From contig BTPG01000002.1 in assembly GCA_036245525.1 (NCBI GenBank), positions 124,845,212 through 124,909,211 of the forward strand: a stretch of 64,000 bases of DNA. The letters are read 5' to 3'. This DNA is from Semisulcospira habei (lineage: Eukaryota > Mollusca > Gastropoda > Semisulcospiridae). Position numbers and translations under genes: made by a program. Below the pieces are notes generated by a model. That model had not been told where the DNA came from and did no database searches. It saw only the letters and a list, made by a program, of their open reading frames with translations. Below, in pieces: positions 1 to 64,000 of this stretch (its first letter is position 1; every line of letters starts with the position of its first letter).

Positions 1-362
1 ATTGGTCACAGTGCTAGTGGTTGTATGCAGCACTGGTATTGGTCACAGTGCTAGTGGTTGTATGCAGCACTGGTATTGGTCACAGTGCTAGTGGTTGTAT
101 GCAGCACTGGTATTGGTCACAGTGCTAGTGGGTTGCATGCAGCACTGGTATTGGTCACAGTGCTGGTGGTTGCATGCTTAACTGGTATTGGTCAGTGCTC
201 GTGGTTGTATGCAACACTGGTATTGGTCACAGTGCTGGTGGTTGTATGCAGCACTGGTATTGGTCACAGTGCTGGTGGCTGTATGCAGCACTGGTATTGG
301 TCACAGTGCTAGTGGTTGTATGCAGCACTGGTATTGGTCACGGTGCTAGTGGCTGTATGCAC
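1..362. repeat. 37-bp tandem minisatellite, cut by window edge
   Basis: About 9.7 copies of a 37-bp unit (TTGGTCACAGTGCTAGTGG followed by TTGTATGCAGCACTGGTA). Copies differ by a few substitutions (CTAGTGG/CTGGTGG) and small deletions around 190-200. The array starts before base 1. Open frames across it are an artefact of the repeat; no gene is inferred. Confidence 0.95.
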
Positions 363-1909
363 AAGGGAGTTTTAAAAAAAGGCCTTTATTACTGCTCACA
401 TCTGAATTGTCAAATCACTCACTTGCTGGGTGCCATGAATGGGGCTGGTTTCTTGCTTGCTTCTGATGACAATGTTTCTGATTCTGTATCTTGAGGAATG
501 AAATGCTAGCCTGCTGTACGAGGTGGGCAGTTTTCACACCTTTCTTCACAGTTGGTTTTGTCGCTTTCATGAAGTGCAGTACGAGTGTGTATTGCACTGA
601 TGACCTGTTTACTGTTCTGAACTGGCATGGCCATTATGATCATATTATAGGACACACCTCATCCTGAATTCCTATGAGTGATGAAATCATACTTCCATTT
701 TTGGCAGTTATACGTCAGCACCACAATTGTGTGTTTGCTTGTCCAAAATGAAGGACCAGCACACACAGTCTGGTTCCCCATTTCATCTTTTGATCGACTT
801 GTATTCTGTAATTTACACTCACTCAGTAAGCAAAACGACCTCAGACTGATGTTGGCCTGCACACAGCAGTGCATGGGCCAAACTGCACTAGCCATTGCGG
901 TCTGAGAACGTTTCACATTTTGGGATAGTCTGCTTCAGCCTGCTCACTCTGTTCCATATGAAGATGGGTGTTTGCGTGAATAAGGCTGGCTGGAGACAGA
1001 GTCTCATTCACTTTCACAGTGCAGGGGTCATAAGAATGTATCTTGGTGATAAAATGCGCTTGCTGAGCATGACTCTTTCCAGACCTGTTGACTTTATTGC
1101 TTTGACTGAAGGGAGTATCTCTGGATTGGAATTGGGGAAAAGCTCTTTTTATAGTGGACTCAACTAAAACTGTATTCATCACTGGTCGAATGTAAAAACA
1201 CAAGCACCTTACACTAAGTTACAGTTTGCTTTTTCCACTCTAATGTCACGTTTTTGTGCAAGTCATGTGTCGTTTTCATGTGTCGTTGCCACACATCTTT
1301 GATGAGTGAATGAACACAGAAATATATTTAAGGGATCTCTTTACCCGACCTTGCCACAAGAACACAAGCTGTTTCCGTTTCAAACACTTTGTTCCCTTCT
1401 TTTCTGTCAAGATAGTTTATGACCCGATGCTTAATGTATGCGAGTGAATGCATCTGGAACCGAGTCCATCTTGGTAGATCTGTGCTTATGTGTGATTTTG
1501 GACCTTGTGGCCTGCAGCCTGTAAGACCCAAAGTCACACATCACCACATTTGTGTAGTTGGGATGAATATCTATTGCAGCTGGATCATAATGCCATCCTA
1601 GTCTTGATCATAATGTAGGCCGCAGCTTTACACCTTGTTTATCTTTTCCATGGCTGAGAACTCAGGCTGCTATTCTTGTTCCATTGTTTCTGATTGTTAT
1701 AACCGCATTCATTCCAAGCCTTGATTTGCCAAGCGCTCGCAGATGACTCATATTTTGTGGAGCCTTTCGCAGTCACACAATCATCCATTTGTAGAATGGG
1801 CACAGTATGTTTGAATGAATCAAAGTTGGTGGTGATTTATTTTTTCAATTTGAGTTGTGAACTCCGTGGGCATTGTTATGCACGTTTATGCGTCTTGTTA
1901 AAAACAAAA
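363..1909. other. no recognised gene
   Basis: About 1.5 kb of AT-leaning sequence. I see no recognisable protein similarity, no splice-compatible exon and no known repeat apart from the hairpin at 1481-1548. The open frames are short and overlap on both strands without a protein signature. Confidence 0.5.
1481..1548. repeat. hairpin family 3 (TGTGATTTTGGACC), degenerate copy
   Basis: Imperfect inverted repeat. GTGTGATTTTGGACCTTGTGG on the left pairs with a right arm reading TAAGACCCAAAGTCACACATC. Better-preserved copies lie at 7188-7267 and 53990-54064. No transposase is associated. Confidence 0.6.
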
Positions 1910-1913
1910 TTAA

Positions 1914-1943
1914 CCCCCTTGTGTATGCAGCAACAAGGTACAG
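1914..1943. mobile_element. mini TTAA element
   Basis: A 30-bp segment bounded by TTAA at 1910-1913 and 1944-1947. It begins CCCCCTTGTGTATGCAGC. The same start follows a TTAA at 3106-3109, and its reverse ends near 2441 and 14687. It is the first of four consecutive segments separated by single TTAA sites. Confidence 0.45.
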
Positions 1944-1947
1944 TTAA

Positions 1948-2200
1948 CTCTTTCACTGCTTAGAGAAATTGAACATCACCCACCTGCAAGAGTAGATCCT
2001 CATGAGCCCCCAACGTTATGGGGGCTCCATGAAGATCTATGCCTCTTGCTGCAACCACTGTATGTCCATGTTGATTGATGTCTGGGGATCTTGTAGTTGT
2101 ACATTGAATTTCAAGACCAGTCTGTGTCCATGTTGATTGATGTCTGGGGATCTTGTACATTGAATTTCAAGACCGGTCTATGTCCACTGGCGGTAAGGGG
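1948..2200. mobile_element. TTAA hairpin element, family 2 (CATGAGCCCC)
   Basis: Flanked by TTAA at 1944-1947 and 2201-2204. The inner hairpin at about 1983-2053 pairs AGATCCTCATGAGCCCCC with GGGGGCTCCATGAAGATC. The right part contains an internal direct duplication of about 65 bp (ATGTCCATGTTGATTGATG repeated). The ends resemble other family 2 termini. The right TTAA is shared with the next element. Confidence 0.75.
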
Positions 2201-2204
2201 TTAA

Positions 2205-2409
2205 CCCTTTTCATCCTGATACACTTTGGCTTGAAATACTTTTTACTATGAAAGTTCAAGGGTGGTGCCAGAATAGCTTGGCGCCTGAGGCGCAAAGCTA
2301 TTCTGGCACCACCCTTGAACTAAAACAGTGGATCTATCACCTAATCAGCAATAGAGCCCTCATAGGACAATAAGCAAAATGTAATAATTCAGCCTAAGGA
2401 TGTAATGGG
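2205..2409. mobile_element. TTAA hairpin element, family 1 (GGCGCC core)
   Basis: Flanked by TTAA at 2201-2204 and 2410-2413. Ends begin CCCTTTTCATCCTGATAC and finish GATGTAATGGG. The central palindrome at about 2253-2323 pairs AGTTCAAGGGTGGTGCCAG with the reverse arm CTGGCACCACCCTTGAACT. TTAA duplication and CCC ends suggest a non-autonomous piggyBac-like element. No ORF. Confidence 0.8.
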
Positions 2410-2413
2410 TTAA

Positions 2414-2441
2414 CAATTCCAGGGCTGCATGCACCAGGGGG
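2414..2441. mobile_element. mini TTAA element
   Basis: A 28-bp segment between TTAA 2410-2413 and TTAA 2442-2445, ending GCATGCACCAGGGGG. It shares its left TTAA with the preceding family 1 element and closes the chain of TTAA-separated segments begun at 1910. Confidence 0.4.
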
Positions 2442-2847
2442 TTAATTGTCTAGATTTTTGTTGCTGTAGCAGACAATGAACTGATTTCATGGATGGGTTT
2501 GATTTGATTGCTTCTATGCACTATACTCACGGAGAAGAGAACCAAATTTGAAAAATCGACTTGTTCCCTTCAACTTACAGGTAGTGCAGGGAACTTAAGG
2601 AAATGCAGATTTTTATTTTTGGAACAGTAGAAGTAGTGAATATATTCTGCTATGTTCTTTGGCCGTGGGTGTTTTTTTTTTGTATATTTTTTATACCCCT
2701 TTCTATAGTGATTTTTTTTTTCTTTCTTTCAGAATATCTTATCGTTTTGTTGTGAATACTCTAAGAGTTTAAACCTTGGTGACAATGTTATTTAGCGAGT
2801 CAGAAATAGTATTGTTTCAAGTGAAAAGTGTGGGGCTGAATCATAAA

Positions 2848-2924
2848 ATGTGTGCTGACCTTTGATTTTGTGTCCAACATCCTATATATATGTAAGGTCC
2901 AAAATTACAGACCATCACATGTTA
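2848..2924. repeat. hairpin family 3, degenerate copy
   Basis: TGTGCTGACCTTTGATTTTG on the left pairs imperfectly with CCAAAATTACAGACCATCAC on the right, around an AT-rich loop. The rest of 2446-3105 is AT-rich with no recognised gene. Confidence 0.5.
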
Positions 2925-3159
2925 ATAATAGTTTCAGGCATAAATCGGATTCAGAGTTGGAATTCAATATGGTATATCAAGTGAGCTGCTGGTTTTCCAC
3001 AAGCAGTAGAATGTTTATTTACAGCTGTTTGTCTTTCATAGCTTTATTTCATTATTTTTTATTTAGGGTCATTTGCCTTGTTTTGTAAATGAATTCATTT
3101 TTTCATTAACCCCCTTGTGTGTGAAGCCACTGCCACAGCAGCACCTGTTTTAACCCGCC

Positions 3160-3292
3160 TTAACCCCACAGCCGCATTTCCAAACTTTTGGGGGCGTCAA
3201 ACGACTATGTAGGTGACAAGCTCCTATGGCACTACCCTTGAATTATGATCAATCCATCTCCTGCTGCAGGGTCTCAGGGCTAAATGGGTTAA
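3160..3292. mobile_element. TTAA element family 1, internally deleted
   Basis: Starts at TTAA 3160-3163 followed by CCCCACAGCCGC and ends GGGCTAAATGGG before TTAA 3289-3292. It keeps the distal flanking segment (CAAACTTTTGGGGGCGTC) and the right palindrome arm (GGCACTACCCTTGAATTATG), but most of the left arm is missing. Confidence 0.65.
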
Positions 3293-3413
3293 GTGACCAC
3301 CCTCCCCTTTTGAGAGATCACCTGTCATTAAAGGCCATCATTTAGGTGGTGGTAGTGACTGAAATGCTGGTCTTTGGTGACAGGTGACACTTTTTGCCAC
3401 ATCAAGATTTCTC

Positions 3414-3633
3414 TTAACCCATTTAGCCCCGAGTCCCTACAGCAGGAGATGGCTTGACCATGGTGCACATAACTCAAAGGTAGTGCCAGATTAGCTTGGC
3501 GCCTGTAGGTGCCAAGCTAAACTGGCAGTGCCCTTGAGTTATCATGGTCAAGCCATCTCCTGCAACTGGTACATAGTCGTTAGGCAACACCTCCAAAATT
3601 TCAGAAATGGTACCTTGGGGCTAAAAGGGTTAA
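3414..3633. mobile_element. TTAA hairpin element, family 1
   Basis: Complete copy. TTAA 3414-3417, end CCCATTTAGCCCCGAGTCC, palindrome at about 3450-3562 (CAGCAGGAGATGGCTTGACC versus GGTCAAGCCATCTCCTGC), and the end GGGGCTAAAAGGG before TTAA 3630-3633. Core variant AGATTAGCTTGGCGCC. Confidence 0.85.
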
Positions 3634-4636
3634 CGACCACAATTATCCTTGCAGAAAAAAATGGTCGTGTTCTTTACAATGCTGATTGCTGCACGCACAA
3701 GGGGGTTGTAATTGCAAGGTGCTACCTGTTCCTTGGGTTCTCTCTCGTTCACCACCGACTCGCTGCAAGCTATTTCTGGCGTGAACCATCCTGATTTCCA
3801 CTCTTGAATTGTGACTGAATGCAAGACTAAGAATTTCACCGAGTATTTATGAATTGTTGAGTTTGCCGTCTGTGTGCGTAGGTAAGTGAACTGTGTGAAT
3901 GATGCGTGAAAACTGTACAGGTCTTTTTTGAATTTGTATGCACTGTGCAACAGCAAGTCCTTTGTTTAAGGCAGACTGAGTTAATGCGACACATCAGGCT
4001 GTAACTGAGCTTCAGCTCTTTGTGACATCTTCAGGAAATGGATTGACCGTGGTATTCAAGGGTAGTGCCTGATTAGCTTTGTGCTATCAGGCGCTAGCCT
4101 TGAACTGCCATGGTCAACACATGTTCTGGTTCAGGTGTTTCGGCTCGAGTAGATGTGTTGCTAGCACGTTTCTTTCATGTTTTTGGACAAGAGATTCTTG
4201 TGATAGCATTCCAGTCACTATGTCCACCGAATTTCTGTTTTCTTACGTTGTGCGTATTGTTTTGGTTGTACTAATTATGTAAGTGCATGAATCCTTTCAT
4301 CAGGTGACAGTTGGGGAAATGTATTTGGTGTAGATGATCTATATTCACTTTTTGTTCTCGCATAACTTTGAGTGTGTGCAAGGGAGCGTTGAAGCAAAGC
4401 ATGTCTGACCAAGGGTTGTGTGGCGCAGAGAATGAATGTGTGGGTGTTCGTGCGAGAGAAAGGAGCGAAGTAGGGGAGAGGCTGATTATGGACATGTTGT
4501 ATGCAGTTGTGCCCGTATAAAACGCTTATTTGTATGTATAAATTGTACTGTGAGAATTAAATCTTTATGCCGAATCTAGTGGATTTTTTTTCTTCCTAGG
4601 TACAGCAAGACCCGTTTGACAAGGTGTTGCCCATCA
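3634..4636. other. no recognised gene; possible poly(A) signal
   Basis: No supported coding sequence. A degenerate family 1 hairpin lies at about 4030-4125 (TTCAAGGGTAGTGCCTGATTA). AATTAAATC at 4555-4563 could be the poly(A) signal of a plus-strand transcript ending near 4580, which would converge on LRRCC1. That is speculative. Confidence 0.35.
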
Positions 4637-4804
4637 TTAACCCTTTTTATCCTGATACACCATTGACTGATAGTTCAAGGGTGGTGCCAAGCTATTCTGG
4701 CACCCCCTTTGAACTAAAGTGGTTGCATCTCCTAATTTGTAATGTAGCTTTCATAGGGCATTAATGCACGTTTAAAAAAAATCAGCCTCGATGTAATGGG
4801 TTAA
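4637..4804. mobile_element. TTAA hairpin element, family 1, short core
   Basis: Flanked by TTAA 4637-4640 and 4801-4804. Ends CCCTTTTTATCCTGATAC and GATGTAATGGG match the copy at 2205-2409. The palindrome AGTTCAAGGGTGGTGCCA / TGGCACCCCCTTTGAACT has lost the GGCGCC centre. Confidence 0.8.
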
Positions 4805-4969
4805 AGACCATCATATAGGTGGCTGAATGACGGATCTCTTGTAATGGTGACCACTCCAGCCACAGTACTGCATGCATCCACGATGTAAATTTCAGCGGCG
4901 GCATACTAAAGAGACTTGTACTTCAGAAATTCACTCAAACTTGTAAATTAAAATGGACAACCAAGCACT

Positions 4970-5053
4970 TGTTGGGCTGTCGGTAACACTGTCTGTCTTG
5001 GTGAATCTTGCAGACGTCTTGTCAAGAAGCGCTACCGACAACCAGAGGATTAA
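4970..5053. mobile_element. hairpin family 5 (CTGTCGGTAACG), degenerate
   Basis: GGGCTGTCGGTAACACTGTC on the left pairs with AAGCGCTACCGACAACC on the right, ending at TTAA 5050-5053. Same family as 17092-18715, 50541-50633 and 50751-50839. Confidence 0.6.
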
Positions 5054-5074
5054 AATGTACGCAAAGTAGACGGA

Positions 5075-5227
5075 CTGACCATGATAATTCAAGGGTAGTG
5101 CCAGATTAGCTTGGCGCCTGAAGGTGCCAAGCTAATATGGCACTACCCTTGATTTGTCATGAATAGATTGCCTGCAAACAGGTGCATAGCCTGCAACAGG
5201 TGCATAGCCGTGGGTTAAATGAGTTAA
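5075..5227. mobile_element. family 1 hairpin, partial
   Basis: Palindrome GACCATGATAATTCAAGGG ... CCCTTGATTTGTCATG with core TAGCTTGGCGCC/GGTGCCAAGCTA. The right flank has a small direct duplication of CAGGTGCATAGCC. The right end is near TTAA 5224-5227; no left TTAA is visible. Confidence 0.65.
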
Positions 5228-5571
5228 ACAGTTTCTGCTAGATACTGTGCTTCACACACCGAGGGCACAAATTCAAATATACAGACTTCCATTAAAAACG
5301 GGAATTTTTCACCATAGCGCTTTTCTTCGTAACTCTGCTTTAATCCGGGTTATTTAGACGTCATTTATTAGAAAATGTAATGACCGAGTCCGTTAAGTCG
5401 TGTGCAAATAGAATGTTTAGTTTTAAAAACCGCACATGGATGACATGACGTCATCAGTGACACTACCGTCACAGGATATTAAAAAGAAAATTTCGGCCTG
5501 TTTGGTCTTGACCTACCTTTCGTTTGTCAAAGGCACCTAAATAATCAACATGACCTACAAACATGAATATC

Positions 5572-5959
5572 GATTGATTGATTGTACCTTGCTTAACGTC
5601 CCGACAGCAACAAGGCTTTCTCAGGACGTGCCTGCACTGCTTGTGAAAAAATAAAAACTAAACAGAACATTGAATGTATGTCGCCAACCGGTCAAATACG
5701 TTAAATAAACCTAACACATGGGGCCTAAATAAAGCTAAGACCATTTAGCAACACACATCCAATATCAAGAGCTACAGGCAGTGCAGACAGTAGGGAGAGT
5801 TTTAAAAAGGCAAATACAGGTGAATGGACAAAGGGTAGACAGAAACACATGCCCCAGAATAGAGAGAAAAACCCACGCTGTGGGGCTGAGCAGGGTGACC
5901 CTGGGAACTAAAAAATACCTAACCCCACCCAAGTCCCCCAGGGCAGACCCGGGTGGGGG
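5572..5959 (-). mobile_element. SINE-like 390-bp retroelement, copy 1
   Basis: Inserted into the transposon above with a perfect 12-bp target duplication AACATGAATATC (5560-5571, 5960-5971); the uninterrupted site is at about 13370. The tail (GATT)3 at the left on the plus strand implies minus orientation, head at CCCACCCGGGTCTGCC. Copies 2 and 3 at 48012-48406 and 60557-60950 share start, end and length. I see no clear pol III A/B boxes. It could also be a non-autonomous LINE end. Confidence 0.85.
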
Positions 5960-6025
5960 AACATGAATATCAAAATGTTCTTTATTTTTAGGTTAGCGGC
6001 CATATTTACCTGATCAAATGGATAT

Positions 6026-6467
6026 AAGATAAGATAAGATAAACTTTATTGCTATAATTATGCATAAACATTAGGAATTTTTTGCGGCATAGCTGACGAG
6101 CGTCCATATGACCATCAACACATAAAACATACATACATCACAATCAAGCAGACTCTAAAATAACAAAACACACATGTATAGAAGTCATTCTACTAAGTGT
6201 GCACACACATCTAAGTCAGTGAAGTAAAATAAACCTATAGCATAATAAACATATATATGACAACAAAGACCGCCAAGTGAGGCCGCAGCGAAAACAGATT
6301 AGCTACATTCATATTCATTCTTAAAACTGTATATCCTGTTTAAGAAGAGGTTTGATAGAACATATACATAACTATAAACAACTAAGATAGGCTGTAGGTA
6401 ATTCTAATGAGGGACTTTAAGTCAATCTGCTGAATTAAATCATACCACAGCCGCATTAGACAGGGCC
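6026..6467 (-). mobile_element. LINE 3' end fragment
   Basis: Inserted in transposon copy A between a TAT repeat (6023-6025, 6468-6470). On the minus strand it ends GCAATAAAGTTTATC with a (TTATC)n tail, like the 3' ends of CR1/L2-type LINEs. No protein remnant is recognisable, so the clade is uncertain. Confidence 0.6.
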
Positions 6468-7187
6468 TATGGGTGTGTTCTTTATCTATGTGGCAGTCAG
6501 TGAAGCATAAAAAATGACTTGAAAGTAATTCACATTAAATCAAATAAGATTTATTAAGAAAATGATGTGCACCAGAAGTTCTGGTTCTCTAATGAATTTT
6601 TCCCGAGTCAAATTTCGTTTGAGGCAGTTAATAACATCGGTCGATCATGCACATTTCTCTCCCCTGACAGTGCTATATAACCTACTTTACTTTGTAACCT
6701 TCCTAAAATATTAGCACTGGCAGTCTCCCCTTTTCTTTTCAGTTAATAACATCATTAGCAATCCGCACAACTTGTGTGTTAAAACATCTCACAGGAAACT
6801 TGCTTCACAGAGTGTGTCCTGTTTTGCTTATTTTCACCATAGGTTGAACATCTGAAGTAAGCAACAAATAAATTTTTTTTTGTTTTGCTGCGAGGATGGC
6901 CCTTTTTTAATGGAAGTCACTATACATGCATACAAGTCCGCTTACCACTTTGATTCGAGATTCTTGTGTGCAAGAAAATAACTACATGTACAGCTGCAGG
7001 AGACAAGACGCTCTAAACTGGTAGAGTGCATCATGTCTTGATACGCCAGCTTCACTGTCACTGTCCAAGTGTTACGGGTTATGATTAATAAAATTACTTA
7101 AATCATTACTTTACTAAGGTAAGGAATGTCCTGTGGAATAAAAAGCAATACAAAAATAAAGGTTTGCATACAAATGGACCGGACGGA

Positions 7188-7267
7188 AAAAAATGTGTGC
7201 TGGCCTGTGATTTTGGACCTTACGGGCGTCAGCCCGTAAGGTCCAAAATCACAGGTCAGCACACAAA
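7188..7267. repeat. hairpin family 3, near-perfect copy
   Basis: About 33-bp arms with a 4-base loop: TGTGCTGGCCTGTGATTTTG on the left and CAAAATCACAGGTCAGCACA on the right, with one mismatch pair. It lies 81 to 160 bases beyond the LRRCC1 stop codon on the gene's strand, so it is probably in the 3' UTR. Confidence 0.85.
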
Positions 7268-7347
7268 TTTAGAGCCCGAAGAGACTATCCTCTACAAGGT
7301 CAGAACAGACGAGACTGTTGATGACCCAGACGCTGCTGTAGAACCGG

Positions 7348-7473
7348 TCAAAAGAGGTCAGACTGCAGATCGCCTAGAGCCTGTGTCATTCGCTTCACCT
7401 TCTCTTCCAGGGTGCGTTTGGCGTGCTCCGTTTCTCGCAGCAACTCGCGCATTTCTTCCTCCACCATGACCAC
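7348..7473 (-). CDS. LRRCC1: LRRCC1 terminal coding exon
   Basis: Phase 0 acceptor TTTTCAG|GTG, 41 residues then TGA at 7348-7350. It contains EEEMRELLRETEHAKRTLEE and ends DLQSDLF. The vertebrate protein ends at the same place with a similar EKEMRELLEE stretch, so this is the true C-terminus rather than a truncation. No obvious AATAAA follows on the minus strand close by; the 3' UTR probably runs into hairpin 7188-7267. Confidence 0.92.
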   Translation of the reverse strand: MVMVEEEMRELLRETEHAKRTLEEKVKRMTQALGDLQSDLF

Positions 7474-7628
7474 CTGAAAATACGCCCAGCGGTGCACACA
7501 TGCGTGAGTGACGGCCTTCAGTTGTGGAGACTGATTCGGCTTTTTCTATTACAAAGTCCCAGAAAGCTGAATTTCACCTTCATGGCTCCCGCCACCATTC
7601 TTCATATTGGAATCAAAATTTTCTCTTG

Positions 7629-7803
7629 AGTGCCGAGAAAAATGGAACGTCACCCAACTGCAAGTGGTATAGATCCTCATATGCCCCCGCAATTGTGGGG
7701 GCTCATGAGGATCTATGCCTCTTGCTGAATCCTTCTTCCTTTGAAGTCTGGTGATCGAATTTGCAATAATTTCAAACTCACCATCTGTGTCCAGTGGCAG
7801 TGC
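7629..7803. mobile_element. TTAA-type hairpin element, family 2 (intronic)
   Basis: AGTGCCGAGAAAAATGGAAC left end, palindrome TAGATCCTCATATGCCCCC / GGGGGCTCATGAGGATCTA, right end TGTCCAGTGGCAGTG. It lies in the last LRRCC1 intron. The TTAA flanks are not preserved. Confidence 0.75.
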
Positions 7804-7840
7804 AGGAGTAAAGAATATTCAGTCCAAACACCACTCGAAC

Positions 7841-7935
7841 CCACAGGCATGGGATATTCGTTGCGAAATCAACCACCTCTGTAACACGGGTAACAGGAAA
7901 TAGTCTCTTTCGCAACGAATATCCCATGCGTGTGG
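7841..7935. repeat. inverted repeat, 28-bp arms (intronic)
   Basis: CCACAGGCATGGGATATTCG at 7841 pairs with CGAATATCCCATGCGTGTGG ending at 7935, around a loop of about 45 bases; one mismatched position. Only copy in the window. It fills most of the gap between hairpin 7629-7803 and exon 7975-8110. Confidence 0.75.
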
Positions 7936-7974
7936 TCTGACCCAAAGTAAGCGATTCCACTCTTCAGAGCTCAC

Positions 7975-8110
7975 CTTCCTCTCGGCCATGTCAACCTCCT
8001 GCTGTTTTTCCTGCGTCATGCGCGCCAACTCCTCTCTATGGGACTTCTCGGCCGATTCCAGCTGCTGTCGGAATGCGTCATCCATGCTCCGCATCTTCAC
8101 TATCGCAAGC
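7975..8110 (-). CDS. LRRCC1: LRRCC1 penultimate exon
   Basis: Acceptor GTCCCAG|GCTTGC (phase 2), donor AGGAAG|GTGAGC (phase 0), 136 nt. It encodes coiled coil with KMRSMDDAFRQQLESAEKSH, matching the conserved LRRCC1 SMDDAF motif, and EELARMTQEKQQEV. The acceptor lies only about 20 bases from the fold-back complex starting near 8131, so part of the branch region comes from that repeat. Confidence 0.93.
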
Positions 8111-8130
8111 CTGGGACACGGGACAGATAG

Positions 8131-11100
8131 CACACTATAAGTTTTTGGTAGCGGGGGTTTGCTACACGGACCCTTGTAGGCCTGAGGGAGGTCAACGGAA
8201 CCATTGTACCCCGTAGGCCTGAGGGGTACAATGGTTCCTTTGACTTCCCGAAGGCCTACAAGGGTCCGTGCAGCAAGCACCTACTACCAATAACGTATTA
8301 TTTTGTTTTCATTCCTCCACTATTTTCCTAAAAGAAATCAAGAAGACATCTTCCAACCTGGATCACACCAGACACGACTGACGTCAAAAGAATATACATT
8401 TAAACATAATAGACTTATGACGTAATTTAAAATATATCATGACGTTGCCGTCTCCAGTACTGAGTGTGCTTGTTGTTTCGAACAACACTAAGTAACTTTT
8501 TACTTTAGAATGTTTTGGTGATCTTTTATAGAAAACTCGCATCCAAGATGCGTCATGAAGAGGGCTACATGAAGTCCGCCATTTGTCGCTACCATTTGTA
8601 TCACGGTCACATGGTGCGGTTTGCGCTAAAGATACTGGTCGTGTGACGTAGGGATGAAAACAATATAAGTTATTGGTCGCAGGGGTTTGCTACACGGACC
8701 CTTGTAGGCCTGACGGAGGTGAAAGGAACCACTGTACCCCGAAGGCCTGAGGGGTATATTAAATTTAGTTCCTTTGACCTCCCGAAGGCCTACAATGGTC
8801 CGTGCAGCAAGCACCTGCTACCAATAACGTATTTGTTTTCATCCCTCCACTATTTTCCTAAAAGAAATCAAGAAGACATCTTCCGACCTGGATCACGCCA
8901 GACATGACTAACGTCAAAGGAATATACATTATATATATATATGCTAACCGTGTCGCTGCGACCACACTACTTGCCACGTGAATTCGGCCAGCTGACTATA
9001 ATTACCGTTTATGTTCCGGGTCCCGACTTCAAAGCTGCAGCTGAGACGATCGCTGACTGTTATTCTAGAGTGGTATCAAACTATCCTGACCAGCTTTATT
9101 CTTGGCGACTTCAATCAGTGCGATCTAACACCACACCTCTCTCTACAACAGTACATTACATGTCCTACAAGACTTAATCGCACCATTGATCTCTGCTTTG
9201 GCAACATTGACGATGCGTTTAAGCCGTTGTGTAGGCCCCCACTGGGGCGCTCGGACCACAACGTCATACACTTGTTGCCAAAGTATAGACAAAAAATAAA
9301 GACGTCCAAGACTGTAACGAAAACCACACAGCTGTGGACACCGGACAGCATGGAGGAGCTCCGTGGGTGCTTTGAGGCGACAGATTGGGATATGTTTACT
9401 CATAACTGTGATGACCCTAATGAACTTGTTGAGACAGTCACTTCTTACGTAAGATTTTGTGAGAACACTGTAATTAAAACCAAGACAGTGAAGGTGTTTG
9501 CTAACAATAAGCCATGGGTCAGCAAGGAGCTAAAGGTGTATTGGAACCAGAAGAAACTGGCTTTCTTACAGGGTAACACCGATGAATTTCGGGAAAAGGA
9601 GAGGGATTTTAGAAGGGCTGCTAGGACTGCCAGACTGAACTATAAAAGCAAGATCGAAACAAAATTTTCTTCTGGCAACGCTAGAGATGCATGGAATGGT
9701 CTGAACGGCATGATGGGTAGGCAGCAAAAGAAACAAGCCAGGCTCTGCACTGGGAATCCATTTGAGATGGCCAATGATCTAAATCGTTTTTACTCACGGT
9801 TCGATGGCAGAAACTTTAGTGATAACTGTGATGAATTGTGCCAGTCCATTGTGCCGGAACCTTTGTCAATTACTGAAGAGGAGGTAGTAAACATCTTTTC
9901 TAAGCTGAATGCACACAAAGCACCTGGACCAGATGGGTTAGGTGGAAGAGTATTGAAAACCTGTGCAGGTCAATTGGGGAAGATCTTCACTACTATCTTT
10001 CAGTTCCTGCTTGATCATCATACTGTCCCTACGGCTTGGAAATCATCAATCATTGTCCCGATTCCTAAAAAAACCAACGCTCATGAATTCAACGATTTCC
10101 GTCCAGTTGCACTGACTTCCATTCTGTCAAAATGTATGGAAAAAGTGGTGAGGAGGCATCTGTTAAATGATGTTGCCGAACTACTGGATCCATTCCAATT
10201 TGCTTACAAAAACCATAGGGGTGTGGAGGATGCATGCCTTACTCTGTACAATCTTGTATTTCAACATCTTGAGAAATCAAAAGCACATGTGAGAATTCTT
10301 TTTATTGACTTTTCTAATGCTTTTAATACTGTTGAACCACTGATGCTTTTGCAGCGTATGATGGACTTTAATGTGAACACAAACATTATTCTGTGGGTGC
10401 GAGACTTTTTGAAGGACAGGCCACAACGTGTAAATGTACACGGCAGTCTGTCTGACCAAGTGGTGCTAAATTCAGGCTGCCCTCAAGGTTGTGTCCTCTC
10501 TCCGACATTGTTTTCTATATACACAGACCATATGGCGTTGTCACACTGCCACTTCTCGTCTCTTAAAGTTCTCAGACGACATGGCCCTTGTACGCCTACT
10601 CCAAAAAGAAGACAGTCTGACCGAGTACTTTGCACAGATAGCAGTATTAGAGTCATGGTGCAAAGATAGTTTTCTGGAAATGAATGTACAGAAAACCAAG
10701 GAACTCGTCATTGATGACAGGAAAGTTGATGATATTTTTGTACCTGTCTCAATTAATAATCAACCTGTTGAGGTGGTCACTGAATTTAAGTACCTTGGCA
10801 CAGTCGTGGATAGTGGGCTGTCCTTCACTGGAAACACTGATCTGATTGTGAAAAAAGCAAACCAGCGTCTGTACCTTCTTAGGAAACTGAGAAGTTTTGA
10901 TGTCAGTTCCAGGGTTTTAGAATCCGTTTATAGAAGCCTGATCGAAAGCATACTGACGTTTAACATCACTGCTTGGTATGGCAATCTCAGTATGAAAAAC
11001 AGGGGCAGACTGTCACGTATCGTCAGAACAGCTGAGAAGATCATTGGCCTAGGACAGTACCCAGTAGATGATCTGTACCACAGAGCTGTCCGAAGGATAG

Positions 11101-12271
11101 CTGCTAGCATTGTCAATGATCCTCGTCACCCACTCTCTGATCAGTTTCAAATGCTACCATCAGGCAGACGTTTCAACATGCCACTTGCCAAAAGGAATGT
11201 TTTTAAGAAGTCTTTTATTCCAACTGCTGTCTCGATTTTGAACTCTCGTTTATAACGCCGCGATAAGTATGATCTACTTAACATTACCTCCCATCTTGTG
11301 ACAGATTGCTTGTGATGGATTGCTGCAATGATAATTTTTCATGATATGCTTTTGCAGCGTTTGTTAATGTCTTATATTGTTGTTTCATGACGAGCCGAAA
11401 GGCAAATTTCTGTCGTGCCTGGACTCGAACAGACAATAAAGTTGTATTGTATTGTATTGTATTGTATTGTATTTATACATAATAGACTTATGACGTAATT
11501 TAAAATATTTCATGACGTTGCCGTCTCTAGTACTGAGTGTGCTTGTTGTTTCGAACAACACTAAGTAACTTTTTTACTTTAGAACGTTCTGGTGATCTTT
11601 TATAGAACAAAACTCGCATCCAAAGAGAGCTACAAGAAGTCCCGGGCCGCCATTTGTGGCTACAAGGGTTTTTGTTTTCCTCCCTACGTCACACGACCAG
11701 TCACTTTAGCGCAAACCGTACCATGTGACCGTGATATAAAAACCCCTGTAGCGAAAAATGGCGGACGTTTTGTAGCCCTCTCGATGACGCATCTTGGATG
11801 CCAGTTTTGTTCTACAAAAGATCGCCAAACGTTCTAAAGTACAAAGTTACGTAGTGTTGTTCGAAACAACAAGCACACTCGGTACTAGAGAGGGCAACGT
11901 CATGACATTTTAAATTACGTCATAGTCTATTATGTATAAATGTATATTCATTTGGCGTCAGTCATGTCTGACGTGATCCAGGTCGCAAGATGCCTGCTTG
12001 ATTTCTTATAGGAAAATAGTGGAGGAATGAAAACAAATACGTTATTGGTCAGAGGGGTTCGCTGCACGGAGCCTTGTACCCCTTCGGGAGGTCAAAGGAA
12101 TCATTGTACCCCTCAGGCCTTCGGGGTACAATGATTCTTTTGACCTCCCTCAGGCCTACAAAGGTCCGTGTAGCGAACCCCTCCGACCAATAACTTATAT
12201 TGTATCACGGTCACATGGTACAGTTTGCGCTAAAGAGACTGGTCGTGTGACGTAGGGATGAAAACAATCAA
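8131..12271. mobile_element. fold-back complex of inverted hairpin modules
   Basis: Three copies of a hairpin of about 140 bp (8158-8283, 8690-8822, 12050-12190; CTACACGGACCCTTGTAGGCC type arms) are separated by a module of about 370 bp (TAACGTATT ... GTAGGGATGAAAACAAT). The module occurs at 8290-8670, at 8824-11700 (interrupted by a LINE) and inverted at 11745-12045, giving arms of about 230 bp around 11715. A further fragment in direct orientation follows at 12190-12271. No transposase. It resembles a fold-back DNA element that duplicated on itself. Confidence 0.75.
8935..11470 (+). mobile_element. CR1-group non-LTR retrotransposon, 5'-truncated, frameshifted
   Basis: Begins inside the endonuclease domain and ends AATAAAGTTG(TATTG)n. 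Coding frames are 8941-9100, 9100-10560 and 10560-11255. Visible motifs are endonuclease LILGDFN and SDHN, RT APGPDG, PKK..DFRPVALTS, FIDFSNAFNT, PQGCVLSPTLFS and the FSDD active site, then the C-terminal WYGN and LPSGRRFN that are typical of Rex1/CR1-like elements. One frameshift is near 9100 and another just before FSDD. It sits in the fold-back module at ATATACATT/TTTATACAT; the uninterrupted version is at 8390-8420. Confidence 0.85.
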
Positions 12272-12309
12272 CCTTAGACCTTGGCTGCCGTGAAAACAAG
12301 CACACAGTC

Positions 12310-12400
12310 CATCTCCAAAAGACACAGATCTTTATGAGCTCCCGGAAGCTCATATTGATCTATGCCTCAGACCACTTTATTTCCATGCTGATTATTATTA
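12310..12400. mobile_element. family 2 hairpin, degenerate (intronic)
   Basis: AGACACAGATCTTTATGAGC / GCTCATATTGATCTATGCCTC with a CCCGGAA centre, followed by (ATT)n. It lies just downstream of LRRCC1 exon 12432-12569 in gene orientation. Confidence 0.55.
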
Positions 12401-12431
12401 TTATTATTATCATCTCTGTTTCTGTGCCTAC

Positions 12432-12569
12432 CTGGCAGCCTCCACAGATTTGTCTCTCTCGCCTGCGAGTTTTTTCTCCTTGTCGTGCCAGGTACGCTGC
12501 ATCTCCGACACCTGTTTTTCCAGCTTGCCGATCAGTTCCGACTTCTCTTTCCATCGAGCGCTCAGTTGC
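12432..12569 (-). CDS. LRRCC1: LRRCC1 exon n-2
   Basis: Acceptor GACTACAG|GCAACT, donor GCCAG|GTAGGC, 138 nt, phase 2 in and out. It encodes SARWKEKSELIGKLEKQVSE and TWHDKEKKLAGERDKSVEAA, matching the vertebrate RKWHDKGELL and EKKLKAERDKS region. Entirely coiled coil. The large intron to exon 7975-8110 holds the fold-back complex and the CR1 LINE. Confidence 0.93.
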
Positions 12570-12656
12570 CTGTAGTCACACACACATATACATCATGTAT
12601 AAACGACGTATTACTGATGAAACATACAGGCAATGCACTTGCTTGACTAACTTGAC

Positions 12657-12792
12657 CTAACTCCTTCACTGCCCAAACACCAGCCAACTGCAAGAGACAC
12701 AGAACCACATGAGCCCCCGCAGTTGCGGGAGCTCATGTGGTTCTGTGTCTCTTGCTGGTTTTATTTATGTCTGCGTCCTCTTGCCAGTGAAG
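12657..12792. mobile_element. TTAA-type hairpin element, family 2, covariant arms
   Basis: Left end CTCCTTCACTGCCC after CTAA, right end GCCAGTGAAGG. The palindrome reads CACAGAACCACATGAGCC on the left and GGAGCTCATGTGGTTCTGTG on the right. Both arms differ from the family consensus (AGATCCTCATG / CATGAGGATCT) at the same paired positions. Confidence 0.8.
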
Positions 12793-12867
12793 GATCCGGC
12801 CGTGTGAAGGATAGGGACGCAACAACACCCCAGCAGCGGACTCAACCTTTCCAGTTTGGACCAAGTA

Positions 12868-13720
12868 TACTGGCTTCCATTAAAAACGCGAAAAGTGTAG
12901 AAAGATCCACCCTGACAGCAAAACAAGAACATTTTATTTGTTGCTTACTTCAGATGTTCAGCCTACTGTCTGAGCTACCTTCACACAAAAATCGGATGAG
13001 TTATCGCCTATGGCGACCTTAGAGGACACAGGGTTTCATTAGTGGTGAAAATAAGCAAAACAGGACACACTCTGTGAAGCAAGTTTTCTGTGATATGTTT
13101 TAACACACAAGTTGTGTGGATTGCTTATAATGTTATTAATGTTATTAACTGCCTCAAATGAAATTTGACTCGAAAAATTCATTACAGAACCAGAACTTCC
13201 GATGCACATCATTTTCTTAATAAATCTTATTTGATTTAATGCGAATTACGTTCAAACCATTTTTTATGCTCCAGTGACTGAAGCAGAGATAAAGAACACA
13301 CCCATATCCATTTGATCAGGTAAATAATTACGGCCGCTAACCTAAAAATAAAGATTTTTTTGATTTTCTTGTTTGTCGGTCATGTTGATTATTTAGATGC
13401 CTTTGACAAACGAAAAGTAGGTCAAGATCAAACGTGACAGGCCTGCTTTTCATGCACACGGACCCTAGTGACACTGCACATTGGTTGGCTTTCAACTGTG
13501 TCCTCCGCAGATGCTCCCCATTTCACTTTCAATATCCTGTGATGGTAGTGTCACTGATGACGTCATAACTCATTGATGTGCGATATTTAAGACTAAACAT
13601 TCTATTTGCACACGACACAACACACTCTTCATAACATTTTCTAATAAATGACGTCAAATAACCCGGTTTAAAGCATATTTACGAAGAAAAGCGCTATGGT
13701 GAAAAATTCACGTTTCTATT
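12868..13720. mobile_element. TA-flanked DNA transposon copy B (inverted relative to copy A)
   Basis: Starts TACTGGCTTCCATTAAAA after TA (12866-12867) and is the reverse complement of 5280-6922 without its two insertions. It therefore supplies the empty sites for both. The far terminal repeat is lost near 13718. It lies in the LRRCC1 intron between exons 14785-14879 and 12432-12569. Confidence 0.75.
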
Positions 13721-14559
13721 GTTGATCCAGCTGCCCTTGCGTCATTCTCGAGATCTTCTTTGGCCTCCCCACATTTTTCTCATCTGGGCCTTACAGCTGA
13801 ATGCTTCCCTTCATGGTGATGTTCCCCAAGGACCTCAAGGTGTGGCTGGTTCAGCACCTCTTCTTCTTTTACTGTCTCTCAAGCTTACAGGCACATCAGC
13901 CAAAACAAAAATCTGTACTGTCAAACCTTTAACCCATTTAAAACCCAGGGGCACAGATGTAACTAAGCAAAACAAAAATCATGCTCAAAATTATCAGACA
14001 GAAGAATCGTGTTGCCATCCATCTACCTTTAACACGTCGTTTGCCTTCATTTTCGGTCTTTTTTTTTCAGAAAAAAAAAAACACAAAAAAAACAAGCAGC
14101 AATGAATGAACGCATTTTGCCGCCATGTTACAACTGATTGCATCACCTTTTGTGAGACAATGACGTAGTGTCGGGAATTTCTATGCAACCTTCCCATCAT
14201 TTTTTTGTTCTTTGAAGTCAGCTACTTGGTTTTTTCACTTGTATGTAACTATGTAACCTTCAACAAGCTGGGTGATCAAACATTAGGCATCGACTAAAGT
14301 TACAACATGTTACTACATGCGTGGCCGATGTGTTGCATACTTATAGTAATAGACTTGTGCCATAACCAATCCAACTCATACATTGATGCCCTCATGGTTG
14401 ACGCCATTGGTATTGTTTTAACAGCATGCCCATGGCGCCGGCCATTAGATGCCTTGGCGACGGGCTTCACCCGTCCCGAGTCATTGTCCATTTTGTAGCT
14501 CTGTTATTATAATTTGTGGAATGAGCGAGTGAGTGAGGTCTATATCACAGTTCTGAAGA
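13721..14559. other. intronic sequence, no recognised feature
   Basis: Intron of LRRCC1. Short A-rich runs occur at 14060-14100. No exon, RNA gene or known repeat is recognised. Confidence 0.5.
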
Positions 14560-14687
14560 CAGAGCCAGCGACCATGATAGTTCAAGGGTGGTGTCGGAAT
14601 AGCTTGGCGCCAAGCTATTCTGACACCACTGAACTATCATGGTTGACCCACATCCCGTTGCAGTGGCGGCTGCACAAACAAGGGAGT
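14560..14687. mobile_element. TTAA hairpin element, family 1 (intronic)
   Basis: GACCATGATAGTTCAAGGG ... ACTGAACTATCATGGTTGACC, core GAATAGCTTGGCGCCAAGC with no loop. The variant GGTGTCGG is matched by TGACACC. Right end AAGGGAG before TTAA 14687-14690. Confidence 0.75.
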
Positions 14688-14784
14688 TAATCACACCAGC
14701 CAGAGGCCTGGCTGCTCCTGAGGTTCTGTGCCCCTTGTCCATGGGGTCTGTCTGCTGCATTCACTGAAGTGGATCTGTACTTAC

Positions 14785-14879
14785 TGATGCGCCTGCTGGG
14801 AGGAGTCGAGTTCGGCCTGCAGTGCTGACACCTGGTGTTTGAGCTCGCTCTTCCTGCTCTGAGCATCCTCCAGTAACTC
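14785..14879 (-). CDS. LRRCC1: LRRCC1 exon n-3
   Basis: Acceptor GATACCAG|GAGTTA (phase 0), donor GCATCA|GTAAGT (phase 2), 95 nt. It encodes ELLEDAQSRKSELKHQVSAL and QAELDSSQQAH, aligning with the vertebrate EVLEKLERHNERKEKLKQQ stretch. Coiled coil. Confidence 0.9.
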
Positions 14880-14995
14880 CTGGTATCAACAAGTACACAA
14901 ACATCATCACCATCGTCACCATCGTCATGCAGTGCTGACACTGGCCTTCTTTAAAGGCCCACTACCGCCGTAACTGTTCAAAGATACACTTTCAG

Positions 14996-15067
14996 TAATA
15001 ATAATACATGGTATTTATATGGCGCATTTCTCATATTTATAATATAACTCAATGCGCGGGCGAAAAC

Positions 15068-15108
<41 letters not shown>

Positions 15109-15480
15109 CACACACACACGCGCGCGCACACACGCACAGAGTCTGCAAAGAGGGGTGGGGGGGGGGGGGTGTACAGAAAACCGTAGAGATTCAAAAGGTA
15201 AATTTTTAACTTTGCTTTGAACTGCGTAAGGGGGGAGGCATTTCTCAGCTCAGTCGGTAAGGAATTCCAAATGAAAGGAGCAGTACATCTAAAAGAGCGT
15301 TCACCGGCAGATTTGAGATGGTACTTTGGAACTTTGAGAAGTTTCTCTCCCGATGAACGCAGTGAGCGAGAGGGCTGGTAAGTGTTCAGACTGGAGGAAA
15401 GGTATGACGGAAGACTGCCATCAAAGTGGCGGTATGCAAGGGTCGCAATCTTAAACTGTATGCAGGATTGGATTGGAAGC
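14996..15480 (-). mobile_element. L2/CR1-type LINE 3' end fragment with (CA)n
   Basis: On the minus strand it encodes the typical C-terminus (YQPSRSLRSSGEKLLKVPK, ERSF, FIWNSLPTELRNA) and ends in a 3' UTR with GCGCCATATAAATACCATG before ATTATT. A (CA)n/(CG) tract at 15070-15137 interrupts the 3' UTR. Inside an LRRCC1 intron, same strand as the gene. Confidence 0.8.
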
Positions 15481-16196
15481 CAGTGAAGGTCTTTCAGTAT
15501 AAGGGTTACGCAGTAACTGATGATTACAAAACGCTACAAACAGGTCTACCTATTGTCCATTTAGACACAGGAGAATCCAGTTCAGCACAGGTCGTCTTTA
15601 TCTCACGCAACCTGACAATGACTGGGGTCCACCCCGTTCTATAAATACAACGCTATCAGTACGAGAAACAGCTAAAAATAGATTGACACGCTAACAGCAG
15701 AGCAGAATAATCATAAGCGCGATTACGCGTGTGCTTTTGATGCGTGTCCAAACTGCTGTTAAAGTTCATTAGGTGTGTCGACAAGGCATAACAAACACAA
15801 CTGATGCTGAAATGTGTCTTTAGATTTATGTGTAACTTTTGTACTTTAAACAGCTGCTAGTAGGACAGTCAACTAAAAACCTGGAGCTGGTTCGAGGGCT
15901 TTTTCCTGACTAACTGTAGCTCATATCGGACACGGAGCTTTTTCTCGCCTGGCCAAATGAGGCTGACTTCAGTCTGCCGGATACTGACTTTTCTGCACAA
16001 CTGTGTGTAGACCACCTAACCCTGTGAGCAAACGGTCATTGGGCTGACGTCAGTCTGATGACATTTTGCGTGCTGGGATGACTGACATTGGCTCAAGGAC
16101 CATTTGAGTACCGGCCCAACTGATGTCACCCTGAGGACCATTTGCTTACAAGTCTGCAGGAATAAACTACTTAAATAACATTCTACCCCAGACACC
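15481..16196. other. intronic sequence, no recognised feature
   Basis: No gene or known repeat recognised. Short local repeats of TGAGGACCATTTG and GACGTCAGTCTG occur around 15960-16150. Confidence 0.45.
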
Positions 16197-16880
16197 AAGC
16201 CTTGGGTCGTCTGCGCACTCGTGTGTTGAATAACAACAACGTCAAATTCTCCACCAAGATCAAAGTCTACAAGGCAGTAATCCTCCCCAGTCTCCTCTAC
16301 GGCTGTGAGTCATGGACGCTGTACAGAAAGCACCTCAAGCAGCTTGAACGTTTCCACATGAGATCCCTGTGCTCACTCATGGGCATCAAATGGCAAGACA
16401 AGGTGACAAACCTGTAAGTCCTGGACAATGCTGGCCTAGTGAGTGTTGAAGCCTTGATCTTAAAGACACAACTTCGCTGGACAGGTCATGTCATACGCAT
16501 GGATGATTCTCGCATGCCACGCCAACGTGCACTCTCAAAAGGCCACAGGAAGCAAGGACGGCCAAAGAAACGCTTCAAAGACTGCATAAAATACAGCCTC
16601 AAGTACTGCGTCTTCCCGGTAAAGGAACTTGAAGCAAACGCACAAGACAGATCCAGCTGGCGTGCCGCCAACAGGAAAGCCTGCACGCTCTTTGAACACA
16701 ATCGGCGCGAACGGATCACCAGTGCCAGAGCTCGCAGAAAGACAGCGTCGACTCTCCCCACAGCTACGTTCCAGTGCCTCCATTGACCTCGCAGGTTGGC
16801 TCCAGGATTGGAATGGCCAGCCACACCCGCACCCACAAATAAAAGTCATGCACAATGACGACATCATCGGTTTTTGATGG
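16197..16880 (+). mobile_element. LINE 3' fragment (same type as 34651-37751)
   Basis: Encodes the C-terminal part of a LINE polyprotein: STKIKVYKAVILPSLLYGCE, FHMRSLCSLMGIKWQDKV, LRWTGHVIRM, then in another frame a terminal zinc-finger-like SRIGMASHTRTHK with its stop at about 16843. One in-frame stop at 16415. Strongly 5'-truncated. Antisense to LRRCC1. Confidence 0.85.
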
Positions 16881-16888
16881 TCTACCCA

Positions 16889-17091
16889 TTAAACCCCAGA
16901 CACACCACAGCAAGATATTGATCGACCATGATAGTTCAAGGGTGATGCCAGAATAGCTTGGCGCCTATGGGCGCCAAGCTATTCTGGCATCACCCTTGAA
17001 CTATCATGGTCGATCCGTGTCCTGCACTGCAATGCAGTCTTTAGAGAACGGCAAAATTTGAGGTTTTCGGTGTTGGGGTAGAATGAGTCAA
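16889..17091. mobile_element. TTAA hairpin element, family 1, perfect 45-bp arms
   Basis: TTAA 16889-16892, right end GGGGTAGAATGAG before TCAA 17088-17091. The arms 16921-16965 and 16970-17014 are perfectly complementary around a TATG loop. The variant GGTGATGCC (left) is matched by GGCATCACC (right). The right boundary is shared with the family 5 element that follows. Confidence 0.88.
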
Positions 17092-18715
17092 CCCTTTGGC
17101 TGTCGGTAACGGTTTTCATCGCGACGATTCCGGCAGGATGTCAGGGTGTTGTTATTCCTGCAGGATGTCAGGGTGTTGTTATTCCTGCAGGATGTCAGGG
17201 TGTTGTTATTCCTGCAGGATGTCAGGGTGTTGTTATTCCTGCAGGATGTCAGGGTGTTGTTATTCCTGCAGGATGTCAGGGTGTTGTTATTCCTGCAGGA
17301 TGTCAGGGTGTTGTTATTCCTGCAGGATGTCAGGGTGTTGTTATTCCGGCAGGATGTCAGGGTGTTGTTATTCCAGCAGGATGTCAGGGTGTTGTTATTC
17401 CTGCAGGATGTCAGGGTGTTGTTATTCCTGCAGGATGTCAGGGTGTCGTTATTCCTGCAGGATGTCAGGGTGTCGTTATTCCTGCAGGATGTCAGGGTGT
17501 CGTTATTCCTGCAGGATGTCAGGGTGTTGTTATTCCGGCAGGATGGCAGGGTGTTGTTATTCCGGCAGGATGTCAGGGTGTTGTTATTCCTGCAGGATGT
17601 CAGGGTGTTGTTATTCCTGCAGGATGTCAGGGTGTTATTATTCCTGCAGGATGTCAGGGTGTTATTCCTGCAGGATGTCAGGGTGTTGTTATTCCTGCAG
17701 GATGTCAGGGTGTTGTTATTCCTGCAGGATGTCAGGTGTTGTTATTCCGGCAGGATCTCAGGGCATTGTTATTTCTGCAGGATGTTGTTATTCTGGCAGG
17801 ATGTCAGGGTGTTGTTATTCCTGCAGGATGTCAGGGTGTTGTTATTCCTGCAGGATGTCAGGGTGCTGTTATTCTGGCAGGATGTCAGTCAGGATGTTGT
17901 TATTCCGGCAGGATATCAGTCAGGATGTCCGTCAGGATGTTGTTATTCCTGCAGGATGTCAGGGTGTTGTTATTCCGGCAGGATGTCAGGGTGTTGTTAT
18001 TCCTGCAGGATGTCAGGGCGTTGTTATTCCTGCAGGATGTCAGGGTGTTGTTATTCCTGCAGGATGTCAGGTGTTGTTATTCCGGCAGGATGTCAGGGCG
18101 TTGTTATTTCTGCAGGATGTCAGGGTGTTGTTATTCTGGCAGGATGTCAGGGTGTTGTTATTCCTGCAGGATGTCAGGGTGTTGTTATTCCTGCAGGATG
18201 TCAGGGTGCTGTTATTCTGGCAGGATGTCAGTCAGGATGTTGTTATTCCGGCAGGATATCAGTCAGGATGTCCGTCAGGATGTTGTTATTCCTGCAGGAT
18301 GTCAGGGTGGTGTTATTCCGGCAGGATGTCAGGGTGTTGTTATTCCAGCAGGATGTCAGGGTGTTGTTATTCCTGCAGGATGTCAGGGTGTTGTTATTCT
18401 GGCAGGATGTCAGGGCGTTGATATTCCTGCAGGATGTCAGGGTGTTGTTATTCCGGCAGGATGTCAGGGTGTTGTTATTCCTGCAGGATGTCAGGGTGTT
18501 GTTATTCCTGCAGGATGTCAAGGTGCTGTTATTCCGGCAGGATGTCAGTCAGGATGTTGTTATTCTGGCAGGATGTCAGTCAGGATGTCCATCAGGATGT
18601 TGTTATTCCGCCAGGATGTCAGTCAGGATGTTGTTATTCCAGAAGGATGTCACTCAGGATGTTGTTATTCCGGCAGGAATCATCGCGACAAAAAACGCTA
18701 CCGATACCCCTACAG
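17092..18715. mobile_element. hairpin family 5 element expanded by a tandem array in its loop
   Basis: The left arm CCCTTTGGCTGTCGGTAACG...CATCGCGACGATTCC (17092-17133) and the right arm GGAATCATCGCGACAAAAAA...GCTACCGAT (18677-18705) are the two halves of the family 5 hairpin. In compact copies (50751-50839) they enclose only CCTGCAGG. Here the loop holds about 1.54 kb of 27-bp repeats. Confidence 0.85.
17146..18680. repeat. 27-bp tandem array, about 57 units
   Basis: Unit GGATGTCAGGGTGTTGTTAT plus TCCTGCA. Variants carry CGGCA, TGGCA or CAGCA, and higher-order blocks with GGATGTCAGTCAGGATGT recur at about 17880-17940, 18230-18290 and 18535-18680. The unit is 9 codons without stops, so frames stay open for 441, 549 and 340 codons; the encoded repeat (MSGCCYSCR and similar) is judged an artefact. 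It lies in the LRRCC1 intron between exons 18874-18987 and 14785-14879. Confidence 0.95.
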
Positions 18716-18873
18716 GGCGAAAGTCAACTTCGCTTATAACAGGGTCAGCCGGTTATAGCAACACACGTTTTGTATGTAATACACTTCGCTTATAACAAAC
18801 TGCGGACATAGTAACAAGAGATTGGTTCCCAGCCACTGTGTTATATCCCACGTTTGCTGTGTCTGTTACTGAC

Positions 18874-18987
18874 CTGTGTGTCCTGGTGCGCCGTTCTTTC
18901 TTCCGCAAGTTGCTCCTCCAGTGACCTTTGAACTCGCAGCGCCTCCTCTCGGGTCTCACGTATCTGCTCATCTCGCTCCAGCAAACC
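18874..18987 (-). CDS. LRRCC1: LRRCC1 exon n-4
   Basis: Acceptor TTTTTTTTTTTAAACCAG|GG, donor ACACAG|GTCAGT, 114 nt, phase 0/0. It encodes LLERDEQIRETREEALRVQ and SLEEQLAEERTAHQDTQ, aligning with the vertebrate LQEKDEHIKRLQEKITEIEK stretch. Coiled coil. Confidence 0.92.
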
Positions 18988-19011
18988 CTGGTTTAAAAAA
19001 AAAAATGAACA

Positions 19012-19208
19012 TATACTGACAAGCATAACCTGAAAAACTACTAGCAAAAGAAATGCGACATTTTTGGAATCATCGGAAACACTGAAGTGTCCTGTACATC
19101 ACACACTGAAGTGTCCTCTACATCACACACTGAAGTGTCCTGTACATCACACACTGAAGTGTTTCTGATGAATCCAAAAATGTCGTATTTCTTTTGCACA
19201 TCAGTATA
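19012..19208. mobile_element. TA-type hairpin MITE, family 4 (GAAATGCGACATTT), expanded
   Basis: Ends TATACTGACAAGCA and TGCACATCAGTATA. Arms AAAGAAATGCGACATTTTTG and CAAAAATGTCGTATTTCTTT. The loop has three to four 26-bp repeats of ACACTGAAGTGTCC/TGTACATCAC, and about 22 bp separates the left terminus from the arm. Other copies: 19724-19830 and 31433-31563. TA termini suggest Tc1/mariner mobilisation. Confidence 0.8.
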
Positions 19209-19280
19209 GTAAAAATTTACACATAGCTCCCAGGTTGAATTCTTCCATTGGGGAGCGTCCTCTGTTGACTGCATTACAGT

Positions 19281-19478
19281 TTATCTCATTCTACCCCAGA
19301 CACACCACAGCAAGATAAGGATCAACCATGATAGTTCAAGGGTGATGCCAGAATAGCTTGGCGCCTATGGGCGCCAAGCTATTCTGGCATCACCCTTGAA
19401 CTATCATGGTCGATCTGTGTCCTGCAGAGGACAACGGCAAAATTTTAGGATTTCAGTCTTGGGGGTAGAATGAGTTAA
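19281..19478. mobile_element. TTAA hairpin element, family 1 (intronic)
   Basis: Left end CTCATTCTACCCCAGACAC after TTAT, right end GGGGGTAGAATGAG before TTAA 19475-19478. Perfect palindrome with the GGTGATGCC / GGCATCACC variant, like 16889-17091; these two are close sister copies. Confidence 0.87.
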
Positions 19479-19484
19479 GACGCA

Positions 19485-19575
19485 GAACAACCGTGATAGT
19501 TCAAGGATGGCGCCTAATGGCGCCAAGCTACCCTTGCACCATCTTTGAACTATCACGGTCAGTCCAAATTTTGTT
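19485..19575. mobile_element. family 1 hairpin, shortened
   Basis: CCGTGATAGTTCAAGGATGG / CCATCTTTGAACTATCACGG. The G in CCGTGAT is matched by C in ATCACGG, another paired change relative to CCATGAT / ATCATGG. The core is reduced to GGCGCCTAATGGCGCC. Confidence 0.7.
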
Positions 19576-19723
19576 GCCGTGTTAGGACTTGATTGGATTT
19601 AAAAAACACAACTAACTTTCACAGACAAGACGTTTCCTGGTTATTTTAGTTTTATTGGTAACACAGTCAGCAAACTTGGACGAAGAAGAAAATATTCAAT
19701 GGCTGTGGAATATATACTGAATA

Positions 19724-19830
19724 TATACTGAACAGCAAAAGAAATGCGACATTTTGGGAATGAGTTGATCTGACACTGAAGTGTTTCCCATCATTCCCAA
19801 AATTTCGCATTTCTTTTGCTCGTCAGTATA
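19724..19830. mobile_element. TA-type hairpin MITE, family 4, compact copy
   Basis: Ends TATACTGAACAGCAAAAG and CTTTTGCTCGTCAGTATA, arms GAAATGCGACATTTTGGGAA / TTCCCAAAATTTCGCATTTC. It lies about 30 bp from LRRCC1 exon 19861-19935 on the donor side. Confidence 0.85.
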
Positions 19831-19860
19831 TCAGAGAAAAGTGACAGAGTATAAGCTGAC

Positions 19861-19935
19861 CTCTTTGAGTTTGCGGATGGTTTCTGTCTGATCGTCCACC
19901 ATCTTGGTCTTGATTCTCACAAGGTCTGTTTCTTT
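19861..19935 (-). CDS. LRRCC1: LRRCC1 exon n-5
   Basis: Acceptor TGTGCAG|AAAGAA, donor AAAGAG|GTCAGC, 75 nt, phase 0/0. It encodes KETDLVRIKTKMVDDQTETI then RKLKE. The DDQTETIRKLK stretch is identical to vertebrate LRRCC1 and is the strongest single match. Confidence 0.95.
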
Positions 19936-20045
19936 CTGCACATGTACACAGACAGGACGCTATTGTAAACGAACACGCAAACAGAGAAACGAACCAGCAC
20001 CGTTAAAATAAACTGTTCAGCAATTCCATCATTATCAAAAGTCTT

Positions 20046-20295
20046 TCAGTAATTGCCGCCCCCCCCCCCCAAAAAAAAAAAAAAAAAATAAAAATAAAAA
20101 TAAATAAAAATTAAAAACAAAAAAAAAAACCCAACAAAACAAGAACAAAAAACAAAGAAAAACCCAAACAAAAAACAAAACAAACAACAACAACAAACAA
20201 ACAAACAAAAAAACGCCCCCCACAAAAAAAAAAAAAACCCCAAAAAAACCAAACTAAACCAACCAACCAAACAAATAAACAAACAAACAAAAAAA
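20046..20295. repeat. A-rich low-complexity tract
   Basis: Poly-A with scattered C (AAACAAAC, AAATAAAA); a C run starts at 20060. Long minus-strand frames rich in F, L and V across it are artefacts. Confidence 0.9.
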
Positions 20296-20525
20296 TCACA
20301 CAAAGTTAAAAATATCGAACTTGTCAAATCTGGGAGATGACCACAGGTTGTCTACAGGTTGCTTAGTGACGTCCACGCCGCATGAAGGATAATAGGTGGC
20401 ACTAAGGGGCGGGTTATGGGGGACAAAGGCAGCTACTGCCTATGAAGTACCACCTGAACACTGATCAATTCAGGCGCAATGCAACCGTGCTCTCTGGATG
20501 TTGTCCGCAGCTGACTACATTACAG

Positions 20526-20680
20526 TTAAGGAGACACTGACCATAAGAGTTCAAGGGTGGTGCCAAAATAGCTTGGGGCCCCAGAGGTGCCCCAAGCTAT
20601 TCTAGGCACCATCCTTGAACTTGGACTATCATGGTTGATGCATATATCTTTGTATAGTGTTTCAGGGCTGAATGTGTTAA
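20526..20680. mobile_element. TTAA hairpin element, family 1, altered core
   Basis: TTAA 20526-20529 and 20677-20680. The core is AGCTTGGGGCCC / GGTGCCCCAAGCT instead of GGCGCC, with both arms changed together. The right arm has a small insertion (TTGG). Followed directly by an A run and G-rich sequence. Confidence 0.78.
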
Positions 20681-20696
20681 AAAAAAAAAAAAAAGA

Positions 20697-20763
20697 GAAC
20701 GGGGAGGGGTGGGCGGGGGGAGGGGGTGGGGTGGGGGGGGGGGGGGAGGGGGGGGGGGGGGGG
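20697..20763. repeat. G-rich low-complexity tract
   Basis: About 67 bases, almost only G with a few A/T, just inside the intron next to the donor of exon 20821-20909. In transcript orientation it is C-rich. Confidence 0.9.
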
Positions 20764-20820
20764 CTAAGGAGAAATTGGCCGAGGGTATGAGAAAGTTTTG
20801 TCACTGGGGAGACAACTCAC

Positions 20821-20909
20821 TTCCAGCTGTTTTTTGAGGGTGACCACCTCCTGTCCCAGGGACTCAATCTTGATTTCCAGCCGTCCTCGATCCTGGGACA
20901 ACGACGCTC
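20821..20909 (-). CDS. LRRCC1: LRRCC1 exon n-6
   Basis: Acceptor GGTTTCAG|GAGCG (phase 1), donor CTGGAA|GTGAGT (phase 0), 89 nt. It encodes GASLSQDRGRLEIKIESLGQ then EVVTLKKQLE, matching the vertebrate SSLAQNRGKLEAQIESL region that follows ELAQQG. Confidence 0.94.
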
Positions 20910-21448
20910 CTGAAACCATTCAACGACAACGAAAGTTCACATGGCAACATCGAACCGAAATCGGCCAACAGAAAGCCGTCACTCTTGTACTTCACGCGAC
21001 ACCCCAGCACAAAGTCCTGGGGGTTGACGTCAGGTGCAGTTGGCTGGCACTATGTGCAGGCCTAATGTGACAGATGTCAGCCCATGCACAGCAACGCGCA
21101 GGCGGACTACAGCCAGCAGACGGTGGCCCAAGAACCCTTTGTTCATGTGGACCTGTGCAGTTTTTTTCCACTTGATTTGTCAATTCCAGCAACAATGATC
21201 ATGGACACTGATACCGTGGCTGAAGAGTACGCATTTAACACCTCGACAAAAATCGCTGCCGACATCCAAAGGGTTAAATACGAGCTCTTCAGTATTATTG
21301 TCCATTTTCCCTTGGTTGATGTGGACTGAATTTAAAAATCAAGTGCCTGTAGGACAAGTGTTGACCCCGACAGCTCAAGAGTTGCATCCTGAGGCTGTTT
21401 TTCTTTTCTTTTTTTCTTCTAAACAGATTTACCTATTGTCCACATTCA

Positions 21449-21589
21449 GTTTAGGAGACAGATCAAACATTTTAGTTCAAGGATTGTGCCAGAATAGTTT
21501 GGCGCCTCAGGCGCCAAGCTATTCTGGCACCACCCTTGAACTATCCTAGTCAAATTTATTTCAAGCTACAGTGTATCAGGGGTTAAGTC
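21449..21589. mobile_element. family 1 hairpin, right TTAA present
   Basis: AGTTCAAGGATTGTGCCAG / TGGCACCACCCTTGAACT, core TTGGCGCCTCAGGCGCCAAG. Right end TATCAGGGG before TTAA 21582-21585. The left end is degraded. Confidence 0.72.
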
Positions 21590-21729
21590 AAGCTAAATCT
21601 GGCGCTCTCCAACGGTGAGGTGTCATGGATAATCTCAGCCTCTCTGAACGCCCAGAACTGTGCTACCCCTCTCTTTTTAAAAAGAGGACACGATAAGTCT
21701 CTGGGGGAAAAAATAATAACAATTAAAAA

Positions 21730-22480
21730 AATATATGTATAAAAATAGGATCTCACAAAAATTACTGCAGATGCCAGGGAAGACTCACAACTGGATCTTC
21801 AAATGTAGTTTCTTCCCCTGCTGCGGGAGCTGTATACTCGCACGCACGGCCACACTGAAGGGAAGAGCTAGCAGACAACTGTCATCGTGCCCGACCCACT
21901 TGCTATTTTTCATTTGCAGACTCAGTCTACATGCCTCATTTTTTGTTTCAAAACAGATGCACTACCTTGACCCACGGCCTTCGTTTCTATCACAAGAACC
22001 GACGCAGTACGGCTATCTAATATAGTACAGGCATGACGAGCGACCCCACCGACGCCCCTCCCACCTACGTCTTATTAAGCCATTTAGCCACAAGGCCGCA
22101 TTAAAGACCATTTGCAGACTCTACATAAAAATATATGTATAAAAATAGGCTCTCACCCAGGGAAGACAACTGTGACACTGGATCTTCAAACTATGTAGTT
22201 TCTTCCCCTGATATATGATGCCCCGCTGCGGCAGCTGCCACACACGCACGGCCACAAGGGAAGAACTAGCAGACAACTGTCGTGCCCGACCCACTTGCTA
22301 GTTTTCATTTGCAGACTCTACATGCCTCATTTTTTGTTTCAAAACAGATGCGCTACCTTGAACCACGCCTTCGTTTCTATCAAGAACCGATGCAGTACGG
22401 CTATCTAATATAGTACGGACATGACGAGCGACCCCACCGACGCACCTCCCTCATACGTCTTATTAAGCCATTTAGCCGCA
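21730..22480. repeat. tandem duplication, about 390-bp period
   Basis: Two diverged direct copies, about 21730-22090 and 22125-22480. Shared landmarks are ATATATGTATAAAAATAGG, CTTGCTATTTTTCATTTGC, ATGACGAGCGACCCCACCG and TCTTATTAAGCCATTTAGCC. No coding potential recognised. Intronic in LRRCC1. Confidence 0.85.
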
Positions 22481-22489
22481 AGGCCGCAT

Positions 22490-22613
22490 GATCGACCTTA
22501 TTACACGTCATGGTCGACCCATCTCCGGTTGTGGTGCCTCGGAGCTAACTGGTTTAACAATTTGGCTGCCGGAAGGAATCACTTCGGGAAAAACCCGTAG
22601 CTGACAGCCAAAG
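22490..22613. mobile_element. family 1 right half fused at TTAA to a family 5 hairpin
   Basis: 22490-22553 is the right part of a family 1 element (CATGGTCGACCCATCTCC ... GGAGCTAACTGG). TTAA 22554-22557 is followed by a short family 5 hairpin (22558-22613) reading AATTTGGCTGCCGGAAGG and ending CTGACAGCCAAAGGG. The two share a single TTAA. Confidence 0.65.
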
Positions 22614-22737
22614 GGTAATTCTCCCTCAATACTGCTAAAATGACAATCCGATTGCCGTTGTCCGCAGTCCGGCCCCAGACCAGTCAGAGTAGTAGGGCCT
22701 ACGTCTATCTCAAACGGAGGATCCGGTCGAGGCAGCT

Positions 22738-22812
22738 CCCTGCCAACAAGAGGCACAGACTCTCATGAACCCCTGCACCTGCAGGGGCTCATGAGAATCT
22801 GTGCCTATTGGC
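22738..22812. mobile_element. family 2 hairpin
   Basis: AGGCACAGACTCTCATGAAC / GCTCATGAGAATCTGTGCC around CCTGCACCTGCAGG. Both arms carry CTCTC/GAGA changes relative to the consensus. Confidence 0.75.
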
Positions 22813-22904
22813 GTAGTTACTGGTTGAACCTGAAACTGGCTCCATTCTGGTGCATTTCTTGAAACGCCACCGACTTCTTACCCACCCACCCCTCCCCCCC
22901 CCCC

Positions 22905-24780
22905 ACCCTCCTCCAGTTTGATATCTGCACTGACCCCCTCCCCCCCACCCCAACCCTCCTCCAGTTCGACATCTGCACTGACCCCCTCCCCCCCACCCTC
23001 CTCCAGTTCGATATCTGCACTGACCCCCTCACTCCCACCCTCCTCCAGTTCGATATCTGCACTGACCGGCACTGACCCCCTCCCCCCCCTCCTCCAGTTC
23101 GATATCTGCACTGACCCCTCCCCCCCCCCTCCTCCAGTTCGATCTGCACTGACCCCCTTCCCCCCCCCCCTCCTCCAGTTCGATATCTGCACTGAACCCC
23201 TCTTCCCCCCCCCCACCCTCCTCCAGTTCGATATATGCACTGACCCCCCCCCCCCCTCCTCCAGTTCGATATCTGCACTGACCCGCCCCCCCCCCCCCAC
23301 TCTCCTCCAGTTCGATATCTGCACTCACCCCCTCCCCCCACCCTCCTCCAGTTCGATATCTGCACTGACCCCCTCCCCCTCCCTCCTCCAGTTCGATATC
23401 TGCACTGACCCCCTCCCCCCACCCTCCTCCAGTTCGAGATCTGCACTGACCCCCTCCCCCCACCCTCCTCCAGTTCGATACCTGCACTGACCCCCTCCCC
23501 CCCCCCCCCAGTTCGACATCTGCAGTGACCCCCTCACCCCACCCTCCTCCAGTTCGATATCTGCACTGACCCCGTCCCCCCCCCCAATCTCCTCCAGTTT
23601 GATATCTGCACTGACCCCCCCCCCCCTCCTCCAGTTCGATATCTGCACTGACCCCTCCCCCCCACCCTCCTCCAGTAAGATATCTGCACTGAGCCCCTCC
23701 CCCACCCTCCTCCAGTTCGATATCTGCACTGACCCCCCCCCCCCTCCTCCAGTTCGATATCTGCACTGACACCCTCCCCCCCTCCTCCATTTCGATATCT
23801 GCACTGACCCCCACCCTCCTCCAGTAAGATATCTGCACTGACCCCCTCCCCCACCCTCCTCCAGTTCGATATCTGCACTGACCCCCCCACCCTCCTCCAG
23901 TTCGATATCTGCACTGACCCCCTCCCCGCCTCCTCCAGTTCGATATCTGCACTGACCCCCTCCTCCCCACCCTACCCCCCACCCTCCTCCGATATCTGCA
24001 CTGACCCCCTCCCTCCCCCCACCCTCCTCCAGTAAGATATCTGCACTGACCCCCTCCCCCACCCTCCTCCAGTTCGATATCTGCACTGACCCCCTCCCCC
24101 CCTTCCTCCAGTTCGACATCTGCACTGACCCCCTCCTCCCCACCCTACCCCCCACCCTCCTCCAGTTCGATATCTGCACTGACCACCTCCTCCATATGTG
24201 CACTGACCCCCTTTCCTCCCCCCCCCCCTCCAGTTCGATATCTGCACTGACCCCCTCCCCCCCCCCCACCCTCCTCCAGTTCGATATCTGCACTGACCCC
24301 CTCCCCTCCTCCAGTTCGATATCTGCACTGACCCGCTCCCCCCACCCTTCTCCAGATCGATATCTGCACTGACCCCTCCCCCCCCCCCCCCACCCTCCTC
24401 CAGTTCGATATCTGCACTGCCCCTCCCCCCCCCCCCTCCAGTTCGATATCTGCACTGCTCCCCTCCTTCAGTTCGATATCTGTACTGACCCCTCCCCCCC
24501 ACCCTCCTCCTGTTCGATATCTGCACTGACCCCCCCCCCCTCCTCCAGTTCGATATCTGCACTGACCCCCTCCCCCCACTCTCCTCCAGTTCGATATCTG
24601 CACTGACCCTCTCCCCCCCCCCCACCAGTTCGATATCTGCACTTACCCCCTCCCCCCCCCCCCCCCCCAGTTCGATATCTGCACTGCCCCCCTCTTCCAG
24701 TTCGATATCCGCACTGACCCCCTCCCCCCCCCCCACTCTCCTCCGATATCTGCATTGACCCCCTCCCCCCCCCCCCCCAA
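22905..24780. repeat. C-rich minisatellite, about 41-bp unit, 45+ copies
   Basis: Unit CACCCTCCTCCAGTTCGATA plus TCTGCACTGACCCCCTCCCC. The C run varies from 3 to 16 bases, so the period drifts. A block without CTCCAG occurs at about 23990. Strong strand bias: minus strand is G-rich. Long frames on both strands are artefacts. In the LRRCC1 intron between exons 26289-26388 and 20821-20909. Confidence 0.95.
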
Positions 24781-25018
24781 TTATCATCCAAGTGGTGCTT
24801 AATCCCCCCCCCCCACCCCCCCCCCCCCCCCCCCGCCTTCCTCCTCGTTCACACTTTCAATATTTCAACGACGCACTTTCGCACACGTTGCGTGTCAGTC
24901 AATCTAGTTTCTATCACCGGCCTACCAAAGTACCCCAACCACATGTAGGCACTGGTGCCCGTTACCAAATCAGGTCATTGATCAGTAGGAGTTTGGTTAT
25001 TTTGCAGAGTTAGTGCTT

Positions 25019-25020
<2 letters not shown>

Positions 25021-25084
<64 letters not shown>
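25021..25084. repeat. (TG)n microsatellite
   Basis: About 32 uninterrupted TG units. Confidence 0.98.
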
Positions 25085-25089
<5 letters not shown>

Positions 25090-25190
25090 GAGGGGTGTGT
25101 GGGTTTTGGCGTGAGAGAGTCAGTATGGAAGTGCCCGCTGCACTCAGGGGCTGGAACGTCATCACAGTGCACTCCAGTACATGCACCCAT

Positions 25191-25357
25191 ACGGGCCTGA
25201 CGACGGTGCTTTGACGAAATGAAAATCCGCTGCGCCACCGTGTGCGCGCTACTGCATCTAGTTCAATTCGGAATTTTAATTGCCCTAGGATGCGGTAGCG
25301 TGCACGCGGTGGCGCAGCGGATTTGCATTTCGTCAAAGCACCATCGTCAGGCCCCTA
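25191..25357. mobile_element. unassigned hairpin element, 65-bp arms
   Basis: GGGCCTGACGACGGTGCTTT at the left pairs with AAAGCACCATCGTCAGGCCC at the right. The arms continue through GACGAAATG and CGCTGCGCCACCG, with a spacer of about 30 bp. Single copy in the window, so a MITE is inferred only from structure. Confidence 0.7.
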
Positions 25358-25556
25358 AGCATGCACCGTACCTGTCCTGACCTCTTGGTCTGATGAGTCG
25401 GTGAGTTTTCTGACAGTCTGGCTGGGGCTTTGAATGTCTCTCACGTCCTTTTCCGGTCAGTATATAATTAGAGGATTTTCATGCTAATGGCTTAATTTCT
25501 GTCTTAGTCACTTGTTTAACTGTTCTTTTAATACTGCCTGTCCCTCCCCCGGAAAG

Positions 25557-25624
25557 GCGGCGGGGGGGGGGGGGGGGGGGGGTGAGGTGGTGGTGGTGGT
25601 GGTGGTGGTGGGGGGGGGGGGGGG
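25557..25624. repeat. G-rich tract
   Basis: Poly-G with (GGT)n in the middle. Proline-rich minus-strand frames here are artefacts. Confidence 0.9.
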
Positions 25625-25902
25625 TTGCGGGCAGTAATAGAAGAACAGTTTAAAAACAAGTCTGGACTACGACCGAATAAGATATATGTAACGCAACCTT
25701 CTTTGCCACGCATGACTGCGCAAGCGGGTCCCGCGCTAGTTGCGAACAACGCACACCAAGCTCATCATCAAGCACTGTTCTTGAGGTATCATGGTCAAGC
25801 CACTTCCCGTTTAGTGGTCTGGCGGTTTTTTTGTTTGTTTTGTTTTTGTTTTTTTTGAGGCTGAAAGTGCAACAGTGATGATGATGACGACGATGATATT
25901 GA

Positions 25903-26010
25903 CGACGAGGCATAGATCCTCATGAGTCCCCTCCGCGATTGCGAGGGGCTCATGAGGAACTATACTTCTAGCGGACCCAGACTTTGTATCCATGTTATTG
26001 GGGCGAATGA
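25903..26010. mobile_element. family 2 hairpin
   Basis: AGGCATAGATCCTCATGAGT / GGCTCATGAGGAACTATACTTC around CCCCTCCGCGATTGCGAGGGG. The downstream segment TTTGTATCCATGTTATTGGGG is the conserved right flank of family 2. Confidence 0.72.
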
Positions 26011-26104
26011 AGATCGTCGGCGCTGGTGTGACAACAATTCCAGAAACACGAAGGTTCCAATATGCCAAATGACGTACATTTTGTTTTGCCTTCACTGAAC
26101 GACG

Positions 26105-26255
26105 ATTGTCCAAAGAACATGGATACAAACTGGTTTCGGCAAAAGGCACAGATCCTCATGGGCCCCCGCTGTCGCGGGGGCCCATGAGGATCTATGCCTC
26201 TTGCAGTTTTTTTGTTTTTTTTTTGCGTTCATTTTTGTTCTCGCCAGTGAAGGGG
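26105..26255. mobile_element. family 2 hairpin, reverse orientation
   Basis: The left flank TCCAAAGAACATGGATACAA is the reverse complement of the usual right flank, so the element is inverted relative to 25903-26010. Arms AGGCACAGATCCTCATGGGC / GCCCATGAGGATCTATGCCTC with GGGCCC / GGGCCC paired changes. About 35 bp from LRRCC1 exon 26289-26388. Confidence 0.75.
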
Positions 26256-26288
26256 GTCAACGCGGGAGGCGACTGTTTTGAGGCTAAC

Positions 26289-26388
26289 CTTGCTGGGCCA
26301 GCTCCTGCCCCCACAGCCGTCGTTCCGCCTTCAGCCCCTGGATGACCGACTCCTGCGCGTGCACGGTGGACTGGAGGCGGACGTTCTC
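26289..26388 (-). CDS. LRRCC1: LRRCC1 exon n-7, acceptor preceded by (TG)n
   Basis: Acceptor (TG)nTGCAG|GAGAAC, donor CAGCAAG|GTTAGC, 100 nt, phase 0 in and 1 out. It encodes ENVRLQSTVHAQESVIQGLK then AERRLWGQELAQQ. The vertebrate segment KESLIFGLRTERKVWGHELAQQG makes the assignment firm. The polypyrimidine tract of the acceptor is replaced by the (TG)n repeat at 26391-26441. Skipping this exon would shift the frame. Confidence 0.95.

Positions 26389-26390
<2 letters not shown>

Positions 26391-26441
<51 letters not shown>
26391..26441. repeat. (CA)n microsatellite abutting a splice acceptor
   Basis: About 25 CA units on plus, (TG)n in the LRRCC1 transcript, directly followed by CAG and the exon. 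Confidence 0.97.
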
Positions 26442-26443
<2 letters not shown>

Positions 26444-26504
26444 TTAAAAATCAACACGTGCGGTTTCACTCATTGTGCCCGAGGTACGAAATACCCGCAT
26501 TTTT

Positions 26505-26680
26505 TAGTTATCCTCTGAGGACTGCATTACAAGTCAAGGAGACAGATCGACCATGATAGTTCAAGGGTGGTGGCAGAATAGCTTGGCGCCTATGGGCGCC
26601 AAGCTATTCTGCCCCCCACCATTGAACTATCATGGTCGAGCCATATCTTGCGGTGGTGTGTCGCGGGCAGAATGAGTTAA
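26505..26680. mobile_element. TTAA hairpin element, family 1
   Basis: GATCGACCATGATAGTTCAA ... TTGAACTATCATGGTCGAG, core GAATAGCTTGGCGCCTATGG, right end GCAGAATGAG before TTAA 26677-26680. That TTAA is also the left boundary of the next element. Confidence 0.82.
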
Positions 26681-26816
26681 CCCATTCACTGCCGAGAAAA
26701 AAGTGAACGCCACCCAACTGCAAGAGGCACACATCCTCATGAGCCCCAGCGACTGCGGGGGCTCATGAGGATCTATGTCTATTCAAAAGCATAATCTGTA
26801 TTCACTGGCAGCGGAA
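26681..26816. mobile_element. TTAA hairpin element, family 2
   Basis: Begins CCCATTCACTGCCGAG at the TTAA it shares with the preceding element. Arms CACACATCCTCATGAGCCCC / GGGGGCTCATGAGGATCTATG. Right end TATTCACTGGCAGCGG without a clear TTAA. Confidence 0.8.
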
Positions 26817-27383
26817 ACGAGAAACGAGAGGCACGAAACGAGAAAGTCAGGCAGGAGTGAAGATTTTTTCAGGCGGCACGGCCTACTCGCCAGATGTCTG
26901 AAAAATCAAACTACGACGGAAAATGGTCCTGTCGGTGCAACTCGGCGTGGAGCTCGCGTTACGGAAGAACTCGCTTGGGAAAAAATAACTTCGCTGGGCT
27001 TTCGCGAAACTTCTTTCATTTTCCGACATTCCATGACTTCATCATTTGTTAGCCCTCGTGTCCAGCATTGCCGCATGACTAAAAACATTTACCATGGAGA
27101 TATTGGAGATAACTAATAACCACTTACTGCCTGGAGTAGACCGGGGAGTTGGCCAACGTAATGTCAAAAAGACAGCAGTTGACGCAAAATCAGCACACGC
27201 GCAATGACGTCAACTCGTTAACAACTAGTAATCAATATCTGACAAGGCAATTCAACAAAAAGCTCGTTGCACCAAGCCAATGGATGGAGACAAGTGGAAC
27301 GTGCAACAGTGATAAGTAGCGTTGTTTGAAAACACGAACATGCCAAACGGACAAAAGACTCCAACATGGTCTTTGGCTCAATT
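26817..27383. other. intronic sequence, no recognised feature
   Basis: About 570 bp with no recognised exon, RNA gene or repeat. Open frames on both strands have no protein signature. Confidence 0.45.
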
Positions 27384-27600
27384 TTAACCCTTTCATCCGT
27401 GATACACCACAGCAGGAGACGCACCACAAATGATAGTCCAAGGGCGGTGCCAGAATAGCTTGGCGCCTCCCGGCGCCAAGCTATTCTGGCACCACCCTTG
27501 AACTATCATTGCCAAGATATATCCTGCACTGAAATGCAGTCCAGTCATTGCAGGACAGCTGCGTGAATTTCCAAGTCAGGCGTCAATGCGTGTAACCCCC
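27384..27600. mobile_element. TTAA hairpin element, family 1
   Basis: TTAA 27384-27387 then CCCTTTCATCCGTGATAC. Palindrome AATGATAGTCCAAGGGCGG ... CCACCCTTGAACTATCATT, core TTGGCGCCTCCCGGCGCCAA. The right end near 27595 (GCGTCAATGCGTGTAACC) is degraded. Confidence 0.8.
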
Positions 27601-27624
27601 CCCCCCTCCCTCCCCCACTGTCGA

Positions 27625-27806
27625 GGAAAAGTGGTCACCACCCAACTCCATGAGGTATAGATCTTCATGAGCCCCCGCAGTTGCACTAACTTACCGCAGT
27701 TGCTGGGGCTCATGAGGATCGTTGCCTCTTGCTTGCAGATCTGTGACGTTGAAGTTACAAGGGTTTCACAAATGCAGTCTGCGGCAGCTGTCGGTGAAGG
27801 GGTTAT
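27625..27806. mobile_element. family 2 hairpin with enlarged loop
   Basis: AGGTATAGATCTTCATGAGC / GGCTCATGAGGATCGTTGCC around a loop with a partial internal repeat (CGCAGTTGC twice, CACTAACTTAC between). Ends CACTGTCGAGGAAAAG and GTCGGTGAAGGGGTTA. Confidence 0.72.
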
Positions 27807-27983
27807 GTGCTTCTCTTTGACTGACTAGTGCTGGATGTGAGAGATGGGTCGACCGCGATGACCTGTACTGGCGCCAAAAACACTATACCCTCAAGGTAGC
27901 AGAGTGGACATTTTTCTAACGCCTTGCAAGCTGCCCCTTGATAACATATATACTGCTAATCATAGTGACCAAAATAGGAGGAA

Positions 27984-27987
<4 letters not shown>

Positions 27988-28049
<62 letters not shown>

Positions 28050-28081
28050 CATTTGTGTGAAACAATCGCCTCCCGTTTACA

Positions 28082-28124
<43 letters not shown>

Positions 28125-28147
28125 TATGTGTGTGTGTATGTGTGTGT

Positions 28148-28196
<49 letters not shown>
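27988..28196. repeat. two (TG)n microsatellites
   Basis: 27988-28053 and 28085-28196, the second with TATG interruptions, separated by 30 bp of unique sequence. A near-repeat of GAAACAATCGCCTCCCG / GAAAGAATGGCCTCCCG after each tract shows the block was duplicated. Confidence 0.95.
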
Positions 28197-28201
<5 letters not shown>

Positions 28202-28399
28202 AAGAATGGCCTCCCGGTGTATATTCTTTATTATCTGATGTTTACAAGTGCCGGACGTTGACCTCAGTCGAAGAACCGAAGACAAATGTGGACCGCTGGT
28301 TGAGAAAGTGAAAGGACTAATTAATGTTCCTCGGTGAGCGACTAATGAGATGGCACTAACCTTATGTACAGTCAACACTCTATCGGTCAATGCCCCTCC

Positions 28400-28859
28400 C
28401 GCCCCCTCCCCCCCCCTCCTCCATTTAAAACCGTCAAAATGGTCATATGCTACAATTCGATGTATGAACGACGCTAATCATCATTGATCTCTAGTTGAAT
28501 GAGATACACAATAAAAAAGCTTATTAGTTTATTTTTCAAAATCAAGTTTACTTTTGAATTTTAAATACTAGAAAGGACATAATTATACTGTTACTCGGTT
28601 TGTGAATCCAACATATGTATAAACGTGGCAAACCCAAGCCGGCAAAAGAAGCATAGATCCTCATGCGCCCCCTGCGGGGGCTCATGAGGATCTATGCTTG
28701 TTGCGGGTGGAACCGATTGGTTAAGAGATTTTTTTTAAATTCTAAAAGCAATCACTATCACGACTTTTATTTCCATGTTTTGAATTATTTACTTTTAATC
28801 ACAATAAAATGATGCTAATTCTCCTTTTGCGACACGACATTATAGCTTTCACAAGGCCG
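28400..28859. mobile_element. AT-rich interval with one family 2 hairpin (28640-28708)
   Basis: AAGCATAGATCCTCATGCGC / GCTCATGAGGATCTATGCTTG around CCCTGCGGG. Paired change AGCATAG / CTATGCTTG relative to GGCATAG / CTATGCCTC. The rest is AT-rich intron. Confidence 0.75.
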
Positions 28860-28965
28860 AATTTCCTAAATTTGGAGGTGTCATTTAACGTTTATGTACC
28901 AGCTGCAGGAGATGGATGGACCATGATAATTCAAGGGTAGTGCCAGATTAGCGTGGCGCCTGATT
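28860..28965. mobile_element. family 1 left half, truncated
   Basis: ACCAGCTGCAGGAGATGGAT and ATGATAATTCAAGGGTAGTG up to GGCGCCTGA, then unrelated sequence. The right arm is absent. Confidence 0.7.
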
Positions 28966-29204
28966 TCACTTTTGGTGTGTGTAGGCTCTCGACCTATGTC
29001 CACCAGCGCTGTCAGTTTACCACTTTCTAGTTTGTGAATAATTTTTGTAACACGGAGTGGCACAAATACACAGGAAACTGAGCGCAGTCCACTCCCCAAG
29101 AAGAATCGATCCCCACGAGACCCCCCGAGCCTGTGAAGGGGTTCAATAGACAGTCTCATTTTATCTTACCGAAGTTGCTAGTCTTATGCCTTCATATCAG
29201 TCTC
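28966..29204. other. intronic sequence, no recognised feature
   Basis: No exon or repeat recognised. Confidence 0.4.
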
Positions 29205-29415
29205 TTAAACCATTGTGCCGAAATTGAAATCCCCAAACTTTGGAGCCGTCCTCTGAAGACTGTATTACAATGCAGGAGGCGTGTCGATCATGACAGTTGA
29301 AGGGTGGTGCAAGAATAGCTTGGCGCCTGTGGGCGCCAAGCTATTCTGGCACTGCCCTTGAACGATCATGGCCGATCCATGTCTCGCGGTGGTGGGTCGG
29401 GACAGAATGAGTTAA
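29205..29415. mobile_element. TTAA hairpin element, family 1
   Basis: TTAA 29205-29208, palindrome GATCATGACAGTTGAAGGG ... CCCTTGAACGATCATGGCCGATC, core TAGCTTGGCGCCTGTGGGCG, right end CAGAATGAG before TTAA 29412-29415. That TTAA is shared with the next copy. Confidence 0.82.
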
Positions 29416-29521
29416 TTCATTCTACCCCAAGACAAAAATCCCCAAATGTTGCCGTTGTCCTCTGAAGACTGCATTGCAGTGCAGGACACAGATCGACCAT
29501 GATAGTTAAAGGGCGATGCCA

Positions 29522-31110
29522 TGTTACGATTGTGGTTGTGTTGTCCTGTGAGAGCATACATGTGTTAATCGTAGGAAACGATCCGATATTTATTTAAGCT
29601 ATCATGGTTATGATTCATGTATTTTTTTAAGTAACATTTTTCTTTCGGTCGCGCAGAGCGGAATTCACTTTGTTATGATACGCTAAATTTAGTCCAGAAC
29701 ATTCTAGAAAGGTCGCACTGTCTCGTATGTGTGACGTTGGTAAATTGGCGACATTTAGCAACAAGTTGTTTACTGTGCGCGTGAAGCCGTCAGCCGTTTT
29801 CTTGTGTTTTATGAAGGATCGGGGTAGTTCTCGAAGTTTCCGACTAGTTTGTGAACTGCTTGCCATACTTTTGTGAGATGTCATTTTACCAAGGATTTGG
29901 AGCTGAAGTGAGCAGCCAAATTTGTGTAGCCTATTGTAGTTTTCTAGAAAGTTCGTTTTTTTATTAATATTTTTTTGAGTTCCTGTTACGTAGATTATTT
30001 TGATTGGTTGCGTTGAATGATTTTCTTGGATTATTCTAGAAAGTGTCTTACATTATAACGTTGGTGCTAGGAGAGCACGTGTATACATTGTCTTGCATTA
30101 TCAGTTGTAGAGACACACAGTTATCGTGGGTACGTGGCCCGTATAGGGTGTACATTGTGAGAGATACAGCGTAACAGTGTGGTGTACGTTGTGTGAGGAA
30201 CTTTGTGTCGACAGTGTGGATATTTGCAGAAGAGACTTTGTATCAGTGTTGGTGCATTTGGAACTGCATTGTGTGGAGAACGCATCGCTGAATTAAAATA
30301 TTGTTGGAACTGTTACTCCAGTATTGTCTACATCCTTAACCTTTTGACGACGGAACACACATATGTGTGCCCCAAGCAAAGCTCCGTTGCCGACGGGACG
30401 CACACATATGTGCGCTGGCCTAGTTTCCTTATTGCCAATACCGGCAGTATGGTCTAAGGGAAGCAATCTACTATAATATGTCAAGCACTCATTTCTTTAC
30501 TTGTAGAGTGACTTTTCTTGTTTGTATGGGCTGAAACCAACGAATTAGAAGCTCTAATACAAAACGTCCCCATGTGCAAAAAAAAAATGGCGGATTTTGG
30601 TGTAAAAACTTTTATGTGTGAAGAAACTTTTCTGTTGTGCCTTTCTTTCTGGATTATTTACTGGTGACACACTAGAATATGTCTCTGGAATGCTAGGTGA
30701 GTGTAATTTTCACACTCTGGCTAACTAATACACTAACAGCATGTTCAGTTTCAGTGGAACCCAGTGTGAAACTGTTTTTGATTTTTGGCTTCTTACCCCA
30801 TCTTCTTTATACACCTGTAAAATCTTAAAATTACAAAATATTTTCTTCAGCATAGTGTCTACGAGTTCACCTTGAATTGCTTTTTCCACTGATACCAAAT
30901 ATGGTGGGGTATGATAAGATTTTTACAACAGACAAGGCCAATGAAATTTGTCAAAATTACTACGGTAGCAGGGAAAAATCAAGTTGGCAGACTACGGTGG
31001 CAAAAGGTTAAGCCACGTGTGACGGATTGCAGCTGAATGAAGTTTATTTAAAAGAACCTTACGTGCGTGCGTCTGGTGTGTTTATCATACTACAACTCCA
31101 CCACGTAACA
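29522..31110. mobile_element. solo LTR, copy 1
   Basis: Begins TGTTACGATTGTGG, ends CCACCACGTAACA (TG...CA), and is flanked by the 5-bp duplication TGCCA (29517-29521, 31111-31115). Without the inserted piggyBac-like element it is 917 bp. It matches 37847-38746 plus 46741-46795. It holds AATTAAAATATTG near 30292 (poly(A)-like), and in copy 2 ATATATAAA at 38394-38402 (TATA-like). No internal retroelement is left, so it arose by LTR-LTR recombination. Confidence 0.88.
30340..31007. mobile_element. piggyBac-like MITE, 668 bp
   Basis: Flanked by TTAA 30336-30339 and 31008-31011. Termini CCTTTTGACGACGG and the reverse CGGTGGCAAAAGG. Subterminal repeats ACACACATATGTGTG and GCACACATATGTGCGC. The other LTR copy has an uninterrupted CCTTAAGCGACG here. 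No transposase ORF. Confidence 0.88.
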
Positions 31111-31242
31111 TGCCAGAATAGCTTGGCGCCCATAGGCGCCAAGCTATTCTGGCACCACCCTTGAACTATCATGGTCGATCATTATCTTGCTGTGGTGTGT
31201 CTGGGATAGAATGAGTTCAGCCGTACGCAGACGCGCGCCTAC

Positions 31243-31317
31243 CTGTTTCAGGAGTTCAAACTGCACCATCCTCTTCCTGGCTTCTTCAACACTCGCCTCC
31301 AGACCCTCCACACGCTC
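31243..31317 (-). CDS. LRRCC1: LRRCC1 exon n-8
   Basis: Acceptor TTTTGAGCAG|GAGCG, donor AAACAG|GTAGGC, 75 nt, phase 0/0. It encodes ERVEGLEASVEEARKRMVQF then ELLKQ, aligning without gaps to the vertebrate NTLEILIEDDKQKSIQIELL segment. It lies between the family 1 half ending at about 31216 and a family 4 MITE. Confidence 0.92.
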
Positions 31318-31432
31318 CTGCTCAAAATGAAAATGTCATACAAATTAAGAACAAACCAAGACATTCACACAAACAACAGGCAGAGGAAACAAAGGTATCC
31401 CATTATGATCTTAACTCTTAAACTCGCAGAAA

Positions 31433-31563
31433 TATACTGACGAGCGAAAGAAATGCGACATTTTTGGAATCATCGGAAACACTAAAGTGTTCTGTACATC
31501 ACACACTAGTGTTTCCGATGATTCCCAAAAATGTCGCATTTCTTTTTTTTTATAGTCAGTGTA
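31433..31563. mobile_element. TA-type hairpin MITE, family 4
   Basis: Ends TATACTGACGAGCGAAAG and TTATAGTCAGTGTA. Arms GCGACATTTTTGGAATCATC / GATGATTCCCAAAAATGTCG. Loop with one copy of the CTGTACATCACACAC segment that is repeated in 19012-19208. Confidence 0.85.
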
Positions 31564-31614
31564 AATGACTTCCATTCTAGAGAACGGAAGTCATTTGGTT
31601 TGGGGAGTTTAAGA

Positions 31615-32557
31615 GTTAAATCGATCTGCTTCAGGAAGGGCATTGATTGCAAAAATTTGCGGGCTCTCAATATTCTCTTGCATCAATTAGATGTTCACTC
31701 TTCTTTTCGTAATCAGTTTTCACTAAACACATGTTTTTCCTGCATCGCATTAGCTCCATCAGACATCTTCTCACACCGGAAGCCACTTAAACGCTGGCCT
31801 GCTCCTTTGTCTTGCCCCGACTCGATTACGGCAATGCACTCCTGTGTGGCTGTCCTCTGTACCTTCTAGATCGGCTCTAGAAGGTGCAGAACTCAGCAGC
31901 ACGGCTTGTTGTCAAGGCAAAGAAGTCAGACCACATCACACCCATCCTGCGTTCACTCCATTGGTTGCCTAACACATGTACAATACAAAGTTCTGTCCAT
32001 CTGTCATACCTGTCCGTTTCGTTCTACTGGCCCTGTCCATCTTTCTGAGCTTCTTCATTTGTACACACCTTCAAGACAGCTGCGTTCCTCAGCAGACATT
32101 AAACTATTACGCTTTCCGACTGTGAGAACTAAGTCTTTTGGCGAGAGGTCTTTCTCATAACAAGGACCATTTCGTTGGAATAAACTCCCACAGTCCCTCA
32201 GATATGTTGAATCAGCCAATAGTTTCCGGCTGTCTTTAAAGACGCATTTATTTCTTTAAACGTGCATTCACCGTTATAATTGTTCGTTGTCAGTGAGAGC
32301 TGCCTAGAGTATCCGTTATTAGTTTTATAGTACACGTATAATATTATCTTTGATGTGTGTGAGCATTTCTTGTTTGTGTGTTTACTCTGCTGAGCTTATT
32401 TTCCTTGTATATGTTGTTGCGTGAGTGTATGTTAGGGAATATATGTGTTGTAGGATGCAAGGTGTATGTATGTTAGTATGTCATTTGTACGGCGCCTAGA
32501 GCTTTTCTATCGAAAGTATAGGCGCCTTAAAAAATATACATTATTATTATTATCTGG
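31615..32557 (+). mobile_element. L2/CR1-type LINE 3' fragment
   Basis: Degraded C-terminal coding part (LDYGNALLCG-like, then AARLVVKAKKSDHITPILRS and LHWLP in shifted frames) with several stops. The 3' UTR ends TATAGGCGCCTTAAAAAATA and (ATT)n. In an LRRCC1 intron, antisense. Confidence 0.8.
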
Positions 32558-32586
32558 TGTGAATTAGTCGAACTTTTTTTCTTTCT

Positions 32587-32588
32587 TT

Positions 32589-32640
<52 letters not shown>

Positions 32641-32809
32641 AGGTGGGGAGTGGGGAGGCGGGGGGAAGTGCTAATCTAGTATTTTGGTAAAAGATTTTAG
32701 TAATGTCTATTGAAATACAATCGCACGCCACTATCATAGCTTGATGTGACCAGCCGTAGGCCACAGGCAGTCACATCAAGCCATGACAGAGTTGTGCGAT
32801 GTACGGACA

Positions 32810-32903
<94 letters not shown>

Positions 32904-32986
32904 ACCACACGTATGCACGCACGCACGCCGCACGCACACACACGCACGCACGCACGCACGCACGCCGCACGCACACACACACACAA
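32587..32986. repeat. poly-T/poly-G tract and (CA)n microsatellite
   Basis: 32587-32636 is T then G runs. 32815-32986 is (CA)n with ACGC/CGCACG variants toward the right. A short inverted repeat (CTTGATGTGAC / GTCACATCAAG) sits between at 32740-32780. Confidence 0.95.
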
Positions 32987-33090
32987 ACGCAGCGCAGTGA
33001 ATCGAGGGAGACAAGCAGCACCGTATGCACGACAGACAACCAGTATGCAGCGGCCCGCCATGTCCAGTCCAGGAAGTGTAGAATACTCAC

Positions 33091-33162
33091 TCTGTACTGA
33101 GTGGCCTGCTCTTGCTTGGCACGTGACAACTCCGCTATCCGGCCCTTCTGTTCCTTCACCAG
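33091..33162 (-). CDS. LRRCC1: LRRCC1 exon n-9 (most 5' exon recognised)
   Basis: Acceptor CTGACCACAG|CTGGTG, donor CAGTACAGA|GTGAGT, 72 nt, phase 0/0. It encodes LVKEQKGRIAELSRAKQEQA then TQYR, matching the vertebrate MVKEQKTKLAEVSKLKQE. The exon that should precede it was not found with confidence in the remaining 31 kb; see the finding at 34282-34305. Confidence 0.92.
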
Positions 33163-33189
33163 CTGTGGTCAGAAAATCAACAAAAATAA

Positions 33190-33413
33190 TGAACCCTTAT
33201 CATTCGCAATACACCAGTGTGTAAAATAAGTTTGACTAAAATAGTTCAAGGGTAGTGCCAGAATAGCTTGGCGCCTCTAGGAGCCAAGCTATTCTGGCAC
33301 CACCCTTGAACTAAAGCCGTTGGTCTATATCCCTTTCTGTAAGTACTATAATGTAGCGTGCATATGGCAGTGTACACATTTGAAGCTTTTAGCCTCAGTA
33401 TGATATGGGTTAA
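33190..33413. mobile_element. TTAA hairpin element, family 1
   Basis: Left end CCCTTATCATTCGCAATAC after TGAA, palindrome AGTTCAAGGGTAGTGCCAG / TGGCACCACCCTTGAACT, right end ATGATATGGG before TTAA 33410-33413. Belongs to the CCCTTTTCATCCTGATAC subgroup. Confidence 0.82.
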
Positions 33414-33452
33414 AGCAAATAATCATGTCAGCGTAGTAGCCTCTTGCGTTAA

Positions 33453-33555
33453 CCTGTTCACCGCCGGTACAGTTGTTCACAGTATCAAGGCGGCGGAACA
33501 AGGCGGTTAACTCATTCGAGACTTGCCGCATCCGGATACGCGGCATAAAGACGTG
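33453..33555. mobile_element. two mini TTAA hairpins in series
   Basis: TTAA at 33449, 33507 and 33556 delimit segments of 54 and 45 bp. The first has ends CCTGTTCACCGCC / GGCGGCGGAACAAGG. The second, CTCATTCGAGACTTGCCGCA ..., resembles the hairpin at 52078-52134. Confidence 0.65.
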
Positions 33556-33559
33556 TTAA

Positions 33560-33777
33560 CGCGTTCAGTGCCGAGAAAATCTCAACACCATTTATAATCC
33601 AACTGCAAGAGACATAGATCCTCATGAGCCCCCGCAGTCGCGGGGGCTCATGAGGATCTATGTCTCTTGCTGAAACCAGTTTGGAATCCATGTTCCCGGG
33701 ACTCTAGGGATTTATTTTTCGTATTGAATTTGCGAAGACTGCAGCAGGACATTTTGCATCAGCTGGCACTGAAAGGG
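33560..33777. mobile_element. TTAA hairpin element, family 2, complete reference copy
   Basis: TTAA 33556-33559 and 33778-33781. Termini CGCGTTCAGTGCCGAG and CTGGCACTGAAAGGG. Perfect palindrome CATAGATCCTCATGAGCCCC / GGGGCTCATGAGGATCTATG. Conserved right flank GGAATCCATGTTCCCGGGAC. 218 bp, no ORF. Confidence 0.9.
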
Positions 33778-33874
33778 TTAAGAAATAAACCCACAGCTAG
33801 GTGAAGTACACTGACACAGGAGGATTTTCGGGGGAGGTTTAGCCCAACATCCTCGAAAAATGAAACGACAGGGG

Positions 33875-33877
<3 letters not shown>

Positions 33878-33957
<80 letters not shown>

Positions 33958-33964
33958 TGTGTAT

Positions 33965-34008
<44 letters not shown>
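33878..34008. repeat. (TG)n microsatellite
   Basis: About 65 units with a few TATG interruptions. Confidence 0.98.
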
Positions 34009-34391
34009 GCCAAGCGCAAGACAACACTCACCACTCGCCGAAATATCAAACAACGGGAAAAGGAAGGGAAAGGGGGGGGGGGGGGGGGAGTGGTTTCCAA
34101 CCTCCCTGAAAAGGGACTTTCATTGCATTTCAAACCGCCAAGATCCGCCCCTGTATTTCTTTAATGCACTTGACACAGGCGGATCTATGAGGAGGCCGGT
34201 ACGTCCCAAATCAAAAGAGCAGCGAAGGCCAACAGTTACTGTAGCCATACCAACTGGAAAGGAGGTATGAGCATGCCCTACCTGCATCTCTGCTGTCCGG
34301 CGCCTCTAAATTGTCACCACCAACGCTCAGTCAAATTCAAACGTGGTGTTGAAGAGGGGGGGGGGAGAGATAGAGTCGGGGGGGGGGGGGG

Positions 34392-34469
<78 letters not shown>
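34392..34469. repeat. (GA)n microsatellite
   Basis: About 38 units, preceded by a G run at 34378-34393. Confidence 0.98.
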
Positions 34470-34641
34470 AGGTGTTGTCTAGCATGTTTTTTTATTTATT
34501 ATTTTTTTAATTTTATTTATTTATTTTTTTATATTAATGACGTCTCACAAATCACCACTAAACACGTTTCCAGGTTCTAGACTCACCTAAAAACCTTGTA
34601 TCCAAAAACGGTGTAACGTAATAGGTTTCCCCCGAACGTAT

Positions 34642-34676
34642 GAAGATCATGAGGATCTATGTCTCTTGCTGAAACC
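34642..34676. mobile_element. family 2 right-arm fragment joined to the LINE
   Basis: CATGAGGATCTATGTCTCTT and GCTGAAACCA are the right arm and flank start of family 2 (compare 33641-33680). The LINE coding sequence begins directly after. No left arm is present. Confidence 0.7.
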
Positions 34677-37600
34677 ACCCTCTACTGGTCAGGCAGGCCT
34701 GCATCAGAAAGACGGCTCTCAGGCGTGGGCTTCATGGTGAAGACCCCCATTGCGACTAAGTTGGAAAACCTACCAACGGGTCACTCCGACCGCATCATGT
34801 CCATGCGCCTCCCACTGAGACAAGAGCAACACGTCACCCTTCTCAGTGTGTACTCCCCAACCCTCCTGGCAGAGCCTGCAGAAAAAGACAAGTTCTACTC
34901 TGACCTGCGCAGCCTCCTGCAGAGCACCCCTGCAGACGACAAAGTCATCATCCTTGGCGACTTCAACGCCAGAGTGGGCCAAGACTCTGAAGCCTGGAAA
35001 GGAGTCCTCGGCAAGCATGGCGTTGGGAACTGCAATGACAATGGTCGCCTACTGTTGGAGCTCTGTGCAGAGCAGCAACTTGTCATCACCAACACTACTT
35101 TCCAGCAAAAGGACAGTCGAAAGACCACCTGGATGCATCCTCGCTCCAAGCACTGGCACCTTATCGACTATGTCCTAGTGCGTCAGAGGGACCGCAGTGA
35201 CGTCCTTCTCACCAGAGTGATGCCCAGCGCAGAGTGCCACACTGACCACCGCCTTGTTCGCTGCAAACTCAGGCTCCGCCTCAAGCTGAAACCCAAGAAA
35301 GGGGGCCCTCCCAAGAAAAAGCTTGATGTTGCCAGCCTTCAGCTTGACAAGAAAGCTGCCCTTCAGGCCGATTTACAGCGCATGCTCAAAGACACAGTTG
35401 ATCCAGCAGACTCCTCTCCTGAAACACTCTGGGAACAACTGAAAACTGCTATTGTAAAATCCTCTGTGGAAGTCTTGGGCTTTGCTAGAAAGAGGAACAA
35501 AGACTGGTTTGACGAAAACGACGTAGAGATCCAGGAACTTCTAGCAAAAAAAAAAAAAAAGAGCCGCCCACCAGGCCCACCTAGCCCAGCCTTCCTGCCC
35601 TGTGAAGAAGTCTGCCTTCCGCCTCATCTGCAGCAGTCTCCAGCTCAAGCTTAGAGAGCCCCAGAACGAGTGGTGGTCCAGACTCGCACAGAGGACCCAG
35701 CTCTGCGCTGACAACGGTGACTACAGGGGCTTCTACGAAGCACTGAAAGCAGTGTATGGCCCTAGGCACCTGGTACAAAGTCCCCTGCGAAGCGCTGATG
35801 GACAGGCACTCCTCACAGATAATACCTCCATCTCTGAACCGCTGGTCGGAATACTTTCAGGACCTCTTCGGCGCTGAACGCACTGTTCAAGAAACAGTCA
35901 TCCTCCAAATCCCACACCTTCCACTAAAGGTTGAATTGGACGAACCGCCCACCGCCGAAGAGACCCTCACAGCCATCCACCAGCTCAAGAGTGGCAAAGC
36001 AGCAGGCATTGACGGAATCCCGCCAGAGATCTGGAAACATGGAGGCCCAGCACTGCACAACAAGCTCCACGACCTCTTTCTCTGCTGCTGGGAAAAAGGA
36101 ACACTACCAAAGGATCTCCGTGATGCAGTCATCATCACCCTGTACAAGAACAAAGGAGAGAAGTCTGCCTGCTCTAATTATCGTGGAATTACCCTGCTGT
36201 CCATTGCCGGGAAAATTCTCACAAGGTTGCTCCTGAATCGGCTGGTACCTGCCATCGCTGAAGACCACCTCCCAGAGGGCCAGTGTGGCTTCAGAGCCAA
36301 CAGGAGTACCACCGACATGGTCTTTGTGCTGAGACAGCTTCAGGAGAAGTGCCGCGAGCAGAACAAAGGGCTGTACGTAACGTTTGTCGACCTAACAAAA
36401 GCGTTTGACACTGTGAGCAGGCAAGGTATGTGGCACATCCTGGAGCGACTAGGTTGTCCCCCAAAGTTCCTCAACATGATCGTCCAGCTCCACGAGGACC
36501 AGCAAGGCCAGGTCAGACTAAACAGTGACCTCTCAGAACCATTCCCCATTCGCAACGGCGTGAAGCAAGGCTGCGTGCTGGCACCGACCCTCTTCACCAT
36601 CTTCTTCAGCATGATGTTGAAGCAGGCCACAGTGGACCTCGACGATGACGACGCAGTGTACATCAGGTATCGTCTTGATGGCAGCCTGTTCAACCTCAGA
36701 CGACTGCAGGCCCACACGAAAACCCTAGACCAACTGATTCGTGAGCTGCTCTTCGCTGATGACGCTGCCCTCGATGCACACACAGAGAGAGCCTTGCAGC
36801 GCATTACGTCCTGCTTCGCAGATGCTGCCCAGCTCTTTGGACTTGAGGTCAGTCTGAAAAAGACAGAGGTCCTTCATCAGCCGGCACCCAAGGAAGAGCA
36901 TCGCCCTCCCCACATCTCCATCGGCGAGTCCGAACTGAAGTCTGTACACCAGTTTACCTACCTTGGCTGCATCATCACGTCAGACGCCAAGCTGGACAAG
37001 GAGCTGGACAACAGGCTAGCAAAAGCGAACAGTGCTTTCGGGCGACTATTCAAGCGGGTGTGGCACAATCAACAGCTGAAAAAAGGCACCAAGATCAGCG
37101 TGTACAGAGCTGTCGTCCTCACCACCCTGCTGTACGGTTCCGAGTCCTGGGCCCTCTACCGCAGCCAACTACGACTCCTCGAACGCTTTCACCAGCGCTG
37201 CCTGCGTACCATCCTCAGCATTCACTGGAGTGACTATGTCACCAACGTTGAGGTCCTTGAACAGGCGGAAACTGTGAGCATCGAGGCTTTGCTGCTGCGG
37301 ACACAGCTTCGCTGGGCGGGGCACGTCTCCAGGATGGAGGATCATCGCCTACCCAAGATCACTCTGTTCGGCGAGCTCGCCACTGGACACCGAGACAGAG
37401 GGGCACCAAAGAAGAGATACAAAGACGGTCTCAAGAAGTCGCTTAGTGCCTGCCAAATCGACCACCGACAGTGGTCTTCGCTTGCTGCGGACCGTGACAC
37501 CTGGCGCTCCACCATTCACAAGGCAGCCGTCTCCTTTGAGGACTCTCGCAGAGCTAACCTTAAGGACAAGCGGCTTAGAAGGAAAAACAGAGTTGTCGTA

Positions 37601-37714
37601 ACTCAGAACCCTGACCAGACCTTCCCCTGCAGCCACTTCGGTCGAACCTGCCTGTCCCGGATTGGCCTCCGCAGCCACGAAAATGCCTGCAGACGACGTG
37701 GGCAAGCCCTATAG
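34659..37714 (+). pseudogene. LINE polyprotein with two frameshifts
   Basis: Three overlapping frames: 34659-35654, 35602-35877, 35756-37714. The first shift coincides with a run of 15 A at 35546-35560, the second lies at about 35840. The RT and C-terminal domains (35756-37714) are uninterrupted. Outside those two shifts I see no stop, so insertion looks fairly recent. The A-run shift may be an assembly error. Confidence 0.8.
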
Positions 37715-38132
37715 AATCTTCGTTCGCGAAGTCAAGCCAAGAGAGAGAGAGATGAAGATCATTAACTCATAAAGTCCTGTTACGCTACAAAAGGATGTGG
37801 ATCGACCATGACAGCTCAAGGGTGGTGTCAGACCAGCTTGGCGCCTTGTTACGATTGTGGTTGTGTTGTCCTGTTAGAGCATACATGTGTTAATCGTAGG
37901 AAACGATCCGATATTTATTTGAGCTATCATAGTTATGATTCATGTATCTTTTTAAGTAACATTTTCTTTCGGTCGCGCAGAGCGGAATTCACTTCGTTAT
38001 GATACGCTAAGTTTAGTCCAGAACGTTCTAGAAAGGTCGCACTGTCTAGTGACCTCGTATGTGTGACGTCGGTAAATTAGCGACACTTCGCAACAAGTTG
38101 TTTACTGTGCGCGTGAAGCCGTCAGCTGTTTT

Positions 38133-38164
<32 letters not shown>

Positions 38165-38746
38165 TATGAAGGATTGTAAATGTTCTCGAATTTTCCGACT
38201 ACTTTGTGAACTGTCTGCCATACTTTTATGAGATGTCATTTTACCAAGGATTTGGAGCTGAAGTGAGCAGCCAAATTTGTGTAGCCTATTGTAGTTTTTC
38301 CAGAAAGATTATTTTAATGAGTTTCGGTTGCGTGTTTCGTTCTGATTGGTTGCGTTGTATGATTTTTGTAGATGATTCTGGAAATTGGTAGTATATATAA
38401 AGAGGGAGTTAGGAAAGCACGTTCATACATTGTCTTGCATTTGTCAGTTGTAGAGACACACAGTTATCGTAGGTACGTAGGTACATTGTGAGAGATACAG
38501 CGTAACAGTGTGGTGTACGTAACAGTGTGGTGTACGTTGTAGAGAGACTTTGTGTCGACAGTGTGGATATTTGCAGAAGAGACTTTGTATCAGTGTTGAT
38601 GCATTTGGAAGTGCATTGTGTGGAGATCGCATCGCTGAATTAAAATATTGTTGGAACTGTTACTCCAGTATTGTCCACATCCTTAAGCGACGTGTGACGG
38701 ATTGCAGCTAAATGAAGTTTATTTAAAAGAACCTTACGTGCGTGCG

Positions 38747-39357
38747 TGTGATGAAGCTCTATGCTTGTGCATAGTGCTCGCACAGTAGGATTAGTACGGT
38801 ACGGTTTTTGTTAACGAGTAGGATTAGTACGGTACGGTTTTTGTTAACGGTTTGTTTGTGCCGAAAGTCCGTGGGACCTGCTGTCCACGTGGAATATGTA
38901 AGACATGGTTAGCACGGGATTTTTTAGTGAGTTCTGTTTAGTGAGTTCTAGGCGGAAGCTGTGACTGTCAGAGGTCTGAGTACCGTACGAGAACAAGGAC
39001 GTCCGTGCCCAAAGAGACAGGACGGCAATAAGCGTACGACTAAGGACTTTCACGCCTAGACGTGAGAAGGACCAACGTAACCAGGCAACATCAAACAGGT
39101 TGGAGACAATGTGAGACTAAGACCTAACCTGGCAAAGATATTGTGATACGTGTGTGGTGTGATAATAGAACAGTGTATATAGTTGATAATCATTTAAGTC
39201 GTTCTTTTCATTTATAGTGTATAAAGGTTACTTTAGAAAGGGAGCCCGTGTGTTGTGTTTTACCGCATGAATGCGCCCGTCTGAGTCAGTGGCGGTGTAT
39301 GCGTCTGTTGCGTGAGAGTCTGTGCGTACGACTGTGGGCAAGTCTGCGTGCGTTACA
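38747..39357 (+). repeat. Gypsy 5' LTR (611 bp, short form)
   Basis: TGTGATGAAGCTC ... GCGTGCGTTACA. It matches the first 230 and last 380 bases of the 3' LTR and lacks about 706 bp in the middle, between GTCAGAGGTC and TGAGTACCGTACG. It contains a 35-bp direct duplication (GTAGGATTAGTACGGTACGG). Confidence 0.88.
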
Positions 39358-39380
39358 GTGGTGACCCTGTTTTGGCGGTA
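39358..39380 (+). promoter_or_regulatory. putative primer-binding site
   Basis: GTGGTGACCCTG directly follows the 5' LTR end, the position and form seen in many Gypsy elements. The tRNA was not identified. Confidence 0.55.
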
Positions 39381-40965
39381 GGTTAGAAGTATTTGCGAGC
39401 GATAGGGAGTAGCGATTTTAGAGTAGGATTTGTTGCTATGTGCATGTTGTTGTGTTAGATTCCCCTCTCCGATTCTAGGGGGTAAGATCCGTTATTTCTG
39501 TAGTTTCTGGATCTTACGAGGAGCTAGTTCTTGTTTCTGCCTTTTGTATAGGTAGTGTTCTTTTTCCTTGCTCTTCTTTCTATCGTTCTTATTTTTCGTT
39601 CCATCTGGACATCAAAGTAGGTCACTGTTTTCTGCGTAGGTAGTTGATATTGTTGTGAGTTTGCATTTTAAATTTTTGCCGTTAAGTTGGTTGTGGTTTG
39701 TATTGTTAGGTTGTTAATTTTGCCATTTATTTGTATATTTACGTGCTCAAGTTTGGGAAGTTGTAGTAAATATGGAGGTAGACCCGGTAGAGGCTTACAT
39801 TAAACAGGGTGAAAGGTTAGGACTTAAGGATGAGAAGCTTTTTGATTACGTAAGAAATGTAGGGATAGAGAGGATAGAGCGAGAGAAAGAGAAGCTCAGA
39901 GAGAAGAAAGAGAAGCTCAGAGAGAAGAAAGAGAAGCTCAGAGAGAAAGGGAAGAGAGAGAAAGAGTACTTAAGAAAGAGGAACTAGAGGTTCAGAAAGC
40001 CTTAAAGGTGAAAGAGTTAGAGGTTCAGAGGGTGAGGGACGAGAAAGAATTAGAAATTCGTATACTTAGAGAGGAGAAAGAGTTGGAAATGCAGATACAG
40101 AGGGAGCAGAAAGAGCTAGAAATTCAGAGAGAGAGCGAAGAGAAAGACAGAATACTTAAGAAAGAGGAAATGGAGCTTAAGGAGAAAGAGTTAGAAGCTC
40201 AGAGAGAGCGAGCAGAGAAAGAAAGAGTTTTTAAGGAGAAGGAATTAGAAGTACACAGAGAGAGAGAAAGAGAAGAGAGAGCGTTTCAGAGAGAGAAAGA
40301 CGAGAAGTCTCTAGCGTTTCAGAGAGAGGACGAGAGGGAACATGCCTTAAGAGAGAAAGAATTGGAATACCAGAGAGAGAAAGAGGAGAAAGATAGGGAT
40401 GTACAAATACAGTTAGCTCGAGATGCGGGATCTAGACCAGATAGTGATTCAGTAGGCCGAGGAATACGCAATTTTCCTAAACTGCCGATGTTTAAAGAGT
40501 CCGTGGACTCTATTGACGCTTTTTTGTGCCGTTTTGAGTCTCATGCGCAGGCGTTGAGTTGGCCTCCTGCCAACTGGCCCGTTTTGCTTTCATCTGTGCT
40601 TGAGGGACAGGCCTTGAGTCTTTACCATAGTTTGACCGTTTCGGGGAACATAGAGTACGAGACTTTGAAGGAGTGTCTCTTGCAGAAGTTCCAGTGTAAT
40701 GCGGAAGGTTTTAGACAACGCTTGAGAGCTTGTCGGCCAGAGACAGGGGAATCGTTTATGTCGTTTGGCAAACGATTGTCCCATTTGCTCGTACGTTGGG
40801 TCGAACTGTCAAAGATCGACCACACGTACGAAGCATTGTTCGATCTCATGTTGGCTGAACAGTTCTTTGGTAGCGTTTCCAAGGATCTAGCGGTATTCTT
40901 GAGAGAGCGTAACCTCAAAACTACGGACGAGTTAGTACAGCACGCGGAGGCTTTTCGGATGGCGC

Positions 40966-43900
40966 GTTTATTTTACGTTTACGCCCATCACCCCCCCCCT
41001 GGGGCATAGGCCGCCGACAAGGTCCCTCCAGCCGTCTCTGTCCTGGGCGAGTCTCTCCAGCTGTCCCCAGGTGTGGCCCATCTTCTTGGCATCTGTCTCC
41101 AGGTCACGTCGCCAGGTGTTTCGTGGCCGACCTCTCTTCCTTTTTCCCTGTGGGTTCCATCTTAGGGCTTGCTTTGTGGTGTTGGTTGCTGGCTTGCGTA
41201 GTGTGTGACCTATCCATCTCCAGCGGCGTTGTTGAAGCTCCACTTCTGCAGGCTTCTGCTTTGTCCACTGCCACAATTCCTCTTTGCTGATTTTGTCCGG
41301 CCAGCGTATCCCGAGGAGCCTTCTCAGACTGTTGTTGATGAACGTCTGTATTTTCTTGGTGGTCAACACTGTGGTCCTCCAGGTCTCTGCTCCATAGAGG
41401 AGTACTGGTTTCACATTGGTGTTGAACAGTCGGATCTTGGTGTTGACTGACAGATCTCTTGAAGTCCAGACGTTCTTTAGCTGGAGAAATGCTGCCCTGG
41501 CCTTGCCTATCCTGGTCTTCACGTCAGCATCCGTCCCCCCCCCCCCCTTCTTGTCGACTATGCTGCCGAGGTAGGTGAAGCTCTCCACCTCTTCTAGCAC
41601 CTCGCCTTCCAGTTGTGATGGGCGTTCCACTGGCAGCGTTGACTTTCAGCACCTTGCTCTTTCCACGGTGGATGTTCAGGCCTAGCCTTGCGGAGTTCAC
41701 TGCCACTGCGTTTGTCTTTTCTTGCATCTGTTGTTGGGTGTGCGAGAGCAGGGCTAGGTCATCTGCAAAGTCCAGGTCGTCCAGTTGGGTCCAAAGTGTC
41801 CATTGGATGCCATTTCGCTTCTGTGCTGTGGATGTCGTCATGACCCAGTCGATGGCCAGAAGGAACAGGAACGGTGACAGCAAACACCCCTGTCTCACCC
41901 CTGTCCGGACTTGGAAGGCGTGGGTGAGCTGGTTTCCACAGATCACTCTGCAGGTCAGTCCCTCGTAGGAGTTCCTGATGATGTTGGTGAGCTTTTCAGG
42001 TACTCCATAGTGTCTCAGCAACTTCCACAAGGTGGCTCTGTTGACGCTGTCGAAGGCCTTCTCGTAATCAAGGAAGTTGATGTAGAGGGACGAGTTCCAC
42101 TCTAGCGACTGTTCCAGGATGATTCGCAGCGTGGCGATCTGGTCAGTGCATGATCGGTCCTTGCGAAAGCCCGCCTGTTGATCTCGAAGTTGGGGGTCCA
42201 CTGTGTCCTTCATCCTGTTGAGTAGGATCCTGCTGAAGACCTTGCCTGGGACAGACAGTAGGGTGATTCCTCTATAGTTGGCACAGTTGCTGAGGTCTCC
42301 ATTTTTTTGGCAGCTTGACCAGGTAACCCTCCTTCCACTCTGCTGGCACTTGTTCTCTCTGCCAGATATTCCTGAAGAGGGGGTGGAGCATCTCGATTGT
42401 GGTTTCAGTATCCGCCTTTAGCGCTTCTGCCGGTATACTGTCGGGTCCGGCTGCCTTGCCCGACTTGAGCTGTTTGATGGCTTTCCGGATCTCCTCCTTG
42501 GTGGGCTCGCTACAGTCTATCGGCAAGTCTCTCTCGGCTACCTGAATGTCTGGTGGGTCTTGTGGAGCTGGTCTATTTAAGAGCTCCTCAAAGTGCTCCT
42601 TCCATCTGTTCTTCTGTCCCTCCTCTCCTTGGATGGCTCTTCCCTGTTTATCCTTTACTGGCCTCTCTGGCTTGGCAAACTTCCCTGAAAGCTTTTTTGT
42701 GGTGTTGTAGAGCTCTCTCATGTTTCCATGTCGGGCTGCCTCCTCTGCTTCTTGTGCCAGTGACTCAACAAAATTTCTCTTGTCTGCCTTGATGCTATTC
42801 TTTACTATTTTGTTGGCTGTTGTGTATGCCTCCTGAGCGCGGGCCTTCTCTGTTCTTGTGCGGCTGTTGTTTACTTCTGCTTTCTTCTTCTTTCTATCTA
42901 CTACTTTCTCGAGTGTCATTGGTGTTATCCACTCTTTGTGAGTGTGCTTCCTGTAGCCCAACACCTCCTTGCATGCTGCAGTTACTGCGTCTCTCACCCC
43001 TCTCCACTGCTCGTCAATGGTTCCTTCGTCCAGAAGCTCTTGGAGAACCTGGAACCTGTTGGAGAGGGCGAGTCTGTACTCCTCATGCTTGCCTGAATCT
43101 TTCAGCAGCGTAGTGTTGAACCTCTGGCGCTGACAGGTCTCGCCGGTCCAGTTCCTCTTCAGCTTCAGTTTCATTCTGGCAACAACCAGGTGGTGGTCTG
43201 AAGCAACGTCGGTTCCTCTCTTCGCTCGGACGTCCTGGAGAGATCTTCGGAACCTTCTCGAGATGCACACGTGGTCGATCTGATTCTCCGTTAAATGGTC
43301 CGGTGATACCCATGTCGCCTTGTGGATGCGCTTGTGTGGGAAGACTGTGCCGCCTATGACAAGGTTGCTTATGGCGCATAGGTCTGCAAATCTCTCTCCG
43401 TTATCGTTCATTACTCCCAAACCCTGCTGCCCCATAACCTCCTCGAAGCCCCTGTTATCGCTGCCGACCTTGGCGTTGAAATCGCCCATGATGATGTTGA
43501 AATCTCTTCTAGAGAGGGTTCCAACGATGGTCTGCAGTCTGTTATAAAACTGGTCTTTGGTCTCGTCATCGCTGTCGTTGGTTGGGGCATAGCACTGGAT
43601 GATGTTCATGCTAATCCTCTTCTGCTGTGTTCTGAACGAGGCTGTGATGATGCGTGGGCCATGGGCTTCCCACCCGATGAGAGCACTCTGCGCAGTTTTG
43701 GAGAGCATGAGAGCCACTCCCTCTGTGTGTGGTGCATTGTCCTCCTCATGGCCGGAAAACAGCAGCCTCTCTCTGTGGTCAGTCTCTTCTGTCCGCTGCC
43801 CGTCCATCTGGCCTCACTGATGCCAAGGACGTCGAGACGGTAGCTCCTCATCTCCACTGCCACCTGAGCTGTTTTCCCTGCTTCGTACATGGTCTTCACA

Positions 43901-44152
43901 TTCCATGTTCCGATGTTGATGGTTGCCCTGGTCGAAAGGATGGTAGTCTGCTGAGTGGCTTCCTTTCGGCTTTCACCACCCCGCGTCATAAATCCTCCAG
44001 CTGAAGGTCCATCCTCTCCCAGGGCCGAGTCAGTTGTTGGTTTTCTTGTTGGCGTTTCTGTAGCAATGTGTGTTTTTATGGGGTGGGGCAGCTAACCCCA
44101 CGCCCAACCCTCCTCCTTTCACATCCGGGCTTGGGACCGGCCATGGCGGAGT
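40966..44152 (-). mobile_element. RTE-type LINE inserted in Gypsy gag
   Basis: Flanked by a 14-bp duplication TTTTCGGATGGCGC (40952-40965, 44153-44166). On the minus strand: 5' region from about 44150, endonuclease (INIGTWNVKTMYEAGKT, IQCYAPTND, IMGDFNAKVG, SDHHLVVARM), RT (GKAAGPDSIPAEAL, QAGFRKDRSCTDQI, FLDYEKAFDSVNR, GVRQGCLLSPFLF, FADDLAL), C-terminal LLYGAETW, GIRWPDKI and RWRWIGHTLRK. The short 3' tail at 40966-40985 is GTAAACGTAAAATAA. About full length (3.2 kb). Confidence 0.9.
40968..43989 (-). pseudogene. RTE polyprotein with three frameshifts
   Basis: Frames 43606-43989, 42272-43807, 41524-42213 and 40968-41630. Shifts are near 43750 (after GSGQKRLTT), near 42290 (at a run of T in TCCATTTTTTTGG) and near 41540 (at a run of ten C). 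The last two are at homopolymers and could be assembly errors. Catalytic FADD and endonuclease residues are kept. Confidence 0.82.
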
Positions 44153-45132
44153 TTTTCGGATGGCGCATCCTACGAAAAACCTCGCGCGTAGGACCGAGAC
44201 ACCGCCAGTCGGGTTGGTCGCTGCTAACACGTCTGGGGGTTACCGGGGGGTCAATACTTTACGTGGAGGCCAGCGGATTAACGGTAGAGGTACTTTGCGT
44301 TTTCGACGTGGTGATCGAGGTAACAGCAATGGCGGTAGCGATCCGTACGCACGTGGAGGGACTTCTTTGCGTGGGTATGGTCGTGGTCGTGTTGCGAGTT
44401 CGGACACGCAGTGTTTTTCTTGTCGTGGGTACGGGCACTTCAGTCGGAGCTGTCCGTACTACAGTGCAGGCGCGCAGTATGCTAGTTATCAGGAGCACGG
44501 CCATCTGGCTCATCAAGGTCCTAATAGTCCTGGTATGGTGGATGGGGCGGTGCAGCCCACTCACGTAGCCAGTTTTGCGGTCCCAGTCGGGGAGGAACCA
44601 CAGCTGGGCGCGGTGTGTTCAGCTAACGGAGATGGTTGCCTACCGCTGGTAGACGGTGTTGTTAATGGATGCCTTGTTTCTGTTCTCCGTGACTCCGGTA
44701 CAACGACCGCGGGGGTCAGGCGTAGCCTTGTTAGACCAGATCAGTTCACAGGCGAGACACAGAAAGTAGTTTCGTTTGGAGGAAAGATAGAAGTTTTTCC
44801 GTTAGCTAAGATAGAGATTGATACAGAGTTTTTTTCAGGTAGTCTGGTTTCGTGTGTCATCGACGAGCCCAGTAGTTGATTTAGTTCTGGGTAACATGAG
44901 GGGTGTGCAGCCAGTCATCGCTAAAGTTGGAGCGATTAAGCGAGCTCATGTTCCTAGCGGTGCAGTCGCGACGAGAGCTCAGAGCAAGCGTGCTCGTGGG
45001 CAGAGGGAACGTGTTATTTCCGTCCAGAAACAGGGAATCGGTCAGCGGGTGTGGCCCAACAGTCGGGTTGGTCTGAGACGGCATACTTCTGTTGCGGACA
45101 GAAATGCCGCTCAGCACCCAATATTTAGGTAG

Positions 45133-45418
45133 ATCGGAGACTAGGGTCTCGCTATTGTAGGTAGGTCGGAGACTGGGGTCTCGCGATCGTGTGGGCAGTC
45201 GTTGCATCGATTTCATTTCTGAAGGTTTTGACGCGTTAGTTCTGTTTTGGCTTTCGCTGTGCGATCCGAGAGTGTGCGTTGAGGCTTAAGGCTGTAATCT
45301 TTTTTCTTGTATTCCAGATAATTAAAGTTAGTCCTTTCCTGTTTTCGGATAACATTACGTCGAGTAGTCTTAAAAAGAAACTCGGTCGTTTCTTTTTTTT
45401 CCCCGAGAAAGGGGGAAT
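45133..45418 (+). promoter_or_regulatory. Gypsy 3' untranslated region with polypurine tract
   Basis: Short interval between the broken protease frame and the 3' LTR. A near-duplicated GGTAGATCGGAGACTAGGGT / GGTAGGTCGGAGACTGGGGT lies at 45127-45185. The purine tract GAGAAAGGGGGAA is at 45405-45417. Confidence 0.6.
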
Positions 45419-46735
45419 TGTGATGAAGCTCTATGCTTGTGCATAGTGCTCGCACAGTAGGATTAGTACGGTACGGTTTTTGTTAACGAGTAGGATTAGT
45501 ACGGTACGGTTTTTGTTAACGGTTTGTTTGTGCCGAAAGTCCGTGGGGCCTGCTGCCCACGTGGAATATGTAAGACATGGTTAGCACGGGATTTTTTAGT
45601 GAGTTCTGTTTAGTGAGTTCTAGGCGGAAGCTGTGACTGTCAGAGGTCTAGATCGGGAGTGCGGGCTGTTTTGTCGTATGGAACGGTTGTGTTTGAGTTA
45701 CCTAGCCCGCATTCCAAGACTCTGAAGCCTAGATTTCAGGTATGTTTCTATAAACGTAGTATTGATAGTTGTTTAGTTAAAGACAGTATGCGTGGTAAGA
45801 TTAATGTGGTTGTATAGCGGTGTTCCGGTTTGGTTTAGTATAGTATGTTTAGAATTCGGTGAAGTAACCGGTGTTTTTGTATACAGTTGTTTACCGAGTT
45901 AGATGACTAAAGGAATATGAAGTGGGTATGTCTAAGCCGCTATGAAGATAGTACGTGGTTGGGTAAGCATAGTCTTTTCCAGGGTATAGAGTAATGTATA
46001 GCAAGAGTGTCAGTTAGGCTATAGTCTGTTTCAAGATAGTGACAGAGATATGGGGGGGGGGGGGGGGTGATACGAAAATAGATAGTTTATGAAGCACGTA
46101 TGTGTGTGTGAATGAACGTGTGAGTTATTTGTATCAGCCAGGTTACGTGACGTTTCTCATTGATCCAATATGTTGTGTGTTTAGCAAGTGTTACGTTGGG
46201 ACTTTTGTTTATTCAGAGTTCTTGTAACAAGAGTGGAAAAGACGGACGCCGAGACGTCGAGTCGCAGGTGGGACCTACGTGAGGTCATGCCTCCAGCTCT
46301 TCTGAGAGTGAGTCTGACTGGGAACCAAGACACCCAAGTCCAAGCGAAAACTGAGTACCGTACGAGAACAAGGACGTCCGTGCCCAAAGAGACAGGACGG
46401 CAATAAGCGTACGACGAAGGACTTTCACGCCTAGACGTGAGAAGGACCAACGTAACCAGGCAACAACATCAAACAGGTTGGAGGCAATGTGAGACTAAGA
46501 CCTAACCTGGCAAAGATATTGTGATACGTGTGTGGTGCGATAATAGAACAGTGTATATAGTTGATAATCATTTAAGTCGTTCTTTTCATTTATAGTGTAT
46601 AAAGGTTACTTTAGAAAGGGAGCCCGTGTGTTGTGTTTTACCGCATGAATGCGCCCGTCTGAGTCAGTGGCGGTGTATGCGTCTGTTGCGTGAGAGTCTG
46701 TGCGTACGACTGTGGGCAAGTCTGCGTGCGTTACA
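45419..46735 (+). repeat. Gypsy 3' LTR (1317 bp, long form)
   Basis: TGTGATGAAGCTC ... GCGTGCGTTACA. It contains a 706-bp middle segment (about 45650-46350) absent from the 5' LTR, with no terminal repeat or target duplication at its edges. Loss from the 5' LTR is therefore as likely as insertion here. G run at 46053-46069. Confidence 0.85.
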
Positions 46736-47069
46736 GTGCGTCTGGTGTGTTTATCATACTACGACTACGACTCCACCACGTAACACGCCTGTAGGCTAAG
46801 AGACAGGACTGCCGGTAGGCGCCACGCTAGTCTGACACCACCCTTGATCATGGTCGATCTGCCTCCAGAACTGTGACAAACCTCAAAGGACATCTAAAAA
46901 AAAAAAATGATGCCATCCTCAGGATGTAATGGGTTAAAACACTGTCTAAACTGTTGTCTGTGTGATGATCATAGTTTGTGATAGTCTATACAATGCCCGC
47001 ATTTTTGTCTTCACCACCCCAGTTCTTCTTTCTTTGCACGGGCAAAACAGCCGGCGCATCATTCGCTCT

Positions 47070-47103
<34 letters not shown>

Positions 47104-47216
47104 CACACACACACACGCACACACACACACGCGCACACACGCACACACACACACACACGCACACACACACACACGCACACACACACACACACACGCACAC
47201 ACACACACGCACACAT
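47070..47216. repeat. (CA)n microsatellite with CG interruptions
   Basis: About 147 bp of CACACA with regularly spaced CACGCA. Confidence 0.97.
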
Positions 47217-47222
47217 TCCTCA

Positions 47223-47443
47223 TTAACCCATTCAGCCCGACGCACGTATTTCCCAAATTTTGGAGGCGTCACCTAACGACTATGCACCTGTTACAGGAGA
47301 TGGATCGACCATGATAATTCAAGGGTAGTGCCAAATTGGCATATCGCTTGGCGCCGACAGGTGCCAAGCGAATCTGGCACTACCCTTGACTTATCATGGT
47401 CGATCCATCTCCTGCTGTAATGCGTCAGGGCTGAATGGGTTAA
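47223..47443. mobile_element. TTAA hairpin element, family 1, complete reference copy
   Basis: TTAA 47223-47226 and 47440-47443. Termini CCCATTCAGCCCGACGCACG and GCGTCAGGGCTGAATGGG form a terminal inverted repeat of about 18 bp. Flank CAAATTTTGGAGGCGTCACC. Palindrome CAGGAGATGGATCGACCATG / CATGGTCGATCCATCTCCTG. Best copy for defining the ends. Confidence 0.92.
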
Positions 47444-47930
47444 GAAATGCGGTTTCATTTACTCCTTCTGTCCCTCTCAAACGTCACACTAAACAACAAT
47501 GAAAGTCAATCCAACTTGACACAACTAAGGCCACTCGTGCGATCAAGGCGCAGCAGGAGGCCAATGGGAATACAGGACATTTCCAACATTTTTTAAATTT
47601 CTTTCACACAAAAGTACAAAACGTTTTCAGAAACGCTGTCCGGATTTCTGCCCTGAAGAGACAAAAGACGCAAGTTAATTTCATGAGATGCGAGATCGTA
47701 ATACAACGAAAATCTCGCTTTTCACGACGATGGACATGCTGTTGTTTTGTCTACACTTTTGGAAATACGGCAGACTTTGAAATGGGGCTGGTCGGAGCGC
47801 ATTCCGGAGCATGCACATGACGTTTGTGGCGTTCGGGACAGACATTCTGGCCAAAAAGAAACAAGATAAAAATGACGTCAAGTCTAGCTACGCAAACCTT
47901 GCTAGAGAAGGTCTTTTTGGCGCCAAAGCG

Positions 47931-48000
<70 letters not shown>
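47444..48000. other. unassigned sequence and (TG)n
   Basis: No gene recognised from 47444 to 47933. (TG)n from 47934 to 48000. Confidence 0.5.
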
Positions 48001-48011
48001 GTGCGAGCGAG

Positions 48012-48406
48012 ATTGATTGATTGATTGTACATTGCTTAACGTCCCGACAGCAACAAGGCTTTCTCAGGACGTGCCTGCACTGCTTGTGAAAAAAAAAACA
48101 AAAAAACCCCAGAATATTGAATGTATGTCGCCAGCCGGTCCACTACGTTAAATAAACCTACAACATGGGGCCTAAATAAAGCTAAAACCATTTGGCAACA
48201 CACATCCAATATCAAGAGCTACAGGCAGTGCAGACAGTAGGGAGAGTTTTAAAAAGGCAAATACAGGTGAATGGACCTCGGGTAGACAGAAACACATGCC
48301 CCAGAATAGAGAGAAAAACTCACCCTGTGGGGCTGACCAGGGTGACCCTGGGAACTAAAAAGTACCTAACCCCACCCAAGTCCCCCAGGGCAGACCCGGG
48401 TGGGGC
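48012..48406 (-). mobile_element. SINE-like 390-bp retroelement, copy 2
   Basis: Target duplication GTGCGAGCGAGA (48001-48012, 48407-48418). Tail (ATTG)4 at the left. About 94% alike to copy 1 by eye over its length. Confidence 0.87.
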
Positions 48407-48430
48407 GTGCGAGCGAGAGAGCGAGAGAGA

Positions 48431-48660
48431 GAATCAATGAATGAATCAATGAAACTTTATTTTACAACGGTTTAGGCATTGACATCGTCATCGACACAGC
48501 CATTTTACAAACCTGCCGTTGCTAACAACTACAAGACTAACTACAAATATACATACATATAAGTAAACATAATACTTGCAAAGCGATGACAACACTATTC
48601 ACATAGACAGACATACTCATAGACTCACAGACACCCCCCACCCCACCCACCCCCCTTCAC
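48431..48660 (-). mobile_element. LINE 3' tail fragment
   Basis: On the minus strand it ends GTAAAATAAAGTTTCATTG followed by (ATTGATTC)n-like repeats, as in LINE 3' ends. No protein. Borders on an AG microsatellite. Confidence 0.5.
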
Positions 48661-48674
48661 ACATAGACAGAGCT

Positions 48675-50307
<1,633 letters not shown>

Positions 50308-50504
50308 TCAACTCGACATCCTCAAATTTTGGAGTTGAGCTCTGAAGACTGTATTACAATTTAGGAGACACATCGACCATGACAGTTCAAGGGCGGTGTC
50401 AGAATAGCTTGGCGCCTATGGGCGCCAAGCTATTCTGACACCGCCCTTGAACTATCATGGTCGATCCATATCTTGCTGTGGTGTGTTGGGACTGAATGGG
50501 TTAA
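50308..50504. mobile_element. TTAA hairpin element, family 1, covariant arms
   Basis: The left boundary TCAA is near 50308. The palindrome carries GGGCGGTGTC (50391-50400), matched by GACACCGCCC (50437-50446). Right end GGACTGAATGGG before TTAA 50501-50504. Confidence 0.87.
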
Positions 50505-50540
50505 ATAACAAACAAACATACATACACATATGTATTTTAA

Positions 50541-50633
50541 TCCTCCGTGTGTCGGTCACGGTAGCGGTTTTTGTCGCGACGATCCCTTTAATAGGAATCA
50601 TGGCGCCTAAAACTGCTACCGATACGCAAAGGG
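50541..50633. mobile_element. hairpin family 5 element
   Basis: TTAA 50537-50540. Left arm CGGTAGCGGTTTTTGTCGCG, right arm ending ACTGCTACCGATACGCAAAG, loop CCTTTAATAGG. Right boundary TTAC 50634-50637. Confidence 0.78.
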
Positions 50634-50750
50634 TTACTACAAAGAAATCGATTTGGACAAAGGGTGCTATAGTATCTTTTGCTCACGAGCATCCACCGGC
50701 AATATACTCTGCGCCTATCGCGCGGATCCCACCGAAGTATTTTTTTTTTT

Positions 50751-50839
50751 TACCTGTGACGGTCGGCGGCGCTTTTTGTCGCGATGATTCCTGCAGGAAT
50801 CACCGTGACAAACAGCGCTAACGACAGCCAAAGGGTTAA
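50751..50839. mobile_element. hairpin family 5 element, compact
   Basis: GGCGCTTTTTGTCGCGATGA / TCACCGTGACAAACAGCGCT around TTCCTGCAGGAA. Right end GACAGCCAAAGGG before TTAA 50836-50839. It shows the unexpanded loop that became the 27-bp array at 17146. Confidence 0.83.
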
Positions 50840-50890
50840 CTTACATTAACTCATTCACATCACTGAAGTACCCACTTTGGCCACTCTGCG

Positions 50891-50977
50891 GGGGGGGGGG
50901 GGGAGGGGGGGGGGAGAGGAGGAGGGGGTCACTTTGGAGTTGACGTAGGAACCGGGGGGCGGGGGGGGGGGGGGGTG
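50891..50977. repeat. G-rich tracts
   Basis: Two poly-G/GGA segments separated by TCACTTTGGAGTTGACG. The opposite strand is C-rich. Confidence 0.85.
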
Positions 50978-51003
50978 TTGGGACATTTGAAGATAAAGTA
51001 AGA

Positions 51004-51110
51004 TTAACCCGTTCAAGGCTAAGAAAATTCAAACACCAGCCAACTGAAAGAGGTATAGATCCTCAAAAGCCCCCACAGTTGCGGGGGCTCATGAGGATCT
51101 ATAAGGGATG
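51004..51110. mobile_element. family 2 element, right end lost
   Basis: TTAA 51004-51007, CCCGTTCAAGGCTAAG, arms TATAGATCCTCAAAAGCCCC / GGGGGCTCATGAGGATCTATA. Sequence after 51105 is unrelated. Confidence 0.75.
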
Positions 51111-51635
51111 AGACCCGTTTATGAAACGGTGCCTATGATGAAACACCCTGCTCCCGGCAAAATTGAGTAGCTTTTCTAAATTCTGTCTGTGCAATAATAT
51201 AGAGCTGTCTTACTGAACCTTATTTCCGGTAAAGAATGTCAGGCGTGATGAAAACGCAAACACGCTAAGAAAATTTTATTTTTGCCCCTTCTGCGTCTTA
51301 ATTTTCGCCATTTTAAAAAACTCCTAAATCAGCATTCAGATTTGTAATGAAAAAAGAAACCCCACTCTTCTCACGAAGAGCAGTCTTCAGAGATCAGATA
51401 GCCAGCGGGATTCATTTGGTTCCCTTTTTGTTGTTTTGGAGGCACGCGCCTTCCTGGAGAGGTACCCTGTTGCTATTATGAAACACAGACAGCACCAAAC
51501 GGTGTTTTATATTTAGAACAGTGTTTCATATAAGGAGCAATGTTTGTCCAGCGTATAAATCTGAAACCATCCAGCCAAAAACTTCCAAATTTTAGATGTT
51601 GATACTTTTTTCTTACTGATACAGAGTATCCCAAC
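51111..51635. other. no recognised feature
   Basis: No gene or repeat recognised. Confidence 0.4.
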
Positions 51636-52075
51636 AGCAGGATCATGTCAAAAGTCTTCAAGGTCAAGGTCACAACGACTACATTCACTGTTCAAGCCTT
51701 TGTCCATACAATGGTGCTGTAAATACAGAGACGATCTGACCCTAAGGGCAAGTTGTGACGATACGGAGTGTTGCGAACCACAACCCATTCATTGCCTTGA
51801 CTCATGATCATGTCAAAAGTCTTCAATGTCAAGGTCACAACGACTACATTCACTGTTCAGGACTTTGTCCATACAATGGTGCTGTAAACACGGAGACGAT
51901 CTGACCCTAAGGGCTGGCTTAACTGGGCGAGACAAACCCGAAACATGTCTCGGCGAGACACCCGAGACAGTCAATGCGAGATACCCGTTCCACCCGTTTA
52001 TTAGGTTCGGCACGTCTGATCTTGTAAGGGCAAGTTGTGACGATACGGAGTGTTGCGAACCACAACCCATTCATT
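51636..52075. repeat. direct duplication of about 170 bp, second copy interrupted
   Basis: 51636-51802 and 51803-52075 share TCATGTCAAAAGTCTTCAA, CGACTACATTCACTGTTCA and GATACGGAGTGTTGCGAACC. The second copy has an extra segment of about 117 bp after CCTAAGGGC, ending before AAGGGCAAGTTG. Confidence 0.85.
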
Positions 52076-52077
52076 GC

Positions 52078-52134
52078 CTTGACTCATTCGCGGACAGCCG
52101 CATCCGGATGCGGCTTTCCGCGAATGAGTTAAAG
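52078..52134. mobile_element. mini TTAA-type hairpin
   Basis: CATTCGCGGACAGCCGCATC / GATGCGGCTTTCCGCGAATG, ending GAGTTAA. Related to the 45-bp segment at 33511-33555 (GCCGCATCCGGATACG). Confidence 0.7.
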
Positions 52135-52229
52135 GTCAAGGTTACAGCGATCATATTTGTTTGTGCAGATTTTCAGTGCTTCAGTCAGCGAAGATTGTAG
52201 AAGCACAATTTGCGTTAGCTGGTACTGAA

Positions 52230-52417
<188 letters not shown>

Positions 52418-52665
52418 TGTTATTCTCGGATCGGAAATTTAAGCAAGGAAGGGAAGAAATACCGTCTCGGATCGGAAATTTAAGCAAGGAGGGAAAAAAA
52501 AATAAATACCGGCTTTGGTCTTGAGCTGCACACATTAATTAATTAGTATGACACTCGATAGGCTGGCGAAGACAATAACAATTACACAGAAATAGGCAGG
52601 CAGCGGCCGCACTGAAGATCGTGTGACTGCTGTTTCTGAATTGCACTGTGACAGAAACCCCTACA

Positions 52666-52732
52666 TCTGCAAGAGGCACAGATGCTCATGAGCCCCTGCC
52701 ATGAGCATCTATGCCTCCTGCTGGCATGAGTC
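52666..52732. mobile_element. family 2 hairpin, short, covariant
   Basis: AGGCACAGATGCTCATGAGC / CATGAGCATCTATGCCTCCTG around CCCTGC. Consensus TCCTCAT / ATGAGGA is replaced by TGCTCAT / ATGAGCA in both arms. Confidence 0.78.
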
Positions 52733-52805
52733 GGTTTCATCTGCATCCTCACAGTCAGACGTGCTGATAACGGTCAAAGTCTGGAACCGTTCAAAAAACG
52801 CTGAC

Positions 52806-53250
52806 TGCGCACGCAGCACACAACAAACCAGGGGAGTGAAAATCCCTGGCACGCAGCACACAACAAACCAGGGGTGTGAAAATCCCTGGCACGCAGCACA
52901 CAACAAACCAGGGGCGTGAAAATCCCTGGCACGCAGCACACAACAAACCAGGGGCGTGAAAATCCCTGGCACGCAGCACACAACAAACCAGGGGCGTGAA
53001 AATCCCTGGCACGCAGCACACAACAAACCAGGGGCGTGAAAATCCCTGGCACACAGCACACAACAAACCAGGGGCGTGAAAATCCCTGGCACGCAGCACA
53101 CAACAAACCAGGGGCGTGAAAATCCCTGGCACGCAGCACACAACAAACCAGGGGCGTGAAAATCCCTGGCACGCAGCACACAACAAACCAGGGGCGTGAA
53201 AATCCCTGGCACGCAGCACACAACAAACCAGGGGCGTGAAAATCCCTGGA
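52806..53250. repeat. 40-bp minisatellite, 11 copies
   Basis: Unit CACGCAGCACACAACAAACC plus AGGGGCGTGAAAATCCCTGG. Copies are nearly identical (two GAGTG/TGTG variants at the left, one CACACA). It includes the small palindrome CCAGGG...CCCTGG. Minus-strand frames across it are artefacts. Confidence 0.96.
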
Positions 53251-53262
53251 AAGAAACACGCA

Positions 53263-53438
53263 TAACCCTTTTAAGCCCCGAGTCCCTACAGCAGGAGATG
53301 CCGCCTGAAGGCGCCAAGCTCATCTGGCACTACCCTTGAATTATCATGGTCAAGCCATCTCCTGCGTGAACTGGTAGGCCTACATAGTCGTTAGGCAACG
53401 GCCCCTCCAAAATGGGACCTTGGGGCTAACATGGTTAA
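53263..53438. mobile_element. family 1 element lacking its left arm
   Basis: CCCTTTTAAGCCCCGAGTCC and ACAGCAGGAGATG, then directly CCGCCTGAAGGCGCCAAGC and the complete right half to TTAA 53435-53438. The left palindrome arm (about 45 bp) is deleted. Confidence 0.8.
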
Positions 53439-53989
53439 AAAGGCAAGTATAAACACTGACAATGAATTGTGTTGCACTTGGCTTTCTAAACGTGTTCCTT
53501 TCTTTCTTGGGGTGTTCCAAGCCATCTGGCACACATGGCAATCACCGCCTCGGACTGGAAATGACGGGAGAGTTGTAGTCGCACATACGGGGAATTGCAA
53601 ATACAGGAAGTCCCTTTTCAGTCCCCACACAGCAATTTATCGCATTCGTCACTGAGACGTCTTCGGCCGGGCCAGGGCCACGCGTCCCTCTTCCACGTCC
53701 ACAGCCAAACACAAATACAAAGGCACTGAGCGAAATGGCTCACGGTGGCCATGCAACGTCCCACGCCACTGTCCCGCGTGAGTCCTTATTGGTCCCATCA
53801 GGCTTTGCGCGGTAAAGATCTCCATTTGAAACAAAACAACAACAAAAAAAGTCTTTATTTTCAGATGGATGCCTTTATTCGAAAATATAATGCTCAGGGG
53901 GAGGGGGGAGGGGTTGGGGGGGGGGGGACGGGGGGGGGGGGTGCCAATGCGCGACTCCCGTGTTTTATGCACAGGACAAAAATCTCACT
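53439..53989. other. no recognised gene
   Basis: No convincing exon. G-rich tract at 53898-53942. Confidence 0.4.
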
Positions 53990-54064
53990 TCCGTGTGCTG
54001 GTCTGTGATTTTGGACCTTACGGCTTCCAGCCGTAAGATCCAAAATCACAGACCAGCACAACAC
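53990..54064. repeat. hairpin family 3, near-perfect copy
   Basis: GTGTGCTGGTCTGTGATTTT / AAAATCACAGACCAGCACA. The TGGTCTG/CAGACCA pair differs from TGGCCTG/CAGGTCA at 7188-7267. Centre TTACGGCTTCCAGCCGTAA. Confidence 0.85.
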
Positions 54065-54254
54065 GCGCACGCCAAGACCTAGTTTGCAAAAATAGTTCAG
54101 GCGCTGCGTCTTTGTCTTTCTGAAGAATTCGAAATGATAAATAACGGCCGTGTGGGAGCGCTAACCGTCCGCTGATGGAACACCCGCCATTATTTCGCGG
54201 CAGAACAAAAATTGTAAATACACCCAAAAGTCTGTTTGGAAGAAGAGATGATCT

Positions 54255-54335
54255 CGAACCCTTTGGCAGTCTGTAGCGCTTCTTGTCCAAGTGACTCCTG
54301 CAGGAACTCTTACTGCATTAGCAAATGGAAAGAAG
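54255..54335. mobile_element. hairpin family 5, degenerate
   Basis: CCCTTTGGCAGTCTGTAGCG and CTTGTCCAAGTGACTCCTGC, with a decayed right arm. Confidence 0.55.
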
Positions 54336-54357
54336 GGCGGATAAGTGTTTCAGTCTA

Positions 54358-54545
54358 CGAAGAGAAAACGAGGTGAGAGATAGCGCTGAGAAAACGAGGT
54401 GAGAGCTAGCGCTGAGAAAACGAGGTGAGAGCTAGCGCTGAGAAAACGAGGTGAGAGATAGCGCTGAGAAAACGAGGAGAGAGAGGGCGCTGAGAAAACG
54501 AGGTGAGAGATAGCGCTGAGAAAACGAGGTGAAAGATAGCGCTGA
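54358..54545. repeat. 26-bp tandem repeat, about 7 copies
   Basis: Unit GAGAAAACGAGGTGAGAGAT plus AGCGCT, with alternation of GATAGC and GCTAGC. The unit contains a GAGGTGAGAG donor-like sequence, but no exon is supported. Confidence 0.92.
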
Positions 54546-54585
54546 TTATCCAGAAAACGTACCAAGTAGGTAGGACAAAGCAATA

Positions 54586-54738
54586 GAGTCCGAAATAGCT
54601 CAGGCCGTGAAGCGTCGGAGCAAGACAGCGAAGGGATCTCCGGGTCTGGGGTTCGAGTACCCGTTCCGGCCCCGGTAGCTGGACTCGCAATCCAGGGGAA
54701 AAAGACGGGCTTGTCCTATAGCATGTCCGTTGAAAGAT
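54586..54738 (+). mobile_element. tRNA-derived SINE
   Basis: A-box-like TAGCTCAGGCCG at 54596-54607 and B-box-like GGTTCGAGTAC at 54650-54660, 43 bases apart, followed by a body of about 80 bp and an (AAT)n tail. The pol III promoter layout is clear. The source tRNA is not assigned. It is not a functional tRNA, since the arms do not close. Confidence 0.75.
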
Positions 54739-54754
54739 CCTGGTAAATCAAAGT

Positions 54755-54811
<57 letters not shown>
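54739..54811. repeat. (AAT)n microsatellite
   Basis: About 19 AAT units that serve both as tail of the SINE on plus and as tail of the L2-type LINE on minus. Confidence 0.95.
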
Positions 54812-54812
<1 letters not shown>

Positions 54813-55245
54813 TACATGTATATAGCGCTTAACCTCCAAATGAATGGTGCTCTAAGCGCTTTACAGGATCAAAAATCACAGAAAAAAAAGTACAAGAAAG
54901 AAAACGCTACGATAAATGTTACAAAAACTAAAGTGACACACCAAAGCTCACACTCACACATACCGTTACAAGAACAGTTACTGCTAAAGATTGCTAACGC
55001 ACTGAAAATGCATCTAACTGTATGCATAAGAAAACAGATAGGTCTTGAGCAGTGATTTAAAAGCAGACAGAGTTGGGGCATGTCTGACATGGGCTGGAAG
55101 GTCGTTCCAGGTGACTGGACCGAAATAAGAAAAGGCACGCAGGCCCTGGCTCGGACTTCTTTCGCCTAGAAACAGTGGCACAGTTGTAGTGCGCCTGAAT
55201 TGATCAGTGTTCAGGTCGTACTCCATCGGCAATAGATTTCCCTGT
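54812..55245 (-). mobile_element. L2/CR1-type LINE 3' end
   Basis: The minus-strand C-terminus includes TTVPLFLGERSPSQGLRAFS, FGPVTWNDLPAHVRHAP and LSAFKSLLKTYLF, stop at 55014. The 3' UTR runs to GCGCTATATACATGTACATT and (ATT)n. Confidence 0.88.
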
Positions 55246-55605
55246 CCCCCATAACCCGCCCGTCAGGGCCGTCCATTCTCACTTCGGTGCCGTGGACTTT
55301 AAACCACGAACTAAAACAAAAAAAGGACAAAGCAGTTGTAAGGGAGAGAGCTGTGCATTGTTAACCAATGATAGTAACCCCCGCCCCCTCCCCCACCCTT
55401 AGACCAACCAGATCTATGATCATTATTGCCTGTGCCGTTACCCATTGTGCCGTAAGACTGAAATCCCCAAATTCTGGAGTTGTCATCTGAAGACTGTATT
55501 ACAAGTCAGGAGACAGGTCGACCATGATAGTTCAAGGGTGGTGCCGGAATACCGGCAAAACCCTTGAACTATCATGGTCGATCCAAGTTTTGCTGTGCCC
55601 CAAGA

Positions 55606-56545
55606 TCGGAATAGGAAACTGGTTTAGGACTACAGTTGGAGTCAGACAAGGCTGCTTGCTCTCACCTACTCTTTTCAACATCTTCCTGGAAAGAATCATG
55701 ACAGACGCTCTGAAAGATCATGAAGGAACTGTCAGTATTGGAGGCAGAACAGTCACGAACTTGCGCTTTGCGGACGACATTTATGGCCTTGCAAGAACAG
55801 AGAAGGAGCTAGCTCAGCTGGTGGAAAAGCTGGACAGTACAGCCATTGCGTTTGGGATGGAAATCAGTGCAGAGAAGACCAAACTGATGACAAATAACAC
55901 CAGTGGCATTGGCACTGACGTCATGATTGGAAGCCAAAAACTGGAAACAGTTAATAAATTCAAATACTTATGAGCCATTGTGAAAGATGAGGGATCAACA
56001 CCAGAAATACTGTCCAGGATTGCGCAGACAACAGCACTGACAAGATTGAAGACCATATGAAAGGAGAGAAACATCACGCTCTGCTACAAGATCAGACTGA
56101 TGCGCTCCTTAGTCATCTCAGTGTTCTTGTATGCCTGCGAGTCATGGACCCTCACAGCAGACCTTGTCAGGAGGATACAAACCACTGAAATGAGATGTTT
56201 TCAAAGGCTGCTTGGCATTTCATACAGAGATCACATCACGAACAAGGAAGTGGGAAGCAGAATCAGGCAAGCCATCGGGCCCTATGAAGACCTATCAGAC
56301 ATTGTGAAAAAACGCAAACTGAAGTGGTATGGGCATGTCACGCGTTCAGCAAGGCTTGTCAAAACAATCCTGCAAGGCACTGTGCAAGGAGGACGAAGGA
56401 GAGGAAGACAGAGGAAAAGATGGGCGGACAATATCTCCGGGTGGACAGGACTGAGGCTGGGCGATACGCTAAGAATGGCAGAGAACAGAGTGGAATGGAG
56501 GGAGCTGGTTGCCAAGTCATCAGTGGTGCCCCAACAGTCGGCAAG
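55606..56545 (+). mobile_element. RTE-type LINE 3' fragment
   Basis: Starts inside RT (GVRQGCLLSPTLFNIFLERI, LRFADDIYGL) and continues through ETVNKFKYL, an in-frame stop at 55972, LYACESWTLTADLVRRIQT and KRKLKWYGHVTR to about 56615. It ends in (GACA)n then (GATA)n. Stops at 55972 and 56058. Confidence 0.87.
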
Positions 56546-56852
<307 letters not shown>

Positions 56853-57509
56853 AGATCGGAATTCCCGAATTCTGGAATTGTTCTCTGAAGATTGTATTAC
56901 AAGTTAGGAGACAGGTCGGCCATGATAGTTCAAGGGTGGTGCCGCAATAGCTTGGCGCCTATAGCTATTCCGGCACCACCCTTTAACTATCATGGTCGAT
57001 CCAAGTTTTGCTGTGCCCCAAGATCGAAATCCCCGAATTCTGGAATAAATTGTTCTCTGAAGACTGTATTTCAAGTCAGGAGACAGGGTCGACCATGATA
57101 TAATACAAGGGTTGTGACAGAATAGCTTGGCGCCTATAGCTATTCCGGCACTATCATGGTCGATCCATATTTTGCTGTGGTGTTTCGGGGCTAAATGAGT
57201 TAAACATACATGCAGTTGTGATCTTATACAACTTTCATCTTTCTGCGGAAAAAAAAAATCACACATACAACCATTTAACGAAAAAAAAAAATCTCTCAGC
57301 GCTTGTTAAAAAAAAATATCTCAGCACTTGTTAAAAAAAAATCTCTTACCGCTTGTTAAACACGCATGATGCTGTATCTGATTAGCTTGGACATGGTGTG
57401 AATGATTGCCTTTCACATCGAAGCAAGCGCACGCCGCACTCGAAAAATGAACTTAGCAGGTCAGAAAAAGGGACTGGAGATCCCTGTCTATACTGACAAG
57501 GCAAAGTCC

Positions 57510-57720
57510 ATAAACTCATTCAGCCCGACGCACGTATTTCCCAAATTTTGGAGGCGCCGTCATCTAACGACTATGCACCTGTTGCAGGAGATGGATCGAC
57601 CATGCTAATTCAAGGGTAGTGCCAGATTAGCTTGGCGCCTGTCAGCTAATCTGGCACTACCCTTGAATTAGCATGGTCGACCCATCTCCTGCTGTAGTGC
57701 GTGAGGGCTGAATGGGATAA
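57510..57720. mobile_element. TTAA-type hairpin element, family 1
   Basis: Flanked by ATAA on both sides (57510, 57717). Termini CTCATTCAGCCCGACGCACG and GCGTGAGGGCTGAATGGG. Arms carry CATGCTAATTCAAGG / CCTTGAATTAGCATG, a paired change relative to CATGATAATTC / GAATTATCATG. Core reduced to GGCGCCTGTC. Confidence 0.87.
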
Positions 57721-57848
57721 TTTGCGTGAAAAGCCCAATCCTGATGTGTTTTGAAATCTCTGTTCGTTCAGCGCCGGAATGCCACACCCGTCCAGACAGC
57801 ATGGACACGTAGGAGGTCAGCAGAGCAAGAGACACAGACAATGACGCA

Positions 57849-57960
57849 ATGAATAATAATAATAATAATACCGGTTATTATACAGGCGCTTTTTCCCCAT
57901 TCGGCGAATGGGCTCAAAGCGCCGCGAACTGCACCCAACACGCACGCTCACGTGACACAC
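57849..57960 (-). mobile_element. LINE (L2-like) 3' tail fragment
   Basis: The minus strand ends GCGCCTGTATAATAACCGG then (TATT)n, similar to the 3' ends at 54812 and 14996. Confidence 0.5.
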
Positions 57961-58099
57961 ACGCATTCACTCTGAAGACAAACACAGTGCAAGACAGGCA
58001 CGGGACATTCACGTGGTGCGAAGGGTCAGCTCAGCTACTGAGGTTTCGGAAATTTTGATCGCTTTGTATTTGAAATGTATAAAGTGGCCTGAAACCGGT

Positions 58100-58306
58100 A
58101 CCACAGTGGCGGGGGCTCATGAGGATACCCGTCTCTTGCAGTTGAAGTAGTGTTGGCTTTGTGTCCGGCAGTGATGGGTTTGCAAGAGACCAGGCGACTG
58201 CCGCAGCGAGATGAAGGAGATGAGGAACCCGGGCAAGGCAGTGGGGCGAGTAGTGTGGAGACAGGAAGGACGAAGGGCATTATTGGGGACTCTCTAGCTC
58301 TCTTAG
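58100..58306. other. family 2 right-arm fragment, otherwise unassigned
   Basis: 58106-58145 GGCGGGGGCTCATGAGGATA and GTCTCTTGCAG without a left arm. The rest has no recognised feature. Confidence 0.55.
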
Positions 58307-58551
58307 CCCCTTCAGTGCCAAGAGAAAACGTGAACACGATTCAACTGCAAGAGACATAGATCCTTATGAGCCCCCCCCCCTTCCCCCCCCCCCCCGCGCC
58401 TGCAGGGGTTCATGAGGATCTATGCCTCTTGCTGAGACCAGTTTGTATCCATGTTTCTTGGACGGTGTTGGCTTTTGGTCGTTGAATGAATCAAGATTTC
58501 CGAAACAAAAATTTACGTACAGCGCACGTACAATGACAGGGAAGGGGTTAA
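58307..58551. mobile_element. TTAA hairpin element, family 2, C-run loop
   Basis: Left end CCCCTTCAGTGCCAAG, arms CATAGATCCTTATGAGCCCC / GGGGTTCATGAGGATCTATG, loop expanded to runs of C. Right flank TTTGTATCCATGTTTCTTGG, right end ATGACAGGGAAGGGG before TTAA 58548-58551. Confidence 0.85.
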
Positions 58552-58559
58552 TACTCACG

Positions 58560-58603
58560 CATGCACGCACGCGCGCGCGCACACACACACACGCACACAC
58601 ACA
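58560..58603. repeat. short (CA)n/(CG)n tract
   Basis: GCACGCACGCGCGCGCGCAC then (AC)n. Confidence 0.9.
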
Positions 58604-58639
58604 AGCATAAGAGTGCGTAGTACCTGCTGTAAAGATATC

Positions 58640-58745
58640 GTCGGTGTGACTGGAAAAACTCGTATATTACACACATAATATGTGTGTAATATACGAGTAT
58701 ACATATTTTGTGTCAGATACAAGGTTTTGCAATTACACCGACAAA
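58640..58745. repeat. nested inverted repeat
   Basis: Inner palindrome ACTCGTATATTACACACAT / ATGTGTGTAATATACGAGT (58653-58698), outer GTCGGTGTGACTG / CAATTACACCGAC. Single copy in the window. Confidence 0.75.
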
Positions 58746-59332
58746 TGCTATTGACGAACTGGGGGCCTCAGCTGCCAGTGTGCCGTGGACTTGGCTGAAA
58801 TCAGCATTTACATCTCTTCAGCAAACACACGCAGTTTCAGTCATTCTGACCGAGCCATCTTCCTAACTTTCCTTATCAACGCAGAGCAAGGACAAAATAA
58901 CAGTATACTTGCTCTTAGCTCATCCCCACGAGGGAAATTAAGGTATACAGAAAGAATATCGCCAGAAAGCTCGCCCTGTCTCTCCGGATATCTCGCGCAT
59001 TTCAGTTAGCCAATCAGGTCACTGAAGATATCCTCGCAAAGCTCGGTTAGCCAACCGCAGCTCAGCTCTTAGCCGAGAGAATTTGGAGAGCCAATCGCGT
59101 CTCATCCTATGACAGGAAATGACGACATGTAGGAGGCTGGAAAGAGAAGGGCAAATGTCCGTTTAACGCCGGGCCCCTTGAGCGCCATCTGATATCCAAT
59201 TTCCCGACACCGGGCGGAAGGCAAGAGCACGGCGCACGCTACACTTGATTTCAGGGATGGATTGTCACACAATAGAAGTCTCTGTGCACCACTTTTCATT
59301 TCGCCAGAGTGCTGTTTTATACAACAGTGCGC
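58746..59332. other. no recognised gene
   Basis: Contains short local repeats (GTTAGCCAA, TCTCGCGCA). No exon, RNA gene or mobile element recognised. Confidence 0.4.
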
Positions 59333-59545
59333 TTAACGCATTCAACCCCAGCGCCCTACGGCAGGAGATCGATCGACCATAATTCAAGGGTAGTGCCAGA
59401 TTAGCTTGGCGCCATCAGGCGCCAAGCTAATCTGGCACTACCCTTGAACTATCACGGGTTGATCCATCTCCTGCAACTGGTACACATTTTGTTAGGTGAT
59501 ACTTCCAACATTTGGGAAATGCGACCGTGGGATCAAATGGGTTAA
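59333..59545. mobile_element. TTAA hairpin element, family 1, complete
   Basis: TTAA 59333-59336 and 59542-59545. Ends CGCATTCAACCCCAGCG and GTGGGATCAAATGGG. Palindrome AATTCAAGGGTAGTGCCAGA / TCTGGCACTACCCTTGAACT, core TTGGCGCCATCAGGCGCCAA. Confidence 0.88.
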
Positions 59546-59754
59546 TTTTTGCTGATCGGCAAAGTCTCCTCAAAGACTCAGGGAAATACTGGTACATAAT
59601 TCAGCCTGATGTCTGGAATGGGTTGTTACATTGCAATTTCTGTGCAGCACGTAATTCATGTCGTAAAAGAGGTGTTTCATAACACAAAGCGTGAAATTTG
59701 CTGATCGCCAACATGAAGTCGCTTCAAAACGCAGGAACATACTACAGACAGTGC

Positions 59755-59935
59755 CTTCAAGAGGCGTAGATCTATTCCTCTTGAAGGACTGGTGGCTTTC
59801 CATGGTTCTTGGCCTGTGTTTTCGCACAAATGCACTTTATTCTGATCTCCCAATAACCGCCTGAAATGCTGAAAAAACATGCCAAGTGATTTCACCAGCA
59901 ACAGGCATAGATCCTCATGAGCCCCCGCATCTTTC
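59755..59935. mobile_element. two family 2 remnants
   Basis: 59757-59790 TCAAGAGGCGTAGATC / TTCCTCTTGA and 59898-59935 AACAGGCATAGATCCTCATG then AGCCCCCGCA without the right arm. Confidence 0.55.
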
Positions 59936-59992
59936 AATATATTTGCTGGCACAGTGACCTAATACTGTTACCGCAGTAACCTGTGTCAATAT

Positions 59993-60478
59993 ACGGTACA
60001 TCTACACACGTTCAGATTTTGAGGCCGATTCTTGGGCAGTTTCGAATCGGAGTGTGATCGGACCGGACAACAAAAACGTGTGCACTGCCACACATTCCCC
60101 GACTTTTTTTTAGTCGACCGATTTGAATCGAAGATCAAGGTCGTACCTGTTCAGCGAAATGGCTGCCAGTTTTGACAGTGATGATGATGTGCTTGCATTA
60201 TCAGCAGTTTTGCATCATATTCGGGAAGAGGCGGGCGAAACATCGGCAACGAAGGTGGTACTGATCTTCCGCCATTTTCAAACTGAAACGACATGCTTTG
60301 CGAGACGCGCTCTGATTGGTTGAAGCTTACAATCGGGGCCGATTCGGATCGGAAAAATAGAGCAGGTTCTAGACACCCGATTGGGATCGGATCGGATCGG
60401 ATATGATGTCATCCGATCGCAATCGGATCGGAATCGGCTTCAAAATCGGGGCACAACCGGCATGTGTGGTGGGACCTT
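59993..60478. mobile_element. PIF/Harbinger-like element remnant
   Basis: The ends share GATTTTGAGGCCGATTC (left) and its reverse counterpart GAATCGGCTTCAAAATC (right). The right terminus CATGTGTGGTGGGACC before TTTA fits a three-base TWA-type target. Repeated GATCGGATCGG inside. Encloses a short frame at 60159-60240 (plus). Confidence 0.55.
60159..60323 (+). pseudogene. possible Harbinger transposase N-terminus remnant
   Basis: A short open frame begins MAASFDSDDDVLALSAVL. Acidic-then-hydrophobic starts like this open many HARBI1-type transposases. It runs out after about 55 codons with no DDE region. The call rests on this resemblance and the context, so it is weak. Confidence 0.35.
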
Positions 60479-60556
60479 TAGCAAGATGAATAGGCTGATC
60501 CTCACTAGTCCCCGCATCTCCGGGGGCTCATGAGGATCTATGCCTCTTGCAGATGG
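60479..60556. mobile_element. family 2 hairpin, interrupted at its right flank
   Basis: GATCCTCACTAGTCCCCGC / GGGGGCTCATGAGGATCTATG, ending CCTCTTGCAGATGG where the SINE-like element is inserted. Confidence 0.72.
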
Positions 60557-60950
60557 TTGGTTGGATGTACATTGCTTAACGTCCCGACAGCAACAAGACT
60601 TTCTCAGGACGTGCCTGCACTGCTTGCGAAAAAAAAAAAAACCATAAACAGAATATTGAATGTATGTCGCCAGCCGGTCTAATACGCCAAATAAACCTAC
60701 AACATGGGGCCTAAATAAACCTAAGACCATTTAGCAACACACATCCAATATCAAGATCTACAGGCAGCGCAGACAGTACGGAGAGTTTAGAAAAGGAAAA
60801 TACAGGTGAATGGACCAAGGGTAGACAGACACTAGACACATGCCCCAGAATAGAGGGGAAAACCCACCCTGTGGGGCTGACCAGGGTGATCCTGGGAACT
60901 AAAAAGTAGTTAACCCCACCCAAGTCCCCCAGGGCAGACCCGGGTGGGGG
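60557..60950 (-). mobile_element. SINE-like 390-bp retroelement, copy 3
   Basis: Target duplication TCTTGCAGATGG (60545-60556, 60951-60962). Tail (TTGG)n at the left. Same ends as copies 1 and 2, slightly more diverged. Confidence 0.87.
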
Positions 60951-61157
60951 TCTTGCAGATGGGTGCAGATCGCTCAAATGGTGTCTATTTGCTTCTGTCC
61001 TGCGGGGATGGTGTCTATTTGCTTCTGTCCTGCGGCGATTGAATTATTTTTTTTTTTTCTGGCGTGGGTGCTGGAGGACAAACGTGCTCAATAATTTAAC
61101 CCAAACTCTGAACACAAAACACAGTAGCAGCTGCAGATTCCGGCATTATAGTATAGC

Positions 61158-61368
61158 TTAACCCATTTAGCCCCGAGTCCCTATAGCAGATGTATTGATC
61201 ATGATAATTCATGGGTAGTGCCAGATTAGCTTGGCACCTGAAGGCGCCAAACTAATCTGGCACTACTCATGAATTATCATGGTCAATCCATCTCCTGCAA
61301 CTGGTACATAGTCATTAGGCAACACCTCCAAAATAGGAGAAATGGGACCTTGGGGCTAAAAGGGTTAA
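61158..61368. mobile_element. TTAA hairpin element, family 1, covariant arms
   Basis: TTAA 61158-61161 and 61365-61368. The arm reads AATTCATGGGTAGTGCC on the left and GGCACTACTCATGAATT on the right, with both sides changed from CAAGGG / CCCTTG. Ends CCCATTTAGCCCCGAGTCCC and TGGGGCTAAAAGGG. Confidence 0.9.
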
Positions 61369-61671
61369 AGCGACCTACTCCAGGCAACAAAAGGGTTAAC
61401 AGTTCGTTAACACCTTCACTGCTATTGGATTCAGGTTGTGTTTTTAAATCGTTGTTGAATCCAATCCCGTAGAGCAGCCAACCGTCCAAAGAAAATAGAT
61501 GCAAAGGGTTAAGCAAGACACATAGAATATGTTTTAATTGCCCTTTCTGAGCGTGTTTCTTCCTTTGCTTTTGTACTGTACACGCTTGGCAGTAACCTTT
61601 ATGGTCTGGACTTCCAGTTACCGCCCACGTTCAACTGCAGGAAATGAAAAGCTGACGGCTGTCCCTTCTTC

Positions 61672-62546
61672 CAGACCTGTGCCAACTATCTGGGTGTGAA
61701 GATTGATTCGATGCTCTCCATGCATGATCATATTATGGGTAGCGTCTGCCGAGCTGGTTTCCTTGAGCTGCGCAGAATTTTTTTCCCTCAGACCGTATCT
61801 CACAGAAAGTGCGGCGTCAAGAATTGTAAATGCATTCATTACGTCCAGGCTCGATTATTGCAATTCTGTACTGGCAGGTTTACCGGTAGACCAAATTTCA
61901 CGCTTGCAGATGATTCAAAACAATGCGGCGCGTCTTATCTTGAAAAAACGAAAGAGAGACCATGGTACGCCTCTACTGAAGCAGTTGCACTGGCTGCTCG
62001 TAAAATTCCGCTGCCAGTACAAAATTACAATTTTCGCCTATCTGCATTTTGACGGATCTCTCCCGCCGTACCTTTCTGCCAAGCTGTCTGTTTATCAGCC
62101 ATCACGCACCCTCCGTTACTCCAGTGAAAAACTTTTTAAAATCCCGAAGCTTAACATGAAAACTGTCAGGGAGCGTTCTTTCCCCTTTTTAGCCCCAAGT
62201 GTGTGGAACCCCCTGCCAATTGCAATGCGGAATCTGCCCACATTGTCACAGTTCAAAGCTCACATAAAAAGACTTTTCTTTCAGTTCTGTCGGGCATTTA
62301 ACATTTAGCTCACCTTTAGCTAACTGTTGACCGACTGCCTTTTATTCTGATCCCATAGGAAGTGAATGTAAGGTGTTGGAAAAGGATGGGGTGGTTTAAA
62401 GTAGTGTATAATCGTGTGTGTGTGTGTGTGTGTCTGAGAGAGACTGAGGGTGTGCTGTTGTGCATGCGCAGTGAGTCCAGTGTTTTCCTGGATAACAGCG
62501 CTATACAAGAACTATTTATTATTATTATTGTTATTATTATTATTGT
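61672..62546 (+). mobile_element. L2/CR1-type LINE 3' fragment
   Basis: Frames 61696-62052 and 61703-62308 encode the RT C-terminal region: LDYCNSVLAGLPVDQISRLQ, NNAARLILKKRKRDHGTPLL, LHWL, YQPSRTLRYSS, RERSFPFLAPSVWNPLPIAM, stop at 62306. The 3' UTR ends CGCTATACAAGAACTATTTA and (TTA)n. The main frame is intact over 200 codons. Confidence 0.9.
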
Positions 62547-62740
62547 TTAACCCTGTTAGCCCGAAAGTCCCATTTCTCAAATTTTGGAGGTGTTGCCTCA
62601 ATGACTATGTACCAGTTGCAGGAGATTCAAGGGTAGTGCCAGATTAGCTTGGCGCCTGAAGGCGCCAAGCTAATCTGGCACTACCCTTAAATTATCATGG
62701 TCAATCCATCTCCTGCTGCAGGGACTCGGGGTTAAATGGA
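62547..62740. mobile_element. TTAA hairpin element, family 1
   Basis: TTAA 62547-62550, CCCTGTTAGCCCGAAAGTCC. The left arm lacks GGATCGACCATGATAA (AGGAGATTCAAGGG), while the right arm keeps TTATCATGGTCAATCC. Right end GGGGTTAAATGG. Confidence 0.82.
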
Positions 62741-62764
62741 TTGCCAGTTACCTTTACATTAACA

Positions 62765-63280
62765 GGAAAAACTAGTTTACTAATGATAGAACAAAACTAG
62801 TTTACTAATGATAGAACTTCAAAGGATACAACTCCAAAAGACAGTTCAGTAAGAGAACATTGTGTAACTGCAACAGCCAATGTTCAATATGCACAAGTAC
62901 CTTGTGTAACCATGATTTCATCTCACTTAGACGGCCATTAATAGGCAGAGCTAATGAAAGTACTCTAAACAACAGGTCAGTAAGAGAACATTGTGTAATT
63001 GCAACAGCCAATGTTCAATATGCACAAGTACCTTGTGTAACCATGATTTCATCTCACTTAGACGGCCATTAATAGGCAGAGCTAATGAAAGTACTCTAAA
63101 CAACATGTCAGTAAGAGAACATTGTGTAATTGCAACAGCCAATGTTCAATATGCACAAGTACCTTGTGTAACCATGATTTTTATATCATTACAAGGGGAT
63201 CTTTAACTTAACGACAGGTCAGTAAAAGAACATTGCGTTATTGGCCATGTTTCTGTATGCACGAGTACCTTGTATAACAT
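62765..63280. repeat. 131-bp tandem repeat, about 3.3 copies, and a 25-bp duplication
   Basis: Units start at 62843, 62974 and 63105 (GTCAGTAAGAGAACATTGTG), the third cut at about 63190 and a partial one at 63217. Copies are nearly identical. A 25-bp direct duplication (AAACTAGTTTACTAATGATA) precedes at 62768-62815. Confidence 0.93.
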
Positions 63281-63959
63281 GATCATATGGAACCTGGTAA
63301 TCTAGGATCTTTGATGCACATACATCCGTGTTCTCCGGACAGCGAGGCTCATCCATGTTTCAGTGTTATGTATGGTGATATTACCTCCACAATCCGATCA
63401 CGTGCGAATCGCGGGTGACCAGCGCACGTTCCTCCACCAAACCCTTCATCTACAAGTGGCACAGATGTTCATCGCCCATGTGCCTCTTGCCGGGTGGGCT
63501 CAATCTCGACCTCTTTGCTTCTCAGACGGGGGAGGTGTTCAGGGTAACGCCTGCATGTGCAGTGCGAATGGCCTGATCGTGTGTAACTAGTCGAGCTTGC
63601 TGATAGTGCGAAACGCACACTGAACAACTTTTCCCGGATGCAAAGTTAATTGGCTGGCCTTCTTTTCGGCAACAGATCATACAGAGACCCTCGCAACCTG
63701 CTAAGGGGCACGATGTTCCGTGTCTTATTTTCAGCAGCAAAAGTCACTTGAGTCCCTGCAGACTGTTGAGGCTCATGAAGCTCTGTGTCTGCGTGGAAGG
63801 AAGGCGGACGGACGGACGTAGTTGTTCATTATCTAACATTACCTTCAGGGCTTTGTGTCGAAAATGGCGGTATGCCCGTAGCCGCACTTCCTCTTCCAAG
63901 AGAAGAACTGCCTCGCCGACCCCACCTCTCCACCTCAAGCTCAATAAGACGCGAATAAA
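63281..63959. other. no recognised gene; decayed family 2 pieces
   Basis: Degenerate family 2 remnants at about 63450-63492 and 63745-63790 (TTGAGGCTCATGAAGCTCTG). A weak minus-strand exon candidate lies at 63843-63925. Confidence 0.35.
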
Positions 63960-64000
63960 TGTAGCCTGCCAGAGGCATGGATCCTCATGAGCCCCCGCAA
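63960..64000. mobile_element. family 2 hairpin, left arm cut by window end
   Basis: GCCAGAGGCATGGATCCTCA then TGAGCCCCCGCAA to the last base. The right arm should follow outside the window. Confidence 0.65.

Follow-up and report, generated by a model that had tools for sequence, protein, structure and literature searches.

Matched changes in the arms of TTAA-bounded hairpin elements in Semisulcospira habei are mainly inherited as subfamily markers

Results

The window analysed in the present study is a 64,000-nucleotide stretch of the 2.0 Gb genome of Semisulcospira habei, and it contains many short, piggyBac-like elements that are bounded by TTAA and carry a palindrome of approximately 110 nt. 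In families A and B, the hairpin forms the core of a short non-autonomous transposon with TTAA boundaries and very high copy number. A pattern search for TTAACC[CT] and [AG]GGTTAA within at most 260 bp recovered 6 of the 30 hairpins in the window; the right-end match of the hairpin at 62658 was internal on reading, leaving TTAA at both ends in 5 of 30, and this feature holds for five copies only because at least one end is unmatched in the remaining hairpins. Short terminal inverted repeats starting with CCC were read directly, e.g. CCCATTTAGCCCC and GGGGCTAAAAGGG at 61158-61368. The piggyBac transposase domain PF13843 is abundant in the same genome, being matched by all 116 scored candidates out of 1,058 first-look candidates. 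In the window, an Rfam scan at the gathering threshold gave no match and ARAGORN gave no tRNA gene, and neither 25-base arm sequence was matched exactly in the IMG/VR viral contigs. The features are listed below in window coordinates, with the strand where one is assigned; paired changes lie on both arms.

61158..61368, + strand: complete family A1 element, TTAA at both ends (TTAACCC...GGGTTAA); hairpin 61185-61297; paired A28T (61208/61261)
57585..57691: family A2 hairpin with paired A20C; element ends degenerate
47223..47443, - strand: complete family A element, TTAA ends; hairpin 47294-47414
3414..3633, + strand: complete family A1 element, TTAA ends; hairpin 3443-3562; paired A10C and T24C (alignment columns 32 and 53)
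4032..4128: family A-like hairpin (subgroup D); paired A39T, common to three further copies
5066..5161: family A hairpin
59362..59473: family A hairpin
62626..62715: family A1 hairpin
2201..2413: complete element, TTAA ends, E-like (by hand); hairpin 2245-2342; outer arms without complementarity
4637..4804: complete element, TTAA ends, E-like (by hand); hairpin 4661-4733
33230..33332: subgroup E hairpin with one-sided G33A
16911..17024: family B hairpin, G34A subfamily; carries GGTGATGCC
19311..19424: family B hairpin, G34A subfamily
50363..50475: family B hairpin; paired C37T (4 of 81 copies) and paired T32C; carries GGGCGGTGTC
26537..26650: family B hairpin; paired C37G (3 of 81 copies)
14569..14656: family B hairpin; paired C37T
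19478..19572: family B-like hairpin; paired A17G and G31A
20535..20645: family B-like hairpin; paired C51G
27414..27526: family B hairpin
29273..29384: family B hairpin; inner changes 8 one-sided, 0 paired
56906..57173: tandem repeat of family B hairpins, one at 56906-57009 and one at 57077-57173
12688..12757: family C hairpin; four paired changes; carries CAGAACCACATG
52667..52723: family C hairpin; paired C to G; carries GATGCTCATG

An earlier note on this window had claimed that the two arms of one copy usually carry matching changes. All 12 of the strings quoted as examples are present: GGTGATGCC at 16941 (again at 19341) with GGCATCACC at 16986 (again at 19386), GGGCGGTGTC at 50391 with GACACCGCCC at 50437, TTCATGGGTAGTG at 61208 with CACTACTCATGAA at 61261, CAGAACCACATG at 12700 with CATGTGGTTCTG at 12734, GATGCTCATG at 52681 with CATGAGCATC at 52700, and CATGCTAATTC at 57601 with GAATTAGCATG at 57665. 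Complementarity of the 61208/61261 pair is broken by one mismatch. The examples at 12700 and 52681 belong to hairpin family C (CATAGATCCTCATGAGCCCC), and the other four do not. For families A and B, an alignment of 26 window copies with both arms was used (one, at 53310, with its 5' arm wholly masked), in which family assignment and column masks were made by hand. In its inner 32 columns, 12 identical double changes were observed against a permuted mean of 2.15, and none of 5000 random re-pairings reached 12; the outer arm columns of the same 26 copies showed no covariation (24 vs 26.6 permuted, P 0.71). Family C repeats the covariation, both in the 13 copies with two recognisable arms (11 vs 3.7 permuted, P 0.0014) and in all 18 copies (13 vs 6.0 permuted, P 0.005). 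Thus, arm covariation exceeds chance by permutation, but "usually" was overstated, since the core cells of the 26 A/B copies comprise 23 matched, 115 one-sided and 9 discordant. Among 81 copies, one-sided cells outnumber paired cells by 256 to 51. The 40 best matches to the whole hairpin (30 paired and 116 one-sided cells) were picked by arm similarity and are therefore not counted as evidence; C12T makes up 14 of those 30 paired cells.

Samples chosen by flank yielded usable two-armed hairpins for 33 of 39 fetched copies in A2, 35 of 39 in A1 and 36 of 39 in B, and these samples are biased to young copies because they were taken as best-scoring matches. Flanks were more alike among carriers of C15G on both arms and of G34A on both arms (0 of 1000 shuffles each), of G34A on the short arm only (P 0.004), of A10C (P 0.013) and, marginally, of A17G (P 0.048), all P values being uncorrected for multiple tests. 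In their paired form, C15G, G34A, A10C and A17G account for 31 of 49 non-CpG paired cells across the three samples, and the shuffle test showed no flank association for T32C, T43G (3 carriers), G8T (2) and C37G (2). The ratio of within-copy to between-copy arm divergence was 0.95 (0.87-1.01) in A2, 0.94 (0.81-1.05) in the C15G subset of B and 1.06 (0.95-1.15) in its G34A subset; A1, with ratios of 0.72 including A10C and 0.80 without it, kept a within-copy excess. Arms of one locus were more alike than the arms of sister loci in both A1 subsets, and not in A2, C15G or G34A. These results show that, in families A and B, most matched arm changes descend from founders as subfamily markers, and that in three of the five subsets each arm decays on its own and mutual correction is undetectable.

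Pairs restricted to a single copy were also observed. Singleton non-CpG pairs numbered 7 in A1 against 1.8 expected (P 0.002) and 3 in B against 1.0 expected (P 0.075). Three of the seven in A1 lie in locus L102, and two (A22C and T32C) are alleles paired elsewhere. Several neighbouring paired changes without one-sided ones occur in L102, L182 and L180, for which founder history is a possible source. In A2 and A1 the loop is present in both orientations relative to the flanks, possibly reflecting two founders; its flank association in A2 gave P 0.096 for GACA and 0.84 for TGTC.

Subfamily markers were paired far more often (11 of 17) than fresh changes (3 of 62 allele types; Fisher P 3.9e-7) in a hand tally that was not blind and whose fresh changes omit L001-L008, L029-L060, L178-L197 and copies with fewer than 25 shared columns. 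The arm consensus sequences of A and B differ at three inner positions, each time on both arms. One-sided states have also been amplified: in A2, 13 of 33 copies carry T32C on the long arm and not on the short arm, the two A2 arm consensus sequences differ at position 10, and E-like copies carry one-sided G33A. In family B, the two sides have different outer-arm consensus sequences. Both states coexist for A10C (both arms in 9 copies, short arm only in 3) and for G34A, which is short-only and on both arms in related lineages; in L151, paired G34A is combined with the flank class of the short-only copies. T32C, one-sided in A2, likewise has exact partners among the genome-wide matches listed below.

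Exact partners, defined as exact 24-base matches in both arms, were counted by hand among 100 matches listed per variant, which lie on C1 (for T25A, on C1 to C3). Among the matches listed, an exact partner was found for 40 of 100 arms of the G34A subfamily, the first example of the earlier note (43,397 exact arms genome-wide; one further +/- couple 90 bases apart is omitted from the 40), for 26 of 100 consensus arms (71,027 genome-wide), for 30 of 100 A22C arms (1,331 genome-wide; a singleton in the A1 sample, L119) and for 18 of 100 T32C arms. A20C (877 arms genome-wide) gave 5 exact pairs in the 100 matches listed, and A28T (797 arms) and T25A (275 arms) gave none in theirs. A28T was absent from the 35 nearest relatives by flank of the 61158..61368 element, and A20C was found in neither arm of the 33 nearest relatives by flank of the 57585..57691 hairpin. 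Copies with paired A20C fall into no fewer than four flank or arm backgrounds, more than a single founder accounts for.

Discussion

In the present study, the matched arm changes proved to be real and largely explainable: mainly, matched variants have been multiplied as subfamilies, and the arms of single copies mostly decay separately. The earlier note had itself named the alternative that paired changes come from founders whose arms decay later, and this is what was found for the larger part of the A/B signal. The many subfamily markers that lie on both arms nevertheless call for some form of arm coupling. Herein, we propose that this coupling probably consists of rare arm-to-arm copying by template switching in source lineages, combined with founder amplification. 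One arm would occasionally be copied onto the other, either by template switching during replication or by an equivalent repair of the quasi-palindrome, a one-sided change would become a paired one in a single step, and later amplification of the copied element would make the pair a subfamily marker. Rare copying and founder amplification are enough for most of the data, and neither constant correction everywhere nor a strict need for pairing is required. No arm-copying event was observed directly.

It is possible, if unlikely, that pairing itself is selected, the other alternative of the earlier note, in that only well-paired hairpins are mobilised, mismatched lineages die out and compensated ones amplify. 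The excess of pairing in subfamily markers over fresh changes and the three inner A/B consensus differences on both arms are consistent with such selection, whereas the amplified one-sided states (T32C and position 10 in A2, short-only G34A, G33A in E-like copies) and the side difference in the outer consensus of family B speak against it. In particular, T32C on the long arm only and G34A on the short arm only argue against a strict need for pairing, and the data leave the choice between copying and selection undecided. A link of arm correction to transposition seems improbable; on movement or copying of an element in an active lineage (e.g. A1), a hairpin intermediate would let one arm template the other, and paired changes would enter at insertion, not by later decay. 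If true, this would explain the paired changes that mark lineages and some single A1 copies, and also why such changes do not build up in resident copies of other subfamilies.

Continuous mutual correction of the arms in every resident copy via a cruciform or a replication hairpin, as the earlier note had proposed, appears quite improbable. In-copy correction as the main cause was our initial expectation from the A/B and C permutations and was dropped on the flank-chosen subfamilies: the similar flanks of carriers and the equality of within-copy and between-copy divergence leave it unsupported in A2 and in the C15G and G34A subsets of B, and the A28T and T25A arms yielded no exact pair among the matches listed. 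The residual excess in A1, where such correction may still operate, L102 with three paired and no one-sided changes, and paired A20C on several backgrounds nevertheless point towards it. That each founder rebuilt its palindrome from one arm by inverted duplication is highly improbable. Matching would then be trivial at birth, and founders would be perfectly matched without step-by-step copying, but flanks and certain arm states have stayed different on the two sides, indicating that neither side served to rebuild the palindrome as a whole; the persistence of inner markers on one side while others become paired is also partly seen (T32C, G34A). Finally, chance together with CpG mutation hot spots that strike the same site in both arms is barely credible. 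C12T in TCGA arms, C51T and G52A are CpG transitions and probably recurrent, but as a general cause such recurrence is refuted by the permutation controls and by pairs other than CpG transitions, transversions included.

With exact arm copies numbering in the tens of thousands, this genome constitutes a natural experiment on the persistence of pairing in long palindromes, and the system helps to tell inherited covariation from that produced by ongoing correction. One is readily mistaken for the other: had only the window copies been analysed, their covariation statistics would have pointed to a conserved structure in RNA or DNA.

PiggyBac-type (TTAA) MITEs have a TTAA target duplication, CCC...GGG termini and very high copy number. 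The present elements resemble them in the TTAA at both ends of the five complete window copies, the CCC...GGG termini, a length of approximately 170-220 bp and a very high copy number, and differ in a long internal palindrome common to related families with different flanks. The earlier note knew of no TTAA MITE with such arm behaviour; none was found in the titles and abstract starts of the open-access literature, which is no proof of absence. Correction of quasi-palindromes by template switching is described as homogenising inverted-repeat arms, producing compensatory double changes and inverting the spacer (PMC8794818; PMC8604942; PMC3820800; PMC7202029). The present hairpins resemble these systems in their matched double changes and possibly also in arm homogenisation and spacer inversion, and differ in that most of the signal is inherited via transposon subfamilies and is undetectable per copy in three of five subsets. 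Under the founder (master copy) model, diagnostic changes are common to copies with similar flanks, and independent decay follows. The present hairpins agree with this model in their flank-linked diagnostic changes and in the subsequent independent decay of the arms, and depart from it in that many of the diagnostic changes are matched pairs in the two arms.

Hairpin families and genomic setting

The covariation between the two arms of these hairpins is real, and in families A and B most of it has been passed on through founder subfamilies. In three of the five subsets tested the two arms decay independently of each other, and in subfamily A1 an excess of matching arms persists after founder splitting; we infer arm copying in source lineages.

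The genome assembly comprises 1.98 Gb in 507 contigs, and the window, judged by eye, is eukaryotic in character, with long reverse-transcriptase-like reading frames and microsatellites. Families A and B are related, the arm of A ending in ...GATAATTCAAGGGTAGTGCCAGATTAGCTTGGCGCC and that of B in ...GATAGTTCAAGGGTGGTGCCAGAATAGCTTGGCGCC, and the family C hairpins are unrelated to both. A complete element starts with TTAACCC, ends with GGGTTAA and measures approximately 170-220 bp; its palindrome is placed between a short flank on one side and a long flank on the other. Changes such as G34A are named by the columns of a 55-column arm model. Twenty stretches placed at random (L009-L028, 200 kb in all, with some letters read as N) contained 94 A/B arms scoring above 12 bits, spread over 13 of the 20; by extrapolation the genome would carry roughly 0.9 million arms. 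The piggyBac transposase domain (PF13843) is also abundant genome-wide: of 1,058 candidates 116 were scored, and many matches fall inside long open frames. Other features were observed as follows.

Window 8137-8298, 8658-8839, 12028-12207 and 25182-25365: further long inverted repeats, arms of 72-90 nt, 82-88% complementary
Window 17082-18758 and 22817-24856: a pair of long arrays resembling minisatellites, with repetitive open frames in several frames
G000:C1:7753511-7753975 (whole genome): four same-strand A22C arms spaced 147 bases apart, an apparent tandem repetition of hairpin sequence
Window 33230-33332 and fetched loci L002:78, L019:576, L020:5366, L024:6957, L025:2088 and L026:446: hand-assigned subgroup E, with the inner hairpin common to A/B, outer arms that do not match and G33A confined to one arm
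L012:8922: G33A on both arms

Covariation of the arms

The earlier note proposed that the arms of one copy usually carry matching changes, and all of the arm strings it quoted were found in the window. In the A/B inner arm, 12 identical double changes were observed versus 2.15 expected under random re-pairing within families (26 copies; 0/5000 permutations), and the outer arms of the same copies showed no excess of double changes over random re-pairing. Family C showed 11 double changes versus 3.7 expected (13 copies, P = 0.0014), 30 versus 8.3 with the fetched loci added (53 copies; 0/4000 permutations), and 18 versus 5.1 outside the window only (39 copies; 0/4000). Thus, matching exceeds chance, but it is not the usual outcome: in 81 A/B copies, which came from the window, from eight loci found as hits and from 20 stretches of 10 kb placed at random, one-sided cells were approximately five times commoner than paired ones (256 vs 51, with 21 discordant).

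Among the six original examples, 16941 is a member of the G34A subfamily, and 50391 carries C37T (4/81 copies) together with T32C. For family C (53 copies), the changes of 12700 were found paired in 7 copies (G9A), 2 copies (T12C) and once each (T16A and T19A), and C17G of 52681 was seen once. A28T of 61208 was absent from the 35 nearest relatives of that hairpin, as was A20C of 57601 from its 33.

Founders and fresh changes

To keep the arms from influencing the selection, nearest relatives were gathered by their flanks for A2 (of 57585), A1 (of 61185) and B, whose query also took in approximately 14 bases of outer arm. Unsplit, paired cells numbered 4 versus 2.3 by permutation in A2 (P = 0.175), 25 versus 7.3 in A1 and 30 versus 11.0 in B (both 0/5000). 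Outside CpG, the 33 A2 copies held 99 one-sided cells, no shared pairs and 1 singleton pair versus 2.2 expected; the 35 A1 copies held 103 one-sided cells, the shared pairs A10C (9), T43G (3) and G8T (2), and 7 singleton pairs versus 1.8 expected (P = 0.002); and the 36 B copies held 112 one-sided cells, the shared pairs C15G (13), G34A (6), A17G (3) and C37G (2), and 3 singleton pairs versus 1.0 expected (P = 0.075). Therefore, shared types account for 38 of the 49 paired cells, and the four changes whose carriers resemble each other more closely in their flanks account for 31. The ratio of within- to between-copy arm divergence was 0.96 in A2, 0.75 in A1 and 0.76 in B; once the copies were divided by founder marker, the B ratio rose to 0.94 for C15G (13 copies) and 1.06 for G34A (13 copies, several samples), and that of A1 was still low, 0.72 in 9 copies and 0.80 in 26. 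Locus L102 of the A1 set, with paired G8C, G9T and G19A, no one-sided change and a long flank 99% identical to that of 61158-61368, is, among single copies, the strongest candidate for arm copying in the recent past.

Alleles were counted genome-wide in one 24-base arm context, and exact partners by hand among the first 100 matches listed.

Arms genome-wide, and exact partners among the 100 listed
Consensus: 71,027; 26
T32C: 18,910; 18
A22C: 1,331; 30
A20C: 877; 10
A28T: 797; 0
T25A: 275; 0
G34A (family B context): 43,397; 40

A22C and G34A look like subfamilies that were already paired when they arose, A28T and T25A look like decay after insertion, and A20C and T32C are mixed. Twenty A20C loci were fetched, 5 selected as exact pairs and 15 in list order; 2 of the latter were paired with extra changes, 11 were one-sided and 2 had no resolvable hairpin. 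Paired A20C copies occur on several backgrounds among the 20.

Changes seen in a single hairpin were paired in only 3 of 62 types, compared with 11 of 17 subfamily markers (Fisher P = 3.9e-7; markers were tallied by hand, some are non-independent, and T43G and C37G have no flank support). The paired markers are the three A/B differences, G34A, C15G, C37G, C37T, A39T, T24C, T43G and A22C; the one-sided markers are T32C (A2 long arm), short-arm G34A, the three E-like changes G33A, A20T and G19T, and long-arm G19A. Because markers are paired far more often than single-hairpin changes, arms seem to become paired along amplifying lineages.

Discussion

The main rival to arm copying is selection for pairing itself. 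Two observations weaken it: subfamilies have amplified one-sided changes, and the outer arms do not match in copies of B and of the E-like type. Measured against the flanks, the 4-base loop lies both ways round within a single subfamily, by strict match GACA in 7/33 and TGTC in 4/33 A2 copies (12 and 7 by a looser hand count; L061-L099) and TGAA in 6/35 and TTCA in 3/35 A1 copies (L100-L138). This pattern fits arm copying with an inverted spacer and may be read as recurrent inversion, but it could also reflect two founders.

For arm copying, template switching in source lineages would pair the arms in one step. Such one-step pairing by template switching at imperfect inverted repeats is documented. 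PMC8794818 argues that the process creates hairpins and may contribute to their maintenance, for which its authors describe the evidence as circumstantial. According to PMC8604942, template switching homogenises arms and inverts spacers, and PMC3820800 reports yeast mutations extending the identity between arms.
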